Positions 1-64,000 of a stretch of 64,000 bases of DNA are shown here, in pieces. A program made the translations under genes and the position numbers. Numbering within the stretch: the first letter of the stretch is position 1; each line of letters opens with the position of its first letter. The notes beneath the pieces are model-generated. The model was not told where the DNA came from. It searched no databases and was given only the letters and a program-made list of their open reading frames with translations. The DNA is from Phocaeicola oris. Lineage in GTDB: Bacteria; Bacteroidota; Bacteroidia; Bacteroidales; Bacteroidaceae. Location: NCBI RefSeq assembly GCF_021295095.1, contig NZ_JAJLQX010000003.1:117326-181325 (forward strand), written 5' to 3'.

Positions 1-978
1 TGTCGCTTTTTCTATGGTAAACGGGAAACCAATCGGTTTATCCTGATGGCTATGCTTTACTTCCCCCGCACTTATTATATATATACCTTCATTCACAGGA
101 ATATCTTTATCCTCCGTAATATAAAACGAAAAGTTTTCTTTCGGATTGGCTTTCGCGTAAATTGCATAGGCTTTCTCTACATCAAGCAGCCGAGCCATTC
201 CATACACTCCATCCGCATTTGCACTTGGTCTAATCCATAAGGCATTGAATATACGGAAGTGCATTGCAACACCTGCCAATAATGTGATCTTCACTTCTTC
301 ATTATCAAAAAGTAATTCTTTTATTAGTAAATCATTACCTTTATACACAGTCATAACCAATCCAACCGTTTCACTCTGTTGTTTTACTGTCAGAAGTAAA
401 CCTTTATCTAAAAATAAATCGGATATAATATCTTGAAAATCATTATATGAGTGTTGGATACAGCAAGGCCTACTCCGAAGAGCCCTATTCAAATAATTAA
501 AAACATCCGGATTACATTTCGAACAAATCAAATGATATTTTTTGTTCCATTGATTCCGTTCATAATCAAACAGAAAAGAATCTAAACTCAATTTTTCTGT
601 AGCAAACTTGAACACAGAAGCATACCCCGAAACCTGATAATAATGAAAAAGCCAGTCTTCTGCAGGAATCAATGTGGAGAAAAGCGCGTCATTCGCTCTT
701 ATCTTCCGGTGAGCCTCTGTAAGCAACCGACGCATGAACCCTTGCTTTCGATAATCCGGATGAGTACAAGCTCCGGAGACATAAGCTACTTTTATGGTCG
801 CATTAAAAAAAGTCATATCATAAGGTATCATCTGCAAAGCGGAAACTACTCTCCCGTCCTTACGTATATCCACATTGATATCATCGGAATAACGACGACT
901 GAAATACAAATCAATGAATTCCTCAGGATCGTTAAAGCACGTCTTCCAGAGCTCCCTTATTTCACTTTTTGTGGTCAT
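1..978 (-). CDS. GNAT-family N-acetyltransferase (3' end outside window)
   Basis: The minus strand is open from an ATG at 978 to the window edge, about 326 codons without a stop. The protein begins MTTKSEIRELW and has a GNAT-like acetyl-CoA region near residues 70-90 (SGACTHPDYRKQGFMRRLL), including the RKQG turn typical of the pyrophosphate-binding loop. Length and layout resemble the two-lobed Eis-like GNAT proteins of Bacteroidota, but the C-terminus lies outside the window. The start overlaps the stop of the upstream DUF2156 gene by 17 nt, so the two are probably co-transcribed and translationally coupled. The substrate is not known. The family call is fairly safe; the role is open. Confidence 0.75.
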   Translation of the reverse strand, partial: MTTKSEIRELWKTCFNDPEEFIDLYFSRRYSDDINVDIRKDGRVVSALQMIPYDMTFFNATIKVAYVSGACTHPDYRKQGFMRRLLTEAHRKIRANDALFSTLIPAEDWLFHYYQVSGYASVFKFATEKLSLDSFLFDYERNQWNKKYHLICSKCNPDVFNYLNRALRSRPCCIQHSYNDFQDIISDLFLDKGLLLTVKQQSETVGLVMTVYKGNDLLIKELLFDNEEVKITLLAGVAMHFRIFNALWIRPSANADGVYGMARLLDVEKAYAIYAKANPKENFSFYITEDKDIPVNEGIYIISAGEVKHSHQDKPIGFPFTIEKAT

Positions 979-1864
979 TATACTCAGCAATAAATTTCTC
1001 TAAAAGAATAGTTGGTTGATACGATAGTTTAGCTTTTCGCAAACCATCTATTCCTAAATCCTCTTCCCTATTAATATAGGTATACTGTTCGGCTATATGA
1101 TTAGCATATTCATAATTAATCATCGCATAAGAACCTTCTATATCGGTATCCGCCTTTTCAACACATGTATCCCATGTATTATAATTAATAGCTGCCCCAT
1201 AAGTGAAAGCGCAAATTTTGCCACCCACATGAAGTACTCCGCCCGTAATATCCAACTCTTTAATATGCTTCAAGGCATAAGTCATGGAACATCGTTCTTC
1301 TAATAACGCGTCCCGTTCTTTTCCAGAGCTTTCAGTATACCACTCCGATTCTAAACGGAGACATTCAGGAACCAGTTCCGGAGTCAGTTCTATATACTCA
1401 TAATCCGGATACGTCCGTTTAAACTTATTCACATGATTACGTTTAGGCTGATATTTCTTCCCTTTCAGAGTCGCCAGATCTTCTCGTAAATATATATAAT
1501 CAAAGAAATCTCTATCTTCTGTGAAAGTAAACTTATCCGGCATAGCTTCTTCCAAATCAGTTCTCATATTCTCACAAACACCATGTAAACGTAATGGAGC
1601 ACCCAACGACTCGGAATCAGCAACCATTGCCTCTAATACAGGACGCAGATTACCATTACCTACCGGAAGCATATAAACAAGACGCTTTCCCGAATAGAAA
1701 CGAAACAGGAGATAATCATTCATCACAGCATACTGAGTCTTATAAACAAAAATCCAACTGCAAAGATTCGCGAACAGAAGATCGCAGTTCCTACGTGTAC
1801 TGTTTAAAGTAAAATGTTGGATTATATCTTTATCCGCAAGCGTTACAGCTTTAAAGTTTAACAT
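962..1864 (-). CDS. DUF2156 (phosphatidylglycerol lysyltransferase C-terminal-like) protein
   Basis: A protein of 300 residues if the start is taken at the internal ATG at 1864 (MLNFKAVTLADKD). The frame stays open to 1927, but that extension reads as an odd hydrophobic leader and is probably not translated. Conserved-looking stretches include YQPKRNHVNKF near residue 150 and REEDLGIDGLRKAKLSY near the C-terminus, both typical of Bacteroidota DUF2156 proteins, which share an acyltransferase (GNAT-like) fold with the catalytic part of MprF. No membrane domain is attached, so this is a soluble stand-alone form. It sits upstream of a GNAT gene with overlapping ends. Aminoacyl- or acyl-transfer is a family-level inference; the substrate is unknown. 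Confidence 0.7.
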   Translation of the reverse strand: MLNFKAVTLADKDIIQHFTLNSTRRNCDLLFANLCSWIFVYKTQYAVMNDYLLFRFYSGKRLVYMLPVGNGNLRPVLEAMVADSESLGAPLRLHGVCENMRTDLEEAMPDKFTFTEDRDFFDYIYLREDLATLKGKKYQPKRNHVNKFKRTYPDYEYIELTPELVPECLRLESEWYTESSGKERDALLEERCSMTYALKHIKELDITGGVLHVGGKICAFTYGAAINYNTWDTCVEKADTDIEGSYAMINYEYANHIAEQYTYINREEDLGIDGLRKAKLSYQPTILLEKFIAEYNDHKK

Positions 1865-1977
1865 GATACAAAGAGTTAAATATGGGCACAAAATTAATAA
1901 AAGTTTTTCGCTGTATCGAATACTCACATAAATAAAAAATAATATTCATTTTGCAAGGTCTATATGACAATTTTGAC

Positions 1978-1985
1978 TATTTTTG
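1978..1985 (+). promoter_or_regulatory. Candidate -7 box upstream of pta
   Basis: TATTTTTG fits the Bacteroidales -7 consensus TAnnTTTG and lies 41 nt before the chosen pta start. The best upstream TTTG is 24 nt away, longer than the usual 19-21, so only the -7 element is well supported. Confidence 0.4.
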
Positions 1986-2026
1986 TAGTCAATAAAAACG
2001 ATTACATCAGTAAATATAATATTATC

Positions 2027-3040
2027 ATGGATTTATTTACAAGACTTATTGATCGCGCAAAAGCAAACAAACAGCGCATTGTTCTTCCGGAAGGTACTGA
2101 AGAACGTACTTTGAAAGCAGCCGACCGTGCATTGGCTGATGGTATAGCAGACCTGATCATTATTGGTAATGAAGCTGAGATTAAAGGTTTGGCAAATGAA
2201 TGGGGATTAAAAAACATTGATAAAGCAATCGTCCTTGATCCCGCTACCAATCCTAAGAAAGAAGAATACGCTCAACTGTTAGCCGAACTTCGTAAGAAAA
2301 AAGGTATGACCATGGAAGAAGCTCGCGAGAAGATGCTTGACCCGCTCTACTTAGGATGTATGATTATTAAAACCGGTGGTGCCGATGGACAATTGGCAGG
2401 TGCACGTAACACAACCGGTAATGTGCTTCGTCCTGCATTACAAATTATTAAGACTGCTCCCTGCATCACATGCGTTTCCGGAGGCATGATTTTGGTTACA
2501 GAAGCTACAGAATACGGTGATAATGGCGTCGTTGTTATAGGTGACGTAGCTGTTACCCCTGTTCCTGAAACAAACCAATTGGCTCAAATCGCTATATGTA
2601 CAGCTCAAACGGCAAAGAATATCGCCGGTATTGAACCACGCGTAGCTATGTTGAGCTTCTCAACAAAAGGTTCTGCCAAACATGAAGTTGTAGATAAAGT
2701 GGTTGAAGCTTTAAGTATGGCCAAACAAATGGACCCTAATTTACTTATTGACGGTGAATTACAGGCCGACGCAGCTTTAGTTCCAAAAGTAGGCGCGACA
2801 AAAGCTCCGAATTCTCCTGTAGCCGGTAAAGCAAATGTTTTAATTGCGCCATGTCTGGAAGTTGGAAACATAGCTTATAAGCTGGTTGAACGTTTAGGTC
2901 ATGCAACTGCCGTTGGTCCTATCCTTCAGGGTATTGCGCGTCCGGTAAACGACCTGTCTCGTGGTTGCTCTGTAGACGATATATATAAAATGATTGCCAT
3001 TACAGCCAATCAAGCAATTGCTGCTAAAGAAAACAAATAA
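2027..3040 (+). CDS. pta: Phosphate acetyltransferase
   Basis: Interconverts acetyl-CoA and acetyl phosphate, the first step of acetate formation. The chosen start at 2027 (MDLFTRLIDRAK) gives 337 residues, the usual length of the short single-domain form. An in-frame ATG at 1964 lies upstream of the candidate -7 box and would add an unusual leader. Family signatures visible are LPEGTEERTLKAA near residue 20, GGADGQLAGA near 120 and DGELQADAAL near 245. There is no N-terminal DRTGG/CobB-like extension of the long Pta type. ackA follows on the same strand after 62 nt, giving the standard pta-ackA pair used for substrate-level ATP formation in anaerobic metabolism. Confidence 0.97.
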   Translation: MDLFTRLIDRAKANKQRIVLPEGTEERTLKAADRALADGIADLIIIGNEAEIKGLANEWGLKNIDKAIVLDPATNPKKEEYAQLLAELRKKKGMTMEEAREKMLDPLYLGCMIIKTGGADGQLAGARNTTGNVLRPALQIIKTAPCITCVSGGMILVTEATEYGDNGVVVIGDVAVTPVPETNQLAQIAICTAQTAKNIAGIEPRVAMLSFSTKGSAKHEVVDKVVEALSMAKQMDPNLLIDGELQADAALVPKVGATKAPNSPVAGKANVLIAPCLEVGNIAYKLVERLGHATAVGPILQGIARPVNDLSRGCSVDDIYKMIAITANQAIAAKENK

Positions 3041-3102
3041 TAACCATATAGATGAAAGAGCCGGATGTATCCGATTCCTATCATCTTTTTATAAAAAAGC
3101 GT

Positions 3103-4314
3103 ATGAAAATTTTAGTTCTAAACTGCGGAAGCTCTTCTATCAAATATAAATTGTTTGATATGCCCGCAGGAAATGTAATTGCAAGTGGTGGCGTAGAAAA
3201 GCTTGGACTTCCGGGATCTTTCTTACAATTCAAGCTATCCAATGGAGAGAAGAAAACATTAGAGAAAGAGATGGCTGAACATACCGCCGGTATTGAATTC
3301 ATTCTTGAAACTTTGGTCAATCCGGAATATGGCGCAATCAAATCATTAAATGAGATTGACGCTGTCGGTCATCGCATTGTCCATGGTGGCGAACATTTCA
3401 ATCAATCTGTTTTGCTGACAGATGAGATATTGAAAGTCATTGAGTCGTGTAACGACTTAGCCCCGCTCCATAATCCGGCTAATCTGAAAGGTGTTGCCGC
3501 TGTAACGAAAGCATTACCAAAAGTTCCACAAGTAGGAGTCTTCGATACTGCATTCCATCAAACCATGCCTGATTATGCCTATCTCTATGCCATTCCTTAT
3601 GATTTATATAAAAAGTATAGTATTCGCCGTTATGGATTCCATGGAACATCGCATCGTTACGTTTCACAACGTGCCTGTGAGTTCCTCGGTATCAAACCGG
3701 AAGGCACACGCATAATTACATGTCATATCGGTAATGGCGCTTCTATCGCTGCTATTAAGGATGGTAAATGTATAGATACTTCTATGGGACTTACCCCTTT
3801 GGAAGGTTGCGTGATGGGTACTCGTAGTGGAGACATCGACCCGGGAGCCGTTATTTATATGATGGAGAAACTTGGATTGGACGCAAAAGGCATCTCAAAC
3901 TTACTGAACAAAGAATCCGGAATGTTGGGCATCACCGGCATCTCTTCTGATATGCGTGAAATTGAAGACGCTATTGCACAAGGCAATCAACGAGCTGTCT
4001 TAGCAGAACAAATCTATTTCTACCGTATACGTAAATACATTGGCGCGTATGCTGCTGCGTTAGGTGGTGTAGATGTCCTTGCTTTTGCCGGTGGTGTTGG
4101 TGAAAACCAGTGGGATTCTCGTGAATACAGTTGCGAAGGCATGGAATTCTTAGGCATTAAACTTGACAAAGAATTCAACCGGACCATTCATCGGGGAACT
4201 TTGAAAGAATGTATTGTTTCAACTCCCGATTCAAAAACCAAGATTGTTGTTATCCCTACCGACGAGGAACTGATGATTGCAACAGACACAAAGAATATCT
4301 TAGAGAACAAATAA
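3103..4314 (+). CDS. ackA: Acetate kinase
   Basis: Transfers phosphate from acetyl phosphate to ADP, giving acetate and ATP in the cytoplasm. The chosen start (MKILVLNCGSSS) gives 403 residues, the family norm; the frame extends to 3052 but the added residues do not resemble AckA. Clear family motifs are the N-terminal NCGSSSIKY phosphate loop, YGFHGTSHRYV near residue 170 and GTRSGDIDPG near 240, plus the C-terminal AGGVGEN adenosine loop. It is the second gene of the pta-ackA operon, and a hairpin right after the stop probably ends the transcript. Confidence 0.97.
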   Translation: MKILVLNCGSSSIKYKLFDMPAGNVIASGGVEKLGLPGSFLQFKLSNGEKKTLEKEMAEHTAGIEFILETLVNPEYGAIKSLNEIDAVGHRIVHGGEHFNQSVLLTDEILKVIESCNDLAPLHNPANLKGVAAVTKALPKVPQVGVFDTAFHQTMPDYAYLYAIPYDLYKKYSIRRYGFHGTSHRYVSQRACEFLGIKPEGTRIITCHIGNGASIAAIKDGKCIDTSMGLTPLEGCVMGTRSGDIDPGAVIYMMEKLGLDAKGISNLLNKESGMLGITGISSDMREIEDAIAQGNQRAVLAEQIYFYRIRKYIGAYAAALGGVDVLAFAGGVGENQWDSREYSCEGMEFLGIKLDKEFNRTIHRGTLKECIVSTPDSKTKIVVIPTDEELMIATDTKNILENK

Positions 4315-4326
4315 TTGTTCCTTAAC

Positions 4327-4374
4327 AAAATAAGATGAGGGTGTATCTATGATGATATGCTCTCATTTTATTTT
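4327..4374 (+). terminator. Hairpin downstream of ackA
   Basis: Arms 4327-4339 and 4362-4374 can form a 13-bp stem with one G-U pair, starting 12 nt after the ackA stop. The 3' arm contains the T-rich run. It is a plausible intrinsic terminator, although the loop (about 22 nt) is long. Confidence 0.5.
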
Positions 4375-4376
4375 CG

Positions 4377-4681
4377 TCAAAAGATACGTCGCGACATATT
4401 TGAACGGTGCTTTATTATTTCCAGACAAGTTCTCAGGTCCATGAGTGTCTTTTTAGAATCCACTGCTTTCAGGACAGTATAATAATCAGTCTTTTTGTTG
4501 TTGACTATCTATCCTTTTCTATCTATTTTAACGTGAGTTCGACGAATTCAAAATAATGTAAGCCGCATATCTCCGCAGCTTCTTAAACAGACACGCAAAT
4601 CTTTGAAGAAATCAATGGTACGCGGCTACTACCCCGATACGTAGGAACAAAGAAAGTGGCCATATATGTTGCCGTATTCAT
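4377..4681 (-). pseudogene. Possible decayed small gene
   Basis: On the minus strand two open fragments lie in line. One starts at ATG 4681 (or 4663, MATFFVPTYRG) and stops at 4583; the other runs from about 4510 to a stop at 4377 and reads like ordinary protein (TDYYTVLKAVDSKKTLMD) but lacks a sensible start. Together they may be one broken gene with a frameshift and in-frame stops. I do not recognise the family. It could equally be chance open frames in a 1 kb gap. Confidence 0.2.
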
Positions 4682-4698
4682 CAAAAGAATTTTTCGTT

Positions 4699-4842
4699 TC
4701 ACAGATGTGATACATTCGTTTCACAGATGTGATACATTCGTTTCACAGATGTGATACACTTGTTTCACTGATGTGAGTCACTTGTTTCACCTATGTGAAA
4801 CAAGTAGATTATACGTATGAGTTGAGTGATTCATACGGTTCT
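4699..4842. repeat. 22-bp phased palindrome array, locus 1
   Basis: Seven cores start every 22 bp (4699, 4721, 4743, 4765, 4787, 4809, 4831). The first five are of the TCAC....GTGA flavour (TCACAGATGTGA three times, then variants). The sixth is TTATACGTATGA, the other flavour, in the same register. The seventh keeps only the left half (TCATACGG). Spacers are 10 nt, for example TACATTCGTT. The array lies between the convergent ackA and flavodoxin genes. The left flank (TTCATCAAAAGA...TTCGTT) is shared with the array near 27.9 kb. Confidence 0.9.
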
Positions 4843-5233
4843 CTTTTACTAATCTCTTTATGACAATTTTAAAGAACCTGATAAAAAGAGAAAAACATCG
4901 TTTTAAACATACTATAAGGTCGTATTCCATCTTTGTAGATTTCTACATAGGCTTCCTGTTATTTCATCGAATTCACGTAATTTTAAAATGCCACAACGCA
5001 ATTTGCTCCTTTTACTCCCTATCATAGCTTGGGATTTATCATATTGCTACAATAATTTACTGTTGACATGATTCTAAATACAGAAATCTGTCGGGTAATA
5101 TAATATTATGAAATAATGTACATAGTACCATGAGTCAATATTTTATATCAGACACATCGAAAAGACCGCTTTGGAAAGAAGCCATAGTGAACCTCTCACA
5201 TTTATTTAATTTACCATCAAGAGATAAAAAAAG

Positions 5234-5289
5234 TGACGCGCACGAATCGATTGACTCATACGCATCACCGGATAAATACTTCTGATATA
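5234..5289. repeat. 22-bp phased palindrome array, short copy (locus 1b)
   Basis: Two cores, TGACGCGCACGA (5234) and TCATACGCATCA (5256), and a terminal unit ACTTCTGATATA (5278), all in 22-bp register. The terminal unit matches the right ends of the arrays at 18.2 kb and 27.9 kb (ACTTCTGATGA-like), suggesting a defined element boundary. It shares the ackA-flavodoxin gap with the larger array at 4699. The rest of this gap (4850-5230) shows no gene I can support. Confidence 0.75.
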
Positions 5290-5361
5290 TTTTCATAAAT
5301 TCATGGGCATCATCCTGTCATTTAGTTTTGACACCTTCTATTTTGTGTTTAAATAACGAAC

Positions 5362-5868
5362 TTATGATAATTGAGACTTAATTGTATTTAACCAAGCGTC
5401 TATTCGAGCACCTGTTTTATCCGGCTCATTCACTTCATCCAGTGCCAAACCGACAAACATATCATCAACTACAGCTTCAGAATCATCGTATGTATATCCG
5501 GCAGTCGGGACTTGACCAATAACTTTTGCTCCACTCTCCTTTATTATATTATAAAGCTCACCCATTCCGCCACAGAAAGTGTCAGAATAATCACTTGAAT
5601 CCCCACAACCAAAAAGAGCTACGGTTTTATCTTTCAAATCAGCAGACGCTAATATTTTAACTCCATCATACCAATCATCCTGTAGTTCCCCAACACCCCA
5701 TGTGGAAGTACCGAGAAGTAAATTCTGATAACCATTTAGTTGTTCAGCGTTAAGTTTGGCTACATCAATTATATCAGAAGAATCCAAACCCAACTCTTTA
5801 CCAATCCGAGCAGCAAGTTCCTGACAAGTACCCGTTGAAGAACCATAAATAATACATGTTTTATTCAT
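5362..5868 (-). CDS. fldA: Flavodoxin (long-chain type)
   Basis: A 168-residue FMN-binding electron carrier, starting at 5868 (MNKTCIIYGSSTG); the frame extends to 5937, but the promoter lies inside that extension and excludes it. The FMN phosphate loop YGSSTGTC is at residues 8-15, followed by the flavin-flanking loops GTSTWGVGEL (about 57-66) and GCGDSSDYSDTFCGG (about 95-110). The loop inserted in the last strand marks the long-chain class used by anaerobes in place of ferredoxin. It is a single-gene transcript with its own good promoter at 5907-5937. The redox partner cannot be told from context. Confidence 0.95.
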   Translation of the reverse strand: MNKTCIIYGSSTGTCQELAARIGKELGLDSSDIIDVAKLNAEQLNGYQNLLLGTSTWGVGELQDDWYDGVKILASADLKDKTVALFGCGDSSDYSDTFCGGMGELYNIIKESGAKVIGQVPTAGYTYDDSEAVVDDMFVGLALDEVNEPDKTGARIDAWLNTIKSQLS

Positions 5869-5906
5869 ACTTTCTATTCCTTTAATATTAGTCTGTTTAT
5901 TGATTA

Positions 5907-5937
5907 CAAAATTAGATGAAAACCGAAAGCCACTCAA
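5907..5937 (-). promoter_or_regulatory. Promoter of the flavodoxin gene
   Basis: Reading the minus strand: TTG (5937-5935), 20-nt spacer, TAATTTTG (5914-5907). This fits the Bacteroidales -33/-7 consensus and places transcription start about 30 nt before the flavodoxin ATG at 5868. Confidence 0.7.
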
Positions 5938-6033
5938 TACCTAAAAATAATGATTTAAATAAAACGTATTGCTCTCTAATGAAAACAAGGAACTACGCCG
6001 GTTACATTAGCAATATTTTTACATAACCAATTA

Positions 6034-8826
6034 TTAATAGGCAGCATCTGATGAATAATCCTTAACTACAAATCGGTAGGTGCCTGAACCAACAGTCAAT
6101 CGTAGTTTTGAATCGAATTGATCTACATTTATATCTTTCTTTTGAGAAACAGGCTCACCAAAATCAGTAACATTTGTTATATCTTTCGTTGGAAGAACAA
6201 TCTTTGCGTTAGAATTTGCAGGGATTGTTACATCCAAAATATAATCAGCCCCTTTCAACTCCCATTTACACAAAATTGTTCCATAGGATGATTCGTATGA
6301 TGTTGTAACAGTTGTGACATCTCCTACTACTGACGGATTAATTAACACTTCGCTAAATGCCACCGACTCATCCGACTGTTTGATACCACCTAATCCGCTA
6401 AACAGCCATTCCATTAAATGCCCTAACATAAAGTGGTTATTGGATACAAATCCATAAGCCTGCCACGATTCTGTCAATGCCGTAGCTCCATGTGCCAACT
6501 GCCAACCATATCCCGGAACATCGTATTTGCAGTTCATATCATAGATAACATCCGATCGACCATATTTTTGCAATATTTGAAGAACATAGCGATAACCTAC
6601 ATCCCCTGCGGTCAGTGCGTTGTTTCTTCCTTGAATATCCTCAACCAGATTATGAAGTATATTACCGGCATATTCTTTATCCACAAGTCCGACAAATAAA
6701 GGCATCGCATTAGCGGTCTGACTATTTCGATCTATTTTCTTTGTTTGTTGATCAAAATAATGATTATTGAACGACTGCTTAATTTTTACAGCCAAAGCAG
6801 CATACTCAGAAGCATCGCTTGCATTACCCAGTACTGTTGCTATCTTCTGCATGATAGTTACATCATAATAATATACTGCCGTAGCTGTAACACCATTCGA
6901 TGTCAACTGAGAATATCCCGGGTCTTTCGGTCCAATATCAAACCAATCACCTAATCCATAAGCAATGATATGATCATTTGCTTTTGAGGAAAGATAATCT
7001 ATATAACGCTTCATTGAAGGATAAAAATTCTCAAAATTACTTTTATCCCCGTAGAACTTATAGGCATACCATGCAGAAATAATAAACGCGCTGCCCCATT
7101 CCGGAGTATCCTCGAATCCATTGGCAAAACGAACATACTCGGGAGCAATGGTAGGAATACAACCATCTGCACGCTGTGATGTATTCATATCGTTCTCCAA
7201 CTTCTCATATAAACGAGACATATTATACCTATATAATAAGGAATACATCATTAAATGATCTTGCTCCAGCCAACCCAATTTCTCTCTATGAGGGCAATCA
7301 GTCAGAACACTTGACATGTTACTTCGCATCGCCCAATCAATTAAAGTATAAATCCGGTTGAACAAAGGCTTGGAACAATAGAATGAACCCGCTTCCGGAG
7401 CAGAATTACAAGTATGCAAACTTGCTAAAGCTATTATCTCCGGCTGGTTACATGTATTTTCTTTTCCTACGGGAACAGCACCCTCCACCTGAACATACCT
7501 AAATCCATAATACGTAAACTGAGGTTGCCAAGTCTCTTCTTTTCCACCCTTCGTCTTATAAAGGAAATAGTACGGCTGTCCTGTTGCGCTCTGATTAACG
7601 GTACTATCCGGATTCAGAAGTTCGGCCGGACGAAGCAATATGTTTTTTGAATCAGCCGACTTTACTGTCAATCTCACAATTCCTGACAGGTTCTGACCAA
7701 AATCATAAACCCAGCCTTTTGTATTCTTGAATACTCTCACCGGTTGAAGAACAGAATGAATAGTAATAGGATTATCTTTTTCTGATTGCATCTTCGGATT
7801 ATAATCTGTAATAACAACCGACTGCCACTTACTATCATCATAATTCACATCTTTCCAACCGGCTAACTCTTTCGTCGCGTCATAATCTTCACCTCCATAA
7901 ATACTGGAGAAAGTAATCGGACTGTCGGTAGCTTTCCAAGACTTATCTGTTACAATATATGCAGTCGTACCATCGGAATATTCCAAGCGAAGCATCATCT
8001 TTAACTTAGGAGCTCCATAAGAAGTAATCAACTTATAATAACGATCGTTGGGTATGTTATAAAATCCATTACCCAACATCACTCCTAAAACATTCTCTCC
8101 ATCCTTTAAGTTCTCAGTTACATTAAAAGGAACATATAAGACTTCCTTGTCAAACTTTGTCCATCCCGGATCCAAGAAATGATTTCCTACTTTCTTGCCA
8201 TTGATAAAGAAATCAAACTGGCCTACTCCCGATACATAAGCAATGGCCTTAGCTAAAGACTTCTTCAAAGAGAACGTCCTCCGGAACTGAGGCAACTTAT
8301 AATTCCCAAACTGTTGGCCGCCAAAACGCTTTTGGGCTTCACCGTTATCGTTTACCGGCGGAAGGAACTCGAAAGCCTTATTATCTTTCTGCAATGCAAT
8401 CCATTTTGCATTTTGCCAGTCCGACTCTGAAAGGACACCCATTGAGAAAGAATAGATCTCACTCCAATTTGAAACCTTTCCGTTCTTATCCCATGTCCTA
8501 ACCCTCCAATAATAAGTAATCATAGCATTCAACTTGTTTCCGGAATAAGGAACCAAAACAGACTGACGGCTAATCACCTTTCCACTATCCCACATATTAG
8601 CCATATCTATTTTCGAAGCATCATCAGCAACTTCTATCTGATAGGCTGACTGTACAAAGTTCCGCTCTTCAGAGAAATGTTTCCAACTAAAACGAGGATT
8701 CGAAGTTTCAACTCCAAGCGGAGCTTTATCTAATTCGCATGTCAAATCGTACACAGAAAATGACGACAAAACAAAAAACAAAAGTAAACAACAAGGAATA
8801 CTCAAAAGGTAGTTCAATTTTATCAT
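6034..8826 (-). CDS. Alpha-L-rhamnosidase, glycoside hydrolase family 78
   Basis: A 930-residue secreted enzyme that should release terminal alpha-L-rhamnose from plant glycans, flavonoid glycosides or bacterial polysaccharides. An N-terminal signal peptide (MIKLNYLLSIPCCLLLFF) is followed by fibronectin-like and carbohydrate-binding beta domains to about residue 480, then the alpha/alpha barrel. The GH78 signature DCPHREKLGW is at 510-519, with likely catalytic acids D510, E515 and nearby D523. The base glutamate is in ATALTESW (E786). A C-terminal beta-sandwich ends the protein. It stands alone, 165 nt upstream of flavodoxin, with its own promoter, and no susC/D pair is adjacent. The family call is firm; the natural substrate is not known. 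Confidence 0.93.
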   Translation of the reverse strand: MIKLNYLLSIPCCLLLFFVLSSFSVYDLTCELDKAPLGVETSNPRFSWKHFSEERNFVQSAYQIEVADDASKIDMANMWDSGKVISRQSVLVPYSGNKLNAMITYYWRVRTWDKNGKVSNWSEIYSFSMGVLSESDWQNAKWIALQKDNKAFEFLPPVNDNGEAQKRFGGQQFGNYKLPQFRRTFSLKKSLAKAIAYVSGVGQFDFFINGKKVGNHFLDPGWTKFDKEVLYVPFNVTENLKDGENVLGVMLGNGFYNIPNDRYYKLITSYGAPKLKMMLRLEYSDGTTAYIVTDKSWKATDSPITFSSIYGGEDYDATKELAGWKDVNYDDSKWQSVVITDYNPKMQSEKDNPITIHSVLQPVRVFKNTKGWVYDFGQNLSGIVRLTVKSADSKNILLRPAELLNPDSTVNQSATGQPYYFLYKTKGGKEETWQPQFTYYGFRYVQVEGAVPVGKENTCNQPEIIALASLHTCNSAPEAGSFYCSKPLFNRIYTLIDWAMRSNMSSVLTDCPHREKLGWLEQDHLMMYSLLYRYNMSRLYEKLENDMNTSQRADGCIPTIAPEYVRFANGFEDTPEWGSAFIISAWYAYKFYGDKSNFENFYPSMKRYIDYLSSKANDHIIAYGLGDWFDIGPKDPGYSQLTSNGVTATAVYYYDVTIMQKIATVLGNASDASEYAALAVKIKQSFNNHYFDQQTKKIDRNSQTANAMPLFVGLVDKEYAGNILHNLVEDIQGRNNALTAGDVGYRYVLQILQKYGRSDVIYDMNCKYDVPGYGWQLAHGATALTESWQAYGFVSNNHFMLGHLMEWLFSGLGGIKQSDESVAFSEVLINPSVVGDVTTVTTSYESSYGTILCKWELKGADYILDVTIPANSNAKIVLPTKDITNVTDFGEPVSQKKDINVDQFDSKLRLTVGSGTYRFVVKDYSSDAAY

Positions 8827-8933
8827 ATAGTATTATATTTAATTGTATTCATCCAAAGATTACGTTTTAGCAAACTGCCAACCACCAACTTTCATTTGCA
8901 GTAACAGAAAACTCTCTTTCGTTGATTGAATTG

Positions 8934-8964
8934 CAAATTTAAAATAAGTCACGGGAAATACAAA
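8934..8964 (-). promoter_or_regulatory. Promoter of the GH78 gene
   Basis: On the minus strand TTTG (8964-8961), 19-nt spacer, TAAATTTG (8941-8934), an almost perfect Bacteroidales promoter about 108 nt before the rhamnosidase ATG. The 485-bp divergent gap to hmuY (8827-9311) holds this promoter and the hmu promoter; I see no further gene in it. Confidence 0.7.
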
Positions 8965-9243
8965 CACTCTCTTCGTCGATTTAATCTACTTGAACCATCT
9001 TCTTTTGCTTGTTTATTATATGAAGACTCTTCCCTGCACAACAGGAAACTACCTAAAAGTTGGTACAGTGCTCCTACACACAAGAAATAGGTACTTAAAA
9101 AACAAAAGAATACCTTTTCAAACGATATTCCATAAACAGATACCTATAAATCTGTATTCTCTATAATAGCACATTACTCCTTTTAGGTTAAATTATCAAA
9201 TTACTTTAGGCTTTTTACTGCTGTTTTTACTTGTTTTTAGGTA

Positions 9244-9274
9244 TTGATGCTATTTCTATTTCACCATACTTTTG
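9244..9274 (+). promoter_or_regulatory. Promoter of the hmu operon
   Basis: TTG (9244-9246), 20-nt spacer, TACTTTTG (9267-9274), 37 nt before the hmuY ATG. Iron or haem control is expected from the operon type, but I could not pick out a convincing Fur box. Confidence 0.7.
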
Positions 9275-9311
9275 CAATCGAAAATATAAACTATAAAAAC
9301 AACAAAAAATT

Positions 9312-9962
9312 ATGAATGCAAAGAAATACATGTCTATACTCGCTGTCGCACTGTGTTTGACAGCATGTAGTAAAAAAGATGATCCGGTTATCCCTGTAAA
9401 AAACAGCACAACAATTGATGCTTCTAAGTATGACCAGTGGACTTATATTAATCTTGAAACCGGTCAGACACAAACGTTACGCGATTTCAATAAATGGAAT
9501 TACCTGACTAAAGGAAATGTTGTAGAAACAGCCGAGGCACAAGGTAGTGAATCGGATATTAAAATAAAATGGCACATTGCCATTCACCGTTACGATATAA
9601 AGACCAATAACGGACAAGCCGTTGCGACTACAGAGACAGAGATGGATAAAGTAACAACTATTCCTACAAGCGGGTATAAAGGTGATGAAACTTTTGAGAA
9701 TAAGATAATCACTGATAGGTCAGGAATGTTCCAAGGGAAAATGGGCTATGCCGCTACTACCAAATTAAACGCCGTACTTTGTAGTTGGTTAACTGCAACT
9801 CCTACCCACACCATGCCTCCTTATACCTATTCGCCAACAAACTTAATCTATATTGTTAAGTTTATGGACGGCAGTTACGCCAAACTTAAATTTACCAATT
9901 ACCAAAATGCGGAAGGAAAAGACGGACACGTTACATTCACTTCTGTTTATATGAGTAAGTAA
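9312..9962 (+). CDS. hmuY: HmuY-family haem-binding lipoprotein
   Basis: A 216-residue haemophore-like lipoprotein that captures haem at the cell surface for the receptor HmuR. The lipobox LTAC puts the modified cysteine at residue 19, followed by an acidic KKDDP stretch of the kind that favours surface export in Bacteroidota. The core (Y-D-Q-W-T-Y-I-N-L-E-T-G-Q-T near residues 40-53 and a C-terminal FTNYQN...GHVTF) matches the HmuY beta-fold. Haem-ligating histidines of the Porphyromonas protein are not obviously conserved; HIAIHRYD (around 90-97) offers candidates. It is the first gene of a six-gene operon, 11 nt before hmuR. Confidence 0.88.
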   Translation: MNAKKYMSILAVALCLTACSKKDDPVIPVKNSTTIDASKYDQWTYINLETGQTQTLRDFNKWNYLTKGNVVETAEAQGSESDIKIKWHIAIHRYDIKTNNGQAVATTETEMDKVTTIPTSGYKGDETFENKIITDRSGMFQGKMGYAATTKLNAVLCSWLTATPTHTMPPYTYSPTNLIYIVKFMDGSYAKLKFTNYQNAEGKDGHVTFTSVYMSK

Positions 9963-9973
9963 GGAGGATTCAG

Positions 9974-12187
9974 ATGAGAAAAATTCTTCGCATTCTATTT
10001 CTCATGCTGACAGTTGCTTCTACCTCTTTGTATGCCGTAGAAGACGATGGATATATAAAATATCAGCTTAAAGGTACGATTACAGATAACGAAGGTAATC
10101 CACTGCCGGGAGCATCTGTAGTTGTCGTCGGGACAACTATCGGCGCAGGAACAAATTCCTCCGGGGAATTCTCTATTCTATTGAAAGAGATCAAGAGTGT
10201 TGTATTGCGTATCTCGTTTATGGGATATGAGCCCGTTACACTCTCTGCCACCCCGGGAAATCCTGTTACCGTAAATATGGTTCCTGCCGAAAATCAGCTG
10301 AACGATGTTGTAGTCACAGGTAGCCGGATAGAGAAACCATTAAAAGAAGTCCCGGTACTGACTCGAGTCATCTCCCAAACCGATATTGAAGCATTGAATC
10401 CTCTAAATATTGAATCACTACTACAATATGAACTGCCAGGCTTGCAAATTGTTTATAACTCCATGAGTCAACTCCCTGAGATTAAATATCAGGGAGTTGA
10501 TGGAGAATATATGCTGTTCCTTGTTGACGGAGAACGAGTTAGTGGTGAAGGAGCAGACCATAACGTTGATTTCTCCCGTTTCAACATTGATGACATCGAA
10601 CGCATAGAAGTTATCAAAGGAGCACAATCAACGGTATATGGTTCAAATGCTTTGGGCGGAGTAATCAATATCATTACGAAAAGCGCCAAACGCCCGTTCA
10701 CGGGAAACATCAGTACCCGATACGCAGGCAATAACGGGCAGAAGTATTCTGTATCAGCCGGTACAAAACAGAATAGATTCAGTTCTTTGTCAAGTATCAC
10801 ATACCGAATGAAAGATACCTATACGATTGGTGACAAAAAAGGAAAGACAATGAAAACGGTTTCTCCTGATGGCACAAAAGAAACCATAACAGACCCTTCC
10901 TCTACAACCATTTATGGATATCATATCTGGGATGCTTCACAGAAATTAGGATACGCTTTTACCGATAAGTTGAGCGGTGAAATAAAAGGAACATACTATC
11001 ACAATAAACGAGATATCAGGGTAGGGAAAGTATTCCAAGATTACTTCATTGACTATACGCTAAACGGGAAATTGAAATATCTGATTGGAGAAAAACAGGT
11101 ATTGACCGGTTCGTATGTCTTCGATAATTATAAAAAAGATAAAAACTATTTTGAAGCAGGTTTTACTCGCACCGACTACCGAAACAGACAACACATAGCC
11201 CGTTTAGATTATTCCGGAACCTTTGGGAAGCATACCATCAGTGCCGGTGGCGAAGGTAATTGGGAATACTTGAAACATTATATGCTAAAAGATAGTGCAA
11301 ATGCCAGCATAAATACCTATGCCATGTATTTGCAAGAAGATTGGAAGATAACAGATCAGTTAAATCTGATTGCCGGTATCCGTTCCGATTATCACGAAAA
11401 GTATCATTGGCATGTAACTCCTAAAGTCTCTATGATGTATCGTCCTATTGAGATTCTGACATTACGTGCCGGCTACTCTCAGGGATTCCGTTCTCCTACC
11501 ATCAAAGAGCTCTATGAGTATTATGATATGGGCGGAATGGGCTATTTCATGATTTATGGAAACAAAGATTTAAAACCGGAAACAAGTAATCAGTACTCTT
11601 TATCAGCCGAGGCAACTATTGGAGGATTCAATTTCTCTGTATCTGCCTCACATAACCGCTTTAAGAATAAAATCACCTTGGAAAATGTTGGTGACGGAAC
11701 AAATGATTTACGATATATCAACGCAGATAATGCTAAAGCCACCTCTTTAGAAACTATTATTCGATATAAAATACCTATGGGATTGATTTTTACCGGTTCT
11801 TATGCTTATGTGGATGATCATGAAGAAGTTAATGGTAAAAATACATCATCTGTCCGGCCACATACCATCACATTTAATGCGATGTATTCACATAAATATG
11901 GGAAAATCGGTGCCAATTGCTCCTTGAACGGACAATGGGCTTCAGCATTAGACCACTACACTTTTACGAATAACCAAACATATCGTATGGTGCATTATAA
12001 TGCAAGAACGATGTGCACCTTGAATATAGGCGCAACTTTCCCTCGTGGCATTGCTCTGAATGTTGGAGTTGATAACTTGTTCAATTACAAAGACAAAGCA
12101 TCCGATAGTTCGCTGCAGTTGCCACAGAAAGGAATCAGTTTTATAGGAACTCTAAATATCAATATAGCAGATTTTTTAGGAATTTAA
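9974..12187 (+). CDS. hmuR: HmuR-like TonB-dependent haem receptor
   Basis: A 737-residue outer-membrane transporter for haem or haemoproteins. A signal peptide ends near residue 22. A carboxypeptidase-regulatory-like domain (about 30-105, GTITDNEGNPLPGASVVV) precedes the plug, which starts at VVVTGSRIEKPLKEVPV near 110. The plug contains DGERVSGEG and GAQSTVYGSNALGGVINIIT. The rest is a 22-strand barrel ending in a phenylalanine-poor but typical strand (GTLNINIADFLGI). The FRSPTIKELYE motif common to haem/iron receptors is present near residue 507. The gene lies directly between hmuY and hmuS. Confidence 0.92.
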   Translation: MRKILRILFLMLTVASTSLYAVEDDGYIKYQLKGTITDNEGNPLPGASVVVVGTTIGAGTNSSGEFSILLKEIKSVVLRISFMGYEPVTLSATPGNPVTVNMVPAENQLNDVVVTGSRIEKPLKEVPVLTRVISQTDIEALNPLNIESLLQYELPGLQIVYNSMSQLPEIKYQGVDGEYMLFLVDGERVSGEGADHNVDFSRFNIDDIERIEVIKGAQSTVYGSNALGGVINIITKSAKRPFTGNISTRYAGNNGQKYSVSAGTKQNRFSSLSSITYRMKDTYTIGDKKGKTMKTVSPDGTKETITDPSSTTIYGYHIWDASQKLGYAFTDKLSGEIKGTYYHNKRDIRVGKVFQDYFIDYTLNGKLKYLIGEKQVLTGSYVFDNYKKDKNYFEAGFTRTDYRNRQHIARLDYSGTFGKHTISAGGEGNWEYLKHYMLKDSANASINTYAMYLQEDWKITDQLNLIAGIRSDYHEKYHWHVTPKVSMMYRPIEILTLRAGYSQGFRSPTIKELYEYYDMGGMGYFMIYGNKDLKPETSNQYSLSAEATIGGFNFSVSASHNRFKNKITLENVGDGTNDLRYINADNAKATSLETIIRYKIPMGLIFTGSYAYVDDHEEVNGKNTSSVRPHTITFNAMYSHKYGKIGANCSLNGQWASALDHYTFTNNQTYRMVHYNARTMCTLNIGATFPRGIALNVGVDNLFNYKDKASDSSLQLPQKGISFIGTLNINIADFLGI

Positions 12188-12207
12188 TTTTTTATTGATT
12201 TAAAAAG

Positions 12208-15200
12208 ATGAAGAAGAAACAAATCATCATCGGGAGCACCATATTAGTGCTCCTATTTGTACTTTTAGGAATATGGCATTTCTTTCTGAGCCCCACAAAA
12301 ATAGCTTTTATGAATTTTCAAGTTATCAATCTTGAAGAAATATATAAGGCTAATAACAATTCATTTATAAAAGTTACCGAACTAAGTACGGATGAACTAA
12401 ATAAGCTGACAAACTACGACATGGTGTTCATTAATGCCATGGGCATGCGTATCACTGCAGACCAGAGAGAAAAAATAAAAAAGGCAGGGGAAAAGATCCC
12501 AATCCTATCATCATTCGCAACCAATCCTGAGAACAGAATTGTTACGATTGATTCTATTCAAGGTGATACTATCAGAAAATATTTGGTTAATGGCGGACGA
12601 AAGAATTATAAGAACATGCTGAATTATGTTCGCAAGTATGTAGATAAGAAATTAATTTATGCTCCTACTCCCGAAGCCGTTATAGCAAAAGCAAATGATA
12701 TGATTTACCATAAGGATCCTAAAAAGCCTGATGATGAAGAATTAGGATTCAACAGCATAAAAGAGTATAACAAGTTTCTTCAGAAGAACAATTTATTAAA
12801 AGAAGATGCTCCACAAATTGTACTAACCGGCATGATGGGCGAACCAACCGAATTGATTAAGAAGTTAGAAGAATTGGGAAACGTTGTCTACCCTGTCAGA
12901 TTAGCAAAGAAATTTATTGAGAATCATCACATAGACTCTATTCACCCATCAGCAATCATTAATATGGCACACGGGCGTATGGGGGACTATATAGTTAATT
13001 ATTTAAGTCAACAGAATATTCCACTGTTTGCTCCTCTGAATATCAATAGGTTGGTTGAAGATTGGGAGAGCGATAAGATGGGTATGAGTGGTGGATTTTT
13101 ATCACAAAGCGTAGTTACTCCGGAGATAGACGGTTCCATCCGCCCTTACGTTCTATTTGGTCAATACTTAGATAAAGAAGGCATGCATCATGCTTTTGCT
13201 ATTCCGGAAAGATTAGAAACTTTTGTTGAAACAATCAATCATTATATTCAATTACAACACAAGCCAAATAGCGAGAAGCGTATAGCAATCTATTATTATA
13301 AAGGTCCAGGACAAAATGCCATGACCGCTGCAGGAATGGAAGTTACTCCTTCGCTATATAATTTATTAGTCCGACTGAAGAATAATGGATATAATGTCAG
13401 TGGTTTGCCGGCATCAGCAAAAGAATTAGAAAAAATGATTCAAGAGCAGGGAGCCGTATTTGGTACTTATGCAGAAGGAGCAATGGACAAATTCATGAAG
13501 AATGCACATCCGGAATTGATTAACAAGGAACAATATAAAGGATGGGTGAAGAAAGTACTACGCCCCGATAAATACGCTGAAGTTGTCGCCACCTATGGAG
13601 AATTCCCCGGAGAATCAATGACTACTGACAATGGAGAATTAGGCATTGCGCGTTTGCAATTCGGCAATGTGGTATTACTTCCTCAAAATGCAGCAGCTAA
13701 AGGAGATAACGAATTTAAAGTAGTACATGGCGTTGACGCCGCATCACCTCATAATTATATAGCATCTTACTTATGGACACAATTTGGTTTCAAAGCAGAC
13801 GCGCTGATTCACTTCGGTACCCATGGAAGTTTAGAATTTACTCCGAGGAAACAAGTTGCGTTAAGCAATGAAGACTGGCCTGACAGACTTGTTGGAACCA
13901 TTCCTCATTATTATATTTACACAATTAGTAATGTTGGTGAGGGAATGATTGCCAAACGACGTTCTTATGCCGGATTACAATCATATCTCACTCCTCCATT
14001 CTTAGAGAGCAGTGTCAGAGGTATCTATCGGGAACTGATGGAAAAAATCAAGATCTATAATCATCTGATTGGTGTGAAGGCCGCAGATGAGGTTGACAAC
14101 AAAGGGGCTAAAAAAGAAAAGATTGAAAACGATCTGAACAAAGCTTCTTTAGAAGTTAAAACTTACACTGTAAAATTAGGTATACATCGTGAATTGGAAT
14201 TAGACAGTGTCATGTCAAAGCCGTACACGGAAGACGAAATCCTCAGAATAGAAAACTTTGCAGAAGAGCTGGCAACAGAGAAAATCACAGGTCAACTTTA
14301 TACAATGGGTGTTCCGTACGAAGATATTCGCATTACAAGCAGTGTATACGCAATGGCTACGGAACCAATTGCATACAGTTTGATGGCACTGGATAAGATG
14401 CGCCACCGTGCAGATGAACAGACATTGAAACATAAAGCCGTATTCACACAGAAATATTTGAATCCGGCCCATGACTTAGTAACAAAGCTATTAACTAATC
14501 CGGCTTTAGGAAATGATGAGTTTATTTGTAAAGTTGCCGACATATCAATAGAAGAATTGGTAAAAGCCCATAAAGTTGAAAAAGCTCATAATATGACTCA
14601 AAATATGATGTCAGGAGGTATTATGAACGAAATGATGACAGGCAGTACAAAAATGCCGGATTCCATTAAACGAAAAATGAGCACTGCGCAAACTGAAAAC
14701 AAACAGATGCCAAGTTCAATGAAGAAAATGGACGTCAATCAACAGAAGGGGAACATGCCTATAGATTCTTCCAAACAAATGCCTGACAATGCAAAAAGCA
14801 AAGGCATGGAAAGAATGATGGGAGATATGCCAAAGAAAAAGAAATATACTAAAGAAGAAACAGATCTTGCGTTAGCCATTGTTGAAATTGATCGTACCAT
14901 TAAGAATGTTGGTAATTACAAAAGATTACTTCAAGAAAGTCCGGAAGATGAATTAGCATCTATGATCAATGCTTTAAATGGCGGATACACAAAACCTTCT
15001 CCAGGCGGCGATCCGATAGTCAATCCGAATACGCTTCCTACAGGAAGAAACTTATATGGCATAAACGCCGAAGCTACTCCAAGCGAATCGGCTTGGGAGA
15101 AAGGGAAACAATTAGCTGACAATACCATAGAGATATATAAGCGGAGACATAACGATAGTATCCCTCGTAAAGTAAGTTATACCCTTTGGAGTGGAGAATT

Positions 15201-16539
15201 CATAGAAACCGAAGGAGCAACAATTGCTCAAATACTCTATATGTTAGGTGTTGAACCTATTCGTGATGCTTTTGGGAGAGTAACTGATTTAAAACTCATT
15301 CCTTCAAAAGAATTAGGACGTCCACGTATTGATGTTGTCGTTCAAACAAGCGGGCAGTTGAGAGATTTAGCCGCATCTCGTTTATTTCTCATTAACCGAG
15401 CTGTGGAAATGGCAGCCAACGCAAAAGAAGATATATTCACCAACCAAGTTGCCGAAGGTGTTGTTGAATCAGAAAAGAAACTGATAGAGAATGGATTGAC
15501 ACCCAAAGATGCCCGCGAAATTTCAACTTATCGAGTATTCGGAGCTGCTAATGGTGGCTACGGAACGGGTATACAGGGTATGGTGATGAGCGGAGACCGT
15601 TGGGAAAATGAAAAAGAAATTGCCGATACCTATATTAATAATATGGGAGCATACTACGGGAGTGAAAAAAACTGGGAAGTATTCAGGAAATTTGCTTTCG
15701 AAGCGGCTCTTACCAGAACGGATGCTGTTATTCAACCGCGTCAAAGTAATACTTGGGGAGCTCTTAGTCTGGATCATGTTTATGAATTCATGGGAGGAAT
15801 AAACTTAGCTGTCAGAAATGTGACAGGCAAAGATCCGGATGCCTACTTAAGTGACTATCGAAACAGAAATAACTTCAGAATGCAAGAAGTAAAAGAAGCT
15901 ATTGGAGTAGAAAGTAGAACAACCATCTTCAACCCAACTTATATCAAAGAAAAGATGAAAGGCGATGCCGGTGGAGCAAGCACATTTGCGGAAATTATCC
16001 AAAACACTTATGGATGGAATGTGATGAAGCCAAAAGCAATTGATAAGGAAATGTGGGATGAAATTTATAATGTCTATGTAAAAGATAAATTTAATCTTGA
16101 CGTTCAAAAATATTTCGAAGAAAAGAATCCGGCCGCATTAGAAGAAATGACAGCAGTAATGATGGAAACAATCAGAAAAGGCATGTGGAAAGCCAATGAC
16201 CAACAAATAGCAGACATTGCAAAACTACATACCGACTTAGTTAACAAATATAAACCATCATGCTCAGGCTTTGTATGCGATAATGCAAAACTAAGAGAGT
16301 TCATCGCTTCAAAAACAAACGAGAATGTTGCTTCGGAATATAAAAAGAATATCCATGACATTCGTCAAGCGACAGCTAATGACAAAAAAGGTGTCGTAAT
16401 GAAAAAAGAAGAACTTGCCGCATCATCCGACGAACAGGCAAACAATATCAATAGTACAATAGTCAGCATAGCTTTCATCGTTGTTGTCATCGGATTGATA
16501 CTATTCGTTAAATATCGCCGTAGAAAAATGATGAAATAA
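12208..16539 (+). CDS. hmuS: HmuS, membrane-anchored CobN/BchH-type chelatase subunit with Met-rich insert
   Basis: A 1443-residue protein of the CobN/magnesium-chelatase H family. One membrane helix lies at each end: residues 5-27 and about 1413-1436, the latter followed by a KYRRRKMMK tail. The large body is therefore probably held at the periplasmic face of the inner membrane. Family signatures are HFGTHGSLEFTPRKQ near 535 and VVVQTSGQLRDLAASRLFLI near 1045. Residues about 793-876 are a low-complexity insert with 17 methionines that the family core does not need. In hmu operons this protein has been linked to removal of iron from haem under anaerobic conditions rather than cobalt insertion. 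No cobalamin genes are nearby. Confidence 0.9.
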   Translation: MKKKQIIIGSTILVLLFVLLGIWHFFLSPTKIAFMNFQVINLEEIYKANNNSFIKVTELSTDELNKLTNYDMVFINAMGMRITADQREKIKKAGEKIPILSSFATNPENRIVTIDSIQGDTIRKYLVNGGRKNYKNMLNYVRKYVDKKLIYAPTPEAVIAKANDMIYHKDPKKPDDEELGFNSIKEYNKFLQKNNLLKEDAPQIVLTGMMGEPTELIKKLEELGNVVYPVRLAKKFIENHHIDSIHPSAIINMAHGRMGDYIVNYLSQQNIPLFAPLNINRLVEDWESDKMGMSGGFLSQSVVTPEIDGSIRPYVLFGQYLDKEGMHHAFAIPERLETFVETINHYIQLQHKPNSEKRIAIYYYKGPGQNAMTAAGMEVTPSLYNLLVRLKNNGYNVSGLPASAKELEKMIQEQGAVFGTYAEGAMDKFMKNAHPELINKEQYKGWVKKVLRPDKYAEVVATYGEFPGESMTTDNGELGIARLQFGNVVLLPQNAAAKGDNEFKVVHGVDAASPHNYIASYLWTQFGFKADALIHFGTHGSLEFTPRKQVALSNEDWPDRLVGTIPHYYIYTISNVGEGMIAKRRSYAGLQSYLTPPFLESSVRGIYRELMEKIKIYNHLIGVKAADEVDNKGAKKEKIENDLNKASLEVKTYTVKLGIHRELELDSVMSKPYTEDEILRIENFAEELATEKITGQLYTMGVPYEDIRITSSVYAMATEPIAYSLMALDKMRHRADEQTLKHKAVFTQKYLNPAHDLVTKLLTNPALGNDEFICKVADISIEELVKAHKVEKAHNMTQNMMSGGIMNEMMTGSTKMPDSIKRKMSTAQTENKQMPSSMKKMDVNQQKGNMPIDSSKQMPDNAKSKGMERMMGDMPKKKKYTKEETDLALAIVEIDRTIKNVGNYKRLLQESPEDELASMINALNGGYTKPSPGGDPIVNPNTLPTGRNLYGINAEATPSESAWEKGKQLADNTIEIYKRRHNDSIPRKVSYTLWSGEFIETEGATIAQILYMLGVEPIRDAFGRVTDLKLIPSKELGRPRIDVVVQTSGQLRDLAASRLFLINRAVEMAANAKEDIFTNQVAEGVVESEKKLIENGLTPKDAREISTYRVFGAANGGYGTGIQGMVMSGDRWENEKEIADTYINNMGAYYGSEKNWEVFRKFAFEAALTRTDAVIQPRQSNTWGALSLDHVYEFMGGINLAVRNVTGKDPDAYLSDYRNRNNFRMQEVKEAIGVESRTTIFNPTYIKEKMKGDAGGASTFAEIIQNTYGWNVMKPKAIDKEMWDEIYNVYVKDKFNLDVQKYFEEKNPAALEEMTAVMMETIRKGMWKANDQQIADIAKLHTDLVNKYKPSCSGFVCDNAKLREFIASKTNENVASEYKKNIHDIRQATANDKKGVVMKKEELAASSDEQANNINSTIVSIAFIVVVIGLILFVKYRRRKMMK

Positions 16540-17240
16540 TGGAGACACTTGTGCTCATATTAATGACTATCGTTTGTTTCAACTTTTTGTTGAAACAAAC
16601 TTATCGAAAGAAAAGGTCGGTCATAACAATCTCAATAGTTTCTGCCTTATTTGTCGGACTGATGTGGCCTTATGCCATTGAACAATCTAAGACACAAATT
16701 GCCGATTGGCTGGCCAACCAGTCTCTTATGCTTGATATCTCGGTCATACTTTGCATAGAAGTCATACTGCAAATATCGTTCTGCATACTGGCAATTCAGG
16801 TTCTGACAACCTATCCGATAAAGAAACGCATCTTCAACATTTATAGGTTTTTAAGATGGTTCCCGGGAATACTCATTTTCCCAATACTATTTAGCATACT
16901 TGTTGCTCTGATTTTCTCTTTCCCGGGAACTTCTTTCTCGCTTATTGCTTGGGGCTTAGCGGGTGTGATTTTAATACTCATACCGGTTGGAACATTATTT
17001 TTGAGATGGCTGCTTCCGGAAAAAGAAGTCCGATTAGAATTATTTTTCCTAACCAATACCCTGATAGCTATCTTAGGAATTGTAGCCACTGTTAATGGAA
17101 GAACAGCAGCAAAAGGTGTTAGTGAAATCAACTGGAAAGCATTCATCGGAATAATAATCATTTTAATCGTAGGAGCTCTACTGGGAATAATCTTTCGAAA
17201 AATAAAAATAAAGAAACTTTTAAATAAAGAAAAAATATGA
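16539..17240 (+). CDS. hmuT: HmuT-like multi-pass membrane protein
   Basis: A 233-residue integral membrane protein with about seven hydrophobic helices (near residues 2-20, 27-47, 62-88, 105-127, 132-158, 165-187 and 195-218) and a lysine-rich C-terminus. It shares the A of its ATG with the last base of the hmuS stop, so translation is coupled. The sequence has no enzyme motif I recognise. By position it corresponds to hmuT of hmuYRSTUV operons. A role as membrane partner of the HmuS chelatase or of the ExbB-like protein that follows is inferred from operon order only. Confidence 0.75.
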   Translation: METLVLILMTIVCFNFLLKQTYRKKRSVITISIVSALFVGLMWPYAIEQSKTQIADWLANQSLMLDISVILCIEVILQISFCILAIQVLTTYPIKKRIFNIYRFLRWFPGILIFPILFSILVALIFSFPGTSFSLIAWGLAGVILILIPVGTLFLRWLLPEKEVRLELFFLTNTLIAILGIVATVNGRTAAKGVSEINWKAFIGIIIILIVGALLGIIFRKIKIKKLLNKEKI

Positions 17241-17854
17241 ACTATATTTCTAACGTATTATACTGGATTTCGACAGGCTTACTCGTTCCGGTTGTGGTGT
17301 TACTTATCATCTTTTTCATCCGGTCTATCCTATTGATAGGCAGTTTCTTTGGCCAATATATAACAGTCAAGAGAACAAATTCTATATTGAAAACGGCAAT
17401 CAATAACATCAACGCAGACAATATTGAAAACCTAAAAGAACAGTTACCACAGAAAAATTCTTCTTTAGTAATTGAATACATTTCCAGAATATTAGAAGCG
17501 AAAAACAGCCGGACACACATCAACCGTTTATTATCAGAATATGAAATAGCGGCTGATAAGGACTTGTCTACTTCTAAAACCCTAATAAAGATGGGGCCTA
17601 TGTTAGGACTTATGGGAACTTTAATCCCGATGGGACCTGCTTTGGTCGGATTGTCTACAGGTGATATTTCTTCTATGGCCTATAACATGCAGGTGGCATT
17701 TGCCACAACAGTCGTCGGATTGTTCTCCAGCGGTATAGGTTTTATGACCCAACAAGTAAAACAACGTTGGTATGTTCAAGATTTGTCAAATTTAGAATTC
17801 ATTTCTGAACTTTTAAAAGAAAGGAATAACAATGAGAAAACACCTGTTGAATAA
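17237..17854 (+). CDS. hmuU: HmuU, MotA/TolQ/ExbB-type proton-channel protein
   Basis: A 205-residue inner-membrane protein of the ExbB/TolQ/MotA family. It has an N-terminal helix (about 10-35) and a long cytoplasmic segment. A pair of helices follows, carrying the family signature GPMLGLMGTLIPMGPAL (about 117-133) and NMQVAFATTVVGLFSSGIG (about 149-167). It overlaps hmuT by 4 nt (ATGA). Such proteins normally form a pentameric channel driving a partner with a single membrane helix; the next gene, hmuV, encodes a small protein of just that topology. It probably energises haem handling by HmuS or HmuR, an inference from the operon. Confidence 0.88.
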   Translation: MNYISNVLYWISTGLLVPVVVLLIIFFIRSILLIGSFFGQYITVKRTNSILKTAINNINADNIENLKEQLPQKNSSLVIEYISRILEAKNSRTHINRLLSEYEIAADKDLSTSKTLIKMGPMLGLMGTLIPMGPALVGLSTGDISSMAYNMQVAFATTVVGLFSSGIGFMTQQVKQRWYVQDLSNLEFISELLKERNNNEKTPVE

Positions 17855-18158
17855 AGAAGAGGATAATGATCCGATGAGTGTGGTTAGCAATCTGTTTGAT
17901 GTTGCCATGGTCTTTGCCGTTGCCTTAATGGTTGCGTTAGTCAGCCGGTACAATATGACTGAAATGTTCAGTAAAGAAGACTTTACTATGATTAAGAACC
18001 CGGGGAAAGAGAATATGGAGATTATCACCAAAGAAGGACAAAAAATCAATAAGTATACTCCATCTGAAGATCAAAACTCAAAAGAGGGAAAAAGAGGGAA
18101 AAAAATTGGTATTGCCTACGAACTGGATAACGGAGAAATCATCTATATCCCTGAATAA
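17832..18158 (+). CDS. hmuV: HmuV, DUF2149 single-pass membrane protein
   Basis: A 108-residue protein with a short cytoplasmic N-terminus, one membrane helix (about residues 20-41, NLFDVAMVFAVALMVALVS) and a hydrophilic C-terminal domain ending in GEIIYIPE. The layout matches ExbD/TolR-like partners of ExbB proteins and the DUF2149 family found beside HmuS homologues. The start overlaps the end of hmuU by 23 nt. It is the last gene of the operon; 39 nt after its stop begins a 22-bp repeat array. Its partnership with HmuU is inferred from size, topology and overlap. Confidence 0.85.
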   Translation: MRKHLLNKEEDNDPMSVVSNLFDVAMVFAVALMVALVSRYNMTEMFSKEDFTMIKNPGKENMEIITKEGQKINKYTPSEDQNSKEGKRGKKIGIAYELDNGEIIYIPE

Positions 18159-18196
18159 AAAACACTTTTCAGGTTTCTACGCATTACTATAAAAAG

Positions 18197-18362
18197 TCAT
18201 ACGCATGAACTGTTCAACTCATGCGGATGAATCAACCAACTCATGCGGATGACTTGAGCAATTGATGCGGATGAACCGAGCAACTCATACGCATGAACCA
18301 TTCAACTCATACACATGAACTGATTTAATGCTTCTGATGATTAAAGAAACTCATACATATAC
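18197..18362. repeat. 22-bp phased palindrome array, locus 2
   Basis: Cores start at 18197, 18219, 18241, 18263, 18285 and 18307 (TCATACGCATGA, TCATGCGGATGA twice, TGATGCGGATGA, TCATACGCATGA, TCATACACATGA). Degenerate units follow at 18329 (TGCTTCTGATGA) and 18351. Spacers are 10 nt and often end in CAAC. The array fills the gap between the convergent hmuV and mrp genes, starting 39 nt after the hmuV stop. Confidence 0.92.
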
Positions 18363-18425
18363 CATCGCCGGATAATACACTTCAATTATAAAACTCATCA
18401 AATATCCTTTTCCTTCTGACATCAT

Positions 18426-18460
18426 AAAAAGAGCGAGGATCAGCATTTCTGTTCCCCGCT
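18426..18460 (-). terminator. Terminator of the mrp transcript
   Basis: On the minus strand GCGGGGAAC (18459-18451) pairs with GATCCTCGC (18441-18433), 9 positions with one G-T and one mismatch, and is followed by a T-run (TCTTTTTATG). It lies 22 nt beyond the mrp stop. Confidence 0.65.
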
Positions 18461-18481
18461 TTCTATTCTGAAATAAATAAA

Positions 18482-19582
18482 TCACTTGTTTATCTCTACA
18501 ATGTGTGTCGGAGGCTCCGTCGCATTACGGATTTCTGTCTGCCTGACCACATTCTTAGCTAAATCGAAGAAAGCCATTCCCGTAATGCTATTCTCTTCGA
18601 GCGTGGCCGGAATACCTTCATCACCGCTCTCACATATACTTTGAACAATAGGAATCTGCCCCAACAAAGGAACATTCATCTGTTCGGCCAACTTCTTAAC
18701 TCCTTCTTTTCCAAAGATATAATACTTATTCTGTGGTAATTCTGCCGGAGTAAACCATGCCATATTCTCTACCAAACCAAGTATAGGCACATTCACCTTA
18801 TCTGTGGTGTACATGTGAATACCTTTCCGAGCATCGGCCAAAGCAACCTCTTGAGGGGTACTTACTATGACGGCTCCGGTTATGGCAAGTGTCTGAACTA
18901 ATGTCAGATGAATATCACTTGTACCCGGAGGCGTGTCGATAACAAAGTAATCCAAATCACCCCAATCAGCATCACCAATGAGTTGTTTCAACGCATTACT
19001 TGCCATTCCGCCACGCCAGAGCGTAGGCTGATCTGGATCAACAAAGAACCCAATGGAAAGCATCTTTAGTCCATATTTCTCGATAGGAATAATCAAATCT
19101 CTACCGTCAATTTTCTCGGCATAAGGACGAGCATCCTCTACCTGAAACATCTTCGGCATAGAAGGACCGAAGATATCAGCGTCAAGCAAGCCAACTTTAT
19201 AGCCCAACTTAGACAAAGCAACGGCCAAGTTAGCTGCGACAGTCGACTTTCCTACTCCGCCTTTACCGGAAGAAACTGCAATGATATTCTTTACTTGAGG
19301 AAGCATTTTACCGGGCTCCGGACGAGCAGCCTGCTTACTCTCAACGGTAATATCCACTTTTACGTCAGGCGAGATATAAGTATGAATAGCTGTCTCGGCA
19401 GACTTCAACATGGAAGCTTTAAAGGGATCTGTCATCTTCTCAAAAACCAAGGAGAAACTGACAGACATTCCATCAATACGCATATTATCAGCTATCATCT
19501 CGTTTTCCACCAACGTTTTACCATTGCCCGGATAACGGACGGTATTCAACGCGTCAAGAATTAATTTCGGATATAATGTCAT
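18482..19582 (-). CDS. mrp: Mrp/ApbC-type Fe-S cluster carrier ATPase
   Basis: A 366-residue P-loop protein thought to carry iron-sulfur clusters to apo-proteins. The chosen start at 19582 (MTLYPKLILDAL) follows the family; upstream in-frame codons belong to the intergenic gap. An N-terminal MIP18/DUF59-like domain (about 1-80) precedes the MinD-like ATPase with the deviant Walker A GKGGVGKS at 106-113. The CPxC cysteine pair that bridges the cluster in E. coli Mrp is missing: the ENM-W-F segment continues TPAELPQNKYYIFG instead. It is the last gene of a minus-strand run after the BspA-like gene, and its own hairpin terminator follows. Confidence 0.92.
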   Translation of the reverse strand: MTLYPKLILDALNTVRYPGNGKTLVENEMIADNMRIDGMSVSFSLVFEKMTDPFKASMLKSAETAIHTYISPDVKVDITVESKQAARPEPGKMLPQVKNIIAVSSGKGGVGKSTVAANLAVALSKLGYKVGLLDADIFGPSMPKMFQVEDARPYAEKIDGRDLIIPIEKYGLKMLSIGFFVDPDQPTLWRGGMASNALKQLIGDADWGDLDYFVIDTPPGTSDIHLTLVQTLAITGAVIVSTPQEVALADARKGIHMYTTDKVNVPILGLVENMAWFTPAELPQNKYYIFGKEGVKKLAEQMNVPLLGQIPIVQSICESGDEGIPATLEENSITGMAFFDLAKNVVRQTEIRNATEPPTHIVEINK

Positions 19583-19592
19583 TATATAAGTA

Positions 19593-21296
19593 TTAATAAA
19601 TAGATTCAACTAATGTGTATTCTACAATAACAGGAAATGATTTCCAAACCTTCTCCATGCTATAAACCGGTTTACAAGCAGTAGGAACAGTCAGTTTGCA
19701 TGAATATAGAGGAACATCTTTAAAAACATTATCGCCGGCACACTTAGGAGGAAGAGCAGCATGTAAACGAATATTCGTGAGAGCAATACACTTGGAGAAT
19801 GCTCTCCCCCCAATCTTCTTTAAAGAAGTAGGTAATTCAACTGTCTGCAAAGAAGAACAATCTCTGAAAGCCGAGCTGCCAATCTCTTTTACCGTAACGG
19901 GCAATGTAATAGAAGTTAGTGCTTTACACCCTTGAAAAGCATTATCTTGTACTTCCTCCAACGTATTGGGCAATGTAACTTGATTCAGACTGACGCAATC
20001 CTCGAAAGTGGAATCCCCCAATTTCTTAATAAAGGCACTCACTTTAGCCGTTGTCAAAGCTGCGCATTTCTCGAACACATGGCTCCCCATCTTCTTAACG
20101 GTGATAGGAATCTCTACTGAAATCAGCGCACTGCAATCCTTAAATGCATAGCTCGCAATATCATTTAAGGTATTAGGCAACGTAAACGAACTCAAACTCT
20201 TGCATCCTTCAAATGCACTTGTCCCTATAGATTGCAAAGAAGCCGACATTTCTATGGAAGCCATATTCTTACAGTTTTCGAATACACGATTTCCAATCTT
20301 TTTCACTCCCTTAGGAAGAGCGATGGCTTTCAAACTGGTACATCCCTTGAATGTAGAATTCTCCAATTCAGATAATGATGAGTTCAATGAAATCCCTTCT
20401 AAGCTGACACAATCGGAGAAAGCCTGACTGCCCAACTTCTTAACACCTGTAGGTAACTCAACAGCTTTCAAATTCTGACACTTATCGAACGCATGATTGC
20501 CAATCTCAGTCAAATTTTTAGGCAAATAGATGAATGGCAAACTTTTGCAACCTTCGAAAGCACTCTTATCAATCACTTTTGTAGCATCATGAAGTGTAAC
20601 ACTGCTTAGCTGCTCACAATCTTTGAACGCAGAGCTTTCGATAGTAGCCACCGGGCCATCAACCACTACGTGCTCTAATCTCTTACAGCCTTCGAACGCG
20701 CTTCTTCCAACTTTCGTTACCGAACTTGGAAGAAATACTTCTTTCAACTCTTCGCAATCATTAAAAGCATGGTCACCCACCATTAAGAATCCGTCAGGGA
20801 AAGTAACTTGTTCCAGTGCTCCACAATTGTTGAACGCACGTACACGAACCTCCTTAACGTTACTTGGTAAACTGACAGTCTTCAGTTGCTTGCAGCCATC
20901 GAACGCAGCCTCACCTATGGCGGTAATAGTATTAGGCAATACCACTGACTCCAGATTCTTAGCTCCGGAGAACAACTTATCAGGAAGAACATTCCGTTCT
21001 GTTTTGATAGCTTTATTTATCTTACTCTCAACAATAGACGCATCGGACAAATCAATATGACTCAACAGTACCTCTCCGGGATTCTTAGCCTTACCGCGAG
21101 TTGCAATATCTTTAATCAATGCTAAATCCACGCCATTTAACTCGCCGGAGATCTTCAAAGAAGAATAATGATACTTCGTGCTATCAGTTAAAGTTTTCGA
21201 CAATATTCCAACAGAATCGACTTTAACAGCCAATTCCTGAGCAAATCCATAGAATGGCATCAAAGTCAAAAGCATAAATAAAAAACTCTTTCCCAT
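19593..21296 (-). CDS. BspA-like leucine-rich repeat secreted protein
   Basis: A 567-residue exported protein with a signal peptide ending near residue 20 (GFAQ). After about 115 non-repeat residues come 17 repeats of exactly 23 residues, each of the form C-x-x-L-x-x-V-x-L-P with a closing I-G-x-x-A-F, the LRR_5/BspA type (Treponema/Tannerella class). Each repeat has a cysteine at the same place, forming a ladder. No lipobox or C-terminal sorting domain is evident. The protein ends in a short non-repeat cap with VPTACKP. BspA proteins act in adhesion to host matrix or other bacteria; the ligand here is unknown. It lies 20 nt downstream of trmB and just ahead of mrp. Confidence 0.88.
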   Translation of the reverse strand: MGKSFLFMLLTLMPFYGFAQELAVKVDSVGILSKTLTDSTKYHYSSLKISGELNGVDLALIKDIATRGKAKNPGEVLLSHIDLSDASIVESKINKAIKTERNVLPDKLFSGAKNLESVVLPNTITAIGEAAFDGCKQLKTVSLPSNVKEVRVRAFNNCGALEQVTFPDGFLMVGDHAFNDCEELKEVFLPSSVTKVGRSAFEGCKRLEHVVVDGPVATIESSAFKDCEQLSSVTLHDATKVIDKSAFEGCKSLPFIYLPKNLTEIGNHAFDKCQNLKAVELPTGVKKLGSQAFSDCVSLEGISLNSSLSELENSTFKGCTSLKAIALPKGVKKIGNRVFENCKNMASIEMSASLQSIGTSAFEGCKSLSSFTLPNTLNDIASYAFKDCSALISVEIPITVKKMGSHVFEKCAALTTAKVSAFIKKLGDSTFEDCVSLNQVTLPNTLEEVQDNAFQGCKALTSITLPVTVKEIGSSAFRDCSSLQTVELPTSLKKIGGRAFSKCIALTNIRLHAALPPKCAGDNVFKDVPLYSCKLTVPTACKPVYSMEKVWKSFPVIVEYTLVESIY

Positions 21297-21316
21297 AACT
21301 TGAATTAATTAAAATA

Positions 21317-22075
21317 CTACTTACTTGTTCCCAAACTGCTTCTTTTATTTCTATTGTAACTACGATACTCATCCAATGGAATCTCCACATCCGGCTCTTT
21401 CAACACTCCCTCTTTCGGAAGGTGGAACTTAATATACTTGATATTCAATCCACGGTCAAGCCATTGTTGTTCATAATAAGTCCGAATACCCAAAATCTCA
21501 TCCACCAAACCGGAGTGATACAAATCATCCGTGCAGACATCCACCTTCAGTTTATTCACCTCCATCATATATTTAGTATAGGTAAACATAAAGTTACTGT
21601 CTGTCTTCAAATGAATAATTCCATCGGGAACAAGAAATTTCCTATACCGTTCCATGAAATACGTAGAAGTGAGCCTTTTGGTCGCTCGTTTCATCTGTGG
21701 GTCAGAAAAGGTCAGCCACACCTCGCTAACCTCGTTCTCCCCGAAAAAGCGATCGATAATCTCAATATTTGTTCGGAGAAAAGCCACATTCTTCAATCCA
21801 TCTTTCAGAGAATCCGTTGCTCCCGTCCACATACGAGCACCTTTTATATCCACACCTATGAAATTCTTATCGGGATACATTTCGGCCAAGCCTACCGAAT
21901 ACTCCCCCCTTCCACATCCCAGCTCTAACACAATAGGATGATCATTATGAAAGAACAAATCATTCCATTTTCCTTTCATCCGGAACGGCACATCATCCAT
22001 TACGGAATAGGGGTATTCGAAGACGTGGGGATACGTCTTCATATCAGCAAATTTGGCAAGTTTTCCTTTTCCCAT
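21317..22075 (-). CDS. trmB: tRNA (guanine-N7-)-methyltransferase
   Basis: A 252-residue SAM-dependent enzyme making m7G46 in the tRNA variable loop. The SAM site [15 protein letters not shown] is near residues 49-63, followed by [10 protein letters not shown] and the TrmB signature [17 protein letters not shown]-like stretch near 120-140 ([14 protein letters not shown]). The start ATG at 22075 fits the family, whose N-terminus is short and variable. It is the first gene of the trmB-BspA-mrp run. Candidate -7 boxes lie just upstream. Confidence 0.95.
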
Positions 22076-22085
22076 GTCGTGAATA

Positions 22086-22107
22086 CAAAGTTATCAGAGC
22101 AAAGGTA
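22086..22107 (-). promoter_or_regulatory. Candidate -7 boxes for trmB
   Basis: Two TAnnTTTG matches lie on the minus strand, TACCTTTG (22107-22100) and TAACTTTG (22093-22086). The first has a TTG 21 nt further upstream (22131-22129). The second is close to the ATG at 22075. Confidence 0.35.
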
Positions 22108-22136
22108 AAGAATTTATTATAATAAGGACAAAAAAT

Positions 22137-22208
22137 ACACGGATTTTACACCTGACTTACGGCACATGTGATAAAGCAGTAGTGCCATCCGGTATGTAAA
22201 ATCCGTGT
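22137..22208 (-). terminator. Compound hairpin downstream of ilvE
   Basis: Perfect 14-nt arms (22137-22150 and 22195-22208) enclose a second inverted repeat (GGCAC at 22161, GTGCC at 22182). On the minus strand the outer stem is followed by a run of six T. It lies 23 nt after the ilvE stop and probably ends that transcript. The double stem is larger than a usual terminator. Confidence 0.65.
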
Positions 22209-22231
22209 AAACGGTCAATTATATATCCTAA

Positions 22232-23251
22232 TTACTCCACAAAAGTTACCCAATGATGTATATCAGGTTCATCACCATACTGAATGCCACGCAACATATT
22301 ATAAAGTTTCGTGCAGATAGGTCCCGGTTTACCATCCTTAGAGATTACAAACGATTGCTTCGTTTCCAAATCATCAATCTTACTGATTGGACTGATGACA
22401 GCTGCTGTACCACAAGCACCGGCTTCCTCGAATGTAGCCAACTCCTCTTCCGGAATCTGACGACGCTCAACTTTCATGCCTAAATCTTCAGCCAACTGCA
22501 TTAAACTCTTATTCGTAATAGAAGGAAGAATAGACGTTGACTTTGGAGTAACATACGTATTGTTCTTAATACCGAAGAAGTTAGCCGCGCCGCACTCATC
22601 CATATATTTCTTCTCCTTTGCATCCAAATAGAACTCACAACTGTAGCCCAGCTCATGAGCAATGCTGTTGGCTTTCAAACTGGCAGCATAGTTACCACCG
22701 ACTTTATAAATACCTGTTCCTAAAGGAGCAGAACGATCATAGTCACGAATAATGACATAAGGATTGGTTGCAAAACCACCCTTGAAATATGGACCTACCG
22801 GAGTAACAAAGATAACAAACATATAATCTGTTGACGGATGCACGCCAACCTGCGGACTGATACCAATCAGCAACGGACGAATATATAATGTAGCGCCACT
22901 CTCGTATGGAGGGATGAAACGTTCATTTGCCTTAACTACCATCTTGACTGCATCGACAAACATCTCTGTAGGAACCTCAGGCATTAATATGCCGCGACAT
23001 GTACTCTGCAGACGAGCTGCATTCTCTTCCGGACGAAAGACACGAATCTTACCGTCTTTGCCACGATAAGCTTTTAATCCTTCGAAAGCTTCCTGACCAT
23101 AGTGTAAACAAACGGCAGCCATGTGCAAATTAATGGTTTCTTCTGAACAGATTTCCAATTTGCCCCACTGCCCATTACGATAATAACAACGAACATTATA
23201 ATCCGTTCTCATGTAACCAAAAGACAGATTTTTCCAATCAATTTCTTCCAT
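22232..23251 (-). CDS. ilvE: Branched-chain amino acid aminotransferase
   Basis: A 339-residue PLP enzyme of fold type IV that moves the amino group between glutamate and the 2-oxo acids of leucine, isoleucine and valine. The PLP lysine is expected in YKVGGNYAAS (K183), and the cofactor-binding segment DECGAANFFGI lies near 215-225. Length and the N-terminal DWKNLSFGYMRTDYN place it in the eukaryote-like BCAT subgroup common in Bacteroidota. No ilv or leu biosynthetic genes are adjacent; it is transcribed alone, with a promoter at 23287-23316 and a large hairpin after the stop. Confidence 0.95.
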   Translation of the reverse strand: MEEIDWKNLSFGYMRTDYNVRCYYRNGQWGKLEICSEETINLHMAAVCLHYGQEAFEGLKAYRGKDGKIRVFRPEENAARLQSTCRGILMPEVPTEMFVDAVKMVVKANERFIPPYESGATLYIRPLLIGISPQVGVHPSTDYMFVIFVTPVGPYFKGGFATNPYVIIRDYDRSAPLGTGIYKVGGNYAASLKANSIAHELGYSCEFYLDAKEKKYMDECGAANFFGIKNNTYVTPKSTSILPSITNKSLMQLAEDLGMKVERRQIPEEELATFEEAGACGTAAVISPISKIDDLETKQSFVISKDGKPGPICTKLYNMLRGIQYGDEPDIHHWVTFVE

Positions 23252-23286
23252 TTTATTTATTATATTGTTTTTGTTTCGTCTTACTA

Positions 23287-23316
23287 CAAAAGTAATGCTT
23301 TTATTTCTAAAACAAA
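23287..23316 (-). promoter_or_regulatory. Promoter of ilvE
   Basis: On the minus strand TTTG (23316-23313), 18-nt spacer, TACTTTTG (23294-23287), 36 nt before the ilvE start and inside the gap after xseB. Confidence 0.55.
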
Positions 23317-23333
23317 CATTCTGCTATTATTTT

Positions 23334-23546
23334 TTAATCTTTACTTTCTATTATCTCGTTTTCTTTCAACATCTTTTTTATTTCGTCATCAGTCTTATAG
23401 AGTCTGTCGCGACAAAACTTAATCAATTCCTGTGCTTCTTTCAAGTTAGTACTCAAATTGTCAATATCCAACTCACCATTATCAATTCTCGAAACGATCT
23501 CTTCCAACCGTTTCATCGCCTGTTCATAAGTTTGTTTCTTCTCCAT
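23334..23546 (-). CDS. xseB: Exodeoxyribonuclease VII small subunit
   Basis: A 70-residue helical protein. The pattern YEQAMKRLEEIVSRIDNGELDIDNL is the XseB family signature, with the usual second helix LKEAQELIKFCRDRL. It pairs with XseA to form the ATP-independent single-strand exonuclease VII. The start lies 23 nt inside the end of xseA, so the two are coupled. Length is typical. Confidence 0.93.
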   Translation of the reverse strand: MEKKQTYEQAMKRLEEIVSRIDNGELDIDNLSTNLKEAQELIKFCRDRLYKTDDEIKKMLKENEIIESKD

Positions 23547-24840
23547 ATACTTTACTTTTTATTTTTCCATTCATAACAAGGGTTTCCAGTATATCTCCAT
23601 CTTTCACTTCCGATGCATCTTTTACAACCTTCCCGTTCAATAAAGTAATACTATATCCCCGCTTCAGCATATATTCGGGTGATGCTGCCCTGATTTGTTG
23701 TTCTATCAGTTTTAACCGATGATCTTCCTTCTCCATGCAAGAATAGACGGACAATATCAACCGTTGTTTCAACAAATCCAACATATTCTTCTCTTTCATG
23801 AAACGTAACCGTACCACACCTTGCATCTGCTGAATCAATTCCTTCTGACGGAAAAGTTCATGCTCCAACCGTTTTGATATCTGATAAGGGATACGCTCAA
23901 CCAGTCTGTTAAGCCGTTCTTTCTCATTACTCATCCTTTCAGCAACTAATTCTGTCAAAGATTGAACTTTGCTTTCCAGCTCTTCTGCCGTATCATGCAA
24001 ATGATTGATAAGAAACTCAGCTGCTGCTGTCGGAGTTTTCACACGAGTATGCGACACACTGTCAAGCACTGTATCGTCACGTTCATGCCCGATACCGGTA
24101 ATAATAGGCAAAGGGAACTGTGCCACATTCGCAGCCAAATCATAGGTATCGAATCCACTCAAGTCGGATGTAGCCCCTCCTCCACGAATAATGACCACTG
24201 CATCCCATTTCTCCATCTCATGATAGACTGCATTCAACGCAGCTATAATGGAACTTTCTACCTTATTACCCTGCATTACCGCCGGAAATAATTCGGGATA
24301 AAAGACATACCCGTAAGAGTTATTTTTTAACTGATTACAGAAATCTTCATATCCGGCTGCCGTAGCCGATGAGATAACTGCAATACGCTGAGCGAATAGT
24401 GGCAATTCCAATTCCTTATTCAAATTCAAAACCCCTTCTTCCTCCAGTTTCTTGAGAATCTCTCTTCGTCGTCGGGCCATGTCACCCAACGTATAAGTTG
24501 GATCAATATTCAATACCGTCAGCGAATAACCATATAATTCATGGAACTCCACCTGAACCTGAACAAGCACTTTTATTCCGGCACAAAACTTCTGCCCTGT
24601 CTCTTCTTCAAAATACGGCTTAAGCATATTATAGGTGTTCTTCCATATATTCCCTCGAGCCTTAGCCACTAACGCGGAACTCTTTTCATCCTTTTGAACG
24701 AATTCAACATAGCAGTGCCCCGTGTAATTGACACGCGCCTCACTCAGCTCCGCCTGAACCCAATAAGCATTCGGCAGACTTAACTCCAACGTCTGCTTTA
24801 CCAAATTGTTCAATTCAAAGAGAGAGAGAACCTGTTCCAT
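23524..24840 (-). CDS. xseA: Exodeoxyribonuclease VII large subunit
   Basis: A 438-residue nuclease subunit. An N-terminal OB-fold (about residues 1-100, with VQAELSEARVNYTGHCYVEF) is followed by the exonuclease domain with RGGGATSDLSGFD near 225 and GIGHERDDTVLD near 255, both diagnostic of XseA. A helical region (about 290-390) and a short C-terminal beta cap with GYSITLLNGKVV follow. It begins 2 nt after the stop of the subtilisin-like gene and overlaps xseB at its end, making a three-gene minus-strand operon. Confidence 0.95.
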   Translation of the reverse strand: MEQVLSLFELNNLVKQTLELSLPNAYWVQAELSEARVNYTGHCYVEFVQKDEKSSALVAKARGNIWKNTYNMLKPYFEEETGQKFCAGIKVLVQVQVEFHELYGYSLTVLNIDPTYTLGDMARRRREILKKLEEEGVLNLNKELELPLFAQRIAVISSATAAGYEDFCNQLKNNSYGYVFYPELFPAVMQGNKVESSIIAALNAVYHEMEKWDAVVIIRGGGATSDLSGFDTYDLAANVAQFPLPIITGIGHERDDTVLDSVSHTRVKTPTAAAEFLINHLHDTAEELESKVQSLTELVAERMSNEKERLNRLVERIPYQISKRLEHELFRQKELIQQMQGVVRLRFMKEKNMLDLLKQRLILSVYSCMEKEDHRLKLIEQQIRAASPEYMLKRGYSITLLNGKVVKDASEVKDGDILETLVMNGKIKSKVYGEETNL

Positions 24841-24841
24841 G

Positions 24842-26203
24842 TTATTTCTTATTCTTCAAATAGGCTTTCCAAATATCAGGAACGCCGTACCCGTAAATAT
24901 TATCCGGAAAATCCACTCTGTCACTACACTGACGGACAGCCTCAATTACCTGCTTGGCTGTAAGATGAGGACAGGCTTGCCAGAAACAAGCAACCAACCC
25001 GCAGAAAGTCGGAGACGCAAATGAGGTACCATTCCCATGAGAAGGCTGACCATCTGTACCTAACACGCTTGAGAACACACCTATCGCCATCACGTCCGGT
25101 TTAACACGCCCGTCAGCTGTATTTCCAACAGAAGAAAAGTTGGCATTCACGCCATCACGATCAATAGCTCCTACCGTTATCACATCTTCAGCGTCACCCG
25201 GAGGTGTAATCTTTTTCCAATGTTGCGACCCTGAATTACCGGCACTGCAAACCAAAATCATTCCTTTCTTCGCGACCAGTGAAGCTGAGTTGGACATCAA
25301 CGAATAATGTCCGTCCAACTGTTTATATTCATATCCCCCGAAAGGTTCGTCAAATGAGTCATATCCCAAAGATGTATTAATCACATCCACGCCTACACTA
25401 TCGGCAAACTCAACAGCTGCTGCCCAATAATCCTCTTCCACCGGCTGTTCCGTATCATAGTCCTCACTGCGAAGCAACCAGTACGATGCTTCAGGAGCTG
25501 TTCCCACCATCACCTTCGGAGTATTGGCAGCCATACACGAAAGAACCATCATGCCATGATAATGCTCTGCGTAGATGTCCGACCGCGGATTAACAAAATC
25601 CTTCGTACCAAGCAGATTCAAATGTTTCAATACCGGTATGGCATCGGCATTAAAGAAACCGGCATCTATCACACCAATAGTCATACCTTCCCCTTTAAAT
25701 CCGGCCAGATGCAAACTATCACCATGATGCACTGCAATCTGAATAGACGCGTCACCATAGTAACTGTCCGTCTTTTCCAAATGTTTCTTTATTTGATCCT
25801 TACGCGTCTTATCACGTTCCGGAACACTATCCGGAGCTATCCAAACCTTTTTTATATGAGAAACAAATGGCAATTGAACAATACGGTTAATCAAAACAGA
25901 ATCAGTGGTCTGAATCAATACGGTATTATTCCACTTACTCTGTGAGACCAGCTGCACTCCAACCTGTTGAATCCGATCTATATACTGTCTGCTAACAGGC
26001 AAGTCTGTACTATCTATCGGTAAATCCTGCTTCACCCTACGCTCCAATGCTTTTGGCGAAAGATACTCCTCCGGTTTGTCAAAGGTATATAGGGTTCCAA
26101 GCTTATCTTTTAAATAGATACGGTATTTAGTTGCTTTCTGGGCTTGTATAGAACAAATACCCATCAACAATGTAACAACGAAAATAAACTTTTTTAAACT
26201 CAT
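24842..26203 (-). CDS. Subtilisin-like serine protease (S8), secreted
   Basis: A 453-residue exported protease with a signal peptide ending AQA-like near residue 21. Residues 25-125 form a propeptide-like domain. The catalytic triad is visible as D180 (GVIDAGF), H216 (HYHGM) and S394 (GNGTSFASP), with the oxyanion asparagine N323 (SAGNSG). There is no C-terminal sorting domain or P-domain; the chain ends soon after the catalytic fold (VPDIWKAYLKNKK). It is the first gene of an operon with xseA and xseB, a context that says little about its substrate. A TATCTTTG -7 box lies 21 nt upstream. Confidence 0.9.
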   Translation of the reverse strand: MSLKKFIFVVTLLMGICSIQAQKATKYRIYLKDKLGTLYTFDKPEEYLSPKALERRVKQDLPIDSTDLPVSRQYIDRIQQVGVQLVSQSKWNNTVLIQTTDSVLINRIVQLPFVSHIKKVWIAPDSVPERDKTRKDQIKKHLEKTDSYYGDASIQIAVHHGDSLHLAGFKGEGMTIGVIDAGFFNADAIPVLKHLNLLGTKDFVNPRSDIYAEHYHGMMVLSCMAANTPKVMVGTAPEASYWLLRSEDYDTEQPVEEDYWAAAVEFADSVGVDVINTSLGYDSFDEPFGGYEYKQLDGHYSLMSNSASLVAKKGMILVCSAGNSGSQHWKKITPPGDAEDVITVGAIDRDGVNANFSSVGNTADGRVKPDVMAIGVFSSVLGTDGQPSHGNGTSFASPTFCGLVACFWQACPHLTAKQVIEAVRQCSDRVDFPDNIYGYGVPDIWKAYLKNKK

Positions 26204-26223
26204 CGTTTTTTAAATTAATTTGG

Positions 26224-26231
26224 CAAAGATA
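26224..26231 (-). promoter_or_regulatory. -7 box of the protease-xseA-xseB operon
   Basis: TATCTTTG on the minus strand, 21 nt before the ATG at 26203. No matching -33 TTG was found at the usual distance. It is divergent with the MATE promoter about 45 bp away. Confidence 0.5.
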
Positions 26232-26274
26232 GCTAAAAGATATTCTATTCTCCTTTTTAATTACATAAATTATG

Positions 26275-26282
26275 TAACTTTG
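26275..26282 (+). promoter_or_regulatory. -7 box of the MATE gene
   Basis: TAACTTTG fits TAnnTTTG. It falls inside the longest open frame of the MATE gene, which shows that the frame's first ATG at 26220 cannot be the start; the transcript would begin just before the ATGs at 26295 and 26304. Confidence 0.5.
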
Positions 26283-26303
26283 CGGACTATTTTAATGAAA
26301 TTC

Positions 26304-27680
26304 ATGGAAAAAACAGGATTAAGCAGAGCACAGGAATTGGGCACTAAACCGATTGGCAAATTATTATTGCAATACGCTCTTCCTTCCATTGTTGCTATGA
26401 CTGCCTCATCGCTTTACAATACAGTCGACAGCATTTTTATTGGACATGGGGTGGGTTCTTTGGCTATTTCAGCCATCGCCGTCTGCTTTCCGTTCATGAA
26501 TCTTTCTACTGCTTTTGGAACATTGGTAGGAGTAGGTGCCGCCGCTCTTATTTCTGTTCAGCTCGGACAGAAGAACTACGATTTGGCAAAACATGTCTTT
26601 GGAAATGTCTTTACATTAAATATCATCATCGGTGTGGTATTCACCATCCTTTCACTTGTATTCCTCGATCCTATCCTTTATTTCTTCGGAGCCAGTGAAG
26701 ATACGTTGCCGTACGCACATCAATATATGTCTATCAACCTTTATGGTAACTTAATAACTCACATGTACTTCGGTATGAATGGAGTGCTTCGTGCGTCAGG
26801 TCACCCCAAAGAAGCAATGATAGCCACTATCAATACGGTAGTTATCAATACTATTCTTGATCCGATATTTATATTTTTATTCGACTGGGGTATTCAGGGA
26901 GCTGCTTGTGCCACCGTTCTGGCACAAATCATCTCGCTTTGTTGGCAGATTAAGATTTTTACAAATAAGAATGAAATATTGCACTTCGCTCATGGCATTT
27001 ACAAACTCAACGCTCACATTATCAAACGAATCTTTGCCATTGGCATGTCCCCATTCTTAATGAATCTGGCCAGCTGTCTCATCGTTATCTTTATTAATAA
27101 AGGATTAAAACTGTATGGTGGCGACTTAGCTATTGGGGCATACGGCATCGTTAATCGCATCGCGTTCATCTTCGCCATGTTTGTTATGGGAATGAATCAA
27201 GGTATGCAACCTATTGCCGGATATAACTTCGGATCCCAACAGTACCAACGGGTAACTCAAGTATTGAAACTCACCATATACTATGCCACGGCAATCATGA
27301 TTATAGGATTTACGGTAGGTGAACTAATACCGGAACTGGCTTCACGTATGTTCACCAGCGACGAAGAACTGATAAGTAAATCGATTAAGGGAATGCGCAT
27401 CACCTTTATTTTCTTCCCTGTTATCGGATTCCAAATGGTAACAGCCAACTTTTTCCAAAGCATAGGTATGGCAGGCAAAGCCATCTTCCTTTCTCTCACT
27501 CGTCAACTAATCTTTCTGCTGCCATGTCTTATCATTCTTCCTATATTCTTGAATGGTGACGGCATCTGGTGGAGTATGCCTGTATCAGATTTATTTGCCA
27601 GCATTATTGCGGCTGTAATGCTCTATCGTCAATTTATGTCATTCAAGAAACAGCAGCATAACGAAGAACATACACGTTAA
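26304..27680 (+). CDS. MATE-family multidrug efflux transporter
   Basis: A protein of 458 residues from ATG 26304 (MEKTGLSRAQELG); 26295 is an equally possible start, while 26220 lies upstream of the promoter. About twelve membrane helices form two similar halves. Family features are the first-helix segment PSIVAMTASSLYNTVDSIFIGHGVG and the second-half GMNQGMQPIAGYNFGSQQY. It should export cationic compounds in exchange for Na+ or H+; the substrate is unknown. It is a single-gene transcript diverging from the protease operon. A 22-bp repeat array follows in the 738-bp gap before the next gene. Confidence 0.9.
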   Translation: MEKTGLSRAQELGTKPIGKLLLQYALPSIVAMTASSLYNTVDSIFIGHGVGSLAISAIAVCFPFMNLSTAFGTLVGVGAAALISVQLGQKNYDLAKHVFGNVFTLNIIIGVVFTILSLVFLDPILYFFGASEDTLPYAHQYMSINLYGNLITHMYFGMNGVLRASGHPKEAMIATINTVVINTILDPIFIFLFDWGIQGAACATVLAQIISLCWQIKIFTNKNEILHFAHGIYKLNAHIIKRIFAIGMSPFLMNLASCLIVIFINKGLKLYGGDLAIGAYGIVNRIAFIFAMFVMGMNQGMQPIAGYNFGSQQYQRVTQVLKLTIYYATAIMIIGFTVGELIPELASRMFTSDEELISKSIKGMRITFIFFPVIGFQMVTANFFQSIGMAGKAIFLSLTRQLIFLLPCLIILPIFLNGDGIWWSMPVSDLFASIIAAVMLYRQFMSFKKQQHNEEHTR

Positions 27681-27935
27681 TTTGGCATACTGTTAACCTA
27701 AAATATATATAATAAGGCTTATTATGTAGTAATATATAGTAATTCCTCAAGACTAACAATATTTTAAGCTCTATTAACAGAGACGAGGTTCAGAACTTGT
27801 TTTCCTGATAAAACGGCCTTACAACCTATTTAATAGTTGTTTTTATTTTTTCGTCAGGCATATTCAGTACACCATAAAGAAATTACAAAAAATGATACAC
27901 ATAATTTTCCATCTTCATCAAAAGATTTATTCGTT

Positions 27936-28123
27936 TCACATAAGTGAAACAAGTGAATCACATGAGTGAAACAAGCGAATCACATGAGTGAAACAAGCGA
28001 ATCACATGAGTGAAACAAGCGAATCACATAAGTGAAACAAGCGAATCACATAAGTGAAACAAGTAAATGATACACATGAGTTTTGTAGATGATACGTATG
28101 AACAAACAAATACTTCTGATGAA
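27936..28123. repeat. 22-bp phased palindrome array, locus 3
   Basis: Nine units start at 27936, 27958, 27980, 28002, 28024, 28046, 28068, 28090 and 28112. The first six are TCACATRAGTGA cores with spacer AACAAGCGAA or close variants. The seventh and eighth are TGATACACATGA and TGATACGTATGA, the other flavour, in unbroken register. The ninth (ACTTCTGATGAA) matches the right boundary of other arrays. This is the one array between two genes on the same strand (MATE and DUF2141). The remainder of 27681-28418 shows only the DUF2141 promoter. Confidence 0.93.
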
Positions 28124-28347
28124 TACGGAAGCTCATCCACATTACTTTTCACATTCCTATACATCGAAACAAAAACTAAACTTTATTGCTTTCAAAAAAG
28201 CTGTATACCTATTTAAAAAGGAATGGGATACACAACACACATTACTTTAAGTAACATCTGACACACATTAAATAGTCATCCGCAATTTATTTTACGATTT
28301 GCATAAAATATTTTATTGAATAATTTTATTTATATTATAAACTAATT

Positions 28348-28355
28348 TATATTTG
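28348..28355 (+). promoter_or_regulatory. -7 box of the DUF2141-receptor operon
   Basis: TATATTTG, 63 nt before the DUF2141 ATG. No TTG at 19-21 nt upstream. Confidence 0.45.
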
Positions 28356-28418
28356 CAGAAAATATTAAGTAATGACAAGAAAGAATTATAAAAACGAACA
28401 ATTAAAAAACAAAACATT

Positions 28419-28823
28419 ATGAAAAAATTAATTCGTTTATTCACCGTAGTTTTATTATCAGCTTGCACCCATACGATGGCTCAAACTACAGATGTAAAGG
28501 TTTGCGTCAAGGGAATAAAAGAAGCAAAAGGTAAAGTATTAGTTGCCATCGTTACCTCAGATGAACCCGCAAAGACTTTCACCGGATTTGCGGAGGTTAC
28601 TGACATCAATGATGTATCGTGTATCATTAAAGATGTCCCTACGAACAAAAAAATTACAATCAGCGCATTCCAAGACATGAACGATGATTTTAAATTAAAT
28701 CTGAACGAAAACAACATTCCTATCGAGCCTTGCAACAAGCAAGAGACAAAGATAAAAGAAGGACAAACCAATTTGAATATCAAACTGCTGAATATCCTAT
28801 CTATGATGTCCAACCAAAACTAA
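28419..28823 (+). CDS. DUF2141 exported protein
   Basis: A 134-residue protein with an N-terminal export signal (MKKLIRLFTVVLLSAC); LSAC could be a lipobox, or cleavage may fall after THTMAQ. The mature part is a small beta-sandwich with VCVKGIKEAKGKVLVAI, ISAFQDMNDDFKLNLN and a C-terminal strand, the DUF2141 pattern. The function of the family is not known. It lies 9 nt before a large outer-membrane receptor, a pairing that suggests a shared role at the cell surface. Confidence 0.8.
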   Translation: MKKLIRLFTVVLLSACTHTMAQTTDVKVCVKGIKEAKGKVLVAIVTSDEPAKTFTGFAEVTDINDVSCIIKDVPTNKKITISAFQDMNDDFKLNLNENNIPIEPCNKQETKIKEGQTNLNIKLLNILSMMSNQN

Positions 28824-28832
28824 CTATGTGTC

Positions 28833-31226
28833 ATGAAAAAGATGGCAATGCTATTTGTCGCGTCACTGATAATGGGGCACATTCAAGCCCAACAGAGACA
28901 AGGAATTGTTGCCAATAGCAAAGGTGAGCCTGTTGAGTTTGCCACTATAGCATTGGTATCCGATTCCATTTATATAAACACTGCCGTTTCTGACTCCTGT
29001 GGAATATTTCGTTTAAACATCGCTGACGGTACATACCATGTTATCATCCGGCATATCGCATATCAGCCAATAAGGGAAAAAGTCACGTTAATCAAAGGAA
29101 ACCAAGACATGGGAAAGTTCATTATAAATGAATCGAAGGTCAGTCTTGATGATGTAGTTGTCACTGCACAGCCCATCACTCGGGAAACCGACCGATTTAT
29201 CATGCACATGAACACGCCATCGCTCTTTCTTAACAAAAACGCATCGGAAATCTTGCCACTCGCTCCGGGAGTATTTGTTAATGATAACGGTATATCTATT
29301 AACGGAGCACAAGGAGCAAAAGTATATATCAATGAGAAAGAAGTAAAACTAAAAGGCAGTGAACTGATAAACTACCTGAAGAATTTTAAGTCAAGTGATA
29401 TAGCAAGGGTAGAGATTATTCCCATTGCAGGAGCCGAATACAGCGCAGAATCCAATTCCGGCGTTATAAAAATCATTCTGAAGAAACAACAAGAGAAAGG
29501 TATCAGCGGAAACATACAGTCTAATACCTCACAAGGAGAATATATAAACAACTACTCCGCTTCTGTTTCCATGAATATCCATTCAGGAAGATGGTCGTTC
29601 AATATTTTAAGCACCGGACTCATTACCGCGAAAGGTAAAGAAGTAATGACCGGTTACCGCGATTACGCTGATAACGACAATTGGAATTTTTCTTCTGACT
29701 CGCGCACAGACAGCAAACCTAATTCCTTGTTTGGACAAGCAGGCGCTATCTACGACCTCGACAGTCGGAATAGTATAGGATTAGAATTGGAAATGACAAA
29801 AAACAATCATAAAAAGTCTTCCAAAGGTATAGCGGATATTATTAATAACAGTTTAAACATCCATTCTGTCGGCAACTACTATCAGAAAGAGAATAATAGA
29901 AATATCTCCGCGACATTCAATTATATTCATAAGATTGACAGCGCAGGCTCTATACTGAAGTTCATTGCTGACTATACCCATCAAGAGGTAAAGGGAAACA
30001 ACGATTACCACTCTATCTTTGAATTAAAGCATACGGGTAGCATAGACTCTATTTATCAAAGCAAGTCTTTATCTGCTTATAAGATTTTTACTGCTGATAT
30101 CGCTTTCAACAAAAGTGCAAAAAAGAGTCTGAAATATACATTAGGAATGAAATATACAAGAAATAAAATGGACGATTGGGTAAACTATCAGAGTTATTAT
30201 CAAAAGGAATGGATACCCATACCGCAATATCACTATACACAGAATTACAACGAAAATATTCATGCCATATACGGAACTGCATCGATGAGGCTCAAGCGAA
30301 TAGATTTTGCTATAGGCATGAGAGGAGAATATACATATACCAAAGGTCAACAAAAAGAAATACAAAAATCATACTTCGACTTATTTCCGAACGCAAGCCT
30401 CACCTACTCTTTCAATGAGATGAAAACCATGATGCTGATTGCACAATTCTCAAGAAGTATACAACGTCCTAACTTTTGGTATCTGAACCCTAACAGGGTG
30501 CAATACAACGATTACTCCTATTATGTGGGCAATCCTAATCTGAAACCTACTTACATCAACAAGATAGGCTTAACAGCTGTCTATCACTATCGTTATATAC
30601 TGTCTATAGGCGGGAACTTACATCACAACTTAATAAGAGAATTGGGAAAAACAGACAATGAGAACCCTACCGTATCATATATTACACCGGTGAATAACGA
30701 TAAGGAGAACCACTGGTATATGGTAGTATCGGCTCCCATACAGGTTACTAACCGGTGGACATTGCACATCAATGCCATTGGAGTAAAACAAAACATCACC
30801 AGTTTGGATACAAATAGCAGCCTGTCGCATTATCTGTATTTCGTCAATGCAAATACGGGATTCACGCTGCCTCACAAATTTTATATCGAACTTGCATATC
30901 AAGGCACCAGCAGACTCTACTCCGCAAATGCCGGTATAAACTCTTTACATCTGTTTCACGTGAATGTCAAAAAACAGTTGATGAAAGATAAACTCAGCAT
31001 GACAATAGGAATGAAGAACATATTCAACGCCAAGACATCTTACTTCACAAATATGAGTAACTATACTGCTTATTCAACATTCTGTGGAAGCAATTCTTCG
31101 AGATTTATCCATATCAGCCTGCAATACAACTTCAACTCCGGAAAATCCTTCAAAAAGAATCAAGTGGAGAGTGCTATGGAAATAGAAAAGCAACGCTTAA
31201 ACAACAGCATTAGCAACAGAAATTAA
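28833..31226 (+). CDS. TonB-dependent receptor-like outer-membrane beta-barrel protein
   Basis: A 797-residue outer-membrane protein. A signal peptide ends near residue 20 (IQAQ). A carboxypeptidase-regulatory-like domain (about 22-100) precedes a plug-like domain with DDVVVTAQPI, INGAQGAKVYINEKEVKLKG and RVEIIPIAGAEYSAESNSGVIKI, and a long barrel of the OMP_b-brl_3 type follows (STSYFTN..SSRFIHISLQYNF at the end). This class differs from SusC and usually lacks a SusD partner. The ligand is unknown. It is the second gene of the DUF2141 operon. Confidence 0.85.
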   Translation: MKKMAMLFVASLIMGHIQAQQRQGIVANSKGEPVEFATIALVSDSIYINTAVSDSCGIFRLNIADGTYHVIIRHIAYQPIREKVTLIKGNQDMGKFIINESKVSLDDVVVTAQPITRETDRFIMHMNTPSLFLNKNASEILPLAPGVFVNDNGISINGAQGAKVYINEKEVKLKGSELINYLKNFKSSDIARVEIIPIAGAEYSAESNSGVIKIILKKQQEKGISGNIQSNTSQGEYINNYSASVSMNIHSGRWSFNILSTGLITAKGKEVMTGYRDYADNDNWNFSSDSRTDSKPNSLFGQAGAIYDLDSRNSIGLELEMTKNNHKKSSKGIADIINNSLNIHSVGNYYQKENNRNISATFNYIHKIDSAGSILKFIADYTHQEVKGNNDYHSIFELKHTGSIDSIYQSKSLSAYKIFTADIAFNKSAKKSLKYTLGMKYTRNKMDDWVNYQSYYQKEWIPIPQYHYTQNYNENIHAIYGTASMRLKRIDFAIGMRGEYTYTKGQQKEIQKSYFDLFPNASLTYSFNEMKTMMLIAQFSRSIQRPNFWYLNPNRVQYNDYSYYVGNPNLKPTYINKIGLTAVYHYRYILSIGGNLHHNLIRELGKTDNENPTVSYITPVNNDKENHWYMVVSAPIQVTNRWTLHINAIGVKQNITSLDTNSSLSHYLYFVNANTGFTLPHKFYIELAYQGTSRLYSANAGINSLHLFHVNVKKQLMKDKLSMTIGMKNIFNAKTSYFTNMSNYTAYSTFCGSNSSRFIHISLQYNFNSGKSFKKNQVESAMEIEKQRLNNSISNRN

Positions 31227-31279
31227 GCAATGTCTCTTTAACAAATAAGATTTTTAAACCATAATCAATTGATTTTTTT

Positions 31280-31287
31280 TATCTTTG
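31280..31287 (+). promoter_or_regulatory. -7 box upstream of the cytidylate-kinase-like gene
   Basis: TATCTTTG, 25 nt before the ATG at 31312. Confidence 0.5.
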
Positions 31288-31311
31288 TTCCAAGAATAAA
31301 AAGAAATGACT

Positions 31312-31947
31312 ATGAATGAACATTTTGTCATCAATTTAGGACGTCAGTTAGGCAGTGGAGGACGTGAAATCGGGCAGAAGCTGTCAAAGCGTTTCAATAT
31401 AGCTTACTACGACAGGGAACTGATTCTGTTGGCTTCGAAAGAAAGCGGACTATGTAAAGAATTCTTCGAGAAAGCAGACGAAAAAGCTCAGCAACACGTT
31501 TTAGGAGGTATGCTTGGCACACGTTTCCCATTCATCGGCGAAACAACAGCTTCATTCAACAATTATTTAAGCAATGACTCGCTGTTTAAGATTCAAAGTG
31601 ATGTGATTCGTAAGCTGGCCGACGAAAAATCTTGTCTCTTTGTCGGGCGTTGTGCCGACTATGTGTTACGCGATTATCCTCAATGTGTAAATGTGTTCGT
31701 ATCGGCATCAAAAGAAGCTCGTATAGAAAGGCTACGAAATATTCATAACATTACGGAAGAAGAAGAAGCCGTAAAACTGATAGAAGAAGCAGACAAAAAG
31801 CGTTCGTCCTTCTACAATTATTATAGTAATAAAATATGGGGAGCTGCTGCCACCTATCATCTGTGTATTGACTCATCGGTTTTGGGTATTGACAAGACGG
31901 TAGACTTTATCGCGGCGTTTGTGGAAGCGAAATTAACTTTACAATAA
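31312..31947 (+). CDS. Cytidylate-kinase-like family protein
   Basis: A 211-residue P-loop nucleotide kinase homologue starting at MNEHFVINLGRQLGSGG; an ATG two codons earlier is also possible. The phosphate loop is GRQLGSGGREIG (about 9-20), which departs from the classical GxxxxGK(S/T) of Cmk, as usual in this cytidylate-kinase-like family. LFVGRCADYVLRDYP (about 107-121) corresponds to the nucleoside-binding region. True cytidylate kinase activity is doubtful. It precedes the aminopeptidase gene by 12 nt and the two are probably co-transcribed. Confidence 0.82.
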   Translation: MNEHFVINLGRQLGSGGREIGQKLSKRFNIAYYDRELILLASKESGLCKEFFEKADEKAQQHVLGGMLGTRFPFIGETTASFNNYLSNDSLFKIQSDVIRKLADEKSCLFVGRCADYVLRDYPQCVNVFVSASKEARIERLRNIHNITEEEEAVKLIEEADKKRSSFYNYYSNKIWGAAATYHLCIDSSVLGIDKTVDFIAAFVEAKLTLQ

Positions 31948-31959
31948 AATCATCATACC

Positions 31960-33336
31960 ATGTTTTCAAAAGAGACTTATATCAATCGCCGTGCACAGTT
32001 GAAAAAGACTGTTGGGAACGGCTTATTACTTTTCTTGGGGAATGAAGAGAGTGGGATGAACTACACGGATAACACATACCGTTTCCGTCAAGACTCTTCT
32101 TTTTTATATTATTTCGGCTTAAGTTTTGTCAATCTGTACGCGGTTATCGACATTGACGAGGATAAAGAAATCATCTTCGGCAACGAGCTGACTATTGACG
32201 ACATTGTTTGGATGGGAACAGAGCCAACCTTGAGTGAGAGAGCCTCGACAGTAGGTATTACAGAAGTCCGTCCCGTATCCTCCCTAAAGAAATATCTGAG
32301 TCAAGCAACAGCTAAAGGACAACAGATACATTATCTGCCTTCATACCGTCCGGAACATCAAGTGAAACTATTCCATTTGTTGGGCATTGCTCCGGGGGCA
32401 GAAGAGCCTTCTATTCCTATGATACGTACCATTGTGGATATGCGTAACCATAAAACCGAAGAGGAGATAATGGAAATTGACAAGGCTTGCACGGTTACTG
32501 CCAAGATGCACATTGCCGCCATGAAAGAACTTCGCGTAGGAATGAAGGAATATGAAGTAGCTGCCATCATTGAAGCCACAGCCAAGTCGAACGGATGTCC
32601 GTTGTCGTTCCCCACTATTGCCACTGTATGTGGGCAGACACTACACAACCACATCCACACGAATGTGGTAAAAGAAGGAGATATGCTGTTGGTTGACGCC
32701 GGTTGTGAAACTCAGATGGGTTATGCCGGTGATATGTCATCAACGATTCCTGCAGGAAAGAAATTCTCATCACGTCAGAAAGAGATTTATGATATTCAAG
32801 TAGCCGCTCATATAAATGCCGTTCATGCCTTAAAACCGGGAGTTCCGTTCAAAGATATTCATAAGTTGGCCTGCCGAACTATATTCGAAGGATTGAAAGG
32901 CTTAGGTCTGACAAAAAACGACCCTGACGAGGCTGTTGAGTTAGGGGTACATGCCATGTTTTTCCCTTGTGGATTAGGTCACATGATGGGCTTAGACGTT
33001 CACGACATGGAAAACTTAGGTGAAGTATGGGTGGGGTACAACGGTCAACCTAAGAGCACCATGTTCGGTTACAAATCATTACGTTTAGCTCGTTCGTTAG
33101 AACCCGGATTCGTTCTCACCATCGAACCCGGTATCTACTTTATCCCTGAACTGATAGATTATTGGAGAGCGGAGCATAAGTTCTTGGATTTTATCAATTA
33201 CGATAAGTTGGAGACTTATAAAGATTTCACCGGTCTGCGTAACGAAGAGGATTATGTCATCACCAAAGATGGAGCAAGAAGGTTGGGCAATCTGTATGTC
33301 CCTGTCTATGCCAATGAAGTGGAAGCTCTGAGATAA
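31960..33336 (+). CDS. pepP: Xaa-Pro aminopeptidase (M24B)
   Basis: A 458-residue cytosolic metallopeptidase removing N-terminal residues ahead of proline. An N-terminal domain (about 1-165, with NYTDNTYRFRQDSSFLYYFG) is followed by the pita-bread catalytic domain. The five metal ligands are visible: D246 (VDAGCE), D258 (YAGDMSS), H341 (GLGHMMG), E389 (IEPGIY) and E430 (RNEEDYV). Length is normal for the long AMP_N form. It follows the cytidylate-kinase-like gene on the same strand and ends 37 nt before a repeat array. Confidence 0.93.
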   Translation: MFSKETYINRRAQLKKTVGNGLLLFLGNEESGMNYTDNTYRFRQDSSFLYYFGLSFVNLYAVIDIDEDKEIIFGNELTIDDIVWMGTEPTLSERASTVGITEVRPVSSLKKYLSQATAKGQQIHYLPSYRPEHQVKLFHLLGIAPGAEEPSIPMIRTIVDMRNHKTEEEIMEIDKACTVTAKMHIAAMKELRVGMKEYEVAAIIEATAKSNGCPLSFPTIATVCGQTLHNHIHTNVVKEGDMLLVDAGCETQMGYAGDMSSTIPAGKKFSSRQKEIYDIQVAAHINAVHALKPGVPFKDIHKLACRTIFEGLKGLGLTKNDPDEAVELGVHAMFFPCGLGHMMGLDVHDMENLGEVWVGYNGQPKSTMFGYKSLRLARSLEPGFVLTIEPGIYFIPELIDYWRAEHKFLDFINYDKLETYKDFTGLRNEEDYVITKDGARRLGNLYVPVYANEVEALR

Positions 33337-33373
33337 AGCAATTAATTAGAGGACTTCAGTATATCATTAAGGT

Positions 33374-33473
33374 TTATGCGGATGAGTTAACAAAGTGATG
33401 CGGATGAGTTGACAAAGTGATGCGGATGAGTTGACAAGTTCATGCGTACGAGTTATTCAACTCATCCGTATTA
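33374..33473. repeat. 22-bp phased palindrome array, locus 4
   Basis: Five cores at 33374, 33396, 33418, 33440 and 33462: TTATGCGGATGA, TGATGCGGATGA twice, TCATGCGTACGA, TCATCCGTATTA. Spacers such as GTTGACAAAG are 10 nt. The array fills the gap between the convergent pepP and fkp genes. Confidence 0.9.
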
Positions 33474-33517
33474 TTTTTATGGTTTATATATACGACATTA
33501 TCTATTGATAAAGACTC

Positions 33518-36358
33518 CTAACTCCTACTGACTTGAAAACCTTTGTCTGATAAGGCCATCTTAACAAAACGAGCTTTGTCGTTTATCCGTTCTTTGGTAA
33601 GAATCTGATGGATTCGGGCAGCAGCTTCAGCATCTTTAGCAATCATGTAGAGGAAGCCTCCACCTCCTGCGCCGGGAAGTTTATATCCAAGGCAATAATC
33701 CTTTATCTTCGCAATCAGTTCCTCCACCTGAGGTGGATTCGTTCCGGAATCCAATTTCTTATTTTGTTCCCATGTCTTCTTTACCAGACGTCCCATTTCA
33801 TCAAAATTCTCCCGTTGTACAGCCTCGTATAAATCCATGGCATGATGCTTCATCTTTGCCAACAAATCTAAATGTTCTGTAGAGTTAAGAAACATATTAC
33901 GGACAATTTCAGCCAAAATCCCCTTTGCCGTACGAGTAATTCCCGTGTAATACAAAAGCTGACAAGCCTGATACTCAGGAGCTGTAAACAAATAGTCGGG
34001 CAACCAGCGGACTTGCGGATTCTGATCCATGCCCTGAGTCGTTTCTAACAGCTTTACTCCACGAAGCACACCGCCATACTGATCCTGCCAGCCGCCACCG
34101 GTAGTAAGCAACTGTTCTAAAACCAACGTACGATTACATATTTCATTCTTATCCCAATTCAGCCCACAGAAATCGGATATAGCTCCAAGCACAGTAGAGG
34201 CTAAAATAGAACTTGTCCCTAAGCCGGAACCTGCGGGAATAGCAGAGAATAAGGTTACCTCAAAACCTCCCCCAAATGCTTTAAGCTGTTCTTCTAATGT
34301 ATTATAAGACTCCATACTGAAAACCGGATAAAATCCGGCCAGAGCTAAAGCTACCTTCGGGATAGAGAACGGAGAGCCTACATGTTTAAAATCGTACAAC
34401 TCTTCATACGTATTAACCACTTCCACGGCACCTAAATCAATAGAACGAAGAATAATCTTATTCTCTTTACCGGGTTTCACATAAACCTGAAGCGGTTGTT
34501 GACCGTTCAATTCAATGGCAATATTCACCACACTGCCACCTTCCGCCAAGCAATAAGGAGGAGTATCTGTCCATCCACCGGCCAAATCAATACGGACAGG
34601 ACTACGTCCCCAGACTATCTGATCAGCATATACCGAGAGCTTGGGATGTTGTTTCTTTTGTAGAACAGATTCCGTCAAACCTTCACGCATAATACTGAAT
34701 GCACGCTCTTCATCCGTTTTATAAGGAAGTCCTTCCAACTGATTAACACGAGCACGGAACATGCTATCACTTATCTTTGTCATTAATGGAGCAAACTCGG
34801 GCAGTGCTGCAGGAAGTGCCATCTTCTTATTTGCGAACACCTGAGCCGCTTCTTCCAGATTCACTTGATAGAACACGCTATGTTCATAATTCTCGGCAAG
34901 CAACGGCCAATTATCATCACGGAATACTTCACGCTGCTTAACTAAACGACGGAGGTTGGCAAAAGAGGAAATCTCATCAGCAGAAAGTTTTTTGCTGTTC
35001 TTCCATATTCCGGCACCTTCGGAAAGCTCAGGCTCTGACACCATCCAACGCATGACTATCCCTAATTGTTCAATATCTGTCACTTCAGGGAAGATACGAG
35101 CCGATTGCAGATCTTCTTTTCCTTCCACAGACTTTATGTCAACGTTTCTAACATTTGCCCACTCCACAAAGGGATTCCCAAGAAACATCGTATCCGGATT
35201 ATCGACAGCACCTTTAAACTTATCCATAAAGCCGTAAGGACGAGCTACATAAGCATCATTACCCATGGGAACCACATCGACGCATACACCGGCCGGAAGG
35301 TTAAGAGTCCAATTATTTTGAGGAATTCCCGTAATAATATGCTGATGATGTAAAGTCCAATGCGCTCCTATCCAACTGTTTTCTACCCAGAGTTCAGAGT
35401 TTTCACCTTCCAACTTTTTCAAAATCCTTGCATTCTGAGTGAACATAGCAGGATGCGGCTTCACTTTATGATGCATTATCTTTGTCTGATCATTGACCAG
35501 ATTCTGAATTGCAACGGTAGAAGCAATAAGTTCCCTACTTGTTCCATAGTGATAGAACTCTCCTCCCGGTAAAGGCAAAATGGAAACAGACAATTGATTC
35601 AGTTCTTCATCTTGAATCCGAGGATGGGCACCTAAAGCCAACCCAAACTCTGAATACATATCATAATAAGATATTTTATCACCTCTCTTAGAATGTTTAA
35701 TAAGAAGCTCAACAGCTTTGTCACTCAACAGCCAAATACCTATATCCATCAGGAAGAGATGAGTTTGAGACAACTTTCCAAGTTCCTCTACAGAAGGTTT
35801 TTGAAGCATAAAATCGAGTACATCGGGATTCTTTCGGGAAGATAAAAATACGCCATGATTTTTTGCCAGATTCGGATTCACCCACAAACCATAACATACC
35901 ACATCAGCCTCAGGTATCGGTTGAAGATTCTGTTCAGCACGGATATATACATCACCACTGGCAATGAGCGTATGGAGAGATACAGGAGCTTTTTCCATTA
36001 TCTGTTCATACAAAGGCAATTGCAAAGAGAGAAGATTTTGGGTGAGACGCTGTCCTCTGGCCCAACGGAAAACAGGAATCGGAGTAAGTATCTTCCCTGA
36101 CGGAGCGTACCCCGGCAGACGGCGGCTCTGTCCTCCGGCATGAAGAAGAATTCGCTTCTCACTGCCCAACCAAGAGACGAATTCCTCTGAAGGGGCCCAA
36201 TGCTTCTGGCAAGCTTCTAACAACCAAGTTGTACCACCTCCGGAACCTAATTTACAACCAACAGGATCAGAAGTACAAAACCATTCTTTCGGATCAACAT
36301 GTTCTATATCATAAAAACAATCTACCAAATTAGGCGGGATGGAAAGTAATTTTTTCAT
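33518..36358 (-). CDS. fkp: Bifunctional L-fucokinase / GDP-fucose pyrophosphorylase
   Basis: A 946-residue cytosolic enzyme that converts free L-fucose to fucose-1-phosphate and then GDP-fucose, supplying fucose for capsule and glycoprotein decoration in Bacteroides relatives. The N-terminal part (about 50-450) is the nucleotidyl-transferase, with LLHAGGQSRRLPGYAPSGK near 70. The C-terminal part (about 590-946) is a GHMP kinase with RIDLAGGWTDTPPYC near 595, PAGSGLGTSSI near 705 and the closing GAGGGGFL. Length matches Fkp of B. fragilis closely. It stands alone between a repeat array and the sppA promoter region. The functional call rests on the two-domain architecture, which is distinctive. 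Confidence 0.95.
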   Translation of the reverse strand: MKKLLSIPPNLVDCFYDIEHVDPKEWFCTSDPVGCKLGSGGGTTWLLEACQKHWAPSEEFVSWLGSEKRILLHAGGQSRRLPGYAPSGKILTPIPVFRWARGQRLTQNLLSLQLPLYEQIMEKAPVSLHTLIASGDVYIRAEQNLQPIPEADVVCYGLWVNPNLAKNHGVFLSSRKNPDVLDFMLQKPSVEELGKLSQTHLFLMDIGIWLLSDKAVELLIKHSKRGDKISYYDMYSEFGLALGAHPRIQDEELNQLSVSILPLPGGEFYHYGTSRELIASTVAIQNLVNDQTKIMHHKVKPHPAMFTQNARILKKLEGENSELWVENSWIGAHWTLHHQHIITGIPQNNWTLNLPAGVCVDVVPMGNDAYVARPYGFMDKFKGAVDNPDTMFLGNPFVEWANVRNVDIKSVEGKEDLQSARIFPEVTDIEQLGIVMRWMVSEPELSEGAGIWKNSKKLSADEISSFANLRRLVKQREVFRDDNWPLLAENYEHSVFYQVNLEEAAQVFANKKMALPAALPEFAPLMTKISDSMFRARVNQLEGLPYKTDEERAFSIMREGLTESVLQKKQHPKLSVYADQIVWGRSPVRIDLAGGWTDTPPYCLAEGGSVVNIAIELNGQQPLQVYVKPGKENKIILRSIDLGAVEVVNTYEELYDFKHVGSPFSIPKVALALAGFYPVFSMESYNTLEEQLKAFGGGFEVTLFSAIPAGSGLGTSSILASTVLGAISDFCGLNWDKNEICNRTLVLEQLLTTGGGWQDQYGGVLRGVKLLETTQGMDQNPQVRWLPDYLFTAPEYQACQLLYYTGITRTAKGILAEIVRNMFLNSTEHLDLLAKMKHHAMDLYEAVQRENFDEMGRLVKKTWEQNKKLDSGTNPPQVEELIAKIKDYCLGYKLPGAGGGGFLYMIAKDAEAAARIHQILTKERINDKARFVKMALSDKGFQVSRS

Positions 36359-36377
36359 TTTCTAAAGATTAATACTA

Positions 36378-36385
36378 CAAATATA
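36378..36385 (-). promoter_or_regulatory. -7 box of fkp
   Basis: TATATTTG on the minus strand, 20 nt before the fkp ATG. No clear -33 element. Confidence 0.45.
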
Positions 36386-36436
36386 CTTGAAAAATCACAT
36401 TCCTAACTAAACTTATATATAAAATCAAGCACAATC

Positions 36437-36468
36437 TTTGCTTTTTTGGATACAATATTTTATTTTTG
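36437..36468 (+). promoter_or_regulatory. Promoter of the sppA-lpxK-punA-thiL operon
   Basis: TTTG (36437-36440), 20-nt spacer, TATTTTTG (36461-36468), 46 nt before the sppA ATG. This is a full match to the Bacteroidales consensus. Confidence 0.75.
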
Positions 36469-36513
36469 TTTGATTTTTAGTGCCATGTATACAATTACCA
36501 ATTTATAAATGAA

Positions 36514-38289
36514 ATGAAAGATTTTCTGAAATATGTGTTAGCCACACTTGTCGCCATTGTTCTTGCCGGTATCGTTTTTATTATCATAGGAATCGTATCT
36601 ATTGTTGGAATGTTCGCTTCATCGGATTCTGAAACAAAGGTTTGGGACAATTCCATCTTTGAATTAAAACTCGATGGCAACATTGTGGAACGATATAAAG
36701 ACAGTCCTTTTGACCAAATTTTTGGTGAGGATTATAGTACATACGGACTGGATGATATCTTGTCATCCATAAAAAAAGCGAAAGAAAATGAGAAGATTAA
36801 AGGAATTTATTTAGAATCTTCGCTATTGGCATCTTCCTCGTTTGCTACCAATGAAGAAATCCGTCGTGCATTACTCGACTTTAAAGAAAGTGGTAAGTTT
36901 ATAGTTGCCTACGCTGACCAATATACCCAAGGGACTTATTACATCGCCAGTGTTGCCGATAAGGTGATAAGCAATCCACAAGGATCTTTAAGTTGGCATG
37001 GATTAGCATCGGAGCCGGTATTCTATAAAGAACTTCTGGACAAATTAGGAGTTCAGATGCAAGTTTTCAAAGTAGGAACGTATAAGTCGGCTGTAGAACC
37101 ATTCACTTCAACACAAATGAGCGATGCTAATCGTGAACAGGTCAGCGTATTCATCAATGATATATGGGAAAAAATGATTCAGGAGATATCCGAAAGCAGA
37201 AATATCCCTGTCGATTCACTCAATGCTTACGCCGATAAGCTGATGGACTTAGTTCCTGCTGAAGAATATCTAAAATGTGGAATGGTAGATACACTAATCT
37301 ATAAAAGCGATGTGAGTAACTACTTAAAACAATTGACCGGTACTCCGGAAGATGAAAATCTGAACACGTTACTGTTGGAAGATATGATTAACGTCAAACG
37401 CAGCGTTCCCAAAGATAAAAGTGGTAATGCTCTTGCTGTCTACTATGCTTATGGCGAAATCGATCCCAACGGAGGCTTAGCTTCTACAGGAAGTGATAAT
37501 ATTGATTCTAAGAAAGTAGCCAAAGACTTAGCGAAATTAAGCAAAGATAAAGATATAAAAGCTATTGTTCTGCGGGTAAATTCACCCGGCGGAAGTGCTT
37601 ATGGTTCGGAACAAATATGGAACGAAGTACAGAAAATCAAAGGAAAAAAGCCTATCATCGTCTCCATGGGAGACTATGCCGCTTCGGGAGGCTACTATAT
37701 TTCATGTGCTGCCGATACCATCGTAGCAGAAGCAACAACATTGACCGGTTCTATCGGTATCTTTGGTATGTTTCCTGACGCAAGTAACTTGCTGACAAAT
37801 AAGCTTGGTATTCATTTCGATGTTGTCAAGTCGAATAAAATGAGCGACTTTGGGGCATTATCTCGTCCGTTAAACGAAGAAGAAAAAGCTGTAATGCAAA
37901 ACTATATCAACCATGGCTACGCTACTTTCATCAAACGATGTGCCGATGGTCGTCACATGACACCGGAAGCTGTTGAGAAAATCGCAGAAGGTCGAGTGTG
38001 GACAGGTGAAAGAGCAAAAGACTTAGGACTTGTTGACGTGATAGGTGGTCTGGATACCGCTATCGACATTGCTGCCAAAGCTGCCGGTATAGAGAATTAC
38101 AGCGTTTTAAATTACCCTGCTAAAGAAAATGTTCTCAGTTCTTTAATAAATACAGAAAAAGACAGAATGGTTAAAGATAAACTCCAAAACGAATTAGGAG
38201 AGTATTTCACTAAATTCCAATTCCTTAGAAATCTGAGGAACACAGATCCTATTCAAGCTCGTTTACCATTCGATCTGAATATAAAATAA
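36514..38289 (+). CDS. sppA: Signal peptide peptidase SppA, 67-kDa type
   Basis: A 591-residue membrane-anchored serine protease that degrades cleaved signal peptides. One membrane helix (about 8-34) is followed by two tandem ClpP-like S49 domains. The catalytic dyad is split between them as in E. coli SppA: K191 in GTYKSAVEPF and S391 in DYAASGGYYIS. Length equals the long bacterial form. It is the first gene of a four-gene run with lpxK, punA and thiL, spaced 3 nt from lpxK. Confidence 0.95.
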   Translation: MKDFLKYVLATLVAIVLAGIVFIIIGIVSIVGMFASSDSETKVWDNSIFELKLDGNIVERYKDSPFDQIFGEDYSTYGLDDILSSIKKAKENEKIKGIYLESSLLASSSFATNEEIRRALLDFKESGKFIVAYADQYTQGTYYIASVADKVISNPQGSLSWHGLASEPVFYKELLDKLGVQMQVFKVGTYKSAVEPFTSTQMSDANREQVSVFINDIWEKMIQEISESRNIPVDSLNAYADKLMDLVPAEEYLKCGMVDTLIYKSDVSNYLKQLTGTPEDENLNTLLLEDMINVKRSVPKDKSGNALAVYYAYGEIDPNGGLASTGSDNIDSKKVAKDLAKLSKDKDIKAIVLRVNSPGGSAYGSEQIWNEVQKIKGKKPIIVSMGDYAASGGYYISCAADTIVAEATTLTGSIGIFGMFPDASNLLTNKLGIHFDVVKSNKMSDFGALSRPLNEEEKAVMQNYINHGYATFIKRCADGRHMTPEAVEKIAEGRVWTGERAKDLGLVDVIGGLDTAIDIAAKAAGIENYSVLNYPAKENVLSSLINTEKDRMVKDKLQNELGEYFTKFQFLRNLRNTDPIQARLPFDLNIK

Positions 38290-38292
38290 TGA

Positions 38293-39408
38293 ATGGAAGA
38301 CAACTCTGTAGATATTAAAAAGTGGCTTTTGCCTGCTTCGTGGATCTATGGCTTAGGTGTCAGTCTGCGGAATAAACTCTTCGATGCCGGTGTACTCGAA
38401 GAACGCAGCTACCCTATTCCTATTATCTCAATAGGAAACCTAACGGTTGGCGGAACAGGAAAGACTCCCCACACAGAATATCTAATAAAGTTGTTGAGCC
38501 GTCAATGGAAAGTTGCTGTCCTCAGCAGAGGCTACAAACGTAAATCACAAGGATTCATCTTAGCTAAGCCGGAAACTCCAAGTTCAGTAATTGGAGATGA
38601 GCCTTATCAGATGAAAGAGAAATTCCCCAATGCATATATTGCTGTTGACGCCAACCGACGCGAAGGTATAGAAACACTGATGAAAGAATCAATAGCCCCC
38701 GGTTTGGATGTCATCCTGTTAGACGATGCATTCCAACATCGCTATGTAAAGCCCGGATTAAATATTCTACTGGTCGATTATCATCGGATGATTTCAGAAG
38801 ACAAATTACTTCCCGCGGGTAAATTACGAGAGCACCAGTCAGGAAAGACAAGAGCCAATATTGTTATCATCACAAAATGTCCGAAAGAAATGAATCCGAT
38901 GGAGTATCGCATATTAACTAAACAAATGGATTTATTCCGTTATCAGCAATTGTATTTCACCACTTTGAATTATGGCAATCTGTATCCATTAAAGAAAACA
39001 GGCAAGACCTATCCGTTAAGCTGTATAAACAAGGATGTGCATATTCTTTTATTAACAGGAATCGCTTCACCCAAGAAATTAATTCATGATTTAAGACCAT
39101 ACAATAAACATGTTTCCCCCCTGACATTTGGAGATCATCATAACTTTACAGCAACAGATTTGAACTTGCTGAAGGAACGGTTCCTAAAATTACCTGAGAA
39201 AAAAAGAATGATTATCACCACCGAGAAAGACGCATCCCGTTTAGAACATCATCCGTTACTTGACGAAGCGTTAAAACCATACATCTATATTCTTCCGGTT
39301 GAAATTTCATTCCTACAAGATCAACAATCATTTAATTTAAATATAACAGACTATGTTAGAAAAAATCAGAGAAACAGCCGCTTTTCTCAAACAGAAAATG
39401 CACACTAA
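38293..39408 (+). CDS. lpxK: Tetraacyldisaccharide 4'-kinase
   Basis: A 371-residue inner-membrane-associated kinase that phosphorylates the 4' position of the lipid A precursor. The P-loop ISIGNLTVGGTGKTPHT is near residues 45-61, and the LDDAFQHR motif typical of LpxK is near 139. The N-terminal segment (WLLPASWIYGLGVSLRN) resembles the membrane-binding helix of the family. Its last 56 nt overlap the start of punA in another frame. Lipid A synthesis confirms a Gram-negative envelope. Confidence 0.95.
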   Translation: MEDNSVDIKKWLLPASWIYGLGVSLRNKLFDAGVLEERSYPIPIISIGNLTVGGTGKTPHTEYLIKLLSRQWKVAVLSRGYKRKSQGFILAKPETPSSVIGDEPYQMKEKFPNAYIAVDANRREGIETLMKESIAPGLDVILLDDAFQHRYVKPGLNILLVDYHRMISEDKLLPAGKLREHQSGKTRANIVIITKCPKEMNPMEYRILTKQMDLFRYQQLYFTTLNYGNLYPLKKTGKTYPLSCINKDVHILLLTGIASPKKLIHDLRPYNKHVSPLTFGDHHNFTATDLNLLKERFLKLPEKKRMIITTEKDASRLEHHPLLDEALKPYIYILPVEISFLQDQQSFNLNITDYVRKNQRNSRFSQTENAH

Positions 39409-40162
39409 TCCTAAGACAGCTATTATTTTAGGCACAGGTCTGGGACGTTTAGCAAATGATATTAGTGATTCATATTGCATCTCATACAAAGATATTCCAA
39501 ACTTTCCGGTTTCAACAGTTGAGGGACATGCCGGACAACTTATCTTCGGCAAATTAGGGGGTAAAGATATTGTAGCGATGGAAGGTCGTTTCCATTTCTA
39601 TGAGGGGTATAACATGAAACAAGTTACCTTCCCTGTTCGAGTAATGAATGAATTGGAAATAAAGACACTATTCGTTTCCAACGCTTCAGGTGGAACAAAC
39701 CCTGCTTTCAATGTAGGGGACTTAATGATTATCACCGACCATATCAACTTCTTCCCCGAACATCCATTGAATGGTCCGAATATCGGAGACGGACCTCGTT
39801 TCCCTGATATGAGCGAAGCATACGATAAAGGCTTGATAAAGCTTGCGTTGGAGATAGCAAAAGATAAAAATATAGCCGTTCAGCAAGGTGTTTATTTGGG
39901 GACTCAAGGCCCTACTTACGAGACTCCTGCCGAATACAAAATGTTCCGTTTACTTGGAGCTGACGCTGTCGGCATGTCCACCGTCCCCGAAGTAATTGTA
40001 GCTAATCACTGTGGCATTAAAGTATTCGGTGTCTCAGTCATTACCGATATGGGAGTAGAAGGGCGTATTCAGAAAATCTCTCATGAAGATGTTCAGAAAG
40101 CAGCCAATGCTTCTGAGGAAAAGATGACCGTTATTATGAGTGAAATGATCAAACGAAGCTGA
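39353..40162 (+). CDS. punA: Purine nucleoside phosphorylase
   Basis: A 269-residue trimeric-type PNP, cleaving inosine and guanosine to base and ribose-1-phosphate. Motifs are ILGTGLGRLA (phosphate loop, about 25-34), GHAGQLIFG near 62, SNASGGTNP near 110 and YLGTQGPTYETPAE near 180. The N-terminus MLEKIRETAAFLKQK matches Bacteroidota homologues, so the start at 39353 inside lpxK is real. A start at 39398 would cut off the first helix. It lies 1 nt before thiL. Confidence 0.95.
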   Translation: MLEKIRETAAFLKQKMHTNPKTAIILGTGLGRLANDISDSYCISYKDIPNFPVSTVEGHAGQLIFGKLGGKDIVAMEGRFHFYEGYNMKQVTFPVRVMNELEIKTLFVSNASGGTNPAFNVGDLMIITDHINFFPEHPLNGPNIGDGPRFPDMSEAYDKGLIKLALEIAKDKNIAVQQGVYLGTQGPTYETPAEYKMFRLLGADAVGMSTVPEVIVANHCGIKVFGVSVITDMGVEGRIQKISHEDVQKAANASEEKMTVIMSEMIKRS

Positions 40163-40163
40163 A

Positions 40164-41210
40164 ATGCAAGAACACAATAGGACAGAAATTGCGACATTAG
40201 GCGAATTCGGACTGATTAAACATTTAACAGAAGGAATACAATTCGTCCATGAAGAAACAAAATACGGAATAGGAGATGATGCTGCAGTCCTCTCCTATCC
40301 CGATCCTGACCAACAAGTTTTAGTAACAACAGACTTATTAATGGAAGGAGTACATTTCGATTTGGAATACACCCCGTTAAAACACTTGGGATATAAGTCG
40401 GCTGTAGTTAACTTCTCGGATATCTATGCCATGAATGGAACGCCCAAACAAATTACAGTATCTTTAGCCATCTCAAAACGTTTCTGCGTAGAAGATATGG
40501 AAGAGCTATACGCGGGAATACGCTTGGCATGCAATACTTACCACGTCGACTTGGTGGGAGGTGATACAACTCCTTCTATGACAGGTCTGGCTATCAGCGT
40601 CACTTGTATCGGCACGGCCGATAAAGATCAAATCGTTTACCGTAATGGGGCTAAAGAAAATGATATTATTTGTGTAAGTGGCGACTTAGGTTCCGCTTAT
40701 ATGGGATTACAACTTCTGGAAAGAGAGAAAGCTATTTTCCAAGGAAAGGAAGAAGTGAACCCTGATTTCTCAGGAAAAGAATATATTCTCGAACGCCAGC
40801 TAAAGCCGGAAGCCCGCAAAGATATCATTGCTGAATTGAAATCAAGAGGTATCAAACCGACATCAATGATGGATATCTCGGATGGACTTTCTTCCGAACT
40901 GATGCATATCTGTTCACAGAGTAATGTTGGATGCCGTATTTATGAAGATCGCATTCCTATTGATTATCAAACGGCTGTAATGGCTGAAGAACTGAATATG
41001 AATGTAACAACTTGCGCACTTAACGGAGGTGAAGATTATGAACTGCTCTTTACTGTCCCACTGACCATGCACGGCAGAATAGACGATTGGGAAGGAGTAA
41101 AAGAAATCGGTTATATCACGAAACCTGAACTTGGCACGATGCTTATCTCACGCGACAATCAGGAATTTACATTAAAGGCTCAAGGTTGGAATCCATTAAA
41201 AGAAAAGTAA
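40164..41210 (+). CDS. thiL: Thiamine-monophosphate kinase
   Basis: A 348-residue AIR-synthase-fold kinase that makes thiamine diphosphate, the last step of thiamine cofactor synthesis. The ATP/Mg region GIGDDAAVLSYP (about 36-47) and VTTDLLMEGVHFDL (about 53-66) are diagnostic, as are DLVGGDTTPS near 131 and DISDGLSSELMHI near 233. It is the last gene of the sppA operon; a repeat array begins 51 nt after the stop. Confidence 0.94.
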   Translation: MQEHNRTEIATLGEFGLIKHLTEGIQFVHEETKYGIGDDAAVLSYPDPDQQVLVTTDLLMEGVHFDLEYTPLKHLGYKSAVVNFSDIYAMNGTPKQITVSLAISKRFCVEDMEELYAGIRLACNTYHVDLVGGDTTPSMTGLAISVTCIGTADKDQIVYRNGAKENDIICVSGDLGSAYMGLQLLEREKAIFQGKEEVNPDFSGKEYILERQLKPEARKDIIAELKSRGIKPTSMMDISDGLSSELMHICSQSNVGCRIYEDRIPIDYQTAVMAEELNMNVTTCALNGGEDYELLFTVPLTMHGRIDDWEGVKEIGYITKPELGTMLISRDNQEFTLKAQGWNPLKEK

Positions 41211-41260
41211 TCGATTCTATCTTCAACAACACCCAAAGTCGTACAGATAAGCTATAAAAG

Positions 41261-41360
41261 TGATACGTATGAATCAACCAACTCATGCGGATGAACCGGT
41301 CAACTCATACGCATCAATTGAGTAACTCATACGCATCAGTTTTCATCTTCATACGCATCA
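41261..41360. repeat. 22-bp phased palindrome array, locus 5
   Basis: Five cores at 41261, 41283, 41305, 41327 and 41349: TGATACGTATGA, TCATGCGGATGA, then TCATACGCATCA three times. Spacers are 10 nt (ATCAACCAAC, ACCGGTCAAC, ATTGAGTAAC, GTTTTCATCT). It lies between convergent thiL and the 658-residue lipoprotein gene. The rest of the gap (41361-41524) shows nothing clear. Confidence 0.9.
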
Positions 41361-41524
41361 GAAATGTAGTTTATATTATTGATATCTCTAAAAGCAGTGT
41401 TTCTCCATTTAAGAAGAAGCAACGATACACTGTCCGTATTATTTCAGATTCGCCGGACTCATATTAGAATATTGAGATTCAGCCAAACAACCCTATCTTT
41501 TGTATTGGTGTCCCGCTGATTTTC

Positions 41525-43501
41525 TCACTCTATCGAAATCCATCCAACCATCCAATCATCCACTCCGGGAACAGTAACCAATATATCTTGCCCATCTTTC
41601 TTCAAAGTCAATGTAACATCCGACTTCCCGTGCTCATGATAAATAAATTTCGTTTTATCTGAACAGCCGCGTAAACGGATTGTTGTCTCTCCCTGATCGG
41701 AAATACTGCAGTTCAATAACAAAACACTCCGCAAATGGTTATCTTTATCGATACGTGGAATTGCAACCATCTGAGCTTGAGTCTCAATTATAGCAGGCAG
41801 CTTTCCAAATGATACCCAATCGGCAACAGCCAAGAGTTCTGAACGACGTTTAATATTCACATTAGCGGCACTGTAAGTAGGAAGAACAGCCAAACGCCCG
41901 CCTTTATCTGTTACATAGAATCTTGCGTTCCCGATATTACTTGGAGCATCGACCAATTTCCATTCTTTATCTCCTCCTAACAATTGGTAGATTTTCCATC
42001 CATCTTCATCCAATATCAGCCCCTTAGCGCAAAATCTCTCCATCTCTTCTTGAGATAAAGTTTCAACAGCTTCTTTATCAAGAATATAACCTGACGCATA
42101 ATGACCTTCGGGAGAAAAAGGAATTCCTAATACAGCTAAATCATTAACCATATTTCCTGAGTTATTCAATGTCCATGTGTAATATTCCCAGTCTGCTTTT
42201 CCGGTATTCTTATATTTTAAACGGTCTAAAATGCTAGGACTGATATAGGAATCCAATCCTCCCGGCTCGGTTCCGTAATTAAAGTCGGCATACCTCTTAA
42301 AATCATTACGCCAATCCAACAAATATTTAAAGTAATGACTTGCGTACCAATCCATTGGTTCATCTGCCGAACCTATTATCGCATACGATAGCTGATTTCC
42401 GCCCATTGCCATATAAAGCATGGACTCCAAACAAATTCCTCTTGGGCTTTTTCCGGAGGAAGTATGATGATAGCACTCTATCTCCGGTGGAATCTCCAGT
42501 ACATTTGAGTTCAGCCGACGGATCTGTCGAGCCAGTTCATACGCTTTTGCTATCATTCCTCTCGGTTCATGATCATCATAGAAGCCGGCACCCGGACGAC
42601 AAGCGGCTGGATATCCCGTTTCTTCCTTAATAACATCAAACGACAAATTATTTGATGGTCCTGTCACAGGCAAAGTCCTGTTGAATGCATTCTCTATTCC
42701 AATATGGGTTTCAGGGGATACCTTGTGGACAGATCGCCCGATGGAACGAACTATTCCGGACAGACTTTCCTGACCGAATTTCCGCCATTGCTCACGTAAT
42801 AATCCGTTATCTTTATTATCCTCCAAACCTTTTGTCAAGGTTTCTAATGTGTAGTCCCCGCCTACTTCCTTATTAAACTGATTGATACAGGTATCACAGA
42901 AACAAATCAAGGTAGCGGGCTGATGATTGTTCAGGCGAAAGTCATCATCCAACCAAATATAATCGGGATGAATCTTTTCTGCGTATAACGCATAATATTT
43001 TCCAATGAAATCAAGAAAGTCGGATTGACGGGGACAACTTTGTATCATAGTCTGCTCACCTAAGAATCCCACTGCCGATTTCCATGGCGGAGCAATTCCC
43101 CTATAATCGGTCTTTCCATAAGATATCTTATTAATACTGTTCGGATTATCAAAATGGCCTATGGTTAGTCCTTCTATACCAACTTGGAGTCCCAGTTGAC
43201 GCAACTCGTTGACCAATATATTCATGGAATCGGCACAACCAACATGAGATTCCAATCTATAATCCAGGCAATCATCTCCTTTAGGAGCCAACCATACAAC
43301 ATCAAATGCCGGGTACTTTTTTAAAGAGCCGACCAATTGTTCACGCAATAACGTATCCAGATAATAATGATCCCATGTACGGAGAATCATTTTAAACGGA
43401 GACCCTACCATCGACTGATTTGCAACGACTTGTTGATGGGTACATGATGCAAAGCCAAGAACCCACATACTTATTAATAATGTTTTTAAACTAAATTTCA
43501 T
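41525..43501 (-). CDS. Lipoprotein of unknown function, TIM-barrel glycosidase-like
   Basis: A 658-residue exported protein. The signal peptide ends in a lipobox-like FASC, so it is probably anchored by a cysteine at residue 20. Residues about 35-400 read like a (beta/alpha)8 barrel: FDVVWLAPKGDD, DYIWLDDDFRL (three adjacent acids), a CFCDTC cysteine cluster near 205 and EIPPEIECYHH near 345. A C-terminal beta-rich part follows. The CFC-x-x-C segment and acidic strand ends resemble several clan A glycosidases, but I cannot assign a family. It lies downstream of the DUF1080 locus on the same strand, after a strong terminator, so it is probably transcribed separately. Confidence 0.6.
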   Translation of the reverse strand: MKFSLKTLLISMWVLGFASCTHQQVVANQSMVGSPFKMILRTWDHYYLDTLLREQLVGSLKKYPAFDVVWLAPKGDDCLDYRLESHVGCADSMNILVNELRQLGLQVGIEGLTIGHFDNPNSINKISYGKTDYRGIAPPWKSAVGFLGEQTMIQSCPRQSDFLDFIGKYYALYAEKIHPDYIWLDDDFRLNNHQPATLICFCDTCINQFNKEVGGDYTLETLTKGLEDNKDNGLLREQWRKFGQESLSGIVRSIGRSVHKVSPETHIGIENAFNRTLPVTGPSNNLSFDVIKEETGYPAACRPGAGFYDDHEPRGMIAKAYELARQIRRLNSNVLEIPPEIECYHHTSSGKSPRGICLESMLYMAMGGNQLSYAIIGSADEPMDWYASHYFKYLLDWRNDFKRYADFNYGTEPGGLDSYISPSILDRLKYKNTGKADWEYYTWTLNNSGNMVNDLAVLGIPFSPEGHYASGYILDKEAVETLSQEEMERFCAKGLILDEDGWKIYQLLGGDKEWKLVDAPSNIGNARFYVTDKGGRLAVLPTYSAANVNIKRRSELLAVADWVSFGKLPAIIETQAQMVAIPRIDKDNHLRSVLLLNCSISDQGETTIRLRGCSDKTKFIYHEHGKSDVTLTLKKDGQDILVTVPGVDDWMVGWISIE

Positions 43502-43705
43502 TCTTTATTATTATTATCTATTCCTTTCAATACTCCTTCTATCATCAATTTCTCATACAAAAAATCATCTCGTATCATTCTTTTTCATCTTTGATCTTTT
43601 TACATGTCAAACAAATAGGTCATAGATAAGAACAAATAGGAGATGAATACGAATTACTTTAACAAAAAACTCATTTTACAAAATTGATTGTTGATTAACG
43701 AATTG

Positions 43706-43713
43706 CAAAAGTA
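43706..43713 (-). promoter_or_regulatory. Candidate -7 box of the 658-residue lipoprotein gene
   Basis: TACTTTTG on the minus strand, about 205 nt before the ATG and just downstream of the terminator at 43759-43786. No -33 match at normal spacing. The remainder of 43502-43898 shows no gene. Confidence 0.35.
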
Positions 43714-43758
43714 CACATTCAAAAGCATATAAGCGAAAAATCAAATAAAAAATTAAAA

Positions 43759-43786
43759 AGGTGGCAACGTTCACACGCAGCCACCT
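43759..43786 (-). terminator. Intrinsic terminator after the DUF1080 gene
   Basis: AGGTGGC at 43759-43765 pairs with GCCACCT at 43780-43786. On the minus strand the 7-bp GC-rich stem is followed by TTTTTAATTTTTTATTTG, a textbook Rho-independent terminator about 110 nt after the DUF1080 stop. Confidence 0.85.
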
Positions 43787-43898
43787 CAACCTTAAAAAAT
43801 ATTACCTATGAGAGAAAATTAGAAAAATAGTTTATATGCACTTCTCTATATTGAATGATTAAGTTCACATTCAAGTATAAATCTCGGCTTTACTATTT

Positions 43899-45167
43899 TT
43901 ATAAGGTTGTCAATTTCAGATTACGCCAAAGCACTTTTATTCCACCACCATCATGAATCTGAAGAGCGATTCGACCATGTCCCTTCCCAATCAGCTCGTC
44001 TGTTATGTTTACCATTTCCTGACCATTCAACCATGTAGTCACATGATCTCCTTGCATTTTAATACGCATCGTATTCCACTCCCCTTCTTTTAAGATATTC
44101 TCTTTCTCGTCAGGAATTTGAACAAGCCAACCTCGTCCGTACGACTCGTATATTCCACCGGTGTCATTACCCTTTGGAGCAACCTCAACCTGCCAGCCCT
44201 CAACCACTGCCTCCTTATCTACAATAGAACGAATAAACACTCCGGAATTTCCATTCGCCTCCTGTTTGAAGTCCAGTGTCAAGTCAAAGTCATCATAATA
44301 CTTGGTGGTCGCAAGATAACCATACTTCTTTTCAGGTCCGCTCTCACAAACCAAAAGTCCATCCTGCACATACCATTGTTCTTTTCCGAATGCTTCCCAG
44401 CCTTTCAGGTCCAAACCGTTAAACAATTCTACCGTTTCATTCTTACGTGGTAACTCTTTCAGTTTTATATTACGGAAAGACGCAGGATAACCATGGTCTT
44501 GCAAGCAGATAAGTCCTTTACGAGACAAGCCATATTCCGGAGCGTCTGCCCATTTGCCACTGTTCTTCCGTTGAAACCAATCATCCGTCCAAGCCTCAAA
44601 CTCAAGAATCTTCTCTCCGTTAAGCCAATGCTCCACATGACCATTGTCGAACACAATTTTAGAAGTATTCCATTCGCCGGCAGGATGAACTTTCATCTTA
44701 GACTTATCCGGCAGATACATCGCGTAATCAACCCCAAGTTTCTGCCATTCCTCCAATTTGTCCGGAAAATTCGGCTCATCAATCAGTTGATATTCCAGTC
44801 CTGTCACGTATGGAACTTTAAATTGGGGACGCTCTACTACGTGATAAAGCATCCCGCTGTTACCACCCTTCGAGAGTTTCCAATCCCAAACAAGTTCAAA
44901 GTTCTCATATTCCCTGTCCGTAACAATATACCCACTCCCGTCACTACCATCTCCTTTGGCTTGTATACAGCCATCAACCACATGCCAGGGTTCCGTGAGG
45001 GTCGTGCCATTATAGTCTCTCCAGCCATTCATTGTCTGACCGTCAAATAAAAGCACCCACCCGTCCGCCTGTTCTTTCGAAGTCAACTTATTTTGCTGAC
45101 CGCCTCCACAGGAGAATAATGTAAGCACCATTAGAAATGGCAAAACATTTATCAATATCTTTTTCAT
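43899..45167 (-). CDS. Tandem DUF1080 (3-keto-disaccharide hydrolase-like) lipoprotein
   Basis: A 422-residue lipoprotein (start MKKILINVLP, lipobox LFSC). It consists of two concanavalin-like DUF1080 domains in tandem. The first begins GWVLLFDGQTMNGWRDYNG; the second, near residue 225, begins VELFNGLDLKGWEAFG. Each has a W-x-V-x-D-G strand and a closing NIKL/NLKL strand. DUF1080 proteins are linked to hydrolysis of 3-keto-glycosides made by Gfo/Idh oxidoreductases. Here the oxidoreductase and a sugar isomerase lie directly upstream, supporting that role. Catalysis by either copy has not been shown from sequence. Confidence 0.88.
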   Translation of the reverse strand: MKKILINVLPFLMVLTLFSCGGGQQNKLTSKEQADGWVLLFDGQTMNGWRDYNGTTLTEPWHVVDGCIQAKGDGSDGSGYIVTDREYENFELVWDWKLSKGGNSGMLYHVVERPQFKVPYVTGLEYQLIDEPNFPDKLEEWQKLGVDYAMYLPDKSKMKVHPAGEWNTSKIVFDNGHVEHWLNGEKILEFEAWTDDWFQRKNSGKWADAPEYGLSRKGLICLQDHGYPASFRNIKLKELPRKNETVELFNGLDLKGWEAFGKEQWYVQDGLLVCESGPEKKYGYLATTKYYDDFDLTLDFKQEANGNSGVFIRSIVDKEAVVEGWQVEVAPKGNDTGGIYESYGRGWLVQIPDEKENILKEGEWNTMRIKMQGDHVTTWLNGQEMVNITDELIGKGHGRIALQIHDGGGIKVLWRNLKLTTL

Positions 45168-45228
45168 AACTAATCTTTTCATTCTATGTTTTCCTAATAT
45201 TATTTATTAGAACATCATTATAATTTAT

Positions 45229-46149
45229 TTATAAAGCCAAGATCTGGTCCATCTGTTCTGAAATCTTCTTCAGGTGATTGCGGTCACCACCTTTTACCTC
45301 GGCAGTAATCCATCCTCCTTCGTACTTGATGTCACGGAGAGCTTTCATTACAACCGGCCAGTTATTATCACCCATAAGCAACTCAACATTGAAGCCTTCC
45401 CTCAATCCTTTATTGTTCATTTTTTCACGACTGAATTCTTTGAGGTGTAACTTCACAATGCGCTTATTCAATGTTGAAATCCAATGTTCCGGCCAACCAT
45501 AGCGTAAAATGTTTCCGATATCAAAATACCATCCTATCAATGGATGATTAATTTCATCAACAAAGCGACGAGCTTCGATAGGACTAAGAATAAAGTTATT
45601 CCACACATTCTCAAGTCCTATTCGCACTCCAGTGCGCTCTACAACCGGAATCAATTTACGAATAGACTCCAGAGCAGTGTTATATGCTTGTTCATAAGGA
45701 ACTTTTTCATTAACTACTCCGGGAACAACAAGAACAGTATCGCCACCCAGTTCCTGTGTCTCTTCCAAAGATTTTGTTACAGACTGAATAATTGCTTCAC
45801 GTACACTATTGTCAGGGTCAGAAAGAGGTTTTGACCAATGATCTTTATTTACAGTACTCGGTAATTCTATGCCTGTCTTTTCTTTGGCTTTTAACAATGT
45901 TGCAACAGAAAACTCCAATGGGCTGTTGAATTCAATACCATCGAAACCAAGATCTTTCACCAATCTACACTTATCTTCAAGGGAAAGTGCCTCATCTATC
46001 ATTCCATAACCTAAACTCTTCCTGATTTTAAGTGCACTTTGAGAGGATACATTTTTTGTTGATGAAGAAAAGTTAGCGGCAGAAACACCAGAAACTGCCG
46101 ACATGCCAGCTAATATGGCAGCTGATTTAATAAAATTTCTTCTTTCCAT
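45229..46149 (-). CDS. Sugar phosphate isomerase/epimerase-like TIM barrel protein
   Basis: A 306-residue protein of the xylose-isomerase-like AP_endonuc_2 family. The N-terminus MERRNFIKSAAILAGMSAVSG has a twin-arginine-like motif and a hydrophobic segment, so it is probably exported. Barrel signatures are LGFDGIEFNSP near 70, VPGVVNEKVPYEQAY near 145, GLENVWNNF near 180, GWYFDIGN near 211 and KLHLKEFS near 235, where metal-binding acids and histidine lie. It sits between the oxidoreductase (7-nt gap) and the DUF1080 lipoprotein. Isomerase, epimerase or 3-keto-glycoside eliminase are all possible; the substrate is unknown. Confidence 0.85.
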   Translation of the reverse strand: MERRNFIKSAAILAGMSAVSGVSAANFSSSTKNVSSQSALKIRKSLGYGMIDEALSLEDKCRLVKDLGFDGIEFNSPLEFSVATLLKAKEKTGIELPSTVNKDHWSKPLSDPDNSVREAIIQSVTKSLEETQELGGDTVLVVPGVVNEKVPYEQAYNTALESIRKLIPVVERTGVRIGLENVWNNFILSPIEARRFVDEINHPLIGWYFDIGNILRYGWPEHWISTLNKRIVKLHLKEFSREKMNNKGLREGFNVELLMGDNNWPVVMKALRDIKYEGGWITAEVKGGDRNHLKKISEQMDQILAL

Positions 46150-46156
46150 ATCTTAA

Positions 46157-47476
46157 CTATTTAAAAGAGGTTTCTCCCGGAATTGCAATGGGCAAATCAT
46201 ACTTAGTGTCAAATGTAATATCATCAGGGAAAAATTTCTCAGTTGAGCAAAGAGCCTGTTCAAGAGAAATTGCTTGTCCAGAATATGCAGACATACGCCC
46301 TGCCAAAGCGAGGAGATTGGAACGAGTTGCCCACTCCCCGTCATTAATGGGGGAGTTATTACGGATAGAAGCAAACAGTTCATCATGTTCAGCCTGATAC
46401 ATGCCTCTTGACACTGTTTTAGATTTATAAGCTTGATCATCCGTAAATTTTGTTTCATCTGAATACTTCCATGGATTCTTTCCTATTATTGAATGCTCAC
46501 CGGTACGGCAATCCACAAGGCATCTCCCTTCATTTCCTACAAATTCAACACCATAAGCCGGAGTTGTATTGTTCTGCTGACGACAACGCATATAAGCTTT
46601 GGCTCCGCTCGCATACTCATATACAACAGAGAAATGATCATATACATTACCATATTTCGGATCAGTTCTCTTTTGACGACCACCCGTGCCAACAACTCTA
46701 ACAGGCAATACATCTCCCATACCCCACTGAAGCATGTCTATGCTATGAATAGCCTGTTCTACAATATGATCACCTGAAAGCCAATTATAATACAACCAAT
46801 TTCTCAATTTAAATTCCATGTCAGTCCAAGAATTCTTACGTTCTTTAAACCAAAGTTCTCCCGTATCATAGGTAGCTTCCGCAGAAAGAATTGTTCCTAT
46901 CTGACCGTCAAGCACACGATTGAATGTTTCTCTTTTTGGTTGATGATATCTCCAACAAAAGCCACATACCAATGAGATACTCTTTTCACGAGCTTTTTGA
47001 GCTGCCATAATTACACGGCGCAATCCAGGCCCATCCACCGCAAAAGGCTTCTCACAGAAAATATGCTTTCCAGCATTTACTGCAGCCTCAAGGTGTGAAG
47101 GGCGAAAAGCAGGAGGAGCTGCAAGCAATACTACATCAACATCTGAATCAACAAGTTTCTGATATGCATCAAACCCTACGAACTTATTGGCAATTTTAAC
47201 TTTTTGAGGAAATTTCTCTTTAATAGTCTTCAGCGACGATTCTATCTGGTCAGCAAAAGCGTCTGCCATAGCGACGAGCACAACATTTTCATCTGCATTC
47301 AATGCTTCCATAGCCGCGCCCGTCCCGCGACCACCGCAACCGATAAGACCAATTTTGAGTGTATTACTATTGGCTACCCACGGACTTTCTGCCGATAAAA
47401 TATTTGTTGTTGGAATTACACTTGCAAGTGTAGCTGCACCTGCTGTCTTAATGAAACTTCTTCTTGTAAAATTCAT
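46157..47476 (-). CDS. Gfo/Idh/MocA-family oxidoreductase, probably exported
   Basis: A 439-residue NAD(P)-dependent sugar dehydrogenase homologue. A twin-arginine-like leader (RRSFIKTAGAATLASVIP) is followed by the Rossmann fold with GLIGCGGRGTG (about 43-53) and the CEKPFAVD lysine motif near 140, in which the lysine is catalytic. The C-terminal substrate domain includes SGDHIVEQAIHSIDMLQWG near 234-252, with the usual histidine. This family oxidises sugar C3-OH groups in glycoside-opening pathways, and the two genes that follow fit that chemistry. It is separated from susD by a 20-bp hairpin. Confidence 0.92.
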   Translation of the reverse strand: MNFTRRSFIKTAGAATLASVIPTTNILSAESPWVANSNTLKIGLIGCGGRGTGAAMEALNADENVVLVAMADAFADQIESSLKTIKEKFPQKVKIANKFVGFDAYQKLVDSDVDVVLLAAPPAFRPSHLEAAVNAGKHIFCEKPFAVDGPGLRRVIMAAQKAREKSISLVCGFCWRYHQPKRETFNRVLDGQIGTILSAEATYDTGELWFKERKNSWTDMEFKLRNWLYYNWLSGDHIVEQAIHSIDMLQWGMGDVLPVRVVGTGGRQKRTDPKYGNVYDHFSVVYEYASGAKAYMRCRQQNNTTPAYGVEFVGNEGRCLVDCRTGEHSIIGKNPWKYSDETKFTDDQAYKSKTVSRGMYQAEHDELFASIRNNSPINDGEWATRSNLLALAGRMSAYSGQAISLEQALCSTEKFFPDDITFDTKYDLPIAIPGETSFK

Positions 47477-47505
47477 ATTTCAATATTTTAAAAATGTGAA
47501 TACTG

Positions 47506-47548
47506 TCATACAACTCAAATCGGTTATTAACCAATTTGAGTTGTATGA
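47506..47548 (-). promoter_or_regulatory. Strong 20-bp intergenic hairpin between susD and the oxidoreductase gene
   Basis: Arms 47506-47525 and 47529-47548 are complementary over 20 bp with a 3-nt loop; the one imperfect position is a G-U pair on the transcribed (minus) strand. No T-run follows on the minus strand, so it is more likely an mRNA stabiliser, processing site or partial attenuator than a full terminator. Confidence 0.8.
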
Positions 47549-47555
47549 AAAATTA

Positions 47556-49475
47556 TTAATATTCCGGATTCTGTTCAAGTTGAGGAGCTTTATTCACCTC
47601 ATCAACAGATAAAGGCAACCAGTATTGACGGTCTTTCCAAGATCTCTCATCAGCAAATGTTGTAGTGTTGTAAATGAAAAAAGAAACACCATCAGCAAAA
47701 TGATAAACTAAAGTTGGACTGAAGCTCTTGATAACCTTATCACAAATCATCCATTTACGTATACAATACCATCTGTCACCTTCGCCCATCATTTCTATAA
47801 GACGTTCATGCCTATACCATTCACGTGCTTGTTCTTGTGATACATTTACATCACGGCTTGGCAATCCCGCACGGTTACGAATCATATTAACAGCTTTCAA
47901 GCCTTCTGCTACTTCTCCTAACTCAATACAAGCTTCTGCATAGTCAAGTACAACTTCTGCATAACGCATCTCAATCCATGCATTTTCATTTGCATGAGTT
48001 TCGCCATCAATGGAGATATCAAGCATCTTACGAATATAGTAACCCGTCTTCGTTCCATTCCATGCTTGTTTTGCTGCCTGTCTAGAATCGCTTCCTCCTG
48101 TAGTTTGAGGCTCAAGAGCTGCAATATCTGACATTAACGCATCAACACTCTTCCCTATTAAGGCCTTACCTGATGTTGCTATTTTAGAGCCTATCTCTAT
48201 TTTGTTATTTGTAGCAGCTCTTTCCCTCCAAGGAGCTCCATCATATAACACAGAAGCATAAAAACGAGGTTCGCGGCCTACGTATGGATTAACTTTAGGA
48301 TCTGAAGCATATTCCTCTTTTGTATAAGCTCGAATATTTTCTTCTCCAGGATTATACTTATCCCAAACAAATGGAGTACCATCACTCATTTCGTACTGTC
48401 GAACAAGATCTTCTGTAGGCTCATTATTCCCCCAGCAACTATAACCATTGGGGCCCCAATAAAGATTATTATAAGCTTGATTTCCTTGTTTATTCACATA
48501 CTGAACACCAAAGATAACTTCATCATCCCAAGCTCCTTTCTGCAAAAAGATTCCGGCATAATTATCAGCATAAGCTTGGACCTGATCCTGAGTTAAATTT
48601 GCAGGAGGTTCACCATTATACCCCGTAAGGCTATAATGACCATATTTCCCATCCATGATATCTTTTGCAGCGCTCTTTGCTGCTTCAAGATGAGCCTTAC
48701 GATCACCATCTGTAAATGATACGATTGCATTCGTGCTAAAGCCGCCATTGGTTAATTCTCCTGTGACAAAACTTAATAATCTGGATTTTAACGCAGCTGC
48801 TGCACCTTTTGTCGCACGCCCTTGCTCAATAGCCGTTTTGTCCGGTAAGCCTGCAATAGCACGGTCAATATCTGCAAGTATAAAATCTACGGTTTCCTGC
48901 AATGTTGAACGCTTATAAGTACTGAAATCCTCATGAATATCAAGAGTCTTATCAAGTAAAACGACTCCGCCATACGATCTCAATAAATTTGTATAATCAA
49001 ATGCCCGAATAAAATATGCCTCAGCTTTAATTTGAGCGATCATTTGTTCATCTGAAGAAGAAAGAACAGGAACATTATCAATTCCACCAAGAAGAGTATT
49101 GACGTTCGTGATGTTCTTATAAAGGTCTTCCCATACTATCCATCGATAAAACTGTTTAAATCCAAAATGTCCTAAATAACTCGGAGAAAGTGTCCCCTTG
49201 GTAAATGTTACATTTCCTGCGCGATGAATATTAAGAGTCTCATCGGTTGACGAAGAAAGTAAGTCTTCCCTCATTCCCAATACATTCTCTTGATCACCAC
49301 CTATCTGATCATAGCACTGATAAAGATATGCTTTTACAAGATTAACATCCTGAAACAAAGATTCTTGATTAAAAGAATCCACAGGATCTTGACTTAGAAC
49401 ATCTGTGCAAGATCCAAGCGTAATCACAGAGACTACCGCGATTAATACGCCACATTTATATATAATTTTCATCAT
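47556..49475 (-). CDS. SusD-family glycan-binding lipoprotein
   Basis: A 639-residue surface lipoprotein with lipobox LGSC near residue 23 and the typical following acidic TDVLSQDPVD. The helical TPR-like scaffold starts with NLVKAYLYQCYDQIGG. The SusD C-terminal signature is present as RNRAGLPSRDVNVSQEQAREWYRHERLIEMMGEGDRW-like segments (E-R-L-I-E-M-M-G-E-G-D-R near 580). It forms the lid of the SusC transporter encoded 28 nt upstream. At 639 residues it is longer than many SusD homologues. The glycan is unknown. Confidence 0.93.
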   Translation of the reverse strand: MMKIIYKCGVLIAVVSVITLGSCTDVLSQDPVDSFNQESLFQDVNLVKAYLYQCYDQIGGDQENVLGMREDLLSSSTDETLNIHRAGNVTFTKGTLSPSYLGHFGFKQFYRWIVWEDLYKNITNVNTLLGGIDNVPVLSSSDEQMIAQIKAEAYFIRAFDYTNLLRSYGGVVLLDKTLDIHEDFSTYKRSTLQETVDFILADIDRAIAGLPDKTAIEQGRATKGAAAALKSRLLSFVTGELTNGGFSTNAIVSFTDGDRKAHLEAAKSAAKDIMDGKYGHYSLTGYNGEPPANLTQDQVQAYADNYAGIFLQKGAWDDEVIFGVQYVNKQGNQAYNNLYWGPNGYSCWGNNEPTEDLVRQYEMSDGTPFVWDKYNPGEENIRAYTKEEYASDPKVNPYVGREPRFYASVLYDGAPWRERAATNNKIEIGSKIATSGKALIGKSVDALMSDIAALEPQTTGGSDSRQAAKQAWNGTKTGYYIRKMLDISIDGETHANENAWIEMRYAEVVLDYAEACIELGEVAEGLKAVNMIRNRAGLPSRDVNVSQEQAREWYRHERLIEMMGEGDRWYCIRKWMICDKVIKSFSPTLVYHFADGVSFFIYNTTTFADERSWKDRQYWLPLSVDEVNKAPQLEQNPEY

Positions 49476-49503
49476 ACAACTTCACTTATTACGTTAATTA
49501 GAA

Positions 49504-52500
49504 CTAAAAAGTAACATTCACGCCAACAGATAAAGATCTCATGGTAGGATAACCCTGTGGATTAGCCGTTTCAGGATCATAATTCTTCTGTGAAGAATAA
49601 AGTAAACACAAATTGTTACCAGTAAAAAATACGCTTGCGCTCTTACAATAAAACTTATTCAAAATACGTTGAGGTATTGAATATGACAGCGTTACATTTT
49701 TAAGTCTGAAATACGCCATATTATCATACCAATAAGTACTATTGTTTGTCTGATAAGACCAATATTGATCTGCTCTATGGAAAGGTCTGGCTATAGTTGA
49801 ATTTGCGTTTTCCGGTGTCCAATAGCCTTTCCCGTACCATAAAGGTATGTTTTGCCCAATACCTCTATTTCCACTAATCGTACTTCTATAATAAGTTCCT
49901 TGGCCTTGTCCTAACAAACTAAGTCTCCAATTTTTATATTGAAGGTCCAATTTAACACCATAAAAAATCTCAGGAGCGTCAGATTTATCTAATAAAATAC
50001 GATCGTCGGCATTAATTTTTCCATCACCACTAACATCTTCAAAAATAACATCACCCGGTCTTGCTCCATCCCAATGCGGATAAGCATCGACTGCAGCCTG
50101 ATCCTTGAAAATACCTATCGCTTTATAAACAAGTTGAGCCCCATAAGGATGGCCTGTTTGAACTTGCCAAGCAACTGCTCTTTCAGGCTCGTCCATATAT
50201 TTAACTTTATTACGCGCCCAACTAATATTCCCTGAAAAATCAACAGAAAAATCTCCCCATTTCTTGGTGTAACCAGCTTCAAGTTCTATTCCTTTATTAT
50301 CAACCTTTCCAACATTTTCGTCAGGGAGAGCAAGACCTGAGAATCCCGGAACAGACGCATTTCTTGTAATTAGAATATCAGAACGTTTGTTGTAGAAAAA
50401 TTCAAAGTTCATATAAAGCATGTTTTTCCAAAAGCGAGAATCAAAACCTATATTATAAGAAGTTTGCTTTTCCCAAGTAATATTCGGATTAGCAACAACA
50501 GACTGATAGATTTTTGTCACAACGTCCTTGCTTTGCCCAAGTGTTATGCCAGATTCAAGAGCATACTTATTAATATATTGGAAAGCATCACCGGGATCCA
50601 TACCCATCTTACCTATAGTTCCTCTAAGCTTAAAATAATCTATGAATGAAAGATGTTCTTTCCAGAAAGGTTCCTCAGAGGCACGCCAAGCAAGCAATAA
50701 AGCAGGGAAGTTTCCCCAACGTCCGGAAGGAGGGAATTTAAGAGAACCATCTCGACGATAAATAAACTCAAGAAGATATCTGTTCTTAAAGTTATAATTC
50801 AAACGAGCTATCCACGATTTTCTGGCATAAATACTGACTTTTCCGCTATTAGTTTTATCTTTTGCGCCTCCGGCATCAAGAGCTTGAACGAGGTCTGAAA
50901 TAAAATACTTACGATAGGCGTCAAAAAAATCATAACTCTCATCATATTGCTCAAAGGAAGCAAAGAGATTAAATGTATGATCTCCGAATGTACGTCCATA
51001 ACTTGCACTTAGATTGAACATTGTTCTTCGTTCTTTCGTATATGACTCCGTTAGTTCCGGTGAATCAAGGCCACGTTTCATTGGAGTAAGTTCCATACTC
51101 GTAATAAAACCATTAGCATCACGCACAGCCTTGTCATAATTAGCAAAATATAAAGTCCATGGCTTCTTAAACAATTTTCCACGCGACTGATCTACGTCAA
51201 AATTAAAGAATCCATCCAAAGAAAGCCCTTTAATCATAGGAGGTTTGATAGAGACTTTGACGTTAGCTTCGTGTTTGTACGTATCAGTCTGATCATAGCC
51301 GGCAATGAAACTAGCATTTACGGCAGGATTAACTCCTCCTTCGAAATCAGGTCCGGGATCTCCTGTAGGCCAATATGCATTTTGTGTAGGAACCACCATT
51401 GTCCCCCAACCAAACAATTGCGCAATAGATGCTGTGGGATATTTCTTTTTTGTAACATATCCCGTATAAGATACAGAAGTCTCTATCCAATCAATAATGG
51501 GCACATCTATCTTAAGCCTATAATTATATTGTTTATAGTTTGCGGACTTTTCTTCGTAAATAGCATCATTCTTCTTATAACCAAATGAAGCATAATAACG
51601 AACTTTATCTTTAGTTCCACCACTGATAGAAACATTATGACGTTGTTCTGTCGTCCATTTTCTTGTCATTACATCCAGCCAATTCGTATTAGGATGTTCC
51701 CATGGATCTATTCCACTTCCGAACAGTTCAATATCACGATCAGAATAAAGACGACTAAGCCCCATATAATCCTGATAATCGCTTACATATTTGGCATATC
51801 CTGCGGCATCCAGCATTTTAGGCAAAATGGTCGGAGTATTAAACCCTACTTGATATTGATAATTTAATACAGGTTTTTCACTCTCACCACTTTTTGTTGT
51901 AACAAGAATAACACCATTTGCGGCCTGAGAACCATAAATAGCCGCAGAAGCATCCTTTAGAACCGAAATATTTTTAATATCATTAGGGTCTATTTCATAA
52001 AGACTCCTTCCGGGGATACCATCCACTACAATCAATGGATCAATATCTTTTTTGTCACCCAAAGTACTACGTCCTCGAATAAGAATCTTTGCTTGATCTT
52101 TACCCGGCTCGCCTGATCCCTGGGTAACAAAAGTTCCGGGTAAACGACCGGAAATTGCATTGGTAACATCAAAGCTGGCAGACGATGCTATTTCGTCTCC
52201 TTTAATAGCAGAAACTGCTCCTGCCAGATTTTCTTTCTTTTGAACGCCATATCCTACGACAACCACTTCTTCAAGGCTTTTTGAATCTTCTTGTAAAACA
52301 ATAGAATAACTTGTCTTATCCGTTACCTTAATGGTCTGAGAAAGATAACCTATGTAGGTTATTTCCAATGTGGCATCTTTAGACACATCTAAAACAAACG
52401 CACCATCCACATCGGTAATAGTGCCACGCGTCGTTCCTTTCTCCAAAACATTCGCGCCAATTATCGGATCGCCATTACTATCGACAACCTTTCCACTTAT

Positions 52501-52872
52501 TCGAAAAGATTGCTGTTGAGAAGCCTCCGTTTTTGCAATCTCGTTTCTATCTTTAATGTATAAAGAAATGTAATTATTGGAAAAACTATATCCTATATTA
52601 CTGTTACTCAAAGCACTGGAAAGTACTTCGTTCACCGTTTTGCTGTCGGAAGAGACTTTTACTACTTGTTTGGTATCAATGTCACTCTTACTATAGATAA
52701 ACAAATAATCTGTCTGCTTTTCTATTTCAGAAATCAACCTGCTTACTGTCAGCGTTTTTGTTTTAAGGTCAACAGGCGCATTTTGAGAATAGATATTTTC
52801 TGCATTTAGCTGAAACACAAACAGAAAACAAAAAAATAGTGTTATTTTCATGATGCGCAGTATTTTTTTCAT
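49504..52872 (-). CDS. SusC-family TonB-dependent transporter with STN signalling domain
   Basis: An 1122-residue outer-membrane glycan importer. After the signal peptide (to about 30) comes an STN domain (about 33-112, LTVSRLISEIEKQTDYLFIYS), which marks transporters that also signal to an anti-sigma factor. Then come a carboxypeptidase-regulatory-like domain (about 125-205, GKVVDSNGDPIIGANVLEKGT) and a plug with VVVGYGVQKKENLAGAVSAI, followed by LIRGRSTLGDKKDIDPLIVVDG-like strands. The long barrel ends SLSVGVNVTF. FecR and an ECF sigma gene lie directly upstream, consistent with trans-envelope signalling. The 166-bp gap before FecR holds a weak stem-loop (52935-52960). Confidence 0.95.
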   Translation of the reverse strand: MKKILRIMKITLFFCFLFVFQLNAENIYSQNAPVDLKTKTLTVSRLISEIEKQTDYLFIYSKSDIDTKQVVKVSSDSKTVNEVLSSALSNSNIGYSFSNNYISLYIKDRNEIAKTEASQQQSFRISGKVVDSNGDPIIGANVLEKGTTRGTITDVDGAFVLDVSKDATLEITYIGYLSQTIKVTDKTSYSIVLQEDSKSLEEVVVVGYGVQKKENLAGAVSAIKGDEIASSASFDVTNAISGRLPGTFVTQGSGEPGKDQAKILIRGRSTLGDKKDIDPLIVVDGIPGRSLYEIDPNDIKNISVLKDASAAIYGSQAANGVILVTTKSGESEKPVLNYQYQVGFNTPTILPKMLDAAGYAKYVSDYQDYMGLSRLYSDRDIELFGSGIDPWEHPNTNWLDVMTRKWTTEQRHNVSISGGTKDKVRYYASFGYKKNDAIYEEKSANYKQYNYRLKIDVPIIDWIETSVSYTGYVTKKKYPTASIAQLFGWGTMVVPTQNAYWPTGDPGPDFEGGVNPAVNASFIAGYDQTDTYKHEANVKVSIKPPMIKGLSLDGFFNFDVDQSRGKLFKKPWTLYFANYDKAVRDANGFITSMELTPMKRGLDSPELTESYTKERRTMFNLSASYGRTFGDHTFNLFASFEQYDESYDFFDAYRKYFISDLVQALDAGGAKDKTNSGKVSIYARKSWIARLNYNFKNRYLLEFIYRRDGSLKFPPSGRWGNFPALLLAWRASEEPFWKEHLSFIDYFKLRGTIGKMGMDPGDAFQYINKYALESGITLGQSKDVVTKIYQSVVANPNITWEKQTSYNIGFDSRFWKNMLYMNFEFFYNKRSDILITRNASVPGFSGLALPDENVGKVDNKGIELEAGYTKKWGDFSVDFSGNISWARNKVKYMDEPERAVAWQVQTGHPYGAQLVYKAIGIFKDQAAVDAYPHWDGARPGDVIFEDVSGDGKINADDRILLDKSDAPEIFYGVKLDLQYKNWRLSLLGQGQGTYYRSTISGNRGIGQNIPLWYGKGYWTPENANSTIARPFHRADQYWSYQTNNSTYWYDNMAYFRLKNVTLSYSIPQRILNKFYCKSASVFFTGNNLCLLYSSQKNYDPETANPQGYPTMRSLSVGVNVTF

Positions 52873-53038
52873 ATTTTTGCAAAATAAAAGGTTAATACTA
52901 AAGTTGCGATTTTTATATTAGTAAGAACTTTTTGAAGGAGGGTATGCCACTACTCTCCTTTTTGTTTCTATACTAATAGTTTAAACTCTTTTTAAACTGT
53001 TCTCATAGGCATTATAAATTTAAGGGTTAATACTATTA

Positions 53039-54001
53039 TTAGTAAATTTCAATTACATATTCTGATACAATTTTATAATTAAACTTGCCGACATCCCTGA
53101 TAGCATTCATAATCGTCTCAATATCATCACTCTGACGGAACTTTCCTTGATATATCTGATTCAATACTTCAGGGCGGTCAACTTGGAAGCGGACATGATA
53201 CCAAAGTCCCAAACGGGTTAACAAATTCTTAAATGGGACATCGCTAAAATCATAAATTCCTGTTTCCACTAACTGATATTGTCTATATATTGAACTTACT
53301 TTACATAATTTGCCTTCTTTAAGAGCAACTTTCTCATTCGCTTTCATATAAATGCCATTGGCATCATTATCTTTATCGTATACATAGACAGAACCTTGAA
53401 CCAATTCCGTTTCAAACTCTCCGCTTTGAGGATAGGCAAACACATTAAATTCTGTCCCCAATACCCGGACGTTGTACTTTTCAGTAGCAACAATAAAAGG
53501 TTTACTCGGATTCTTCGCAACCTTGAAAAAGCCTTCGCCTTCTAACAGAACTTCTCGCTGTTTACTTTCAAAAGCATTCGGAACACGTAATCTTGAAGAA
53601 GGGTTCAGAATAACAGAACTGCCATCGGCAAGCTTAACGGAAACTCTTTGACCTTTAGGAGCTTCAATCCAAGTGTACTCTTTATTATAAGTCTTAACAG
53701 TCTGATGCTGTGAAAGAAACCATGAGCCAATAATCAACAAAACGACAGCTGCGTATTTCATAAAGTTGAAGATGAAACGACGTTCTTTATTTTTAGCAGA
53801 CATACGCTTCAATTCTCTCAAGCGTCTCTCCGACCAAAAACCATCACCTTGATATTTTAACATACTCGAAAGAGCAAGTGTATTTTGCAAATCCGCAAAT
53901 TCTTTCTTCAATTCAGAGTCAGCATCTATCTGCCGAAAAAGAACTCTTTCCTCTTCTTCGGAAAGAGATCCTTCAAAATATCGATATAATTCTTCTGTCA
54001 T
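53039..54001 (-). CDS. FecR-family anti-sigma factor
   Basis: A 320-residue inner-membrane regulator. The cytoplasmic N-terminal part (about 1-78, ELYRYFEGSLSEEEERVLFRQI) binds the sigma factor. One membrane helix (about 80-97) follows, then the periplasmic FecR domain (about 108-205, APKGQRVSVKLADGSSVILNP) and a C-terminal DUF4974-like domain (about 245-320) that should contact the STN domain of SusC. It lies between the sigma gene (74 nt) and susC (166 nt). Confidence 0.93.
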   Translation of the reverse strand: MTEELYRYFEGSLSEEEERVLFRQIDADSELKKEFADLQNTLALSSMLKYQGDGFWSERRLRELKRMSAKNKERRFIFNFMKYAAVVLLIIGSWFLSQHQTVKTYNKEYTWIEAPKGQRVSVKLADGSSVILNPSSRLRVPNAFESKQREVLLEGEGFFKVAKNPSKPFIVATEKYNVRVLGTEFNVFAYPQSGEFETELVQGSVYVYDKDNDANGIYMKANEKVALKEGKLCKVSSIYRQYQLVETGIYDFSDVPFKNLLTRLGLWYHVRFQVDRPEVLNQIYQGKFRQSDDIETIMNAIRDVGKFNYKIVSEYVIEIY

Positions 54002-54075
54002 TCGAGTCTCATCTTTATTTTAAAACGAAAAAATCACCTCATACCACCCCAAACCATCCACGGATTTAAATCTAT

Positions 54076-54648
54076 TTAACAAATAAAAAGAAATAAATAG
54101 AGATAATCTTTCAAAACAGACCGCAATTTTCTTAAAGCAACCGACATTTGTCCTTCCACCGTATTGATTGACACATCAAGTTGTTCTGCAATTTCTTTAT
54201 AGGTTAATCCTTCCATCCTACTCAGCAGAAATATTCTCCGACAGCTTTCTGGAAGTGAAGCTATCGCATCTGTTATTGCTTTTTCAAGTTCATCAAGGGT
54301 AAATCCCTGTTCATCGAACATTTCTAAAGAATACAGTTTCAAATCAAGTTCTTTCTGTTCTACATCAGAAAGATGACTTGTTTCCCTCTTTTTTAGTGAG
54401 CGCAAAAAATCAATACACCTATTTTTTACCGCGGTAAACAAATAAGCATGTATATGGTTACCATAAGGGATATTGCCATGGGCTTCCCACACTTGAAGAA
54501 AAATATCCTGCACTATGTTTTCTGAATCGGATATACTTAACAAATAGGTATTAGCAAATCTGACCAACTTGGGATAATAGATTTTATAAATCTTATCAAA
54601 GTCGGCTTCTGTATTCCATAGTTTATCAAAATTCTGACCTTTGCGCAT
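54076..54648 (-). CDS. ECF RNA polymerase sigma factor (RpoE-like)
   Basis: A protein of 190 residues from ATG 54648 (MRKGQNFDKLWN). An upstream in-frame ATG at 54681 is disfavoured because a -7 box lies between the two. Region 2 includes YYPKLVRFANTYLLSISDSENIVQDIFLQVWE (about 25-56, quoted in part: SENIVQDIFLQVWE) and region 4 SRMEGLTYKEIAEQLDVS with the helix-turn-helix near 155-172. The C-terminus is hydrophobic (YLYLFLFIC), as often seen in Bacteroidota. With FecR and the STN-bearing SusC it forms a FecI/FecR-type circuit that should switch on the SusC-to-DUF1080 operon. Confidence 0.93.
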   Translation of the reverse strand: MRKGQNFDKLWNTEADFDKIYKIYYPKLVRFANTYLLSISDSENIVQDIFLQVWEAHGNIPYGNHIHAYLFTAVKNRCIDFLRSLKKRETSHLSDVEQKELDLKLYSLEMFDEQGFTLDELEKAITDAIASLPESCRRIFLLSRMEGLTYKEIAEQLDVSINTVEGQMSVALRKLRSVLKDYLYLFLFIC

Positions 54649-54668
54649 AGTACAAGGGTTATTTTTTA

Positions 54669-54676
54669 CAAATATA
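54669..54676 (-). promoter_or_regulatory. -7 box of the sigma factor gene
   Basis: TATATTTG on the minus strand, 20 nt before the ATG at 54648. It decides that start over the ATG at 54681. Confidence 0.5.
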
Positions 54677-54881
54677 ATCATTATTAAAGGTATTTATAAA
54701 TTTAATAAAAAAAATAATTTATAAGTCATTTTTTAAATAAAAATAATGTGAGTCCGATGAAATAATAGATGGTTCACGCAGAAACCTACGAAGATAGAAT
54801 ATGGCCTTATAGCATATTGGGGAGGTGTTTTATCCTTTTTGCTTGATCCATTAAAAAGGTCATAAAGAGATGGGGGAAAAG

Positions 54882-54981
54882 TTATGCGTATGAACCGGTC
54901 AATTCATGCGGATGAACTTGCCAACTCATCCGCATGAACCGGACAACTCATCCGCGTCAGTTGAGCAACTCATCCGCGTCA
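54882..54981. repeat. 22-bp phased palindrome array, locus 6
   Basis: Five cores at 54882, 54904, 54926, 54948 and 54970: TTATGCGTATGA, TCATGCGGATGA, TCATCCGCATGA and TCATCCGCGTCA twice. Spacers are ACCGGTCAAT, ACTTGCCAAC, ACCGGACAAC and GTTGAGCAAC. This is the one array between divergent transcripts (sigma factor and tRNA-Phe). The rest of 54682-55068 shows no gene. Confidence 0.9.
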
Positions 54982-55068
54982 CTTTATTCGTTCGTCTTGA
55001 TATCTGTTATTCTTTATTCGTCAAGACCGGCAATTTATACTTATTCCAATAAATTTCTTCATTCAAAA

Positions 55069-55099
55069 TTTGTGAGATAAAAAAGTTTGCCTATCTTTG
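55069..55099 (+). promoter_or_regulatory. Promoter of tRNA-Phe
   Basis: TTTG (55069-55072), 19-nt spacer, TATCTTTG (55092-55099), 18 nt before the tRNA. It is a full consensus match. Confidence 0.8.
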
Positions 55100-55117
55100 C
55101 ACCGCAATAAAGCAAAT

Positions 55118-55190
55118 GGTGCCTTAGCTCAGGTGGTAGAGCAATGGACTGAAAATCCATGTGTCCCCGGTTCAACTCCTGGAGGCACCA
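55118..55190 (+). tRNA. tRNA-Phe (anticodon GAA)
   Basis: A 73-nt cloverleaf. The acceptor stem is GGTGCCT/AGGCACC with discriminator A. The D arm is GCTCAGGTGGTAGAGC and the anticodon stem GGACT/AATCC flanks loop CTGAAAA (anticodon GAA). The T arm has GGTTCAACTCC. The CCA end is not encoded (CTT follows), so it must be added after transcription. Confidence 0.96.
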
Positions 55191-55254
55191 CTTCAAAGGG
55201 AGTAACTTCGGTGAGGCTGCTCCTTTTTTTATTTATACGCTTAACAACAATACA

Positions 55255-56160
55255 ATGGAAAAAAGAACATTAAAAGATTGGATTATCGCTACACGCCCGT
55301 GGTCATTCCCTGCCTCATTCATACCTGTGCTTGCCATTGGAGCCTATCTTTATTACAGATACGGAACTACTTCCGATGCGTTTCATGGATGGAATTTAAT
55401 GCTCGCGTTACCCATGATGATGCTTTTCCAAGCCGGCGGGAATCTGCTTAGTGACTATTCTGATTATAAAAAAGGAGTCGACCTTCCCGGCAGTCTCAAT
55501 GGAGTGCGACACATACAGTCGGGCAAATTTACACCGAAAGAGATCCGTATCTTCGGAATCATATTACTCAGTCTTGCCGTATTCATAGGCATTACACTTC
55601 TTTTTATTGCCGGATTCTACCTTATTTGGATTGGTCTGGCCGGAATGATCATGGCCTTTTTCTACGCATATATCAAATATCATGCATTAGGTGATTTAGA
55701 AATCCTGCTTTGCTATGCCCTTCTCCCCGCCATAGGAACAAGTTATATTGCATTAGACAAGCTTCATCCTTCAGTGATTTGGATTTGTCTCCCATTCGGT
55801 CTGCTCACCGTTGCCATACTGCACGCAAATAACACTCGGGACATACAGAACGACAGTCGGGCAAAAATTACTACTTTACCTATATTAATAGGTGGTCATA
55901 TTTCGCAATGGATATATTTCTTCGAAGTTATTATACCTTACATATTAATCGTACTGTTCATTATTCTGAAAGAAATTCCATTGTTATCGCTTATCACGTT
56001 CCTCACTTTGCCGATGGCTCTGAAGAACTTAAAGCAGATGATGAAAGCGAATCCGAACAACGAGCAGGAGCTTATCGGGCTTGACCAGACAACAGCCCCG
56101 CTGCAACTGATATTCGGTATACTTTATACGCTGTCTTTTATCATTATGAGTATAATTTAA
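55255..56160 (+). CDS. menA: 1,4-dihydroxy-2-naphthoate polyprenyltransferase
   Basis: A 301-residue UbiA-family membrane enzyme that attaches the isoprenoid chain in menaquinone synthesis. The start at 55255 (MEKRTLKDWIIATRP) is the family N-terminus; the open frame before it runs through the tRNA. The first aspartate-rich motif is NLLSDYSDYKKGVD (about 63-76) and the second NNTRDIQNDSRAK (about 190-202), both of which bind prenyl diphosphate through Mg. About eight or nine membrane helices are visible. It is followed after 1 nt by a CPBP protease gene. No other men genes are in the window. Confidence 0.94.
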   Translation: MEKRTLKDWIIATRPWSFPASFIPVLAIGAYLYYRYGTTSDAFHGWNLMLALPMMMLFQAGGNLLSDYSDYKKGVDLPGSLNGVRHIQSGKFTPKEIRIFGIILLSLAVFIGITLLFIAGFYLIWIGLAGMIMAFFYAYIKYHALGDLEILLCYALLPAIGTSYIALDKLHPSVIWICLPFGLLTVAILHANNTRDIQNDSRAKITTLPILIGGHISQWIYFFEVIIPYILIVLFIILKEIPLLSLITFLTLPMALKNLKQMMKANPNNEQELIGLDQTTAPLQLIFGILYTLSFIIMSII

Positions 56161-56161
56161 T

Positions 56162-56776
56162 ATGAAGAAGATTACTCTATCCATCTGCATAGCCACTCTT
56201 CTTTGGTTTATCATGTTCTCTCCTTGGACGGCATCGCATGTCAATTTCTGGTATTGCATGACGAGTTCCGGGATAATACTTACCTCATTGGCTCTCATCT
56301 GGGGACGCGAACTGATTAAAGACATCTCTGTTGATCTGAAAAACATTGCATTAGGAATAAGTATCGCGATCGTTCTCTGGGGATTATTTTGGATAGGTGA
56401 TAAAGTATCGCAATGGATGTTCGATTTTGCCCGGCCGGAAGTCAATACGATATATGATATGAAAGGTATGACAAGTCCGTATTTCATAGCTATTACACTG
56501 CTTTTCATCATTGGCCCGGCCGAAGAAATATTTTGGAGAGGATTTATTCAAAGGAATCTGATGAAGCAATGGGGGGCGAACACAGGATTCATATTAACAA
56601 CTTTAGCCTATACACTCATACATATCTGGTCGTTCAACTTTATGTTAGTGATGGCCGCTTTGATTGTCGGCTTCTTGTGGGGACTGCTTTACCGTATCAA
56701 TCAGAAATGGCTGTTCCCACTCATCCTCTCCCACGCTCTATGGGACTGCGCTGCATTTGTCATCTTCCCATTCTAA
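56162..56776 (+). CDS. CPBP-family intramembrane metalloprotease
   Basis: A 204-residue membrane protein with about six helices. The Abi/CPBP motifs are all present: PAEEIFWRGFIQRNL (EExxxR, about 120-134), a histidine in YTLIHIWSFNF near 160, and SHALWDC near 192. These residues form the metal site of Rce1-like proteases. CPBP proteins include CaaX-type proteases and bacteriocin immunity proteins; the role here is unknown. It is co-transcribed with menA (1-nt gap). Confidence 0.88.
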   Translation: MKKITLSICIATLLWFIMFSPWTASHVNFWYCMTSSGIILTSLALIWGRELIKDISVDLKNIALGISIAIVLWGLFWIGDKVSQWMFDFARPEVNTIYDMKGMTSPYFIAITLLFIIGPAEEIFWRGFIQRNLMKQWGANTGFILTTLAYTLIHIWSFNFMLVMAALIVGFLWGLLYRINQKWLFPLILSHALWDCAAFVIFPF

Positions 56777-56880
56777 ATAAAACAAAATCAGTCATTAAAA
56801 CGCAAAAGGGTTTCTTTTCAAGCCGGTACGATGCTATTCTTCATCTTAAAGAATTCTATTGACCGATTGGAAATAAAAAA

Positions 56881-56900
56881 GGAAGGATTTGATTCCTTCC
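56881..56900. terminator. Bidirectional terminator between menA-CPBP and the small basic gene
   Basis: GGAAGGA (56881-56887) and TCCTTCC (56894-56900) form a 7-bp stem with a 6-nt loop, flanked by A-runs on the left and T-runs on the right. It can end both convergent transcripts. This convergent gap has no 22-bp array. Confidence 0.75.
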
Positions 56901-56903
56901 CTT

Positions 56904-57104
56904 TTACTTTTTATGACGATTAGCCCTTCGTCTGCGAATATCCGCTTTAAACTTAGCAGAGTCGGAACCATGAGCTCCGGTAATATACGCTTTCTTCTTG
57001 GCTTTAGTCTTAACCTTATTCTTCTCGTTCGGCAAAGCCTCTTTTTTCTTTTTGAAAACTATTCCATGCGTCATGGCATAGTCTATCTCTTCTCCTTGTG
57101 CCAT
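56904..57104 (-). CDS. Small basic protein of unknown function
   Basis: A 66-residue lysine/arginine-rich protein (MAQGEEIDYAMTHGIVFKKKK ... RRRRANRHKK, quoted in part). Nearly a third of residues are basic, concentrated in the second half. The composition would suit RNA, ribosome or DNA binding, but no domain is recognised. It starts 1 nt after the stop of the M23 peptidase gene and ends next to the terminator, so it is the last gene of the minus-strand run. Confidence 0.6.
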   Translation of the reverse strand: MAQGEEIDYAMTHGIVFKKKKEALPNEKNKVKTKAKKKAYITGAHGSDSAKFKADIRRRRANRHKK

Positions 57105-57105
57105 T

Positions 57106-57726
57106 TTATTCCTTATTAATAAGTTTCACTTTCACACTGTTTCCTTGTTTGACGCAAACCAAATCTCCATGATTCAGTGTATTTGTTTTAAAGTTTAATG
57201 CTAAATTCGGATTGAACGCTACACCGTCTACCCGAAATTCAAAATGAAGATGCTCTGTAGTAGCACGCCCCGTACGACCTACCAAAGCCAAAGCCTGTCC
57301 CGCTTCCACTACGTCCCCCTGTTTGGCAATGTTCTTTGAATTATGACTATAAACACTTTCCAAGCCATTGGGATGACGAACAACAATTACATTCCCATAT
57401 CCGCCATACACACGAGATAAACGGACAACACCCGAAAACACACAACGAATAGTATCGTTTGCTTTTGTCTTAATATCCGTTCCGCTATGTCGTCTTGCCC
57501 CTCCAAAAGGTGAAATAACATGTCCGCCCGGTAAAGGAAAACAGAAATCAGCATCAGAAATCTGATCCAAATGAATAGTAATACTGTTGCTTTTAGCAAA
57601 TAGCCCAGGTGTCTTTACCCTTATATGCCGTGTCTCAAAATCAGTAAATGATGTTTTCACAGGATGCCCCGCAAAACACACGAAACTAACAAATAACAAT
57701 ATAATAAACAGACGTGTCTTTTTCAT
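57106..57726 (-). CDS. M23-family peptidase (LytM-like), exported
   Basis: A 206-residue secreted protein with a signal peptide ending near residue 20 (CFAGHP). The LytM/M23 domain fills the C-terminal half. Zinc ligands are in RRHSGTDIK (HxxxD) and EHLHFEFR (HxH), with the YSHNS histidine between. All metal-binding residues appear intact, so it is probably an active cell-wall endopeptidase. There is no coiled coil or SH3 domain. An alternative ATG lies two codons upstream (57732). Its neighbours (B3/4 protein, obgE, adk) give no functional hint. Confidence 0.9.
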   Translation of the reverse strand: MKKTRLFIILLFVSFVCFAGHPVKTSFTDFETRHIRVKTPGLFAKSNSITIHLDQISDADFCFPLPGGHVISPFGGARRHSGTDIKTKANDTIRCVFSGVVRLSRVYGGYGNVIVVRHPNGLESVYSHNSKNIAKQGDVVEAGQALALVGRTGRATTEHLHFEFRVDGVAFNPNLALNFKTNTLNHGDLVCVKQGNSVKVKLINKE

Positions 57727-57736
57727 GGTCATTCTA

Positions 57737-58402
57737 TTAAAAATCTAATTCCTCTATATCTGTCGCGTCAGCATATTCCTTTAACAGACGGATCATGTCA
57801 TTAGCAGCCTCCTGTAAGCCCAAGTTTCCACTATATCCATTGATGATAGCCAACAAATGCGTTGTATCCAAATCCATCTTTGTCCGTTCATGGTCGCTGG
57901 TCGGAGTTCCTACCCCTCCAAACGAATCGCGATAAACCGGCAAACCTTCTATATTCAGCAAACCGCGACCGATTCCTTCATATAGCTCACCTGCATTTCC
58001 TATACCAAGCGTCAAAGTATTCCCCTGAAACTTATCAGCATCGAACCCACCAATAGAATATCCATGACGAATAGAAATGACATTTATTAAATCGACGAGT
58101 GTATTTATCTGATAAAGAGGCAATCCCCGAACTATGCGACGGCACAGTCCCTCGTTCGACGGACGATACCGACTCGGATCTTTTCCACAGCGTCGATAGG
58201 CATCTCGAGTAGCTTTTATAGGAATAACTTCTTTCAACGAATCGGGTGTATATTTAATCCGATATTCCTTTGTCAATTGCTCTATTTCTTTCCAAAGGTC
58301 TGCATTGTAAAGACTGTTCTTCACAGAAGCAGCCACAGCTTTCCCCCGAAAATCGGGATTCTTCTCTCTGAATTCATCGGAAACTTTTATTTTAATGCTC
58401 AT
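57737..58402 (-). CDS. B3/4 (tRNA synthetase-like) domain protein
   Basis: A 221-residue soluble protein starting at [16 protein letters not shown]. The B3/B4 fold known from the phenylalanyl-tRNA synthetase beta subunit is indicated by [22 protein letters not shown] near 72-93, [18 protein letters not shown] and a GYSIGGFD strand. Stand-alone B3/4 proteins are suspected to edit or bind mischarged tRNA, not proven here. The start overlaps the obgE stop by 11 nt. Confidence 0.85.
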
Positions 58403-59573
58403 TCTCATCATCCTCGTCTTCGTATTCATACTCTATATCATCCAAATCATTCAATTCATCCCCTGCGCCAGCTTTCAAGTCATCATCCTGCCCCATAGCT
58501 TTCAGCTCGTCGGGTAAAAGTTTACTATCCTTCGGACGATGAACCAATGAATCTGCTTCCTGTTCTTTCAACAGATTGCTTTCCTTGTTCAACTCTGCCC
58601 AAAGAATATCTTTCAGTTCCGACAAACCCTTTCCTGTCACAGCAGAGAGAAATACGTGTGGAAGATCTTTCGGAAGAGTCGGTTCTATCAACTTCTTCAA
58701 TTCCTCGTCAATCAAATCGCACTTAGTTACAGCCAATACACGTTGCTTATCCAACATCTCAGGATTGAACTTTGTCAACTCATTCAACAAAATCTCATAT
58801 TCCTTACCTATATCATCCGTATCGGCAGGTATCATAAAGAGTAACAATGAATTCCGTTCTATATGACGAAGAAAGCGTAAACCTAATCCTTTACCTTCGC
58901 TGGCACCTTCAATAATTCCCGGAATATCAGCCATTACAAAAGAACGTCCATCGTGATAAGGCACAATTCCAAGATTTGGCTCCATGGTAGTAAACGGATA
59001 ATTGGCAATCTTTGGACGGGCAGAAGTGATGGCCGACAACAAAGTAGATTTTCCTGCGTTAGGGAATCCAACGAGTCCGACATCTGCCAATAACTTCAAC
59101 TCAAGAATAACGGTCAGCTCCTGCATAGGTTCTCCGGGCTGTGCATAGCGTGGAGCCTGATTTGTAGACGTACGGAAATGCCAGTTGCCCAAACCTCCGC
59201 GTCCGCCTTTCAACAAAACAAATTCCTGCTTATCTTTTATGATATCACAGATATATTCTCCGGTTTCTGCATTATATACGACAGTTCCACATGGTACATC
59301 AATGTACTTGTCGTCACCGTCTTTTCCAAAACATTTATTTCTTCCGCCATTACCCCCATGACGAGCAAAAGCATGACGCTCATATTTAAGATGAAGAAGC
59401 GTCCAATAATTTCTGTTACCCCGTAAGATGACATGTCCACCTCTTCCTCCATCGCCACCATCAGGACCACCATTCGGAATGTATTTCGCCCGATGCAGAT
59501 GCATAGAGCCACGGCCCCCCTTCCCCGAGCGGCAGTAAATCTTTACGTAATCAACAAAGTTTGATTCAGCCAT
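58392..59573 (-). CDS. obgE: GTPase ObgE/CgtA
   Basis: A 393-residue ribosome-associated GTPase needed for 50S assembly and growth control. The glycine-rich Obg fold occupies residues about 1-160 ([25 protein letters not shown]). The G domain follows, with G1 GFPNAGKST near 168, G3 DIPGIIEGA near 215 and TKCD (G4) near 285. The C-terminus is an acidic tail ([11 protein letters not shown]). It follows adk after a 63-nt gap containing a hairpin. Confidence 0.97.
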
Positions 59574-59591
59574 ATCTCTAAAAAATCAAAA

Positions 59592-59621
59592 TGTGAGGCT
59601 ACACTTCCGCATAACCTCACA
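59592..59621 (-). terminator. Hairpin between adk and obgE
   Basis: TGTGAGG (59592-59598) pairs with CCTCACA (59615-59621); on the minus strand it is followed by TTTTGATTTTTT. It probably ends or attenuates the hpt-adk transcript before obgE. Confidence 0.7.
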
Positions 59622-59636
59622 CAAATATAAACAAAA

Positions 59637-60212
59637 CTATTTATCCAAAGCATCAACAGCTTTGCAAATATCTCCGAAGATTCTCTCCATAGAACCTACT
59701 CCATCAATATGCTGATATTTGCCTTCTTTCTTATACCAGTCGATAACCGGAGCTGTCTGAGAATGATATACAACCAGACGATTCTTAATGGTCTCCTCGT
59801 TATCGTCCGCACGACCGGTTTCTTTTCCACGATTGATTAAGCGAACCATCAGCTCGTTCTCAGGAACTTCAAGACCTAACATCACAGAAACTTCCTGTCC
59901 ACGCTCAGCCAACATCTTCTTCAAAGCCTCAGCTTGAGCAGTAGTACGTGGAAAACCATCAAAGATAACACCTTTACCTTCTTTGAAACTATCTAATTTA
60001 GAAGCCAACATATTAATAATCAAATCATCAGGTAGAAGCTTTCCATTATCCATATAATCTTTTGCAATCTTACCCAACTCTGTTCCGTTCTTCAACTCAG
60101 CACGCAACACATCGCCGGTAGAAACGTGATTAATACCGTATTTCTTTACGATAAATTCGCTCTGTGTCCCTTTTCCTGAACCCGGAGCACCAAAAATTAC
60201 AATGTTCAACAT
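59637..60212 (-). CDS. adk: Adenylate kinase
   Basis: A 191-residue enzyme interconverting ATP + AMP and 2 ADP. The P-loop GAPGSGKGTQ is at residues 7-16; the AMP-binding stretch DGFPRTTAQAEAL is near 85. The LID is the short form (GKETGRADDNEETIKNRL) without the zinc-binding cysteines, which explains the length below the 215-residue long form. It lies 20 nt after hpt. Confidence 0.97.
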   Translation of the reverse strand: MLNIVIFGAPGSGKGTQSEFIVKKYGINHVSTGDVLRAELKNGTELGKIAKDYMDNGKLLPDDLIINMLASKLDSFKEGKGVIFDGFPRTTAQAEALKKMLAERGQEVSVMLGLEVPENELMVRLINRGKETGRADDNEETIKNRLVVYHSQTAPVIDWYKKEGKYQHIDGVGSMERIFGDICKAVDALDK

Positions 60213-60232
60213 ATTTATTCTTCTTTATATAA

Positions 60233-60772
60233 TTAATCTACAATAGTATAAATATCGCGATAATTACGACCAAGCTCTTCATAATCAAGACCGTAACCCA
60301 CAATAAACTCATTAGGAATGCGTATTGCCACATACTTTATATCCAATGAAACTTCTAACTTATCCGGTTTCAATAGCAACGTACAGATATTTATTTCCTT
60401 CGGATTCTTTGCTTTTAATGTCTCCACCAAACTCTTCATAGTAAAGCCGGTATCAATTATATCCTCCACAATGACTACCGTACGGTTGGTAATGTCCGTA
60501 TTCAACCCTACCAGTTCTTTCATTTTCCCCGTAGAACTGATTCCGGAATAAGAAGAATACTTTACGAACGAAATCTCAGCCGGTATGGTCAGATTACGCA
60601 TCAAATCGGACGCGAAGATAAACGAACCATTAAGAACACTCAGAAACAGCGGATCTTTACCAGCCATATCACGGCTAATCTCTGTCGCCACACGTTTCAC
60701 TTCCTTCAAAATGGTTTCTTCTTTAATAAAAGGTGTAAAACGTTTATCTTTTATTTGTATGGTTTCCATCAC
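60233..60772 (-). CDS. hpt: Hypoxanthine phosphoribosyltransferase
   Basis: A 179-residue purine salvage enzyme converting hypoxanthine (and guanine) with PRPP to IMP/GMP. The PRPP motif VVIVEDIIDTGFTM (about 98-111) is diagnostic. FLSVLNGSFIFASDLMRN (about 42-59) is the pyrophosphate loop and YVAIRIPNEFIVGYGLDY (about 147-164) the base-binding region. It is the first gene of an hpt-adk unit. A TATTTTTG -7 box lies at 60802-60795. Confidence 0.95.
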   Translation of the reverse strand: MMETIQIKDKRFTPFIKEETILKEVKRVATEISRDMAGKDPLFLSVLNGSFIFASDLMRNLTIPAEISFVKYSSYSGISSTGKMKELVGLNTDITNRTVVIVEDIIDTGFTMKSLVETLKAKNPKEINICTLLLKPDKLEVSLDIKYVAIRIPNEFIVGYGLDYEELGRNYRDIYTIVD

Positions 60773-60794
60773 CCTATCTCAATTATAATTGACG

Positions 60795-60802
60795 CAAAAA
60801 TA
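60795..60802 (-). promoter_or_regulatory. -7 box of the hpt-adk unit
   Basis: TATTTTTG on the minus strand, 22 nt before the hpt start. No -33 match at the usual distance. Confidence 0.4.
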
Positions 60803-60856
60803 CAACTTTTTCTCTCAATATAGAAGTTTTCTTTCTCTCTTCTTTTATAATTATGT

Positions 60857-60864
60857 TATCTTTG
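60857..60864 (+). promoter_or_regulatory. -7 box of the NAD(P)HX repair gene
   Basis: TATCTTTG, 42 nt before the ATG at 60907. Confidence 0.5.
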
Positions 60865-60906
60865 CCTAAGGAAATAGCTGAGAGTAGCTATTAAAATTGT
60901 GTAATC

Positions 60907-62427
60907 ATGAAAATATTAAGTAGTATCCAACTTAAAGAATTAGATAAATTTACCATCGACAACGAGCCGATTGCCTCGATTGACCTGATGGAACGTGCGG
61001 CTGTAGCACTGACTAATGCGATTATCCACCGTTGGGATACATCTTTTTTCATCAAAGTATTTGCAGGACCCGGAAATAACGGAGGTGACGCGCTGGCCGT
61101 AGCAAGAATATTATCTCAACACGGTTACGGAGTAGAAGTTTTTCTTTTTAATATCTCCGGAAAACTCAGTGAGGAATGCCGGACAAACCTTACCCGACTA
61201 AAAGATTGCGGTTCCATTTACTTTACTGAGATTACCACTCAATTCACTCCTTCGAAGCTGACGGAAAAAGATTTAGTTGTTGACGGACTTTTCGGTAGCG
61301 GCCTGAATCGCCCATTAAACGGTGGCTTTGCTGCTGTAGTTAAATACATCAACTCCTCACCTGCTCCGGTTGTTTCCATTGATATCCCTTCAGGATTGAT
61401 GGGAGAAGATAACACCATAAATGTCCGGACAAACATTATACGGGCAACGGTTACCCTGAGTATCCAATTTCCGAAACTCTCGTTCTTTTTCCCTGAGAAC
61501 GAAGATATTGTTGGAGAGGTAGAACTGCTGGACATCGGGCTGTGTTCGGAATACATCGAACATGCCGATACTCCTTATCATATTACGGAAGAACAGGAAA
61601 TCAAACAAATAATCAAACCTCGAAAAAAGTTTGCGCATAAAGGAACATTCGGCCACGGACTGCTCATTTCCGGAATGTACGGTATGGCCGGAGCATCTAT
61701 CTTGTCGAGCAAAGCTTGTCTCAAATCGGGTATCGGATTACTCACCGTTCATGTACCCATTCGTAATAATGATTTACTACAACTTGCTGTTCCGGAAGCC
61801 ATTGTTCACACTGACATGCATGAACTTTACTTCGCCATAGCCGAAAACGCGGATGATTATCAAGCTATTGCAATAGGACCGGGCATCGGACAGGAAGAAG
61901 ATTCTGCCTTTGCCCTGAAAGATCAGGTGGAAAAAACAAACAGACCAATGATATTCGACGCGGATGCGCTGAATATTCTAAGTTCACACCGCAATTGGTT
62001 AACCATGCTGCCAAAACATTCTATTCTAACCCCTCATCTTGGTGAGCTCGACCGGCTGATAGGCAAATGTACCGATACCTTCGAACGCATGAAAAAAACG
62101 AAAGAACTGGCTTTTTCATTGCAGAGTTATATCATCATGAAAGGACATTATACAATGGTCATTACTCCTGACGGGCATTTCTATCTTAATCCGACAGGCA
62201 ATCCGGGTATGGCAACCGCGGGAAGCGGCGATGTACTAACCGGCATTTTGCTGGCCTTGCTCGCCCAAGGATATAACTCTGAAGATACCTGCCGGTTAGG
62301 TGTTTACGCGCATGGATTAGCCGGTGATATAGCTGCGGAACAGAAAGGTGAAATAGGCATGACTTCGACAGATATCATTGAAGCTTTACCTTATGCTTGG
62401 AAGAAATTGGTCGGAAACAAGAGCTAA
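60907..62427 (+). CDS. nnr: Bifunctional NAD(P)H-hydrate epimerase / dehydratase
   Basis: A 506-residue repair enzyme that rescues hydrated NADH and NADPH. The N-terminal YjeF epimerase domain (about 1-215) contains the FAGPGNNGGDALAVAR motif near 53-68 and VDGLFGSGLNRPL near 122. The C-terminal dehydratase (about 225-506, ribokinase-like) has HKGTFGHGLLISGMYGMAGA near 242-261, AIGPGIGQ near 322 and NPTGNPGMATAGSGDVLTG near 432-450 (quoted as parts of the ATP site). The fusion is the common bacterial form. Confidence 0.95.
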   Translation: MKILSSIQLKELDKFTIDNEPIASIDLMERAAVALTNAIIHRWDTSFFIKVFAGPGNNGGDALAVARILSQHGYGVEVFLFNISGKLSEECRTNLTRLKDCGSIYFTEITTQFTPSKLTEKDLVVDGLFGSGLNRPLNGGFAAVVKYINSSPAPVVSIDIPSGLMGEDNTINVRTNIIRATVTLSIQFPKLSFFFPENEDIVGEVELLDIGLCSEYIEHADTPYHITEEQEIKQIIKPRKKFAHKGTFGHGLLISGMYGMAGASILSSKACLKSGIGLLTVHVPIRNNDLLQLAVPEAIVHTDMHELYFAIAENADDYQAIAIGPGIGQEEDSAFALKDQVEKTNRPMIFDADALNILSSHRNWLTMLPKHSILTPHLGELDRLIGKCTDTFERMKKTKELAFSLQSYIIMKGHYTMVITPDGHFYLNPTGNPGMATAGSGDVLTGILLALLAQGYNSEDTCRLGVYAHGLAGDIAAEQKGEIGMTSTDIIEALPYAWKKLVGNKS

Positions 62428-62442
62428 TTGCAAAAGAATTAC

Positions 62443-62450
62443 TAACTTTG
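62443..62450 (+). promoter_or_regulatory. -7 box of the DUF4831 gene
   Basis: TAACTTTG, 27 nt before the ATG at 62477. It lies inside the longest open frame and supports the shorter protein. Confidence 0.5.
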
Positions 62451-62476
62451 TTCATCGTATTCATAATAAATTATAT

Positions 62477-63532
62477 ATGAAGAAATTATTATTAGCCATA
62501 GGATGCTTGTTTACTTTAGGTGTTAACGCTCAGGACTATAGCGCATACGCTCCAAGCAACTTGGGTGAGGGAATAGTTTACTACTTACCAAAGACAGTTA
62601 TTGACATCGAGGTTGTCGCCACTAAGATACACTATACTCCCGGTGACCTTTGTCTGTACGCCGGTCGTTACCTCAGAATGAATAATGTATCGGACACACC
62701 TGAAACTCATTGGGAGATTAAAGCAGTGAATGTTACGTCAAAAGGTATTCCCGACACGGAAAATGCATATCAAGTAAAAGTGAAGGACAAAGATTTATCA
62801 TCTAATGTTCAACTGACAAGAGAAGGGCTGATTGAAGCTATCAATACCACAGCTCCGGAGACGGTTAAACAGCCGATAACTGAAAACAAATCGGCTGATA
62901 TGAAACTGGATCCAAACAAATACCTTACAGAAGATATTCTGAACGCAACTTCCACTGCAAAAGAAGCCGATTTGGTAGCCAAAGAAATCTATAACATCCG
63001 CGACAGTAAGAAAACGTTGGTGAGTGGTCAGGCTGATAATATGCCGAAGGACGGTACTTCGTTGAAGTTGATGCTTGAGAATTTAGAAGAACAAGAACAG
63101 GCTCTGACTCAGCTCTTTGCCGGTGTAACTACGAAAGAAGAACAAATATTTCACTTCTTGATTGCTCCGGAAGATAAAATGGTTGACAAGATTGCATTCC
63201 GTTTTTCAAATAAGTTGGGTGTACTGGACGCCAACAATTTGGCAGGTACTCCGGTTTATATCTCAATTAACAGTACAGAACCGATTCCTGAACTCGATCC
63301 GAAGACGGCAGAAAAGAAAAAGAAAATCAATGGAATTATCTATAACATCCCCGGCAAGGCGAATGTAAAGATCAACACCACCGAGAAGACATGGTTCAAT
63401 GGCGAACTCCTTGTTACTCAATTCGGTTCAACAGAAGTTTTAGTTAATGACTTGTTTAAGAGTAAAGTTAATACGAAAGTTATATTTAACCCTGAAACCG
63501 GCTCTATTATAAAAATCGACAAAGATATTTGA
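62477..63532 (+). CDS. DUF4831 exported protein
   Basis: A 351-residue protein starting MKKLLLAIGCLFTLGVNAQ, a clear signal peptide with cleavage after NAQ. The frame is open 33 codons further up, but those overlap the previous gene and the promoter. The body is beta-rich with LGEGIVYYLPKTVIDIEV near 25-42, a central helical KEAD..AKEIYNIRDSKKTLVSG segment and a C-terminal FGSTEVLVNDLF stretch. DUF4831 is a Bacteroidota family of unknown function. No lipobox is seen, so it is probably periplasmic. A terminator follows at 63554. Confidence 0.82.
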   Translation: MKKLLLAIGCLFTLGVNAQDYSAYAPSNLGEGIVYYLPKTVIDIEVVATKIHYTPGDLCLYAGRYLRMNNVSDTPETHWEIKAVNVTSKGIPDTENAYQVKVKDKDLSSNVQLTREGLIEAINTTAPETVKQPITENKSADMKLDPNKYLTEDILNATSTAKEADLVAKEIYNIRDSKKTLVSGQADNMPKDGTSLKLMLENLEEQEQALTQLFAGVTTKEEQIFHFLIAPEDKMVDKIAFRFSNKLGVLDANNLAGTPVYISINSTEPIPELDPKTAEKKKKINGIIYNIPGKANVKINTTEKTWFNGELLVTQFGSTEVLVNDLFKSKVNTKVIFNPETGSIIKIDKDI

Positions 63533-63553
63533 TCATCAATAATCATAAAACAG

Positions 63554-63590
63554 GAGGATGGAAGCGTTAAGTTCCATCCTCTTGTTGTTT
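63554..63590 (+). terminator. Intrinsic terminator after the DUF4831 gene
   Basis: GAGGATGGAA (63554-63563) and TTCCATCCTC (63572-63581) form a perfect 10-bp stem with an 8-nt loop, followed by TTGTTGTTTT. Confidence 0.85.
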
Positions 63591-63610
63591 TATCAAAAGA
63601 ATGACATAAC

Positions 63611-63710
63611 TGATCCGTATCATCCGCCAAAGTGATACGGATCAGTTGCTCAACTCATGCGTATCATTCACTGAAAAGATACGCATGAACTTACTCGATG
63701 ATACGCATCA
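63611..63710. repeat. 22-bp phased palindrome array, locus 7
   Basis: Five cores at 63611, 63633, 63655, 63677 and 63699: TGATCCGTATCA, TGATACGGATCA, TCATGCGTATCA, AGATACGCATGA and TGATACGCATCA. Spacers are 10 nt, including the palindromic GTTGCTCAAC. It begins 30 nt after the terminator arm that ends the DUF4831 transcript. The next stretch looks like a mobile element edge. Confidence 0.9.
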
Positions 63711-63720
63711 CTTTAATGAA

Positions 63721-64000
63721 TGACTTTACCTGATTTTACTAGACACTTTTTTGCTACATTAGCTGAACCGGTAGACACTTTTTTCCTTGCCATACTGATT
63801 CCCTATACACCATCGAGCAACCCGTGCTGTTTTGATAGACAGTGCAAGAAAACCGGACATGCAGAGTCCAGGGTTTGCTCGTTTGCTAAAACCGGATACC
63901 CCTCAATGGGGCATTCCGGTTTTTGACCGTCAAGGGCACCGGTTTACACCTTCCTCCGGACTTGCCGTTTGCCCCGGTAAAGTTACGATGTTTTTCCCAT
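63721..64000. mobile_element. Possible insertion-sequence end (partial)
   Basis: Two direct copies of the 13-mer TAGACACTTTTTT (63740-63752 and 63772-63784) are spaced 32 bp, like the multiple transposase-binding repeats at the ends of IS21-type elements. A hairpin with T-run follows (63888-63923, arms AAAACCGGA and TCCGGTTTT with an inner CCCC/GGGG stem). Short minus-strand frames open to the window edge could be a transposase C-terminus, but I recognise none. GC content rises relative to the rest. The element, if real, continues beyond the window. Confidence 0.35.

Follow-up and report, generated by a model that had tools for sequence, protein, structure and literature searches.

The genome of Phocaeicola oris carries a dispersed family of intergenic arrays built from a 22-bp unit, a near-palindromic 12-nt core followed by a 10-nt spacer, and both the spacing and the core of these arrays look constrained. 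An earlier note had placed eight sites in 22-bp register in the window, that is, the whole 64,000-nucleotide stretch of DNA analysed here. Seven of them are strong arrays with 5–8 units each and 41 units in total (4699, 18197, 27936, 33374, 41261, 54882, and 63611), while the site at 5234 is a two-unit remnant whose first core fails.

Arrays of the window and the genome-wide family

The features of the window are as follows.

4699..4820, no strand: first array, 6 units, TCAC-type cores and then a TTAT...ATGA unit
5234..5267, no strand: two-unit remnant; the first core ends in CGA and fails the core pattern, one unit fits
18197..18340, minus strand (by the GTTG-NN-CRRT orientation): array of 7 units, 6 perfect cores
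27936..28101, no strand: array of 8 units, six TCACATRAGTGA cores and then two TGAT...ATGA cores
33374..33473, plus strand (weak orientation): array of 5 units, 37 nt 3' of the aminopeptidase P gene
41261..41360, minus strand: array of 5 units, 50 nt 3' of an AIR-synthase-related gene
54882..54981, minus strand: array of 5 units
63611..63710, no strand: array of 5 units; its right border is where type D, an unrelated repeated element, ends
4528..4981, no strand: 454-bp MITE-like element around the 4699 array, with inverted terminal repeats at 4528–4546 (plus, 0 mismatches) and 4963–4981 (minus, 3 mismatches)
28102..28276, no strand: type B module bordering the 27936 array on its right; its TIR-like end has 6 mismatches
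41361..41467, no strand: type C module bordering the 41261 array on its right; its TIR-like end has 5 mismatches
54743..54881, no strand: type A module, outer TIR at 54743–54761 with 3 mismatches

The core pattern of the earlier note was borne out, since 34 of the 41 units in the seven strong arrays fit TSAYNNNNRTSA at every fixed position and the core is strongly conserved genome-wide. Tandem Repeats Finder independently reported 22-bp periods at 4693, 18197, 27936, 33376, and 54884, and Rfam at the gathering threshold found in the window only a tRNA and no match to an array. The comparison with shuffled sequence, which the note had set as a check, gave 7 window arrays observed, whereas 20 first-order Markov shuffles averaged 0.05 (largest 1); arrays with at least three perfect units numbered 6, versus an average of 0 in another 20 shuffles. 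For the narrower core TCATNCGNATGA 7 occurrences were counted versus 0.08 expected. These window counts, together with the number of distinct arrays in the genome, make it negligibly probable that the arrays are a product of chance or an assembly artefact.

The note had also proposed a scan of the genome, and in the 2,975,682 bases searched (3.0 Mb) at least 107 distinct arrays, those of the window included, were collected from stretches around matches in three batches. One window array used as query gave at least 54 genome matches (best 40 of 188 candidates scored), and R1, a sequence-only model of three oriented units, gave at least 222 (best 150 of 2263 candidates scored). The arrays are a dispersed intergenic family. 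Those with at least three perfect cores contain 4–10 units, six being the most frequent number (35 of 106). The spacers read GTTG-NN-CRRT in the main, and the prevalence of GTTG-NN-CGGT (40) and GTTG-NN-CGAT (31) among 195 spacers in oriented arrays gives the unit a direction; the palindromic GTTG-NN-CAAC, to which the note had likened the spacers, is a minority form (10 of the 195).

Constraint on core, pitch, and placement

The core was assessed in 106 arrays by taking from each one unit that lies between perfect cores 44 bp apart and is itself unselected, which limits circularity. The consensus is TSAT-NCGN-ATSA, with T1 conserved in 106 of these middle units, A3 in 104, T4 in 101, C6 in 102, G7 in 101, A9 in 102, T10 in 104, and A12 in 104. 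The two S positions hold about 1.2 bits of information and the two central N about 0.4, while spacer positions range from 0.1 to 1.2. In 104 units the S positions are paired as C..G in 70, C..C in 18, G..G in 14, and G..C in 2; they vary independently, as expected of separate half-sites. Self-complementary centres are scarce, with 5 G..C and at most 1 C..G versus about 22 and 10, respectively, expected from column counts.

Neighbouring cores keep an exact distance. Consecutive perfect cores lie 22 bp apart in 419 cases, at 19–21 or 23–25 bp in none, and at 18 bp in one, a count obtained from arrays that were found with 22-bp queries, so that broken arrays may be under-sampled. Neighbouring units differ at 2409 positions, 1716 of them in spacers, which amounts to 41% of the 4190 spacer positions. 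In flanking module A, 107 gap openings stand against 1205 substitutions in 45 pairs (0.089 indels per substitution), and in module C 29 against 165, the sequence pairs of this yardstick being non-independent; at the module A rate about 150 spacer indels would be expected. Set against these modules, the strict pitch described in the note looks constrained. Perfect cores one unit further apart lie at 44 bp in 12 cases, at 43 bp in 3, and at 45 bp in 3. The off-register core pairs at 18–26 or 40–48 bp number 11 and are read as chance cores, overlapping cores at 4721–4769, or stretches with a module end, and two of the 43-bp pairs (loci L290 and L329) might alternatively represent slips by one base across a degenerate unit.

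Among 100 arrays with genes on both sides (simple longest-ORF gene calls; 7 arrays lacking a gene on a side were left out) the flanking genes are convergent in 31, tandem in 46, and divergent in 23. For 39 of the 46 arrays between tandem genes the upstream stop (median distance 115 nt) is closer than the downstream start (294.5 nt). The corresponding numbers for 23 arrays with both flanks in other genomes are 10 convergent, 10 tandem, and 3 divergent. No preference for the sense orientation is shown between tandem genes (26 of 45 over three batches): the batches gave 20 of 22, then 3 of 16, and then 3 of 7, one of eight having been set aside for weak orientation, and another orientation rule placed 23 of 36 arrays of the first two batches in sense. 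The 3'-UTR RNA, suggested as the main reading by the first batch, was dropped as such because that early count was not reproduced.

These data bear on the possibility that chains of hairpins are kept for their fold, either as RNA (two-way terminators or stabilisers of mRNA 3' ends) or as cruciforms of supercoiled DNA, and not as a protein site. The note had pointed out that the cores can pair in RNA, and the palindromes do fold: the 106 arrays fold beyond dinucleotide shuffles, with mean z of −4.7 and −3.9 by strand, and arrays of unrelated sequence in other genomes also fold well. In each array one strand has spacers that permit GU pairing (382 versus 40 positions, the better strand being chosen per array). 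The spacer register speaks slightly for selection on the fold: covariation is 0.207 versus 0.176 in shuffled data (26 of 500 shuffles as high), and cells changed on both sides number 8 versus 3.9 (6 of 500 shuffles). However, pairing in the core register is no better than in shuffles (85.5% versus 87.1%) and covariation tests of the core gave no signal, the S positions are without compensation in either register, orientation does not track transcription, and an exact 22-bp pitch is not needed by RNA hairpins. Selection on the fold is considered doubtful, though by no means far-fetched. The independent half-sites, the exact two-turn pitch, and the lack of orientation together favour an array of DNA-level sites for a putative dimeric protein.

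Flanking modules and the design in other species

A recognisable module of type A, B, or C accompanies 26 of the 107 arrays, or 29 when the unrelated type D is counted; the other 81 are without a recognisable A, B, or C module, and decay may hide theirs. In 16 of 17 cases module A follows the array on its 3' side, and in 19 of 20 B or C precedes it on the 5' side; the outer module ends start with AACGTGAGTTCGAYGAA or a near variant. When up to 4 mismatches are allowed, this TIR points outward at 33 of 214 array ends versus 2 in the inward control, and it is present in 29 of the 107 arrays, in 4 of them at both ends. The module-bearing arrays are directional leader-array-tail elements whose inverted ends are probably of IS982 type, but by the same module and TIR counts not every array lies inside an IS982-derived MITE. 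The earlier reader had overlooked that some arrays carry modules, that the unit has a direction, and that the design extends to other species.

At up to 2 mismatches the genome contains 57 copies of the TIR, several of them roughly 109 bases away from the end of a contig; the copies at contig ends are cut by the assembly, and their repetition at this distance suggests a repeated IS that broke it. An IS982 transposase gene is intact in the same genome (NF033520, 220 bits, cut-off 130), with an array 162 bp 3' of it, and this copy is without a TIR of fewer than 4 mismatches. In the sister genome G026 an exact TIR lies beside an ORF with a partial DDE_Tnp_1_3 match (41 bits, cut-off 27), which reaches 33 bits against NCBIfam IS982, under the cut-off of 130. 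Judged from these matches, the parent element of the TIR is probably of IS982 type. No clean target-site duplication was seen by eye in the flanks of three elements with TIR-like sites on both sides.

The unit itself is nearly private to the Phocaeicola oris genome. R1 has matches in 2 of 35 same-genus genomes and, of the 24 genomes of the same order that were searched, in none (94 scored candidates in each, under stricter filters), and by eye no array of this unit lies in the roughly 400 bp downstream of aminopeptidase P in eight sister genomes (L087–L094). According to the sequences compared the design is not private. Repeats were sought with a model-free lag measure (a 44-bp window with at least 28 identities at the lag, outside ORFs of 90 codons), low-complexity events being dropped and three stretches picked for array matches being excluded. 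Lag 22 accounted for 10 of 20 events in genus stretches (740 kb); in 80 named loci, mostly Bacteroidales by title and all around one gene (626 kb), it accounted for 9 of 35 events, lag 21 for 4, and lag 23 for 3. The order stretches (273 kb) had 14 events, with lag 22 in 1, lag 21 in 1, and lag 23 in 2; in other orders of the class (120 kb) 1 of 7 events was at lag 22, in 260 kb from other classes of the phylum 0 of 6, and 100 kb of E. coli gave no repeat event at any lag.

The consensus units of the repeats in other genomes have unrelated sequences, for example, TATCAGCTGATAGAATTTCTTC, CACATACTTACGTGTGAGCTCA, and TTAAAACGCAAGTGCGTTTTGC. When single arrays were compared with six sister genomes, that of G017 matched 28 times in G017, twice in G007, and not at all in the four others, that of G002 had 12, mostly weak and in G002 only, and that of G026 had 49, in G026 only. 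Elsewhere some species have a pitch of 21 or 23, and G026 mixes 21 with 22; thus the exact 22 bp is shown for the Phocaeicola oris genome only. In a folding test, for which eleven of the input loci had come from array matches, 25 of 36 arrays of 21–23 bp fold with z<−2 on the better strand (median z −3.18); the share is 29% among 80 random intergenic pieces and 14% among 35 arrays with other lags. The circular consensus palindrome test gave a less clear dyad signal: of 21 lag-22 arrays from other genomes, only 5 reached p<0.05. Across the sample pitch and dyads are general, while the letters are private to species; the scan of related genomes, also proposed in the note, yielded a nearly private unit beside a 22-bp lag peak with unrelated sequences.

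It might be supposed that the arrays are selfish or neutral minisatellites on IS982-type MITEs, with no host function and a pitch that reflects the mode of repeat making. The directional modules, the excess of outward over inward TIRs, the intact IS982 transposase, the species-private families, and the BrickBuilt precedent (PMC4596501) agree with this explanation. Against it, neighbouring units show no register shifts and the core is conserved despite the differences in spacers, most arrays are without a recognisable A, B, or C module, and 14 loci read in G002, G017, and G026 offer within 3 kb no TIR-like site better than 4–6 mismatches (a figure with no chance level attached). A purely selfish or neutral origin is held to be unlikely.

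Possible function and relation to known systems

The preferred reading, quite possible though short of probable, is that the arrays are DNA-level sites for a putative dimer in two-turn phase, spread partly by MITEs. Head-to-tail dyad sites at two helical turns would present the same face of the helix, on which homodimers of one putative DNA-binding protein might sit and cooperate. The arrays would then act like the BIMEs of E. coli as docking or topology sites between transcription units, possibly with a topological or insulating role. Each species of the group would have its own family, with new copies spreading within the genome, in Phocaeicola oris partly via non-autonomous elements with probable IS982-type ends.

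In favour of such DNA sites are the 419-to-0 spacing, the conserved core, the independent S positions, the generality of the pitch, the private families, the dyads, and the placement nearer gene 3' ends; and the 22-bp pitch with unrelated sequences in other Bacteroidales suits a two-turn, same-face design. Against them, the 23 of 100 arrays between divergent genes exceed the expectation for a pure 3'-end element, the palindrome test is significant in just 5 of 21 lag-22 arrays elsewhere, and the private sequences need a protein that changes its specificity between sister species. The same-face array for a cooperative dimer, envisaged in the note, is consistent with the exact pitch, the core, and the recurrence in other Bacteroidales, the binding protein being putative. 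The pitch across the group points to a shared, putative DNA machine behind it. A broader version, which we regard as rather unlikely, is a Bacteroidales-wide class of two-turn dyads with its own family per species, in which sequence is replaced between sisters and pitch, dyads, and avoidance of gene starts persist, since a conserved host DNA-binding system with co-evolving specificity would read the geometry.

If this were true, a pitch kept while the letters are replaced would put the constraint on the geometry, and abundant gut bacteria of an entire order would share an unrecognised intergenic DNA system comparable to enterobacterial BIMEs. A fast-changing DNA-binding partner would be predicted, a change of spacing at constant sequence would offer a handle on how transcription units are separated, and BrickBuilt-like elements would become one case of a broader pattern.

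Enterobacterial REP and BIME are dispersed extragenic palindromes, tandem or mosaic and mostly away from promoters, and those with RAYT carry a GTAG or CGTC tag at one palindrome end. The arrays are likewise dispersed extragenic palindromes, in tandem and mostly away from promoters, but they differ in their long fixed-22-bp runs, in a species-private unit, and in having no Y1 (RAYT-type) transposase in their own genome. There, PF01797 has 0 matches (the genome is 95% complete), and it is present in 5 of 14 control genomes. The comparison with REP/BIME suggested in the note therefore speaks against REP/RAYT identity by the absence of this transposase, and the general likeness to BIME stays.

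BrickBuilt of Porphyromonas gingivalis is described as an intergenic, species-limited MITE in 19 copies with the 23-nt tandem unit AGAYCATARTATCCTCTCRTRTG and the TIR GAGACCTTTGCA (PMC4596501, Table 2). The arrays share with it the intergenic tandem unit of about two helical turns, the terminal repeats, here probably of IS type, the predicted stem-loops, the limitation to a species, and, where an A, B, or C module is present (26 of 107 arrays), the different leader and tail. The unit here is unrelated and at 22 bp one base shorter, the TIR is AACGTGAGTTCGAYGAA instead of GAGACCTTTGCA, and at least 107 arrays compare with the 19 copies; thus the plan matches, while identity fails on unit and TIR (PMC4596501). 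MITE239 and ISPg3 of P. gingivalis have a TIR (ACGTGAGTTCGA / ACGTCAGTTCGA) nearly identical to the one found here (PMC4596501, Table 2). As far as that source describes them, the MITE239 group (printed 236) and the 700 group are apparently without mini- or microsatellites, so that MITE239, unlike the arrays, seems to have no minisatellite (PMC4596501). MITECca01 of Cardinium is an IS982-derived MITE of about 240 bp in a Bacteroidota genome, an origin probably similar to that of the elements here; the word "tandem" is absent from its main text (PMC9769881).

The view of the note that no named repeat family has this layout holds for the sequence as far as searched, but not for the plan, since BrickBuilt is a named element of the same plan (PMC4596501). 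Searches of open-licence papers gave no account of a general 22-bp class in Bacteroidales, and the portions of the BrickBuilt paper at hand propose no general two-turn class (PMC4596501); by analogy, BrickBuilt may itself be one case of a wider one.

Gene context and orientation of the arrays

The orientation of the 22-bp arrays relative to tandem genes in the Phocaeicola oris genome was scored in three successive batches, and the arrays in sense amounted to 20/22 in loci L009-L046 together with the window, then 3/16 in L277-L316, and then 3/7 in L322-L341. Within the window the array at 18197 adjoins a DUF2149 gene (17832-18158), and the array at 54882 ends 136 nt before a tRNA-Phe gene (55118-55191). 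According to Table 1 of PMC4596501, BrickBuilt_8, a copy of the Porphyromonas gingivalis MITE, also adjoins a DUF2149 counterpart, and this shared neighbour is possibly a coincidence.

Sister-genome families and minor repeat periods

In the private family of sister genome G002, cores like CACATATATATGTG and CGTATATACGTG (L348, L349, L351, and L352) are characterized by purine/pyrimidine alternation, which could allow Z-DNA or cruciforms. In G026 the loci L354-L359 hold big composite arrays with mixed 21-, 22-, 42-, 43-, and 44-bp lags. Among intergenic repeats of the named, mostly Bacteroidales loci (L116-L195), a lesser excess was observed at lag 11, half of the pitch (5 in 626 kb), as likewise in the genus stretches L258-L274 (3 in 340 kb); the named loci also contained an excess at lag 14 (5 repeats).

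Type D element at array ends

The end of type D, an unrelated repeated element, abuts or enters 5 of the 107 arrays:

Window 63711-64000, type D end at the 63611 array
L013, type D end at array
L019, type D end at array
L044, type D end at array
L325, type D end at array

The arrays may serve as an IS target, as has been reported for REPs (PMC1525189).
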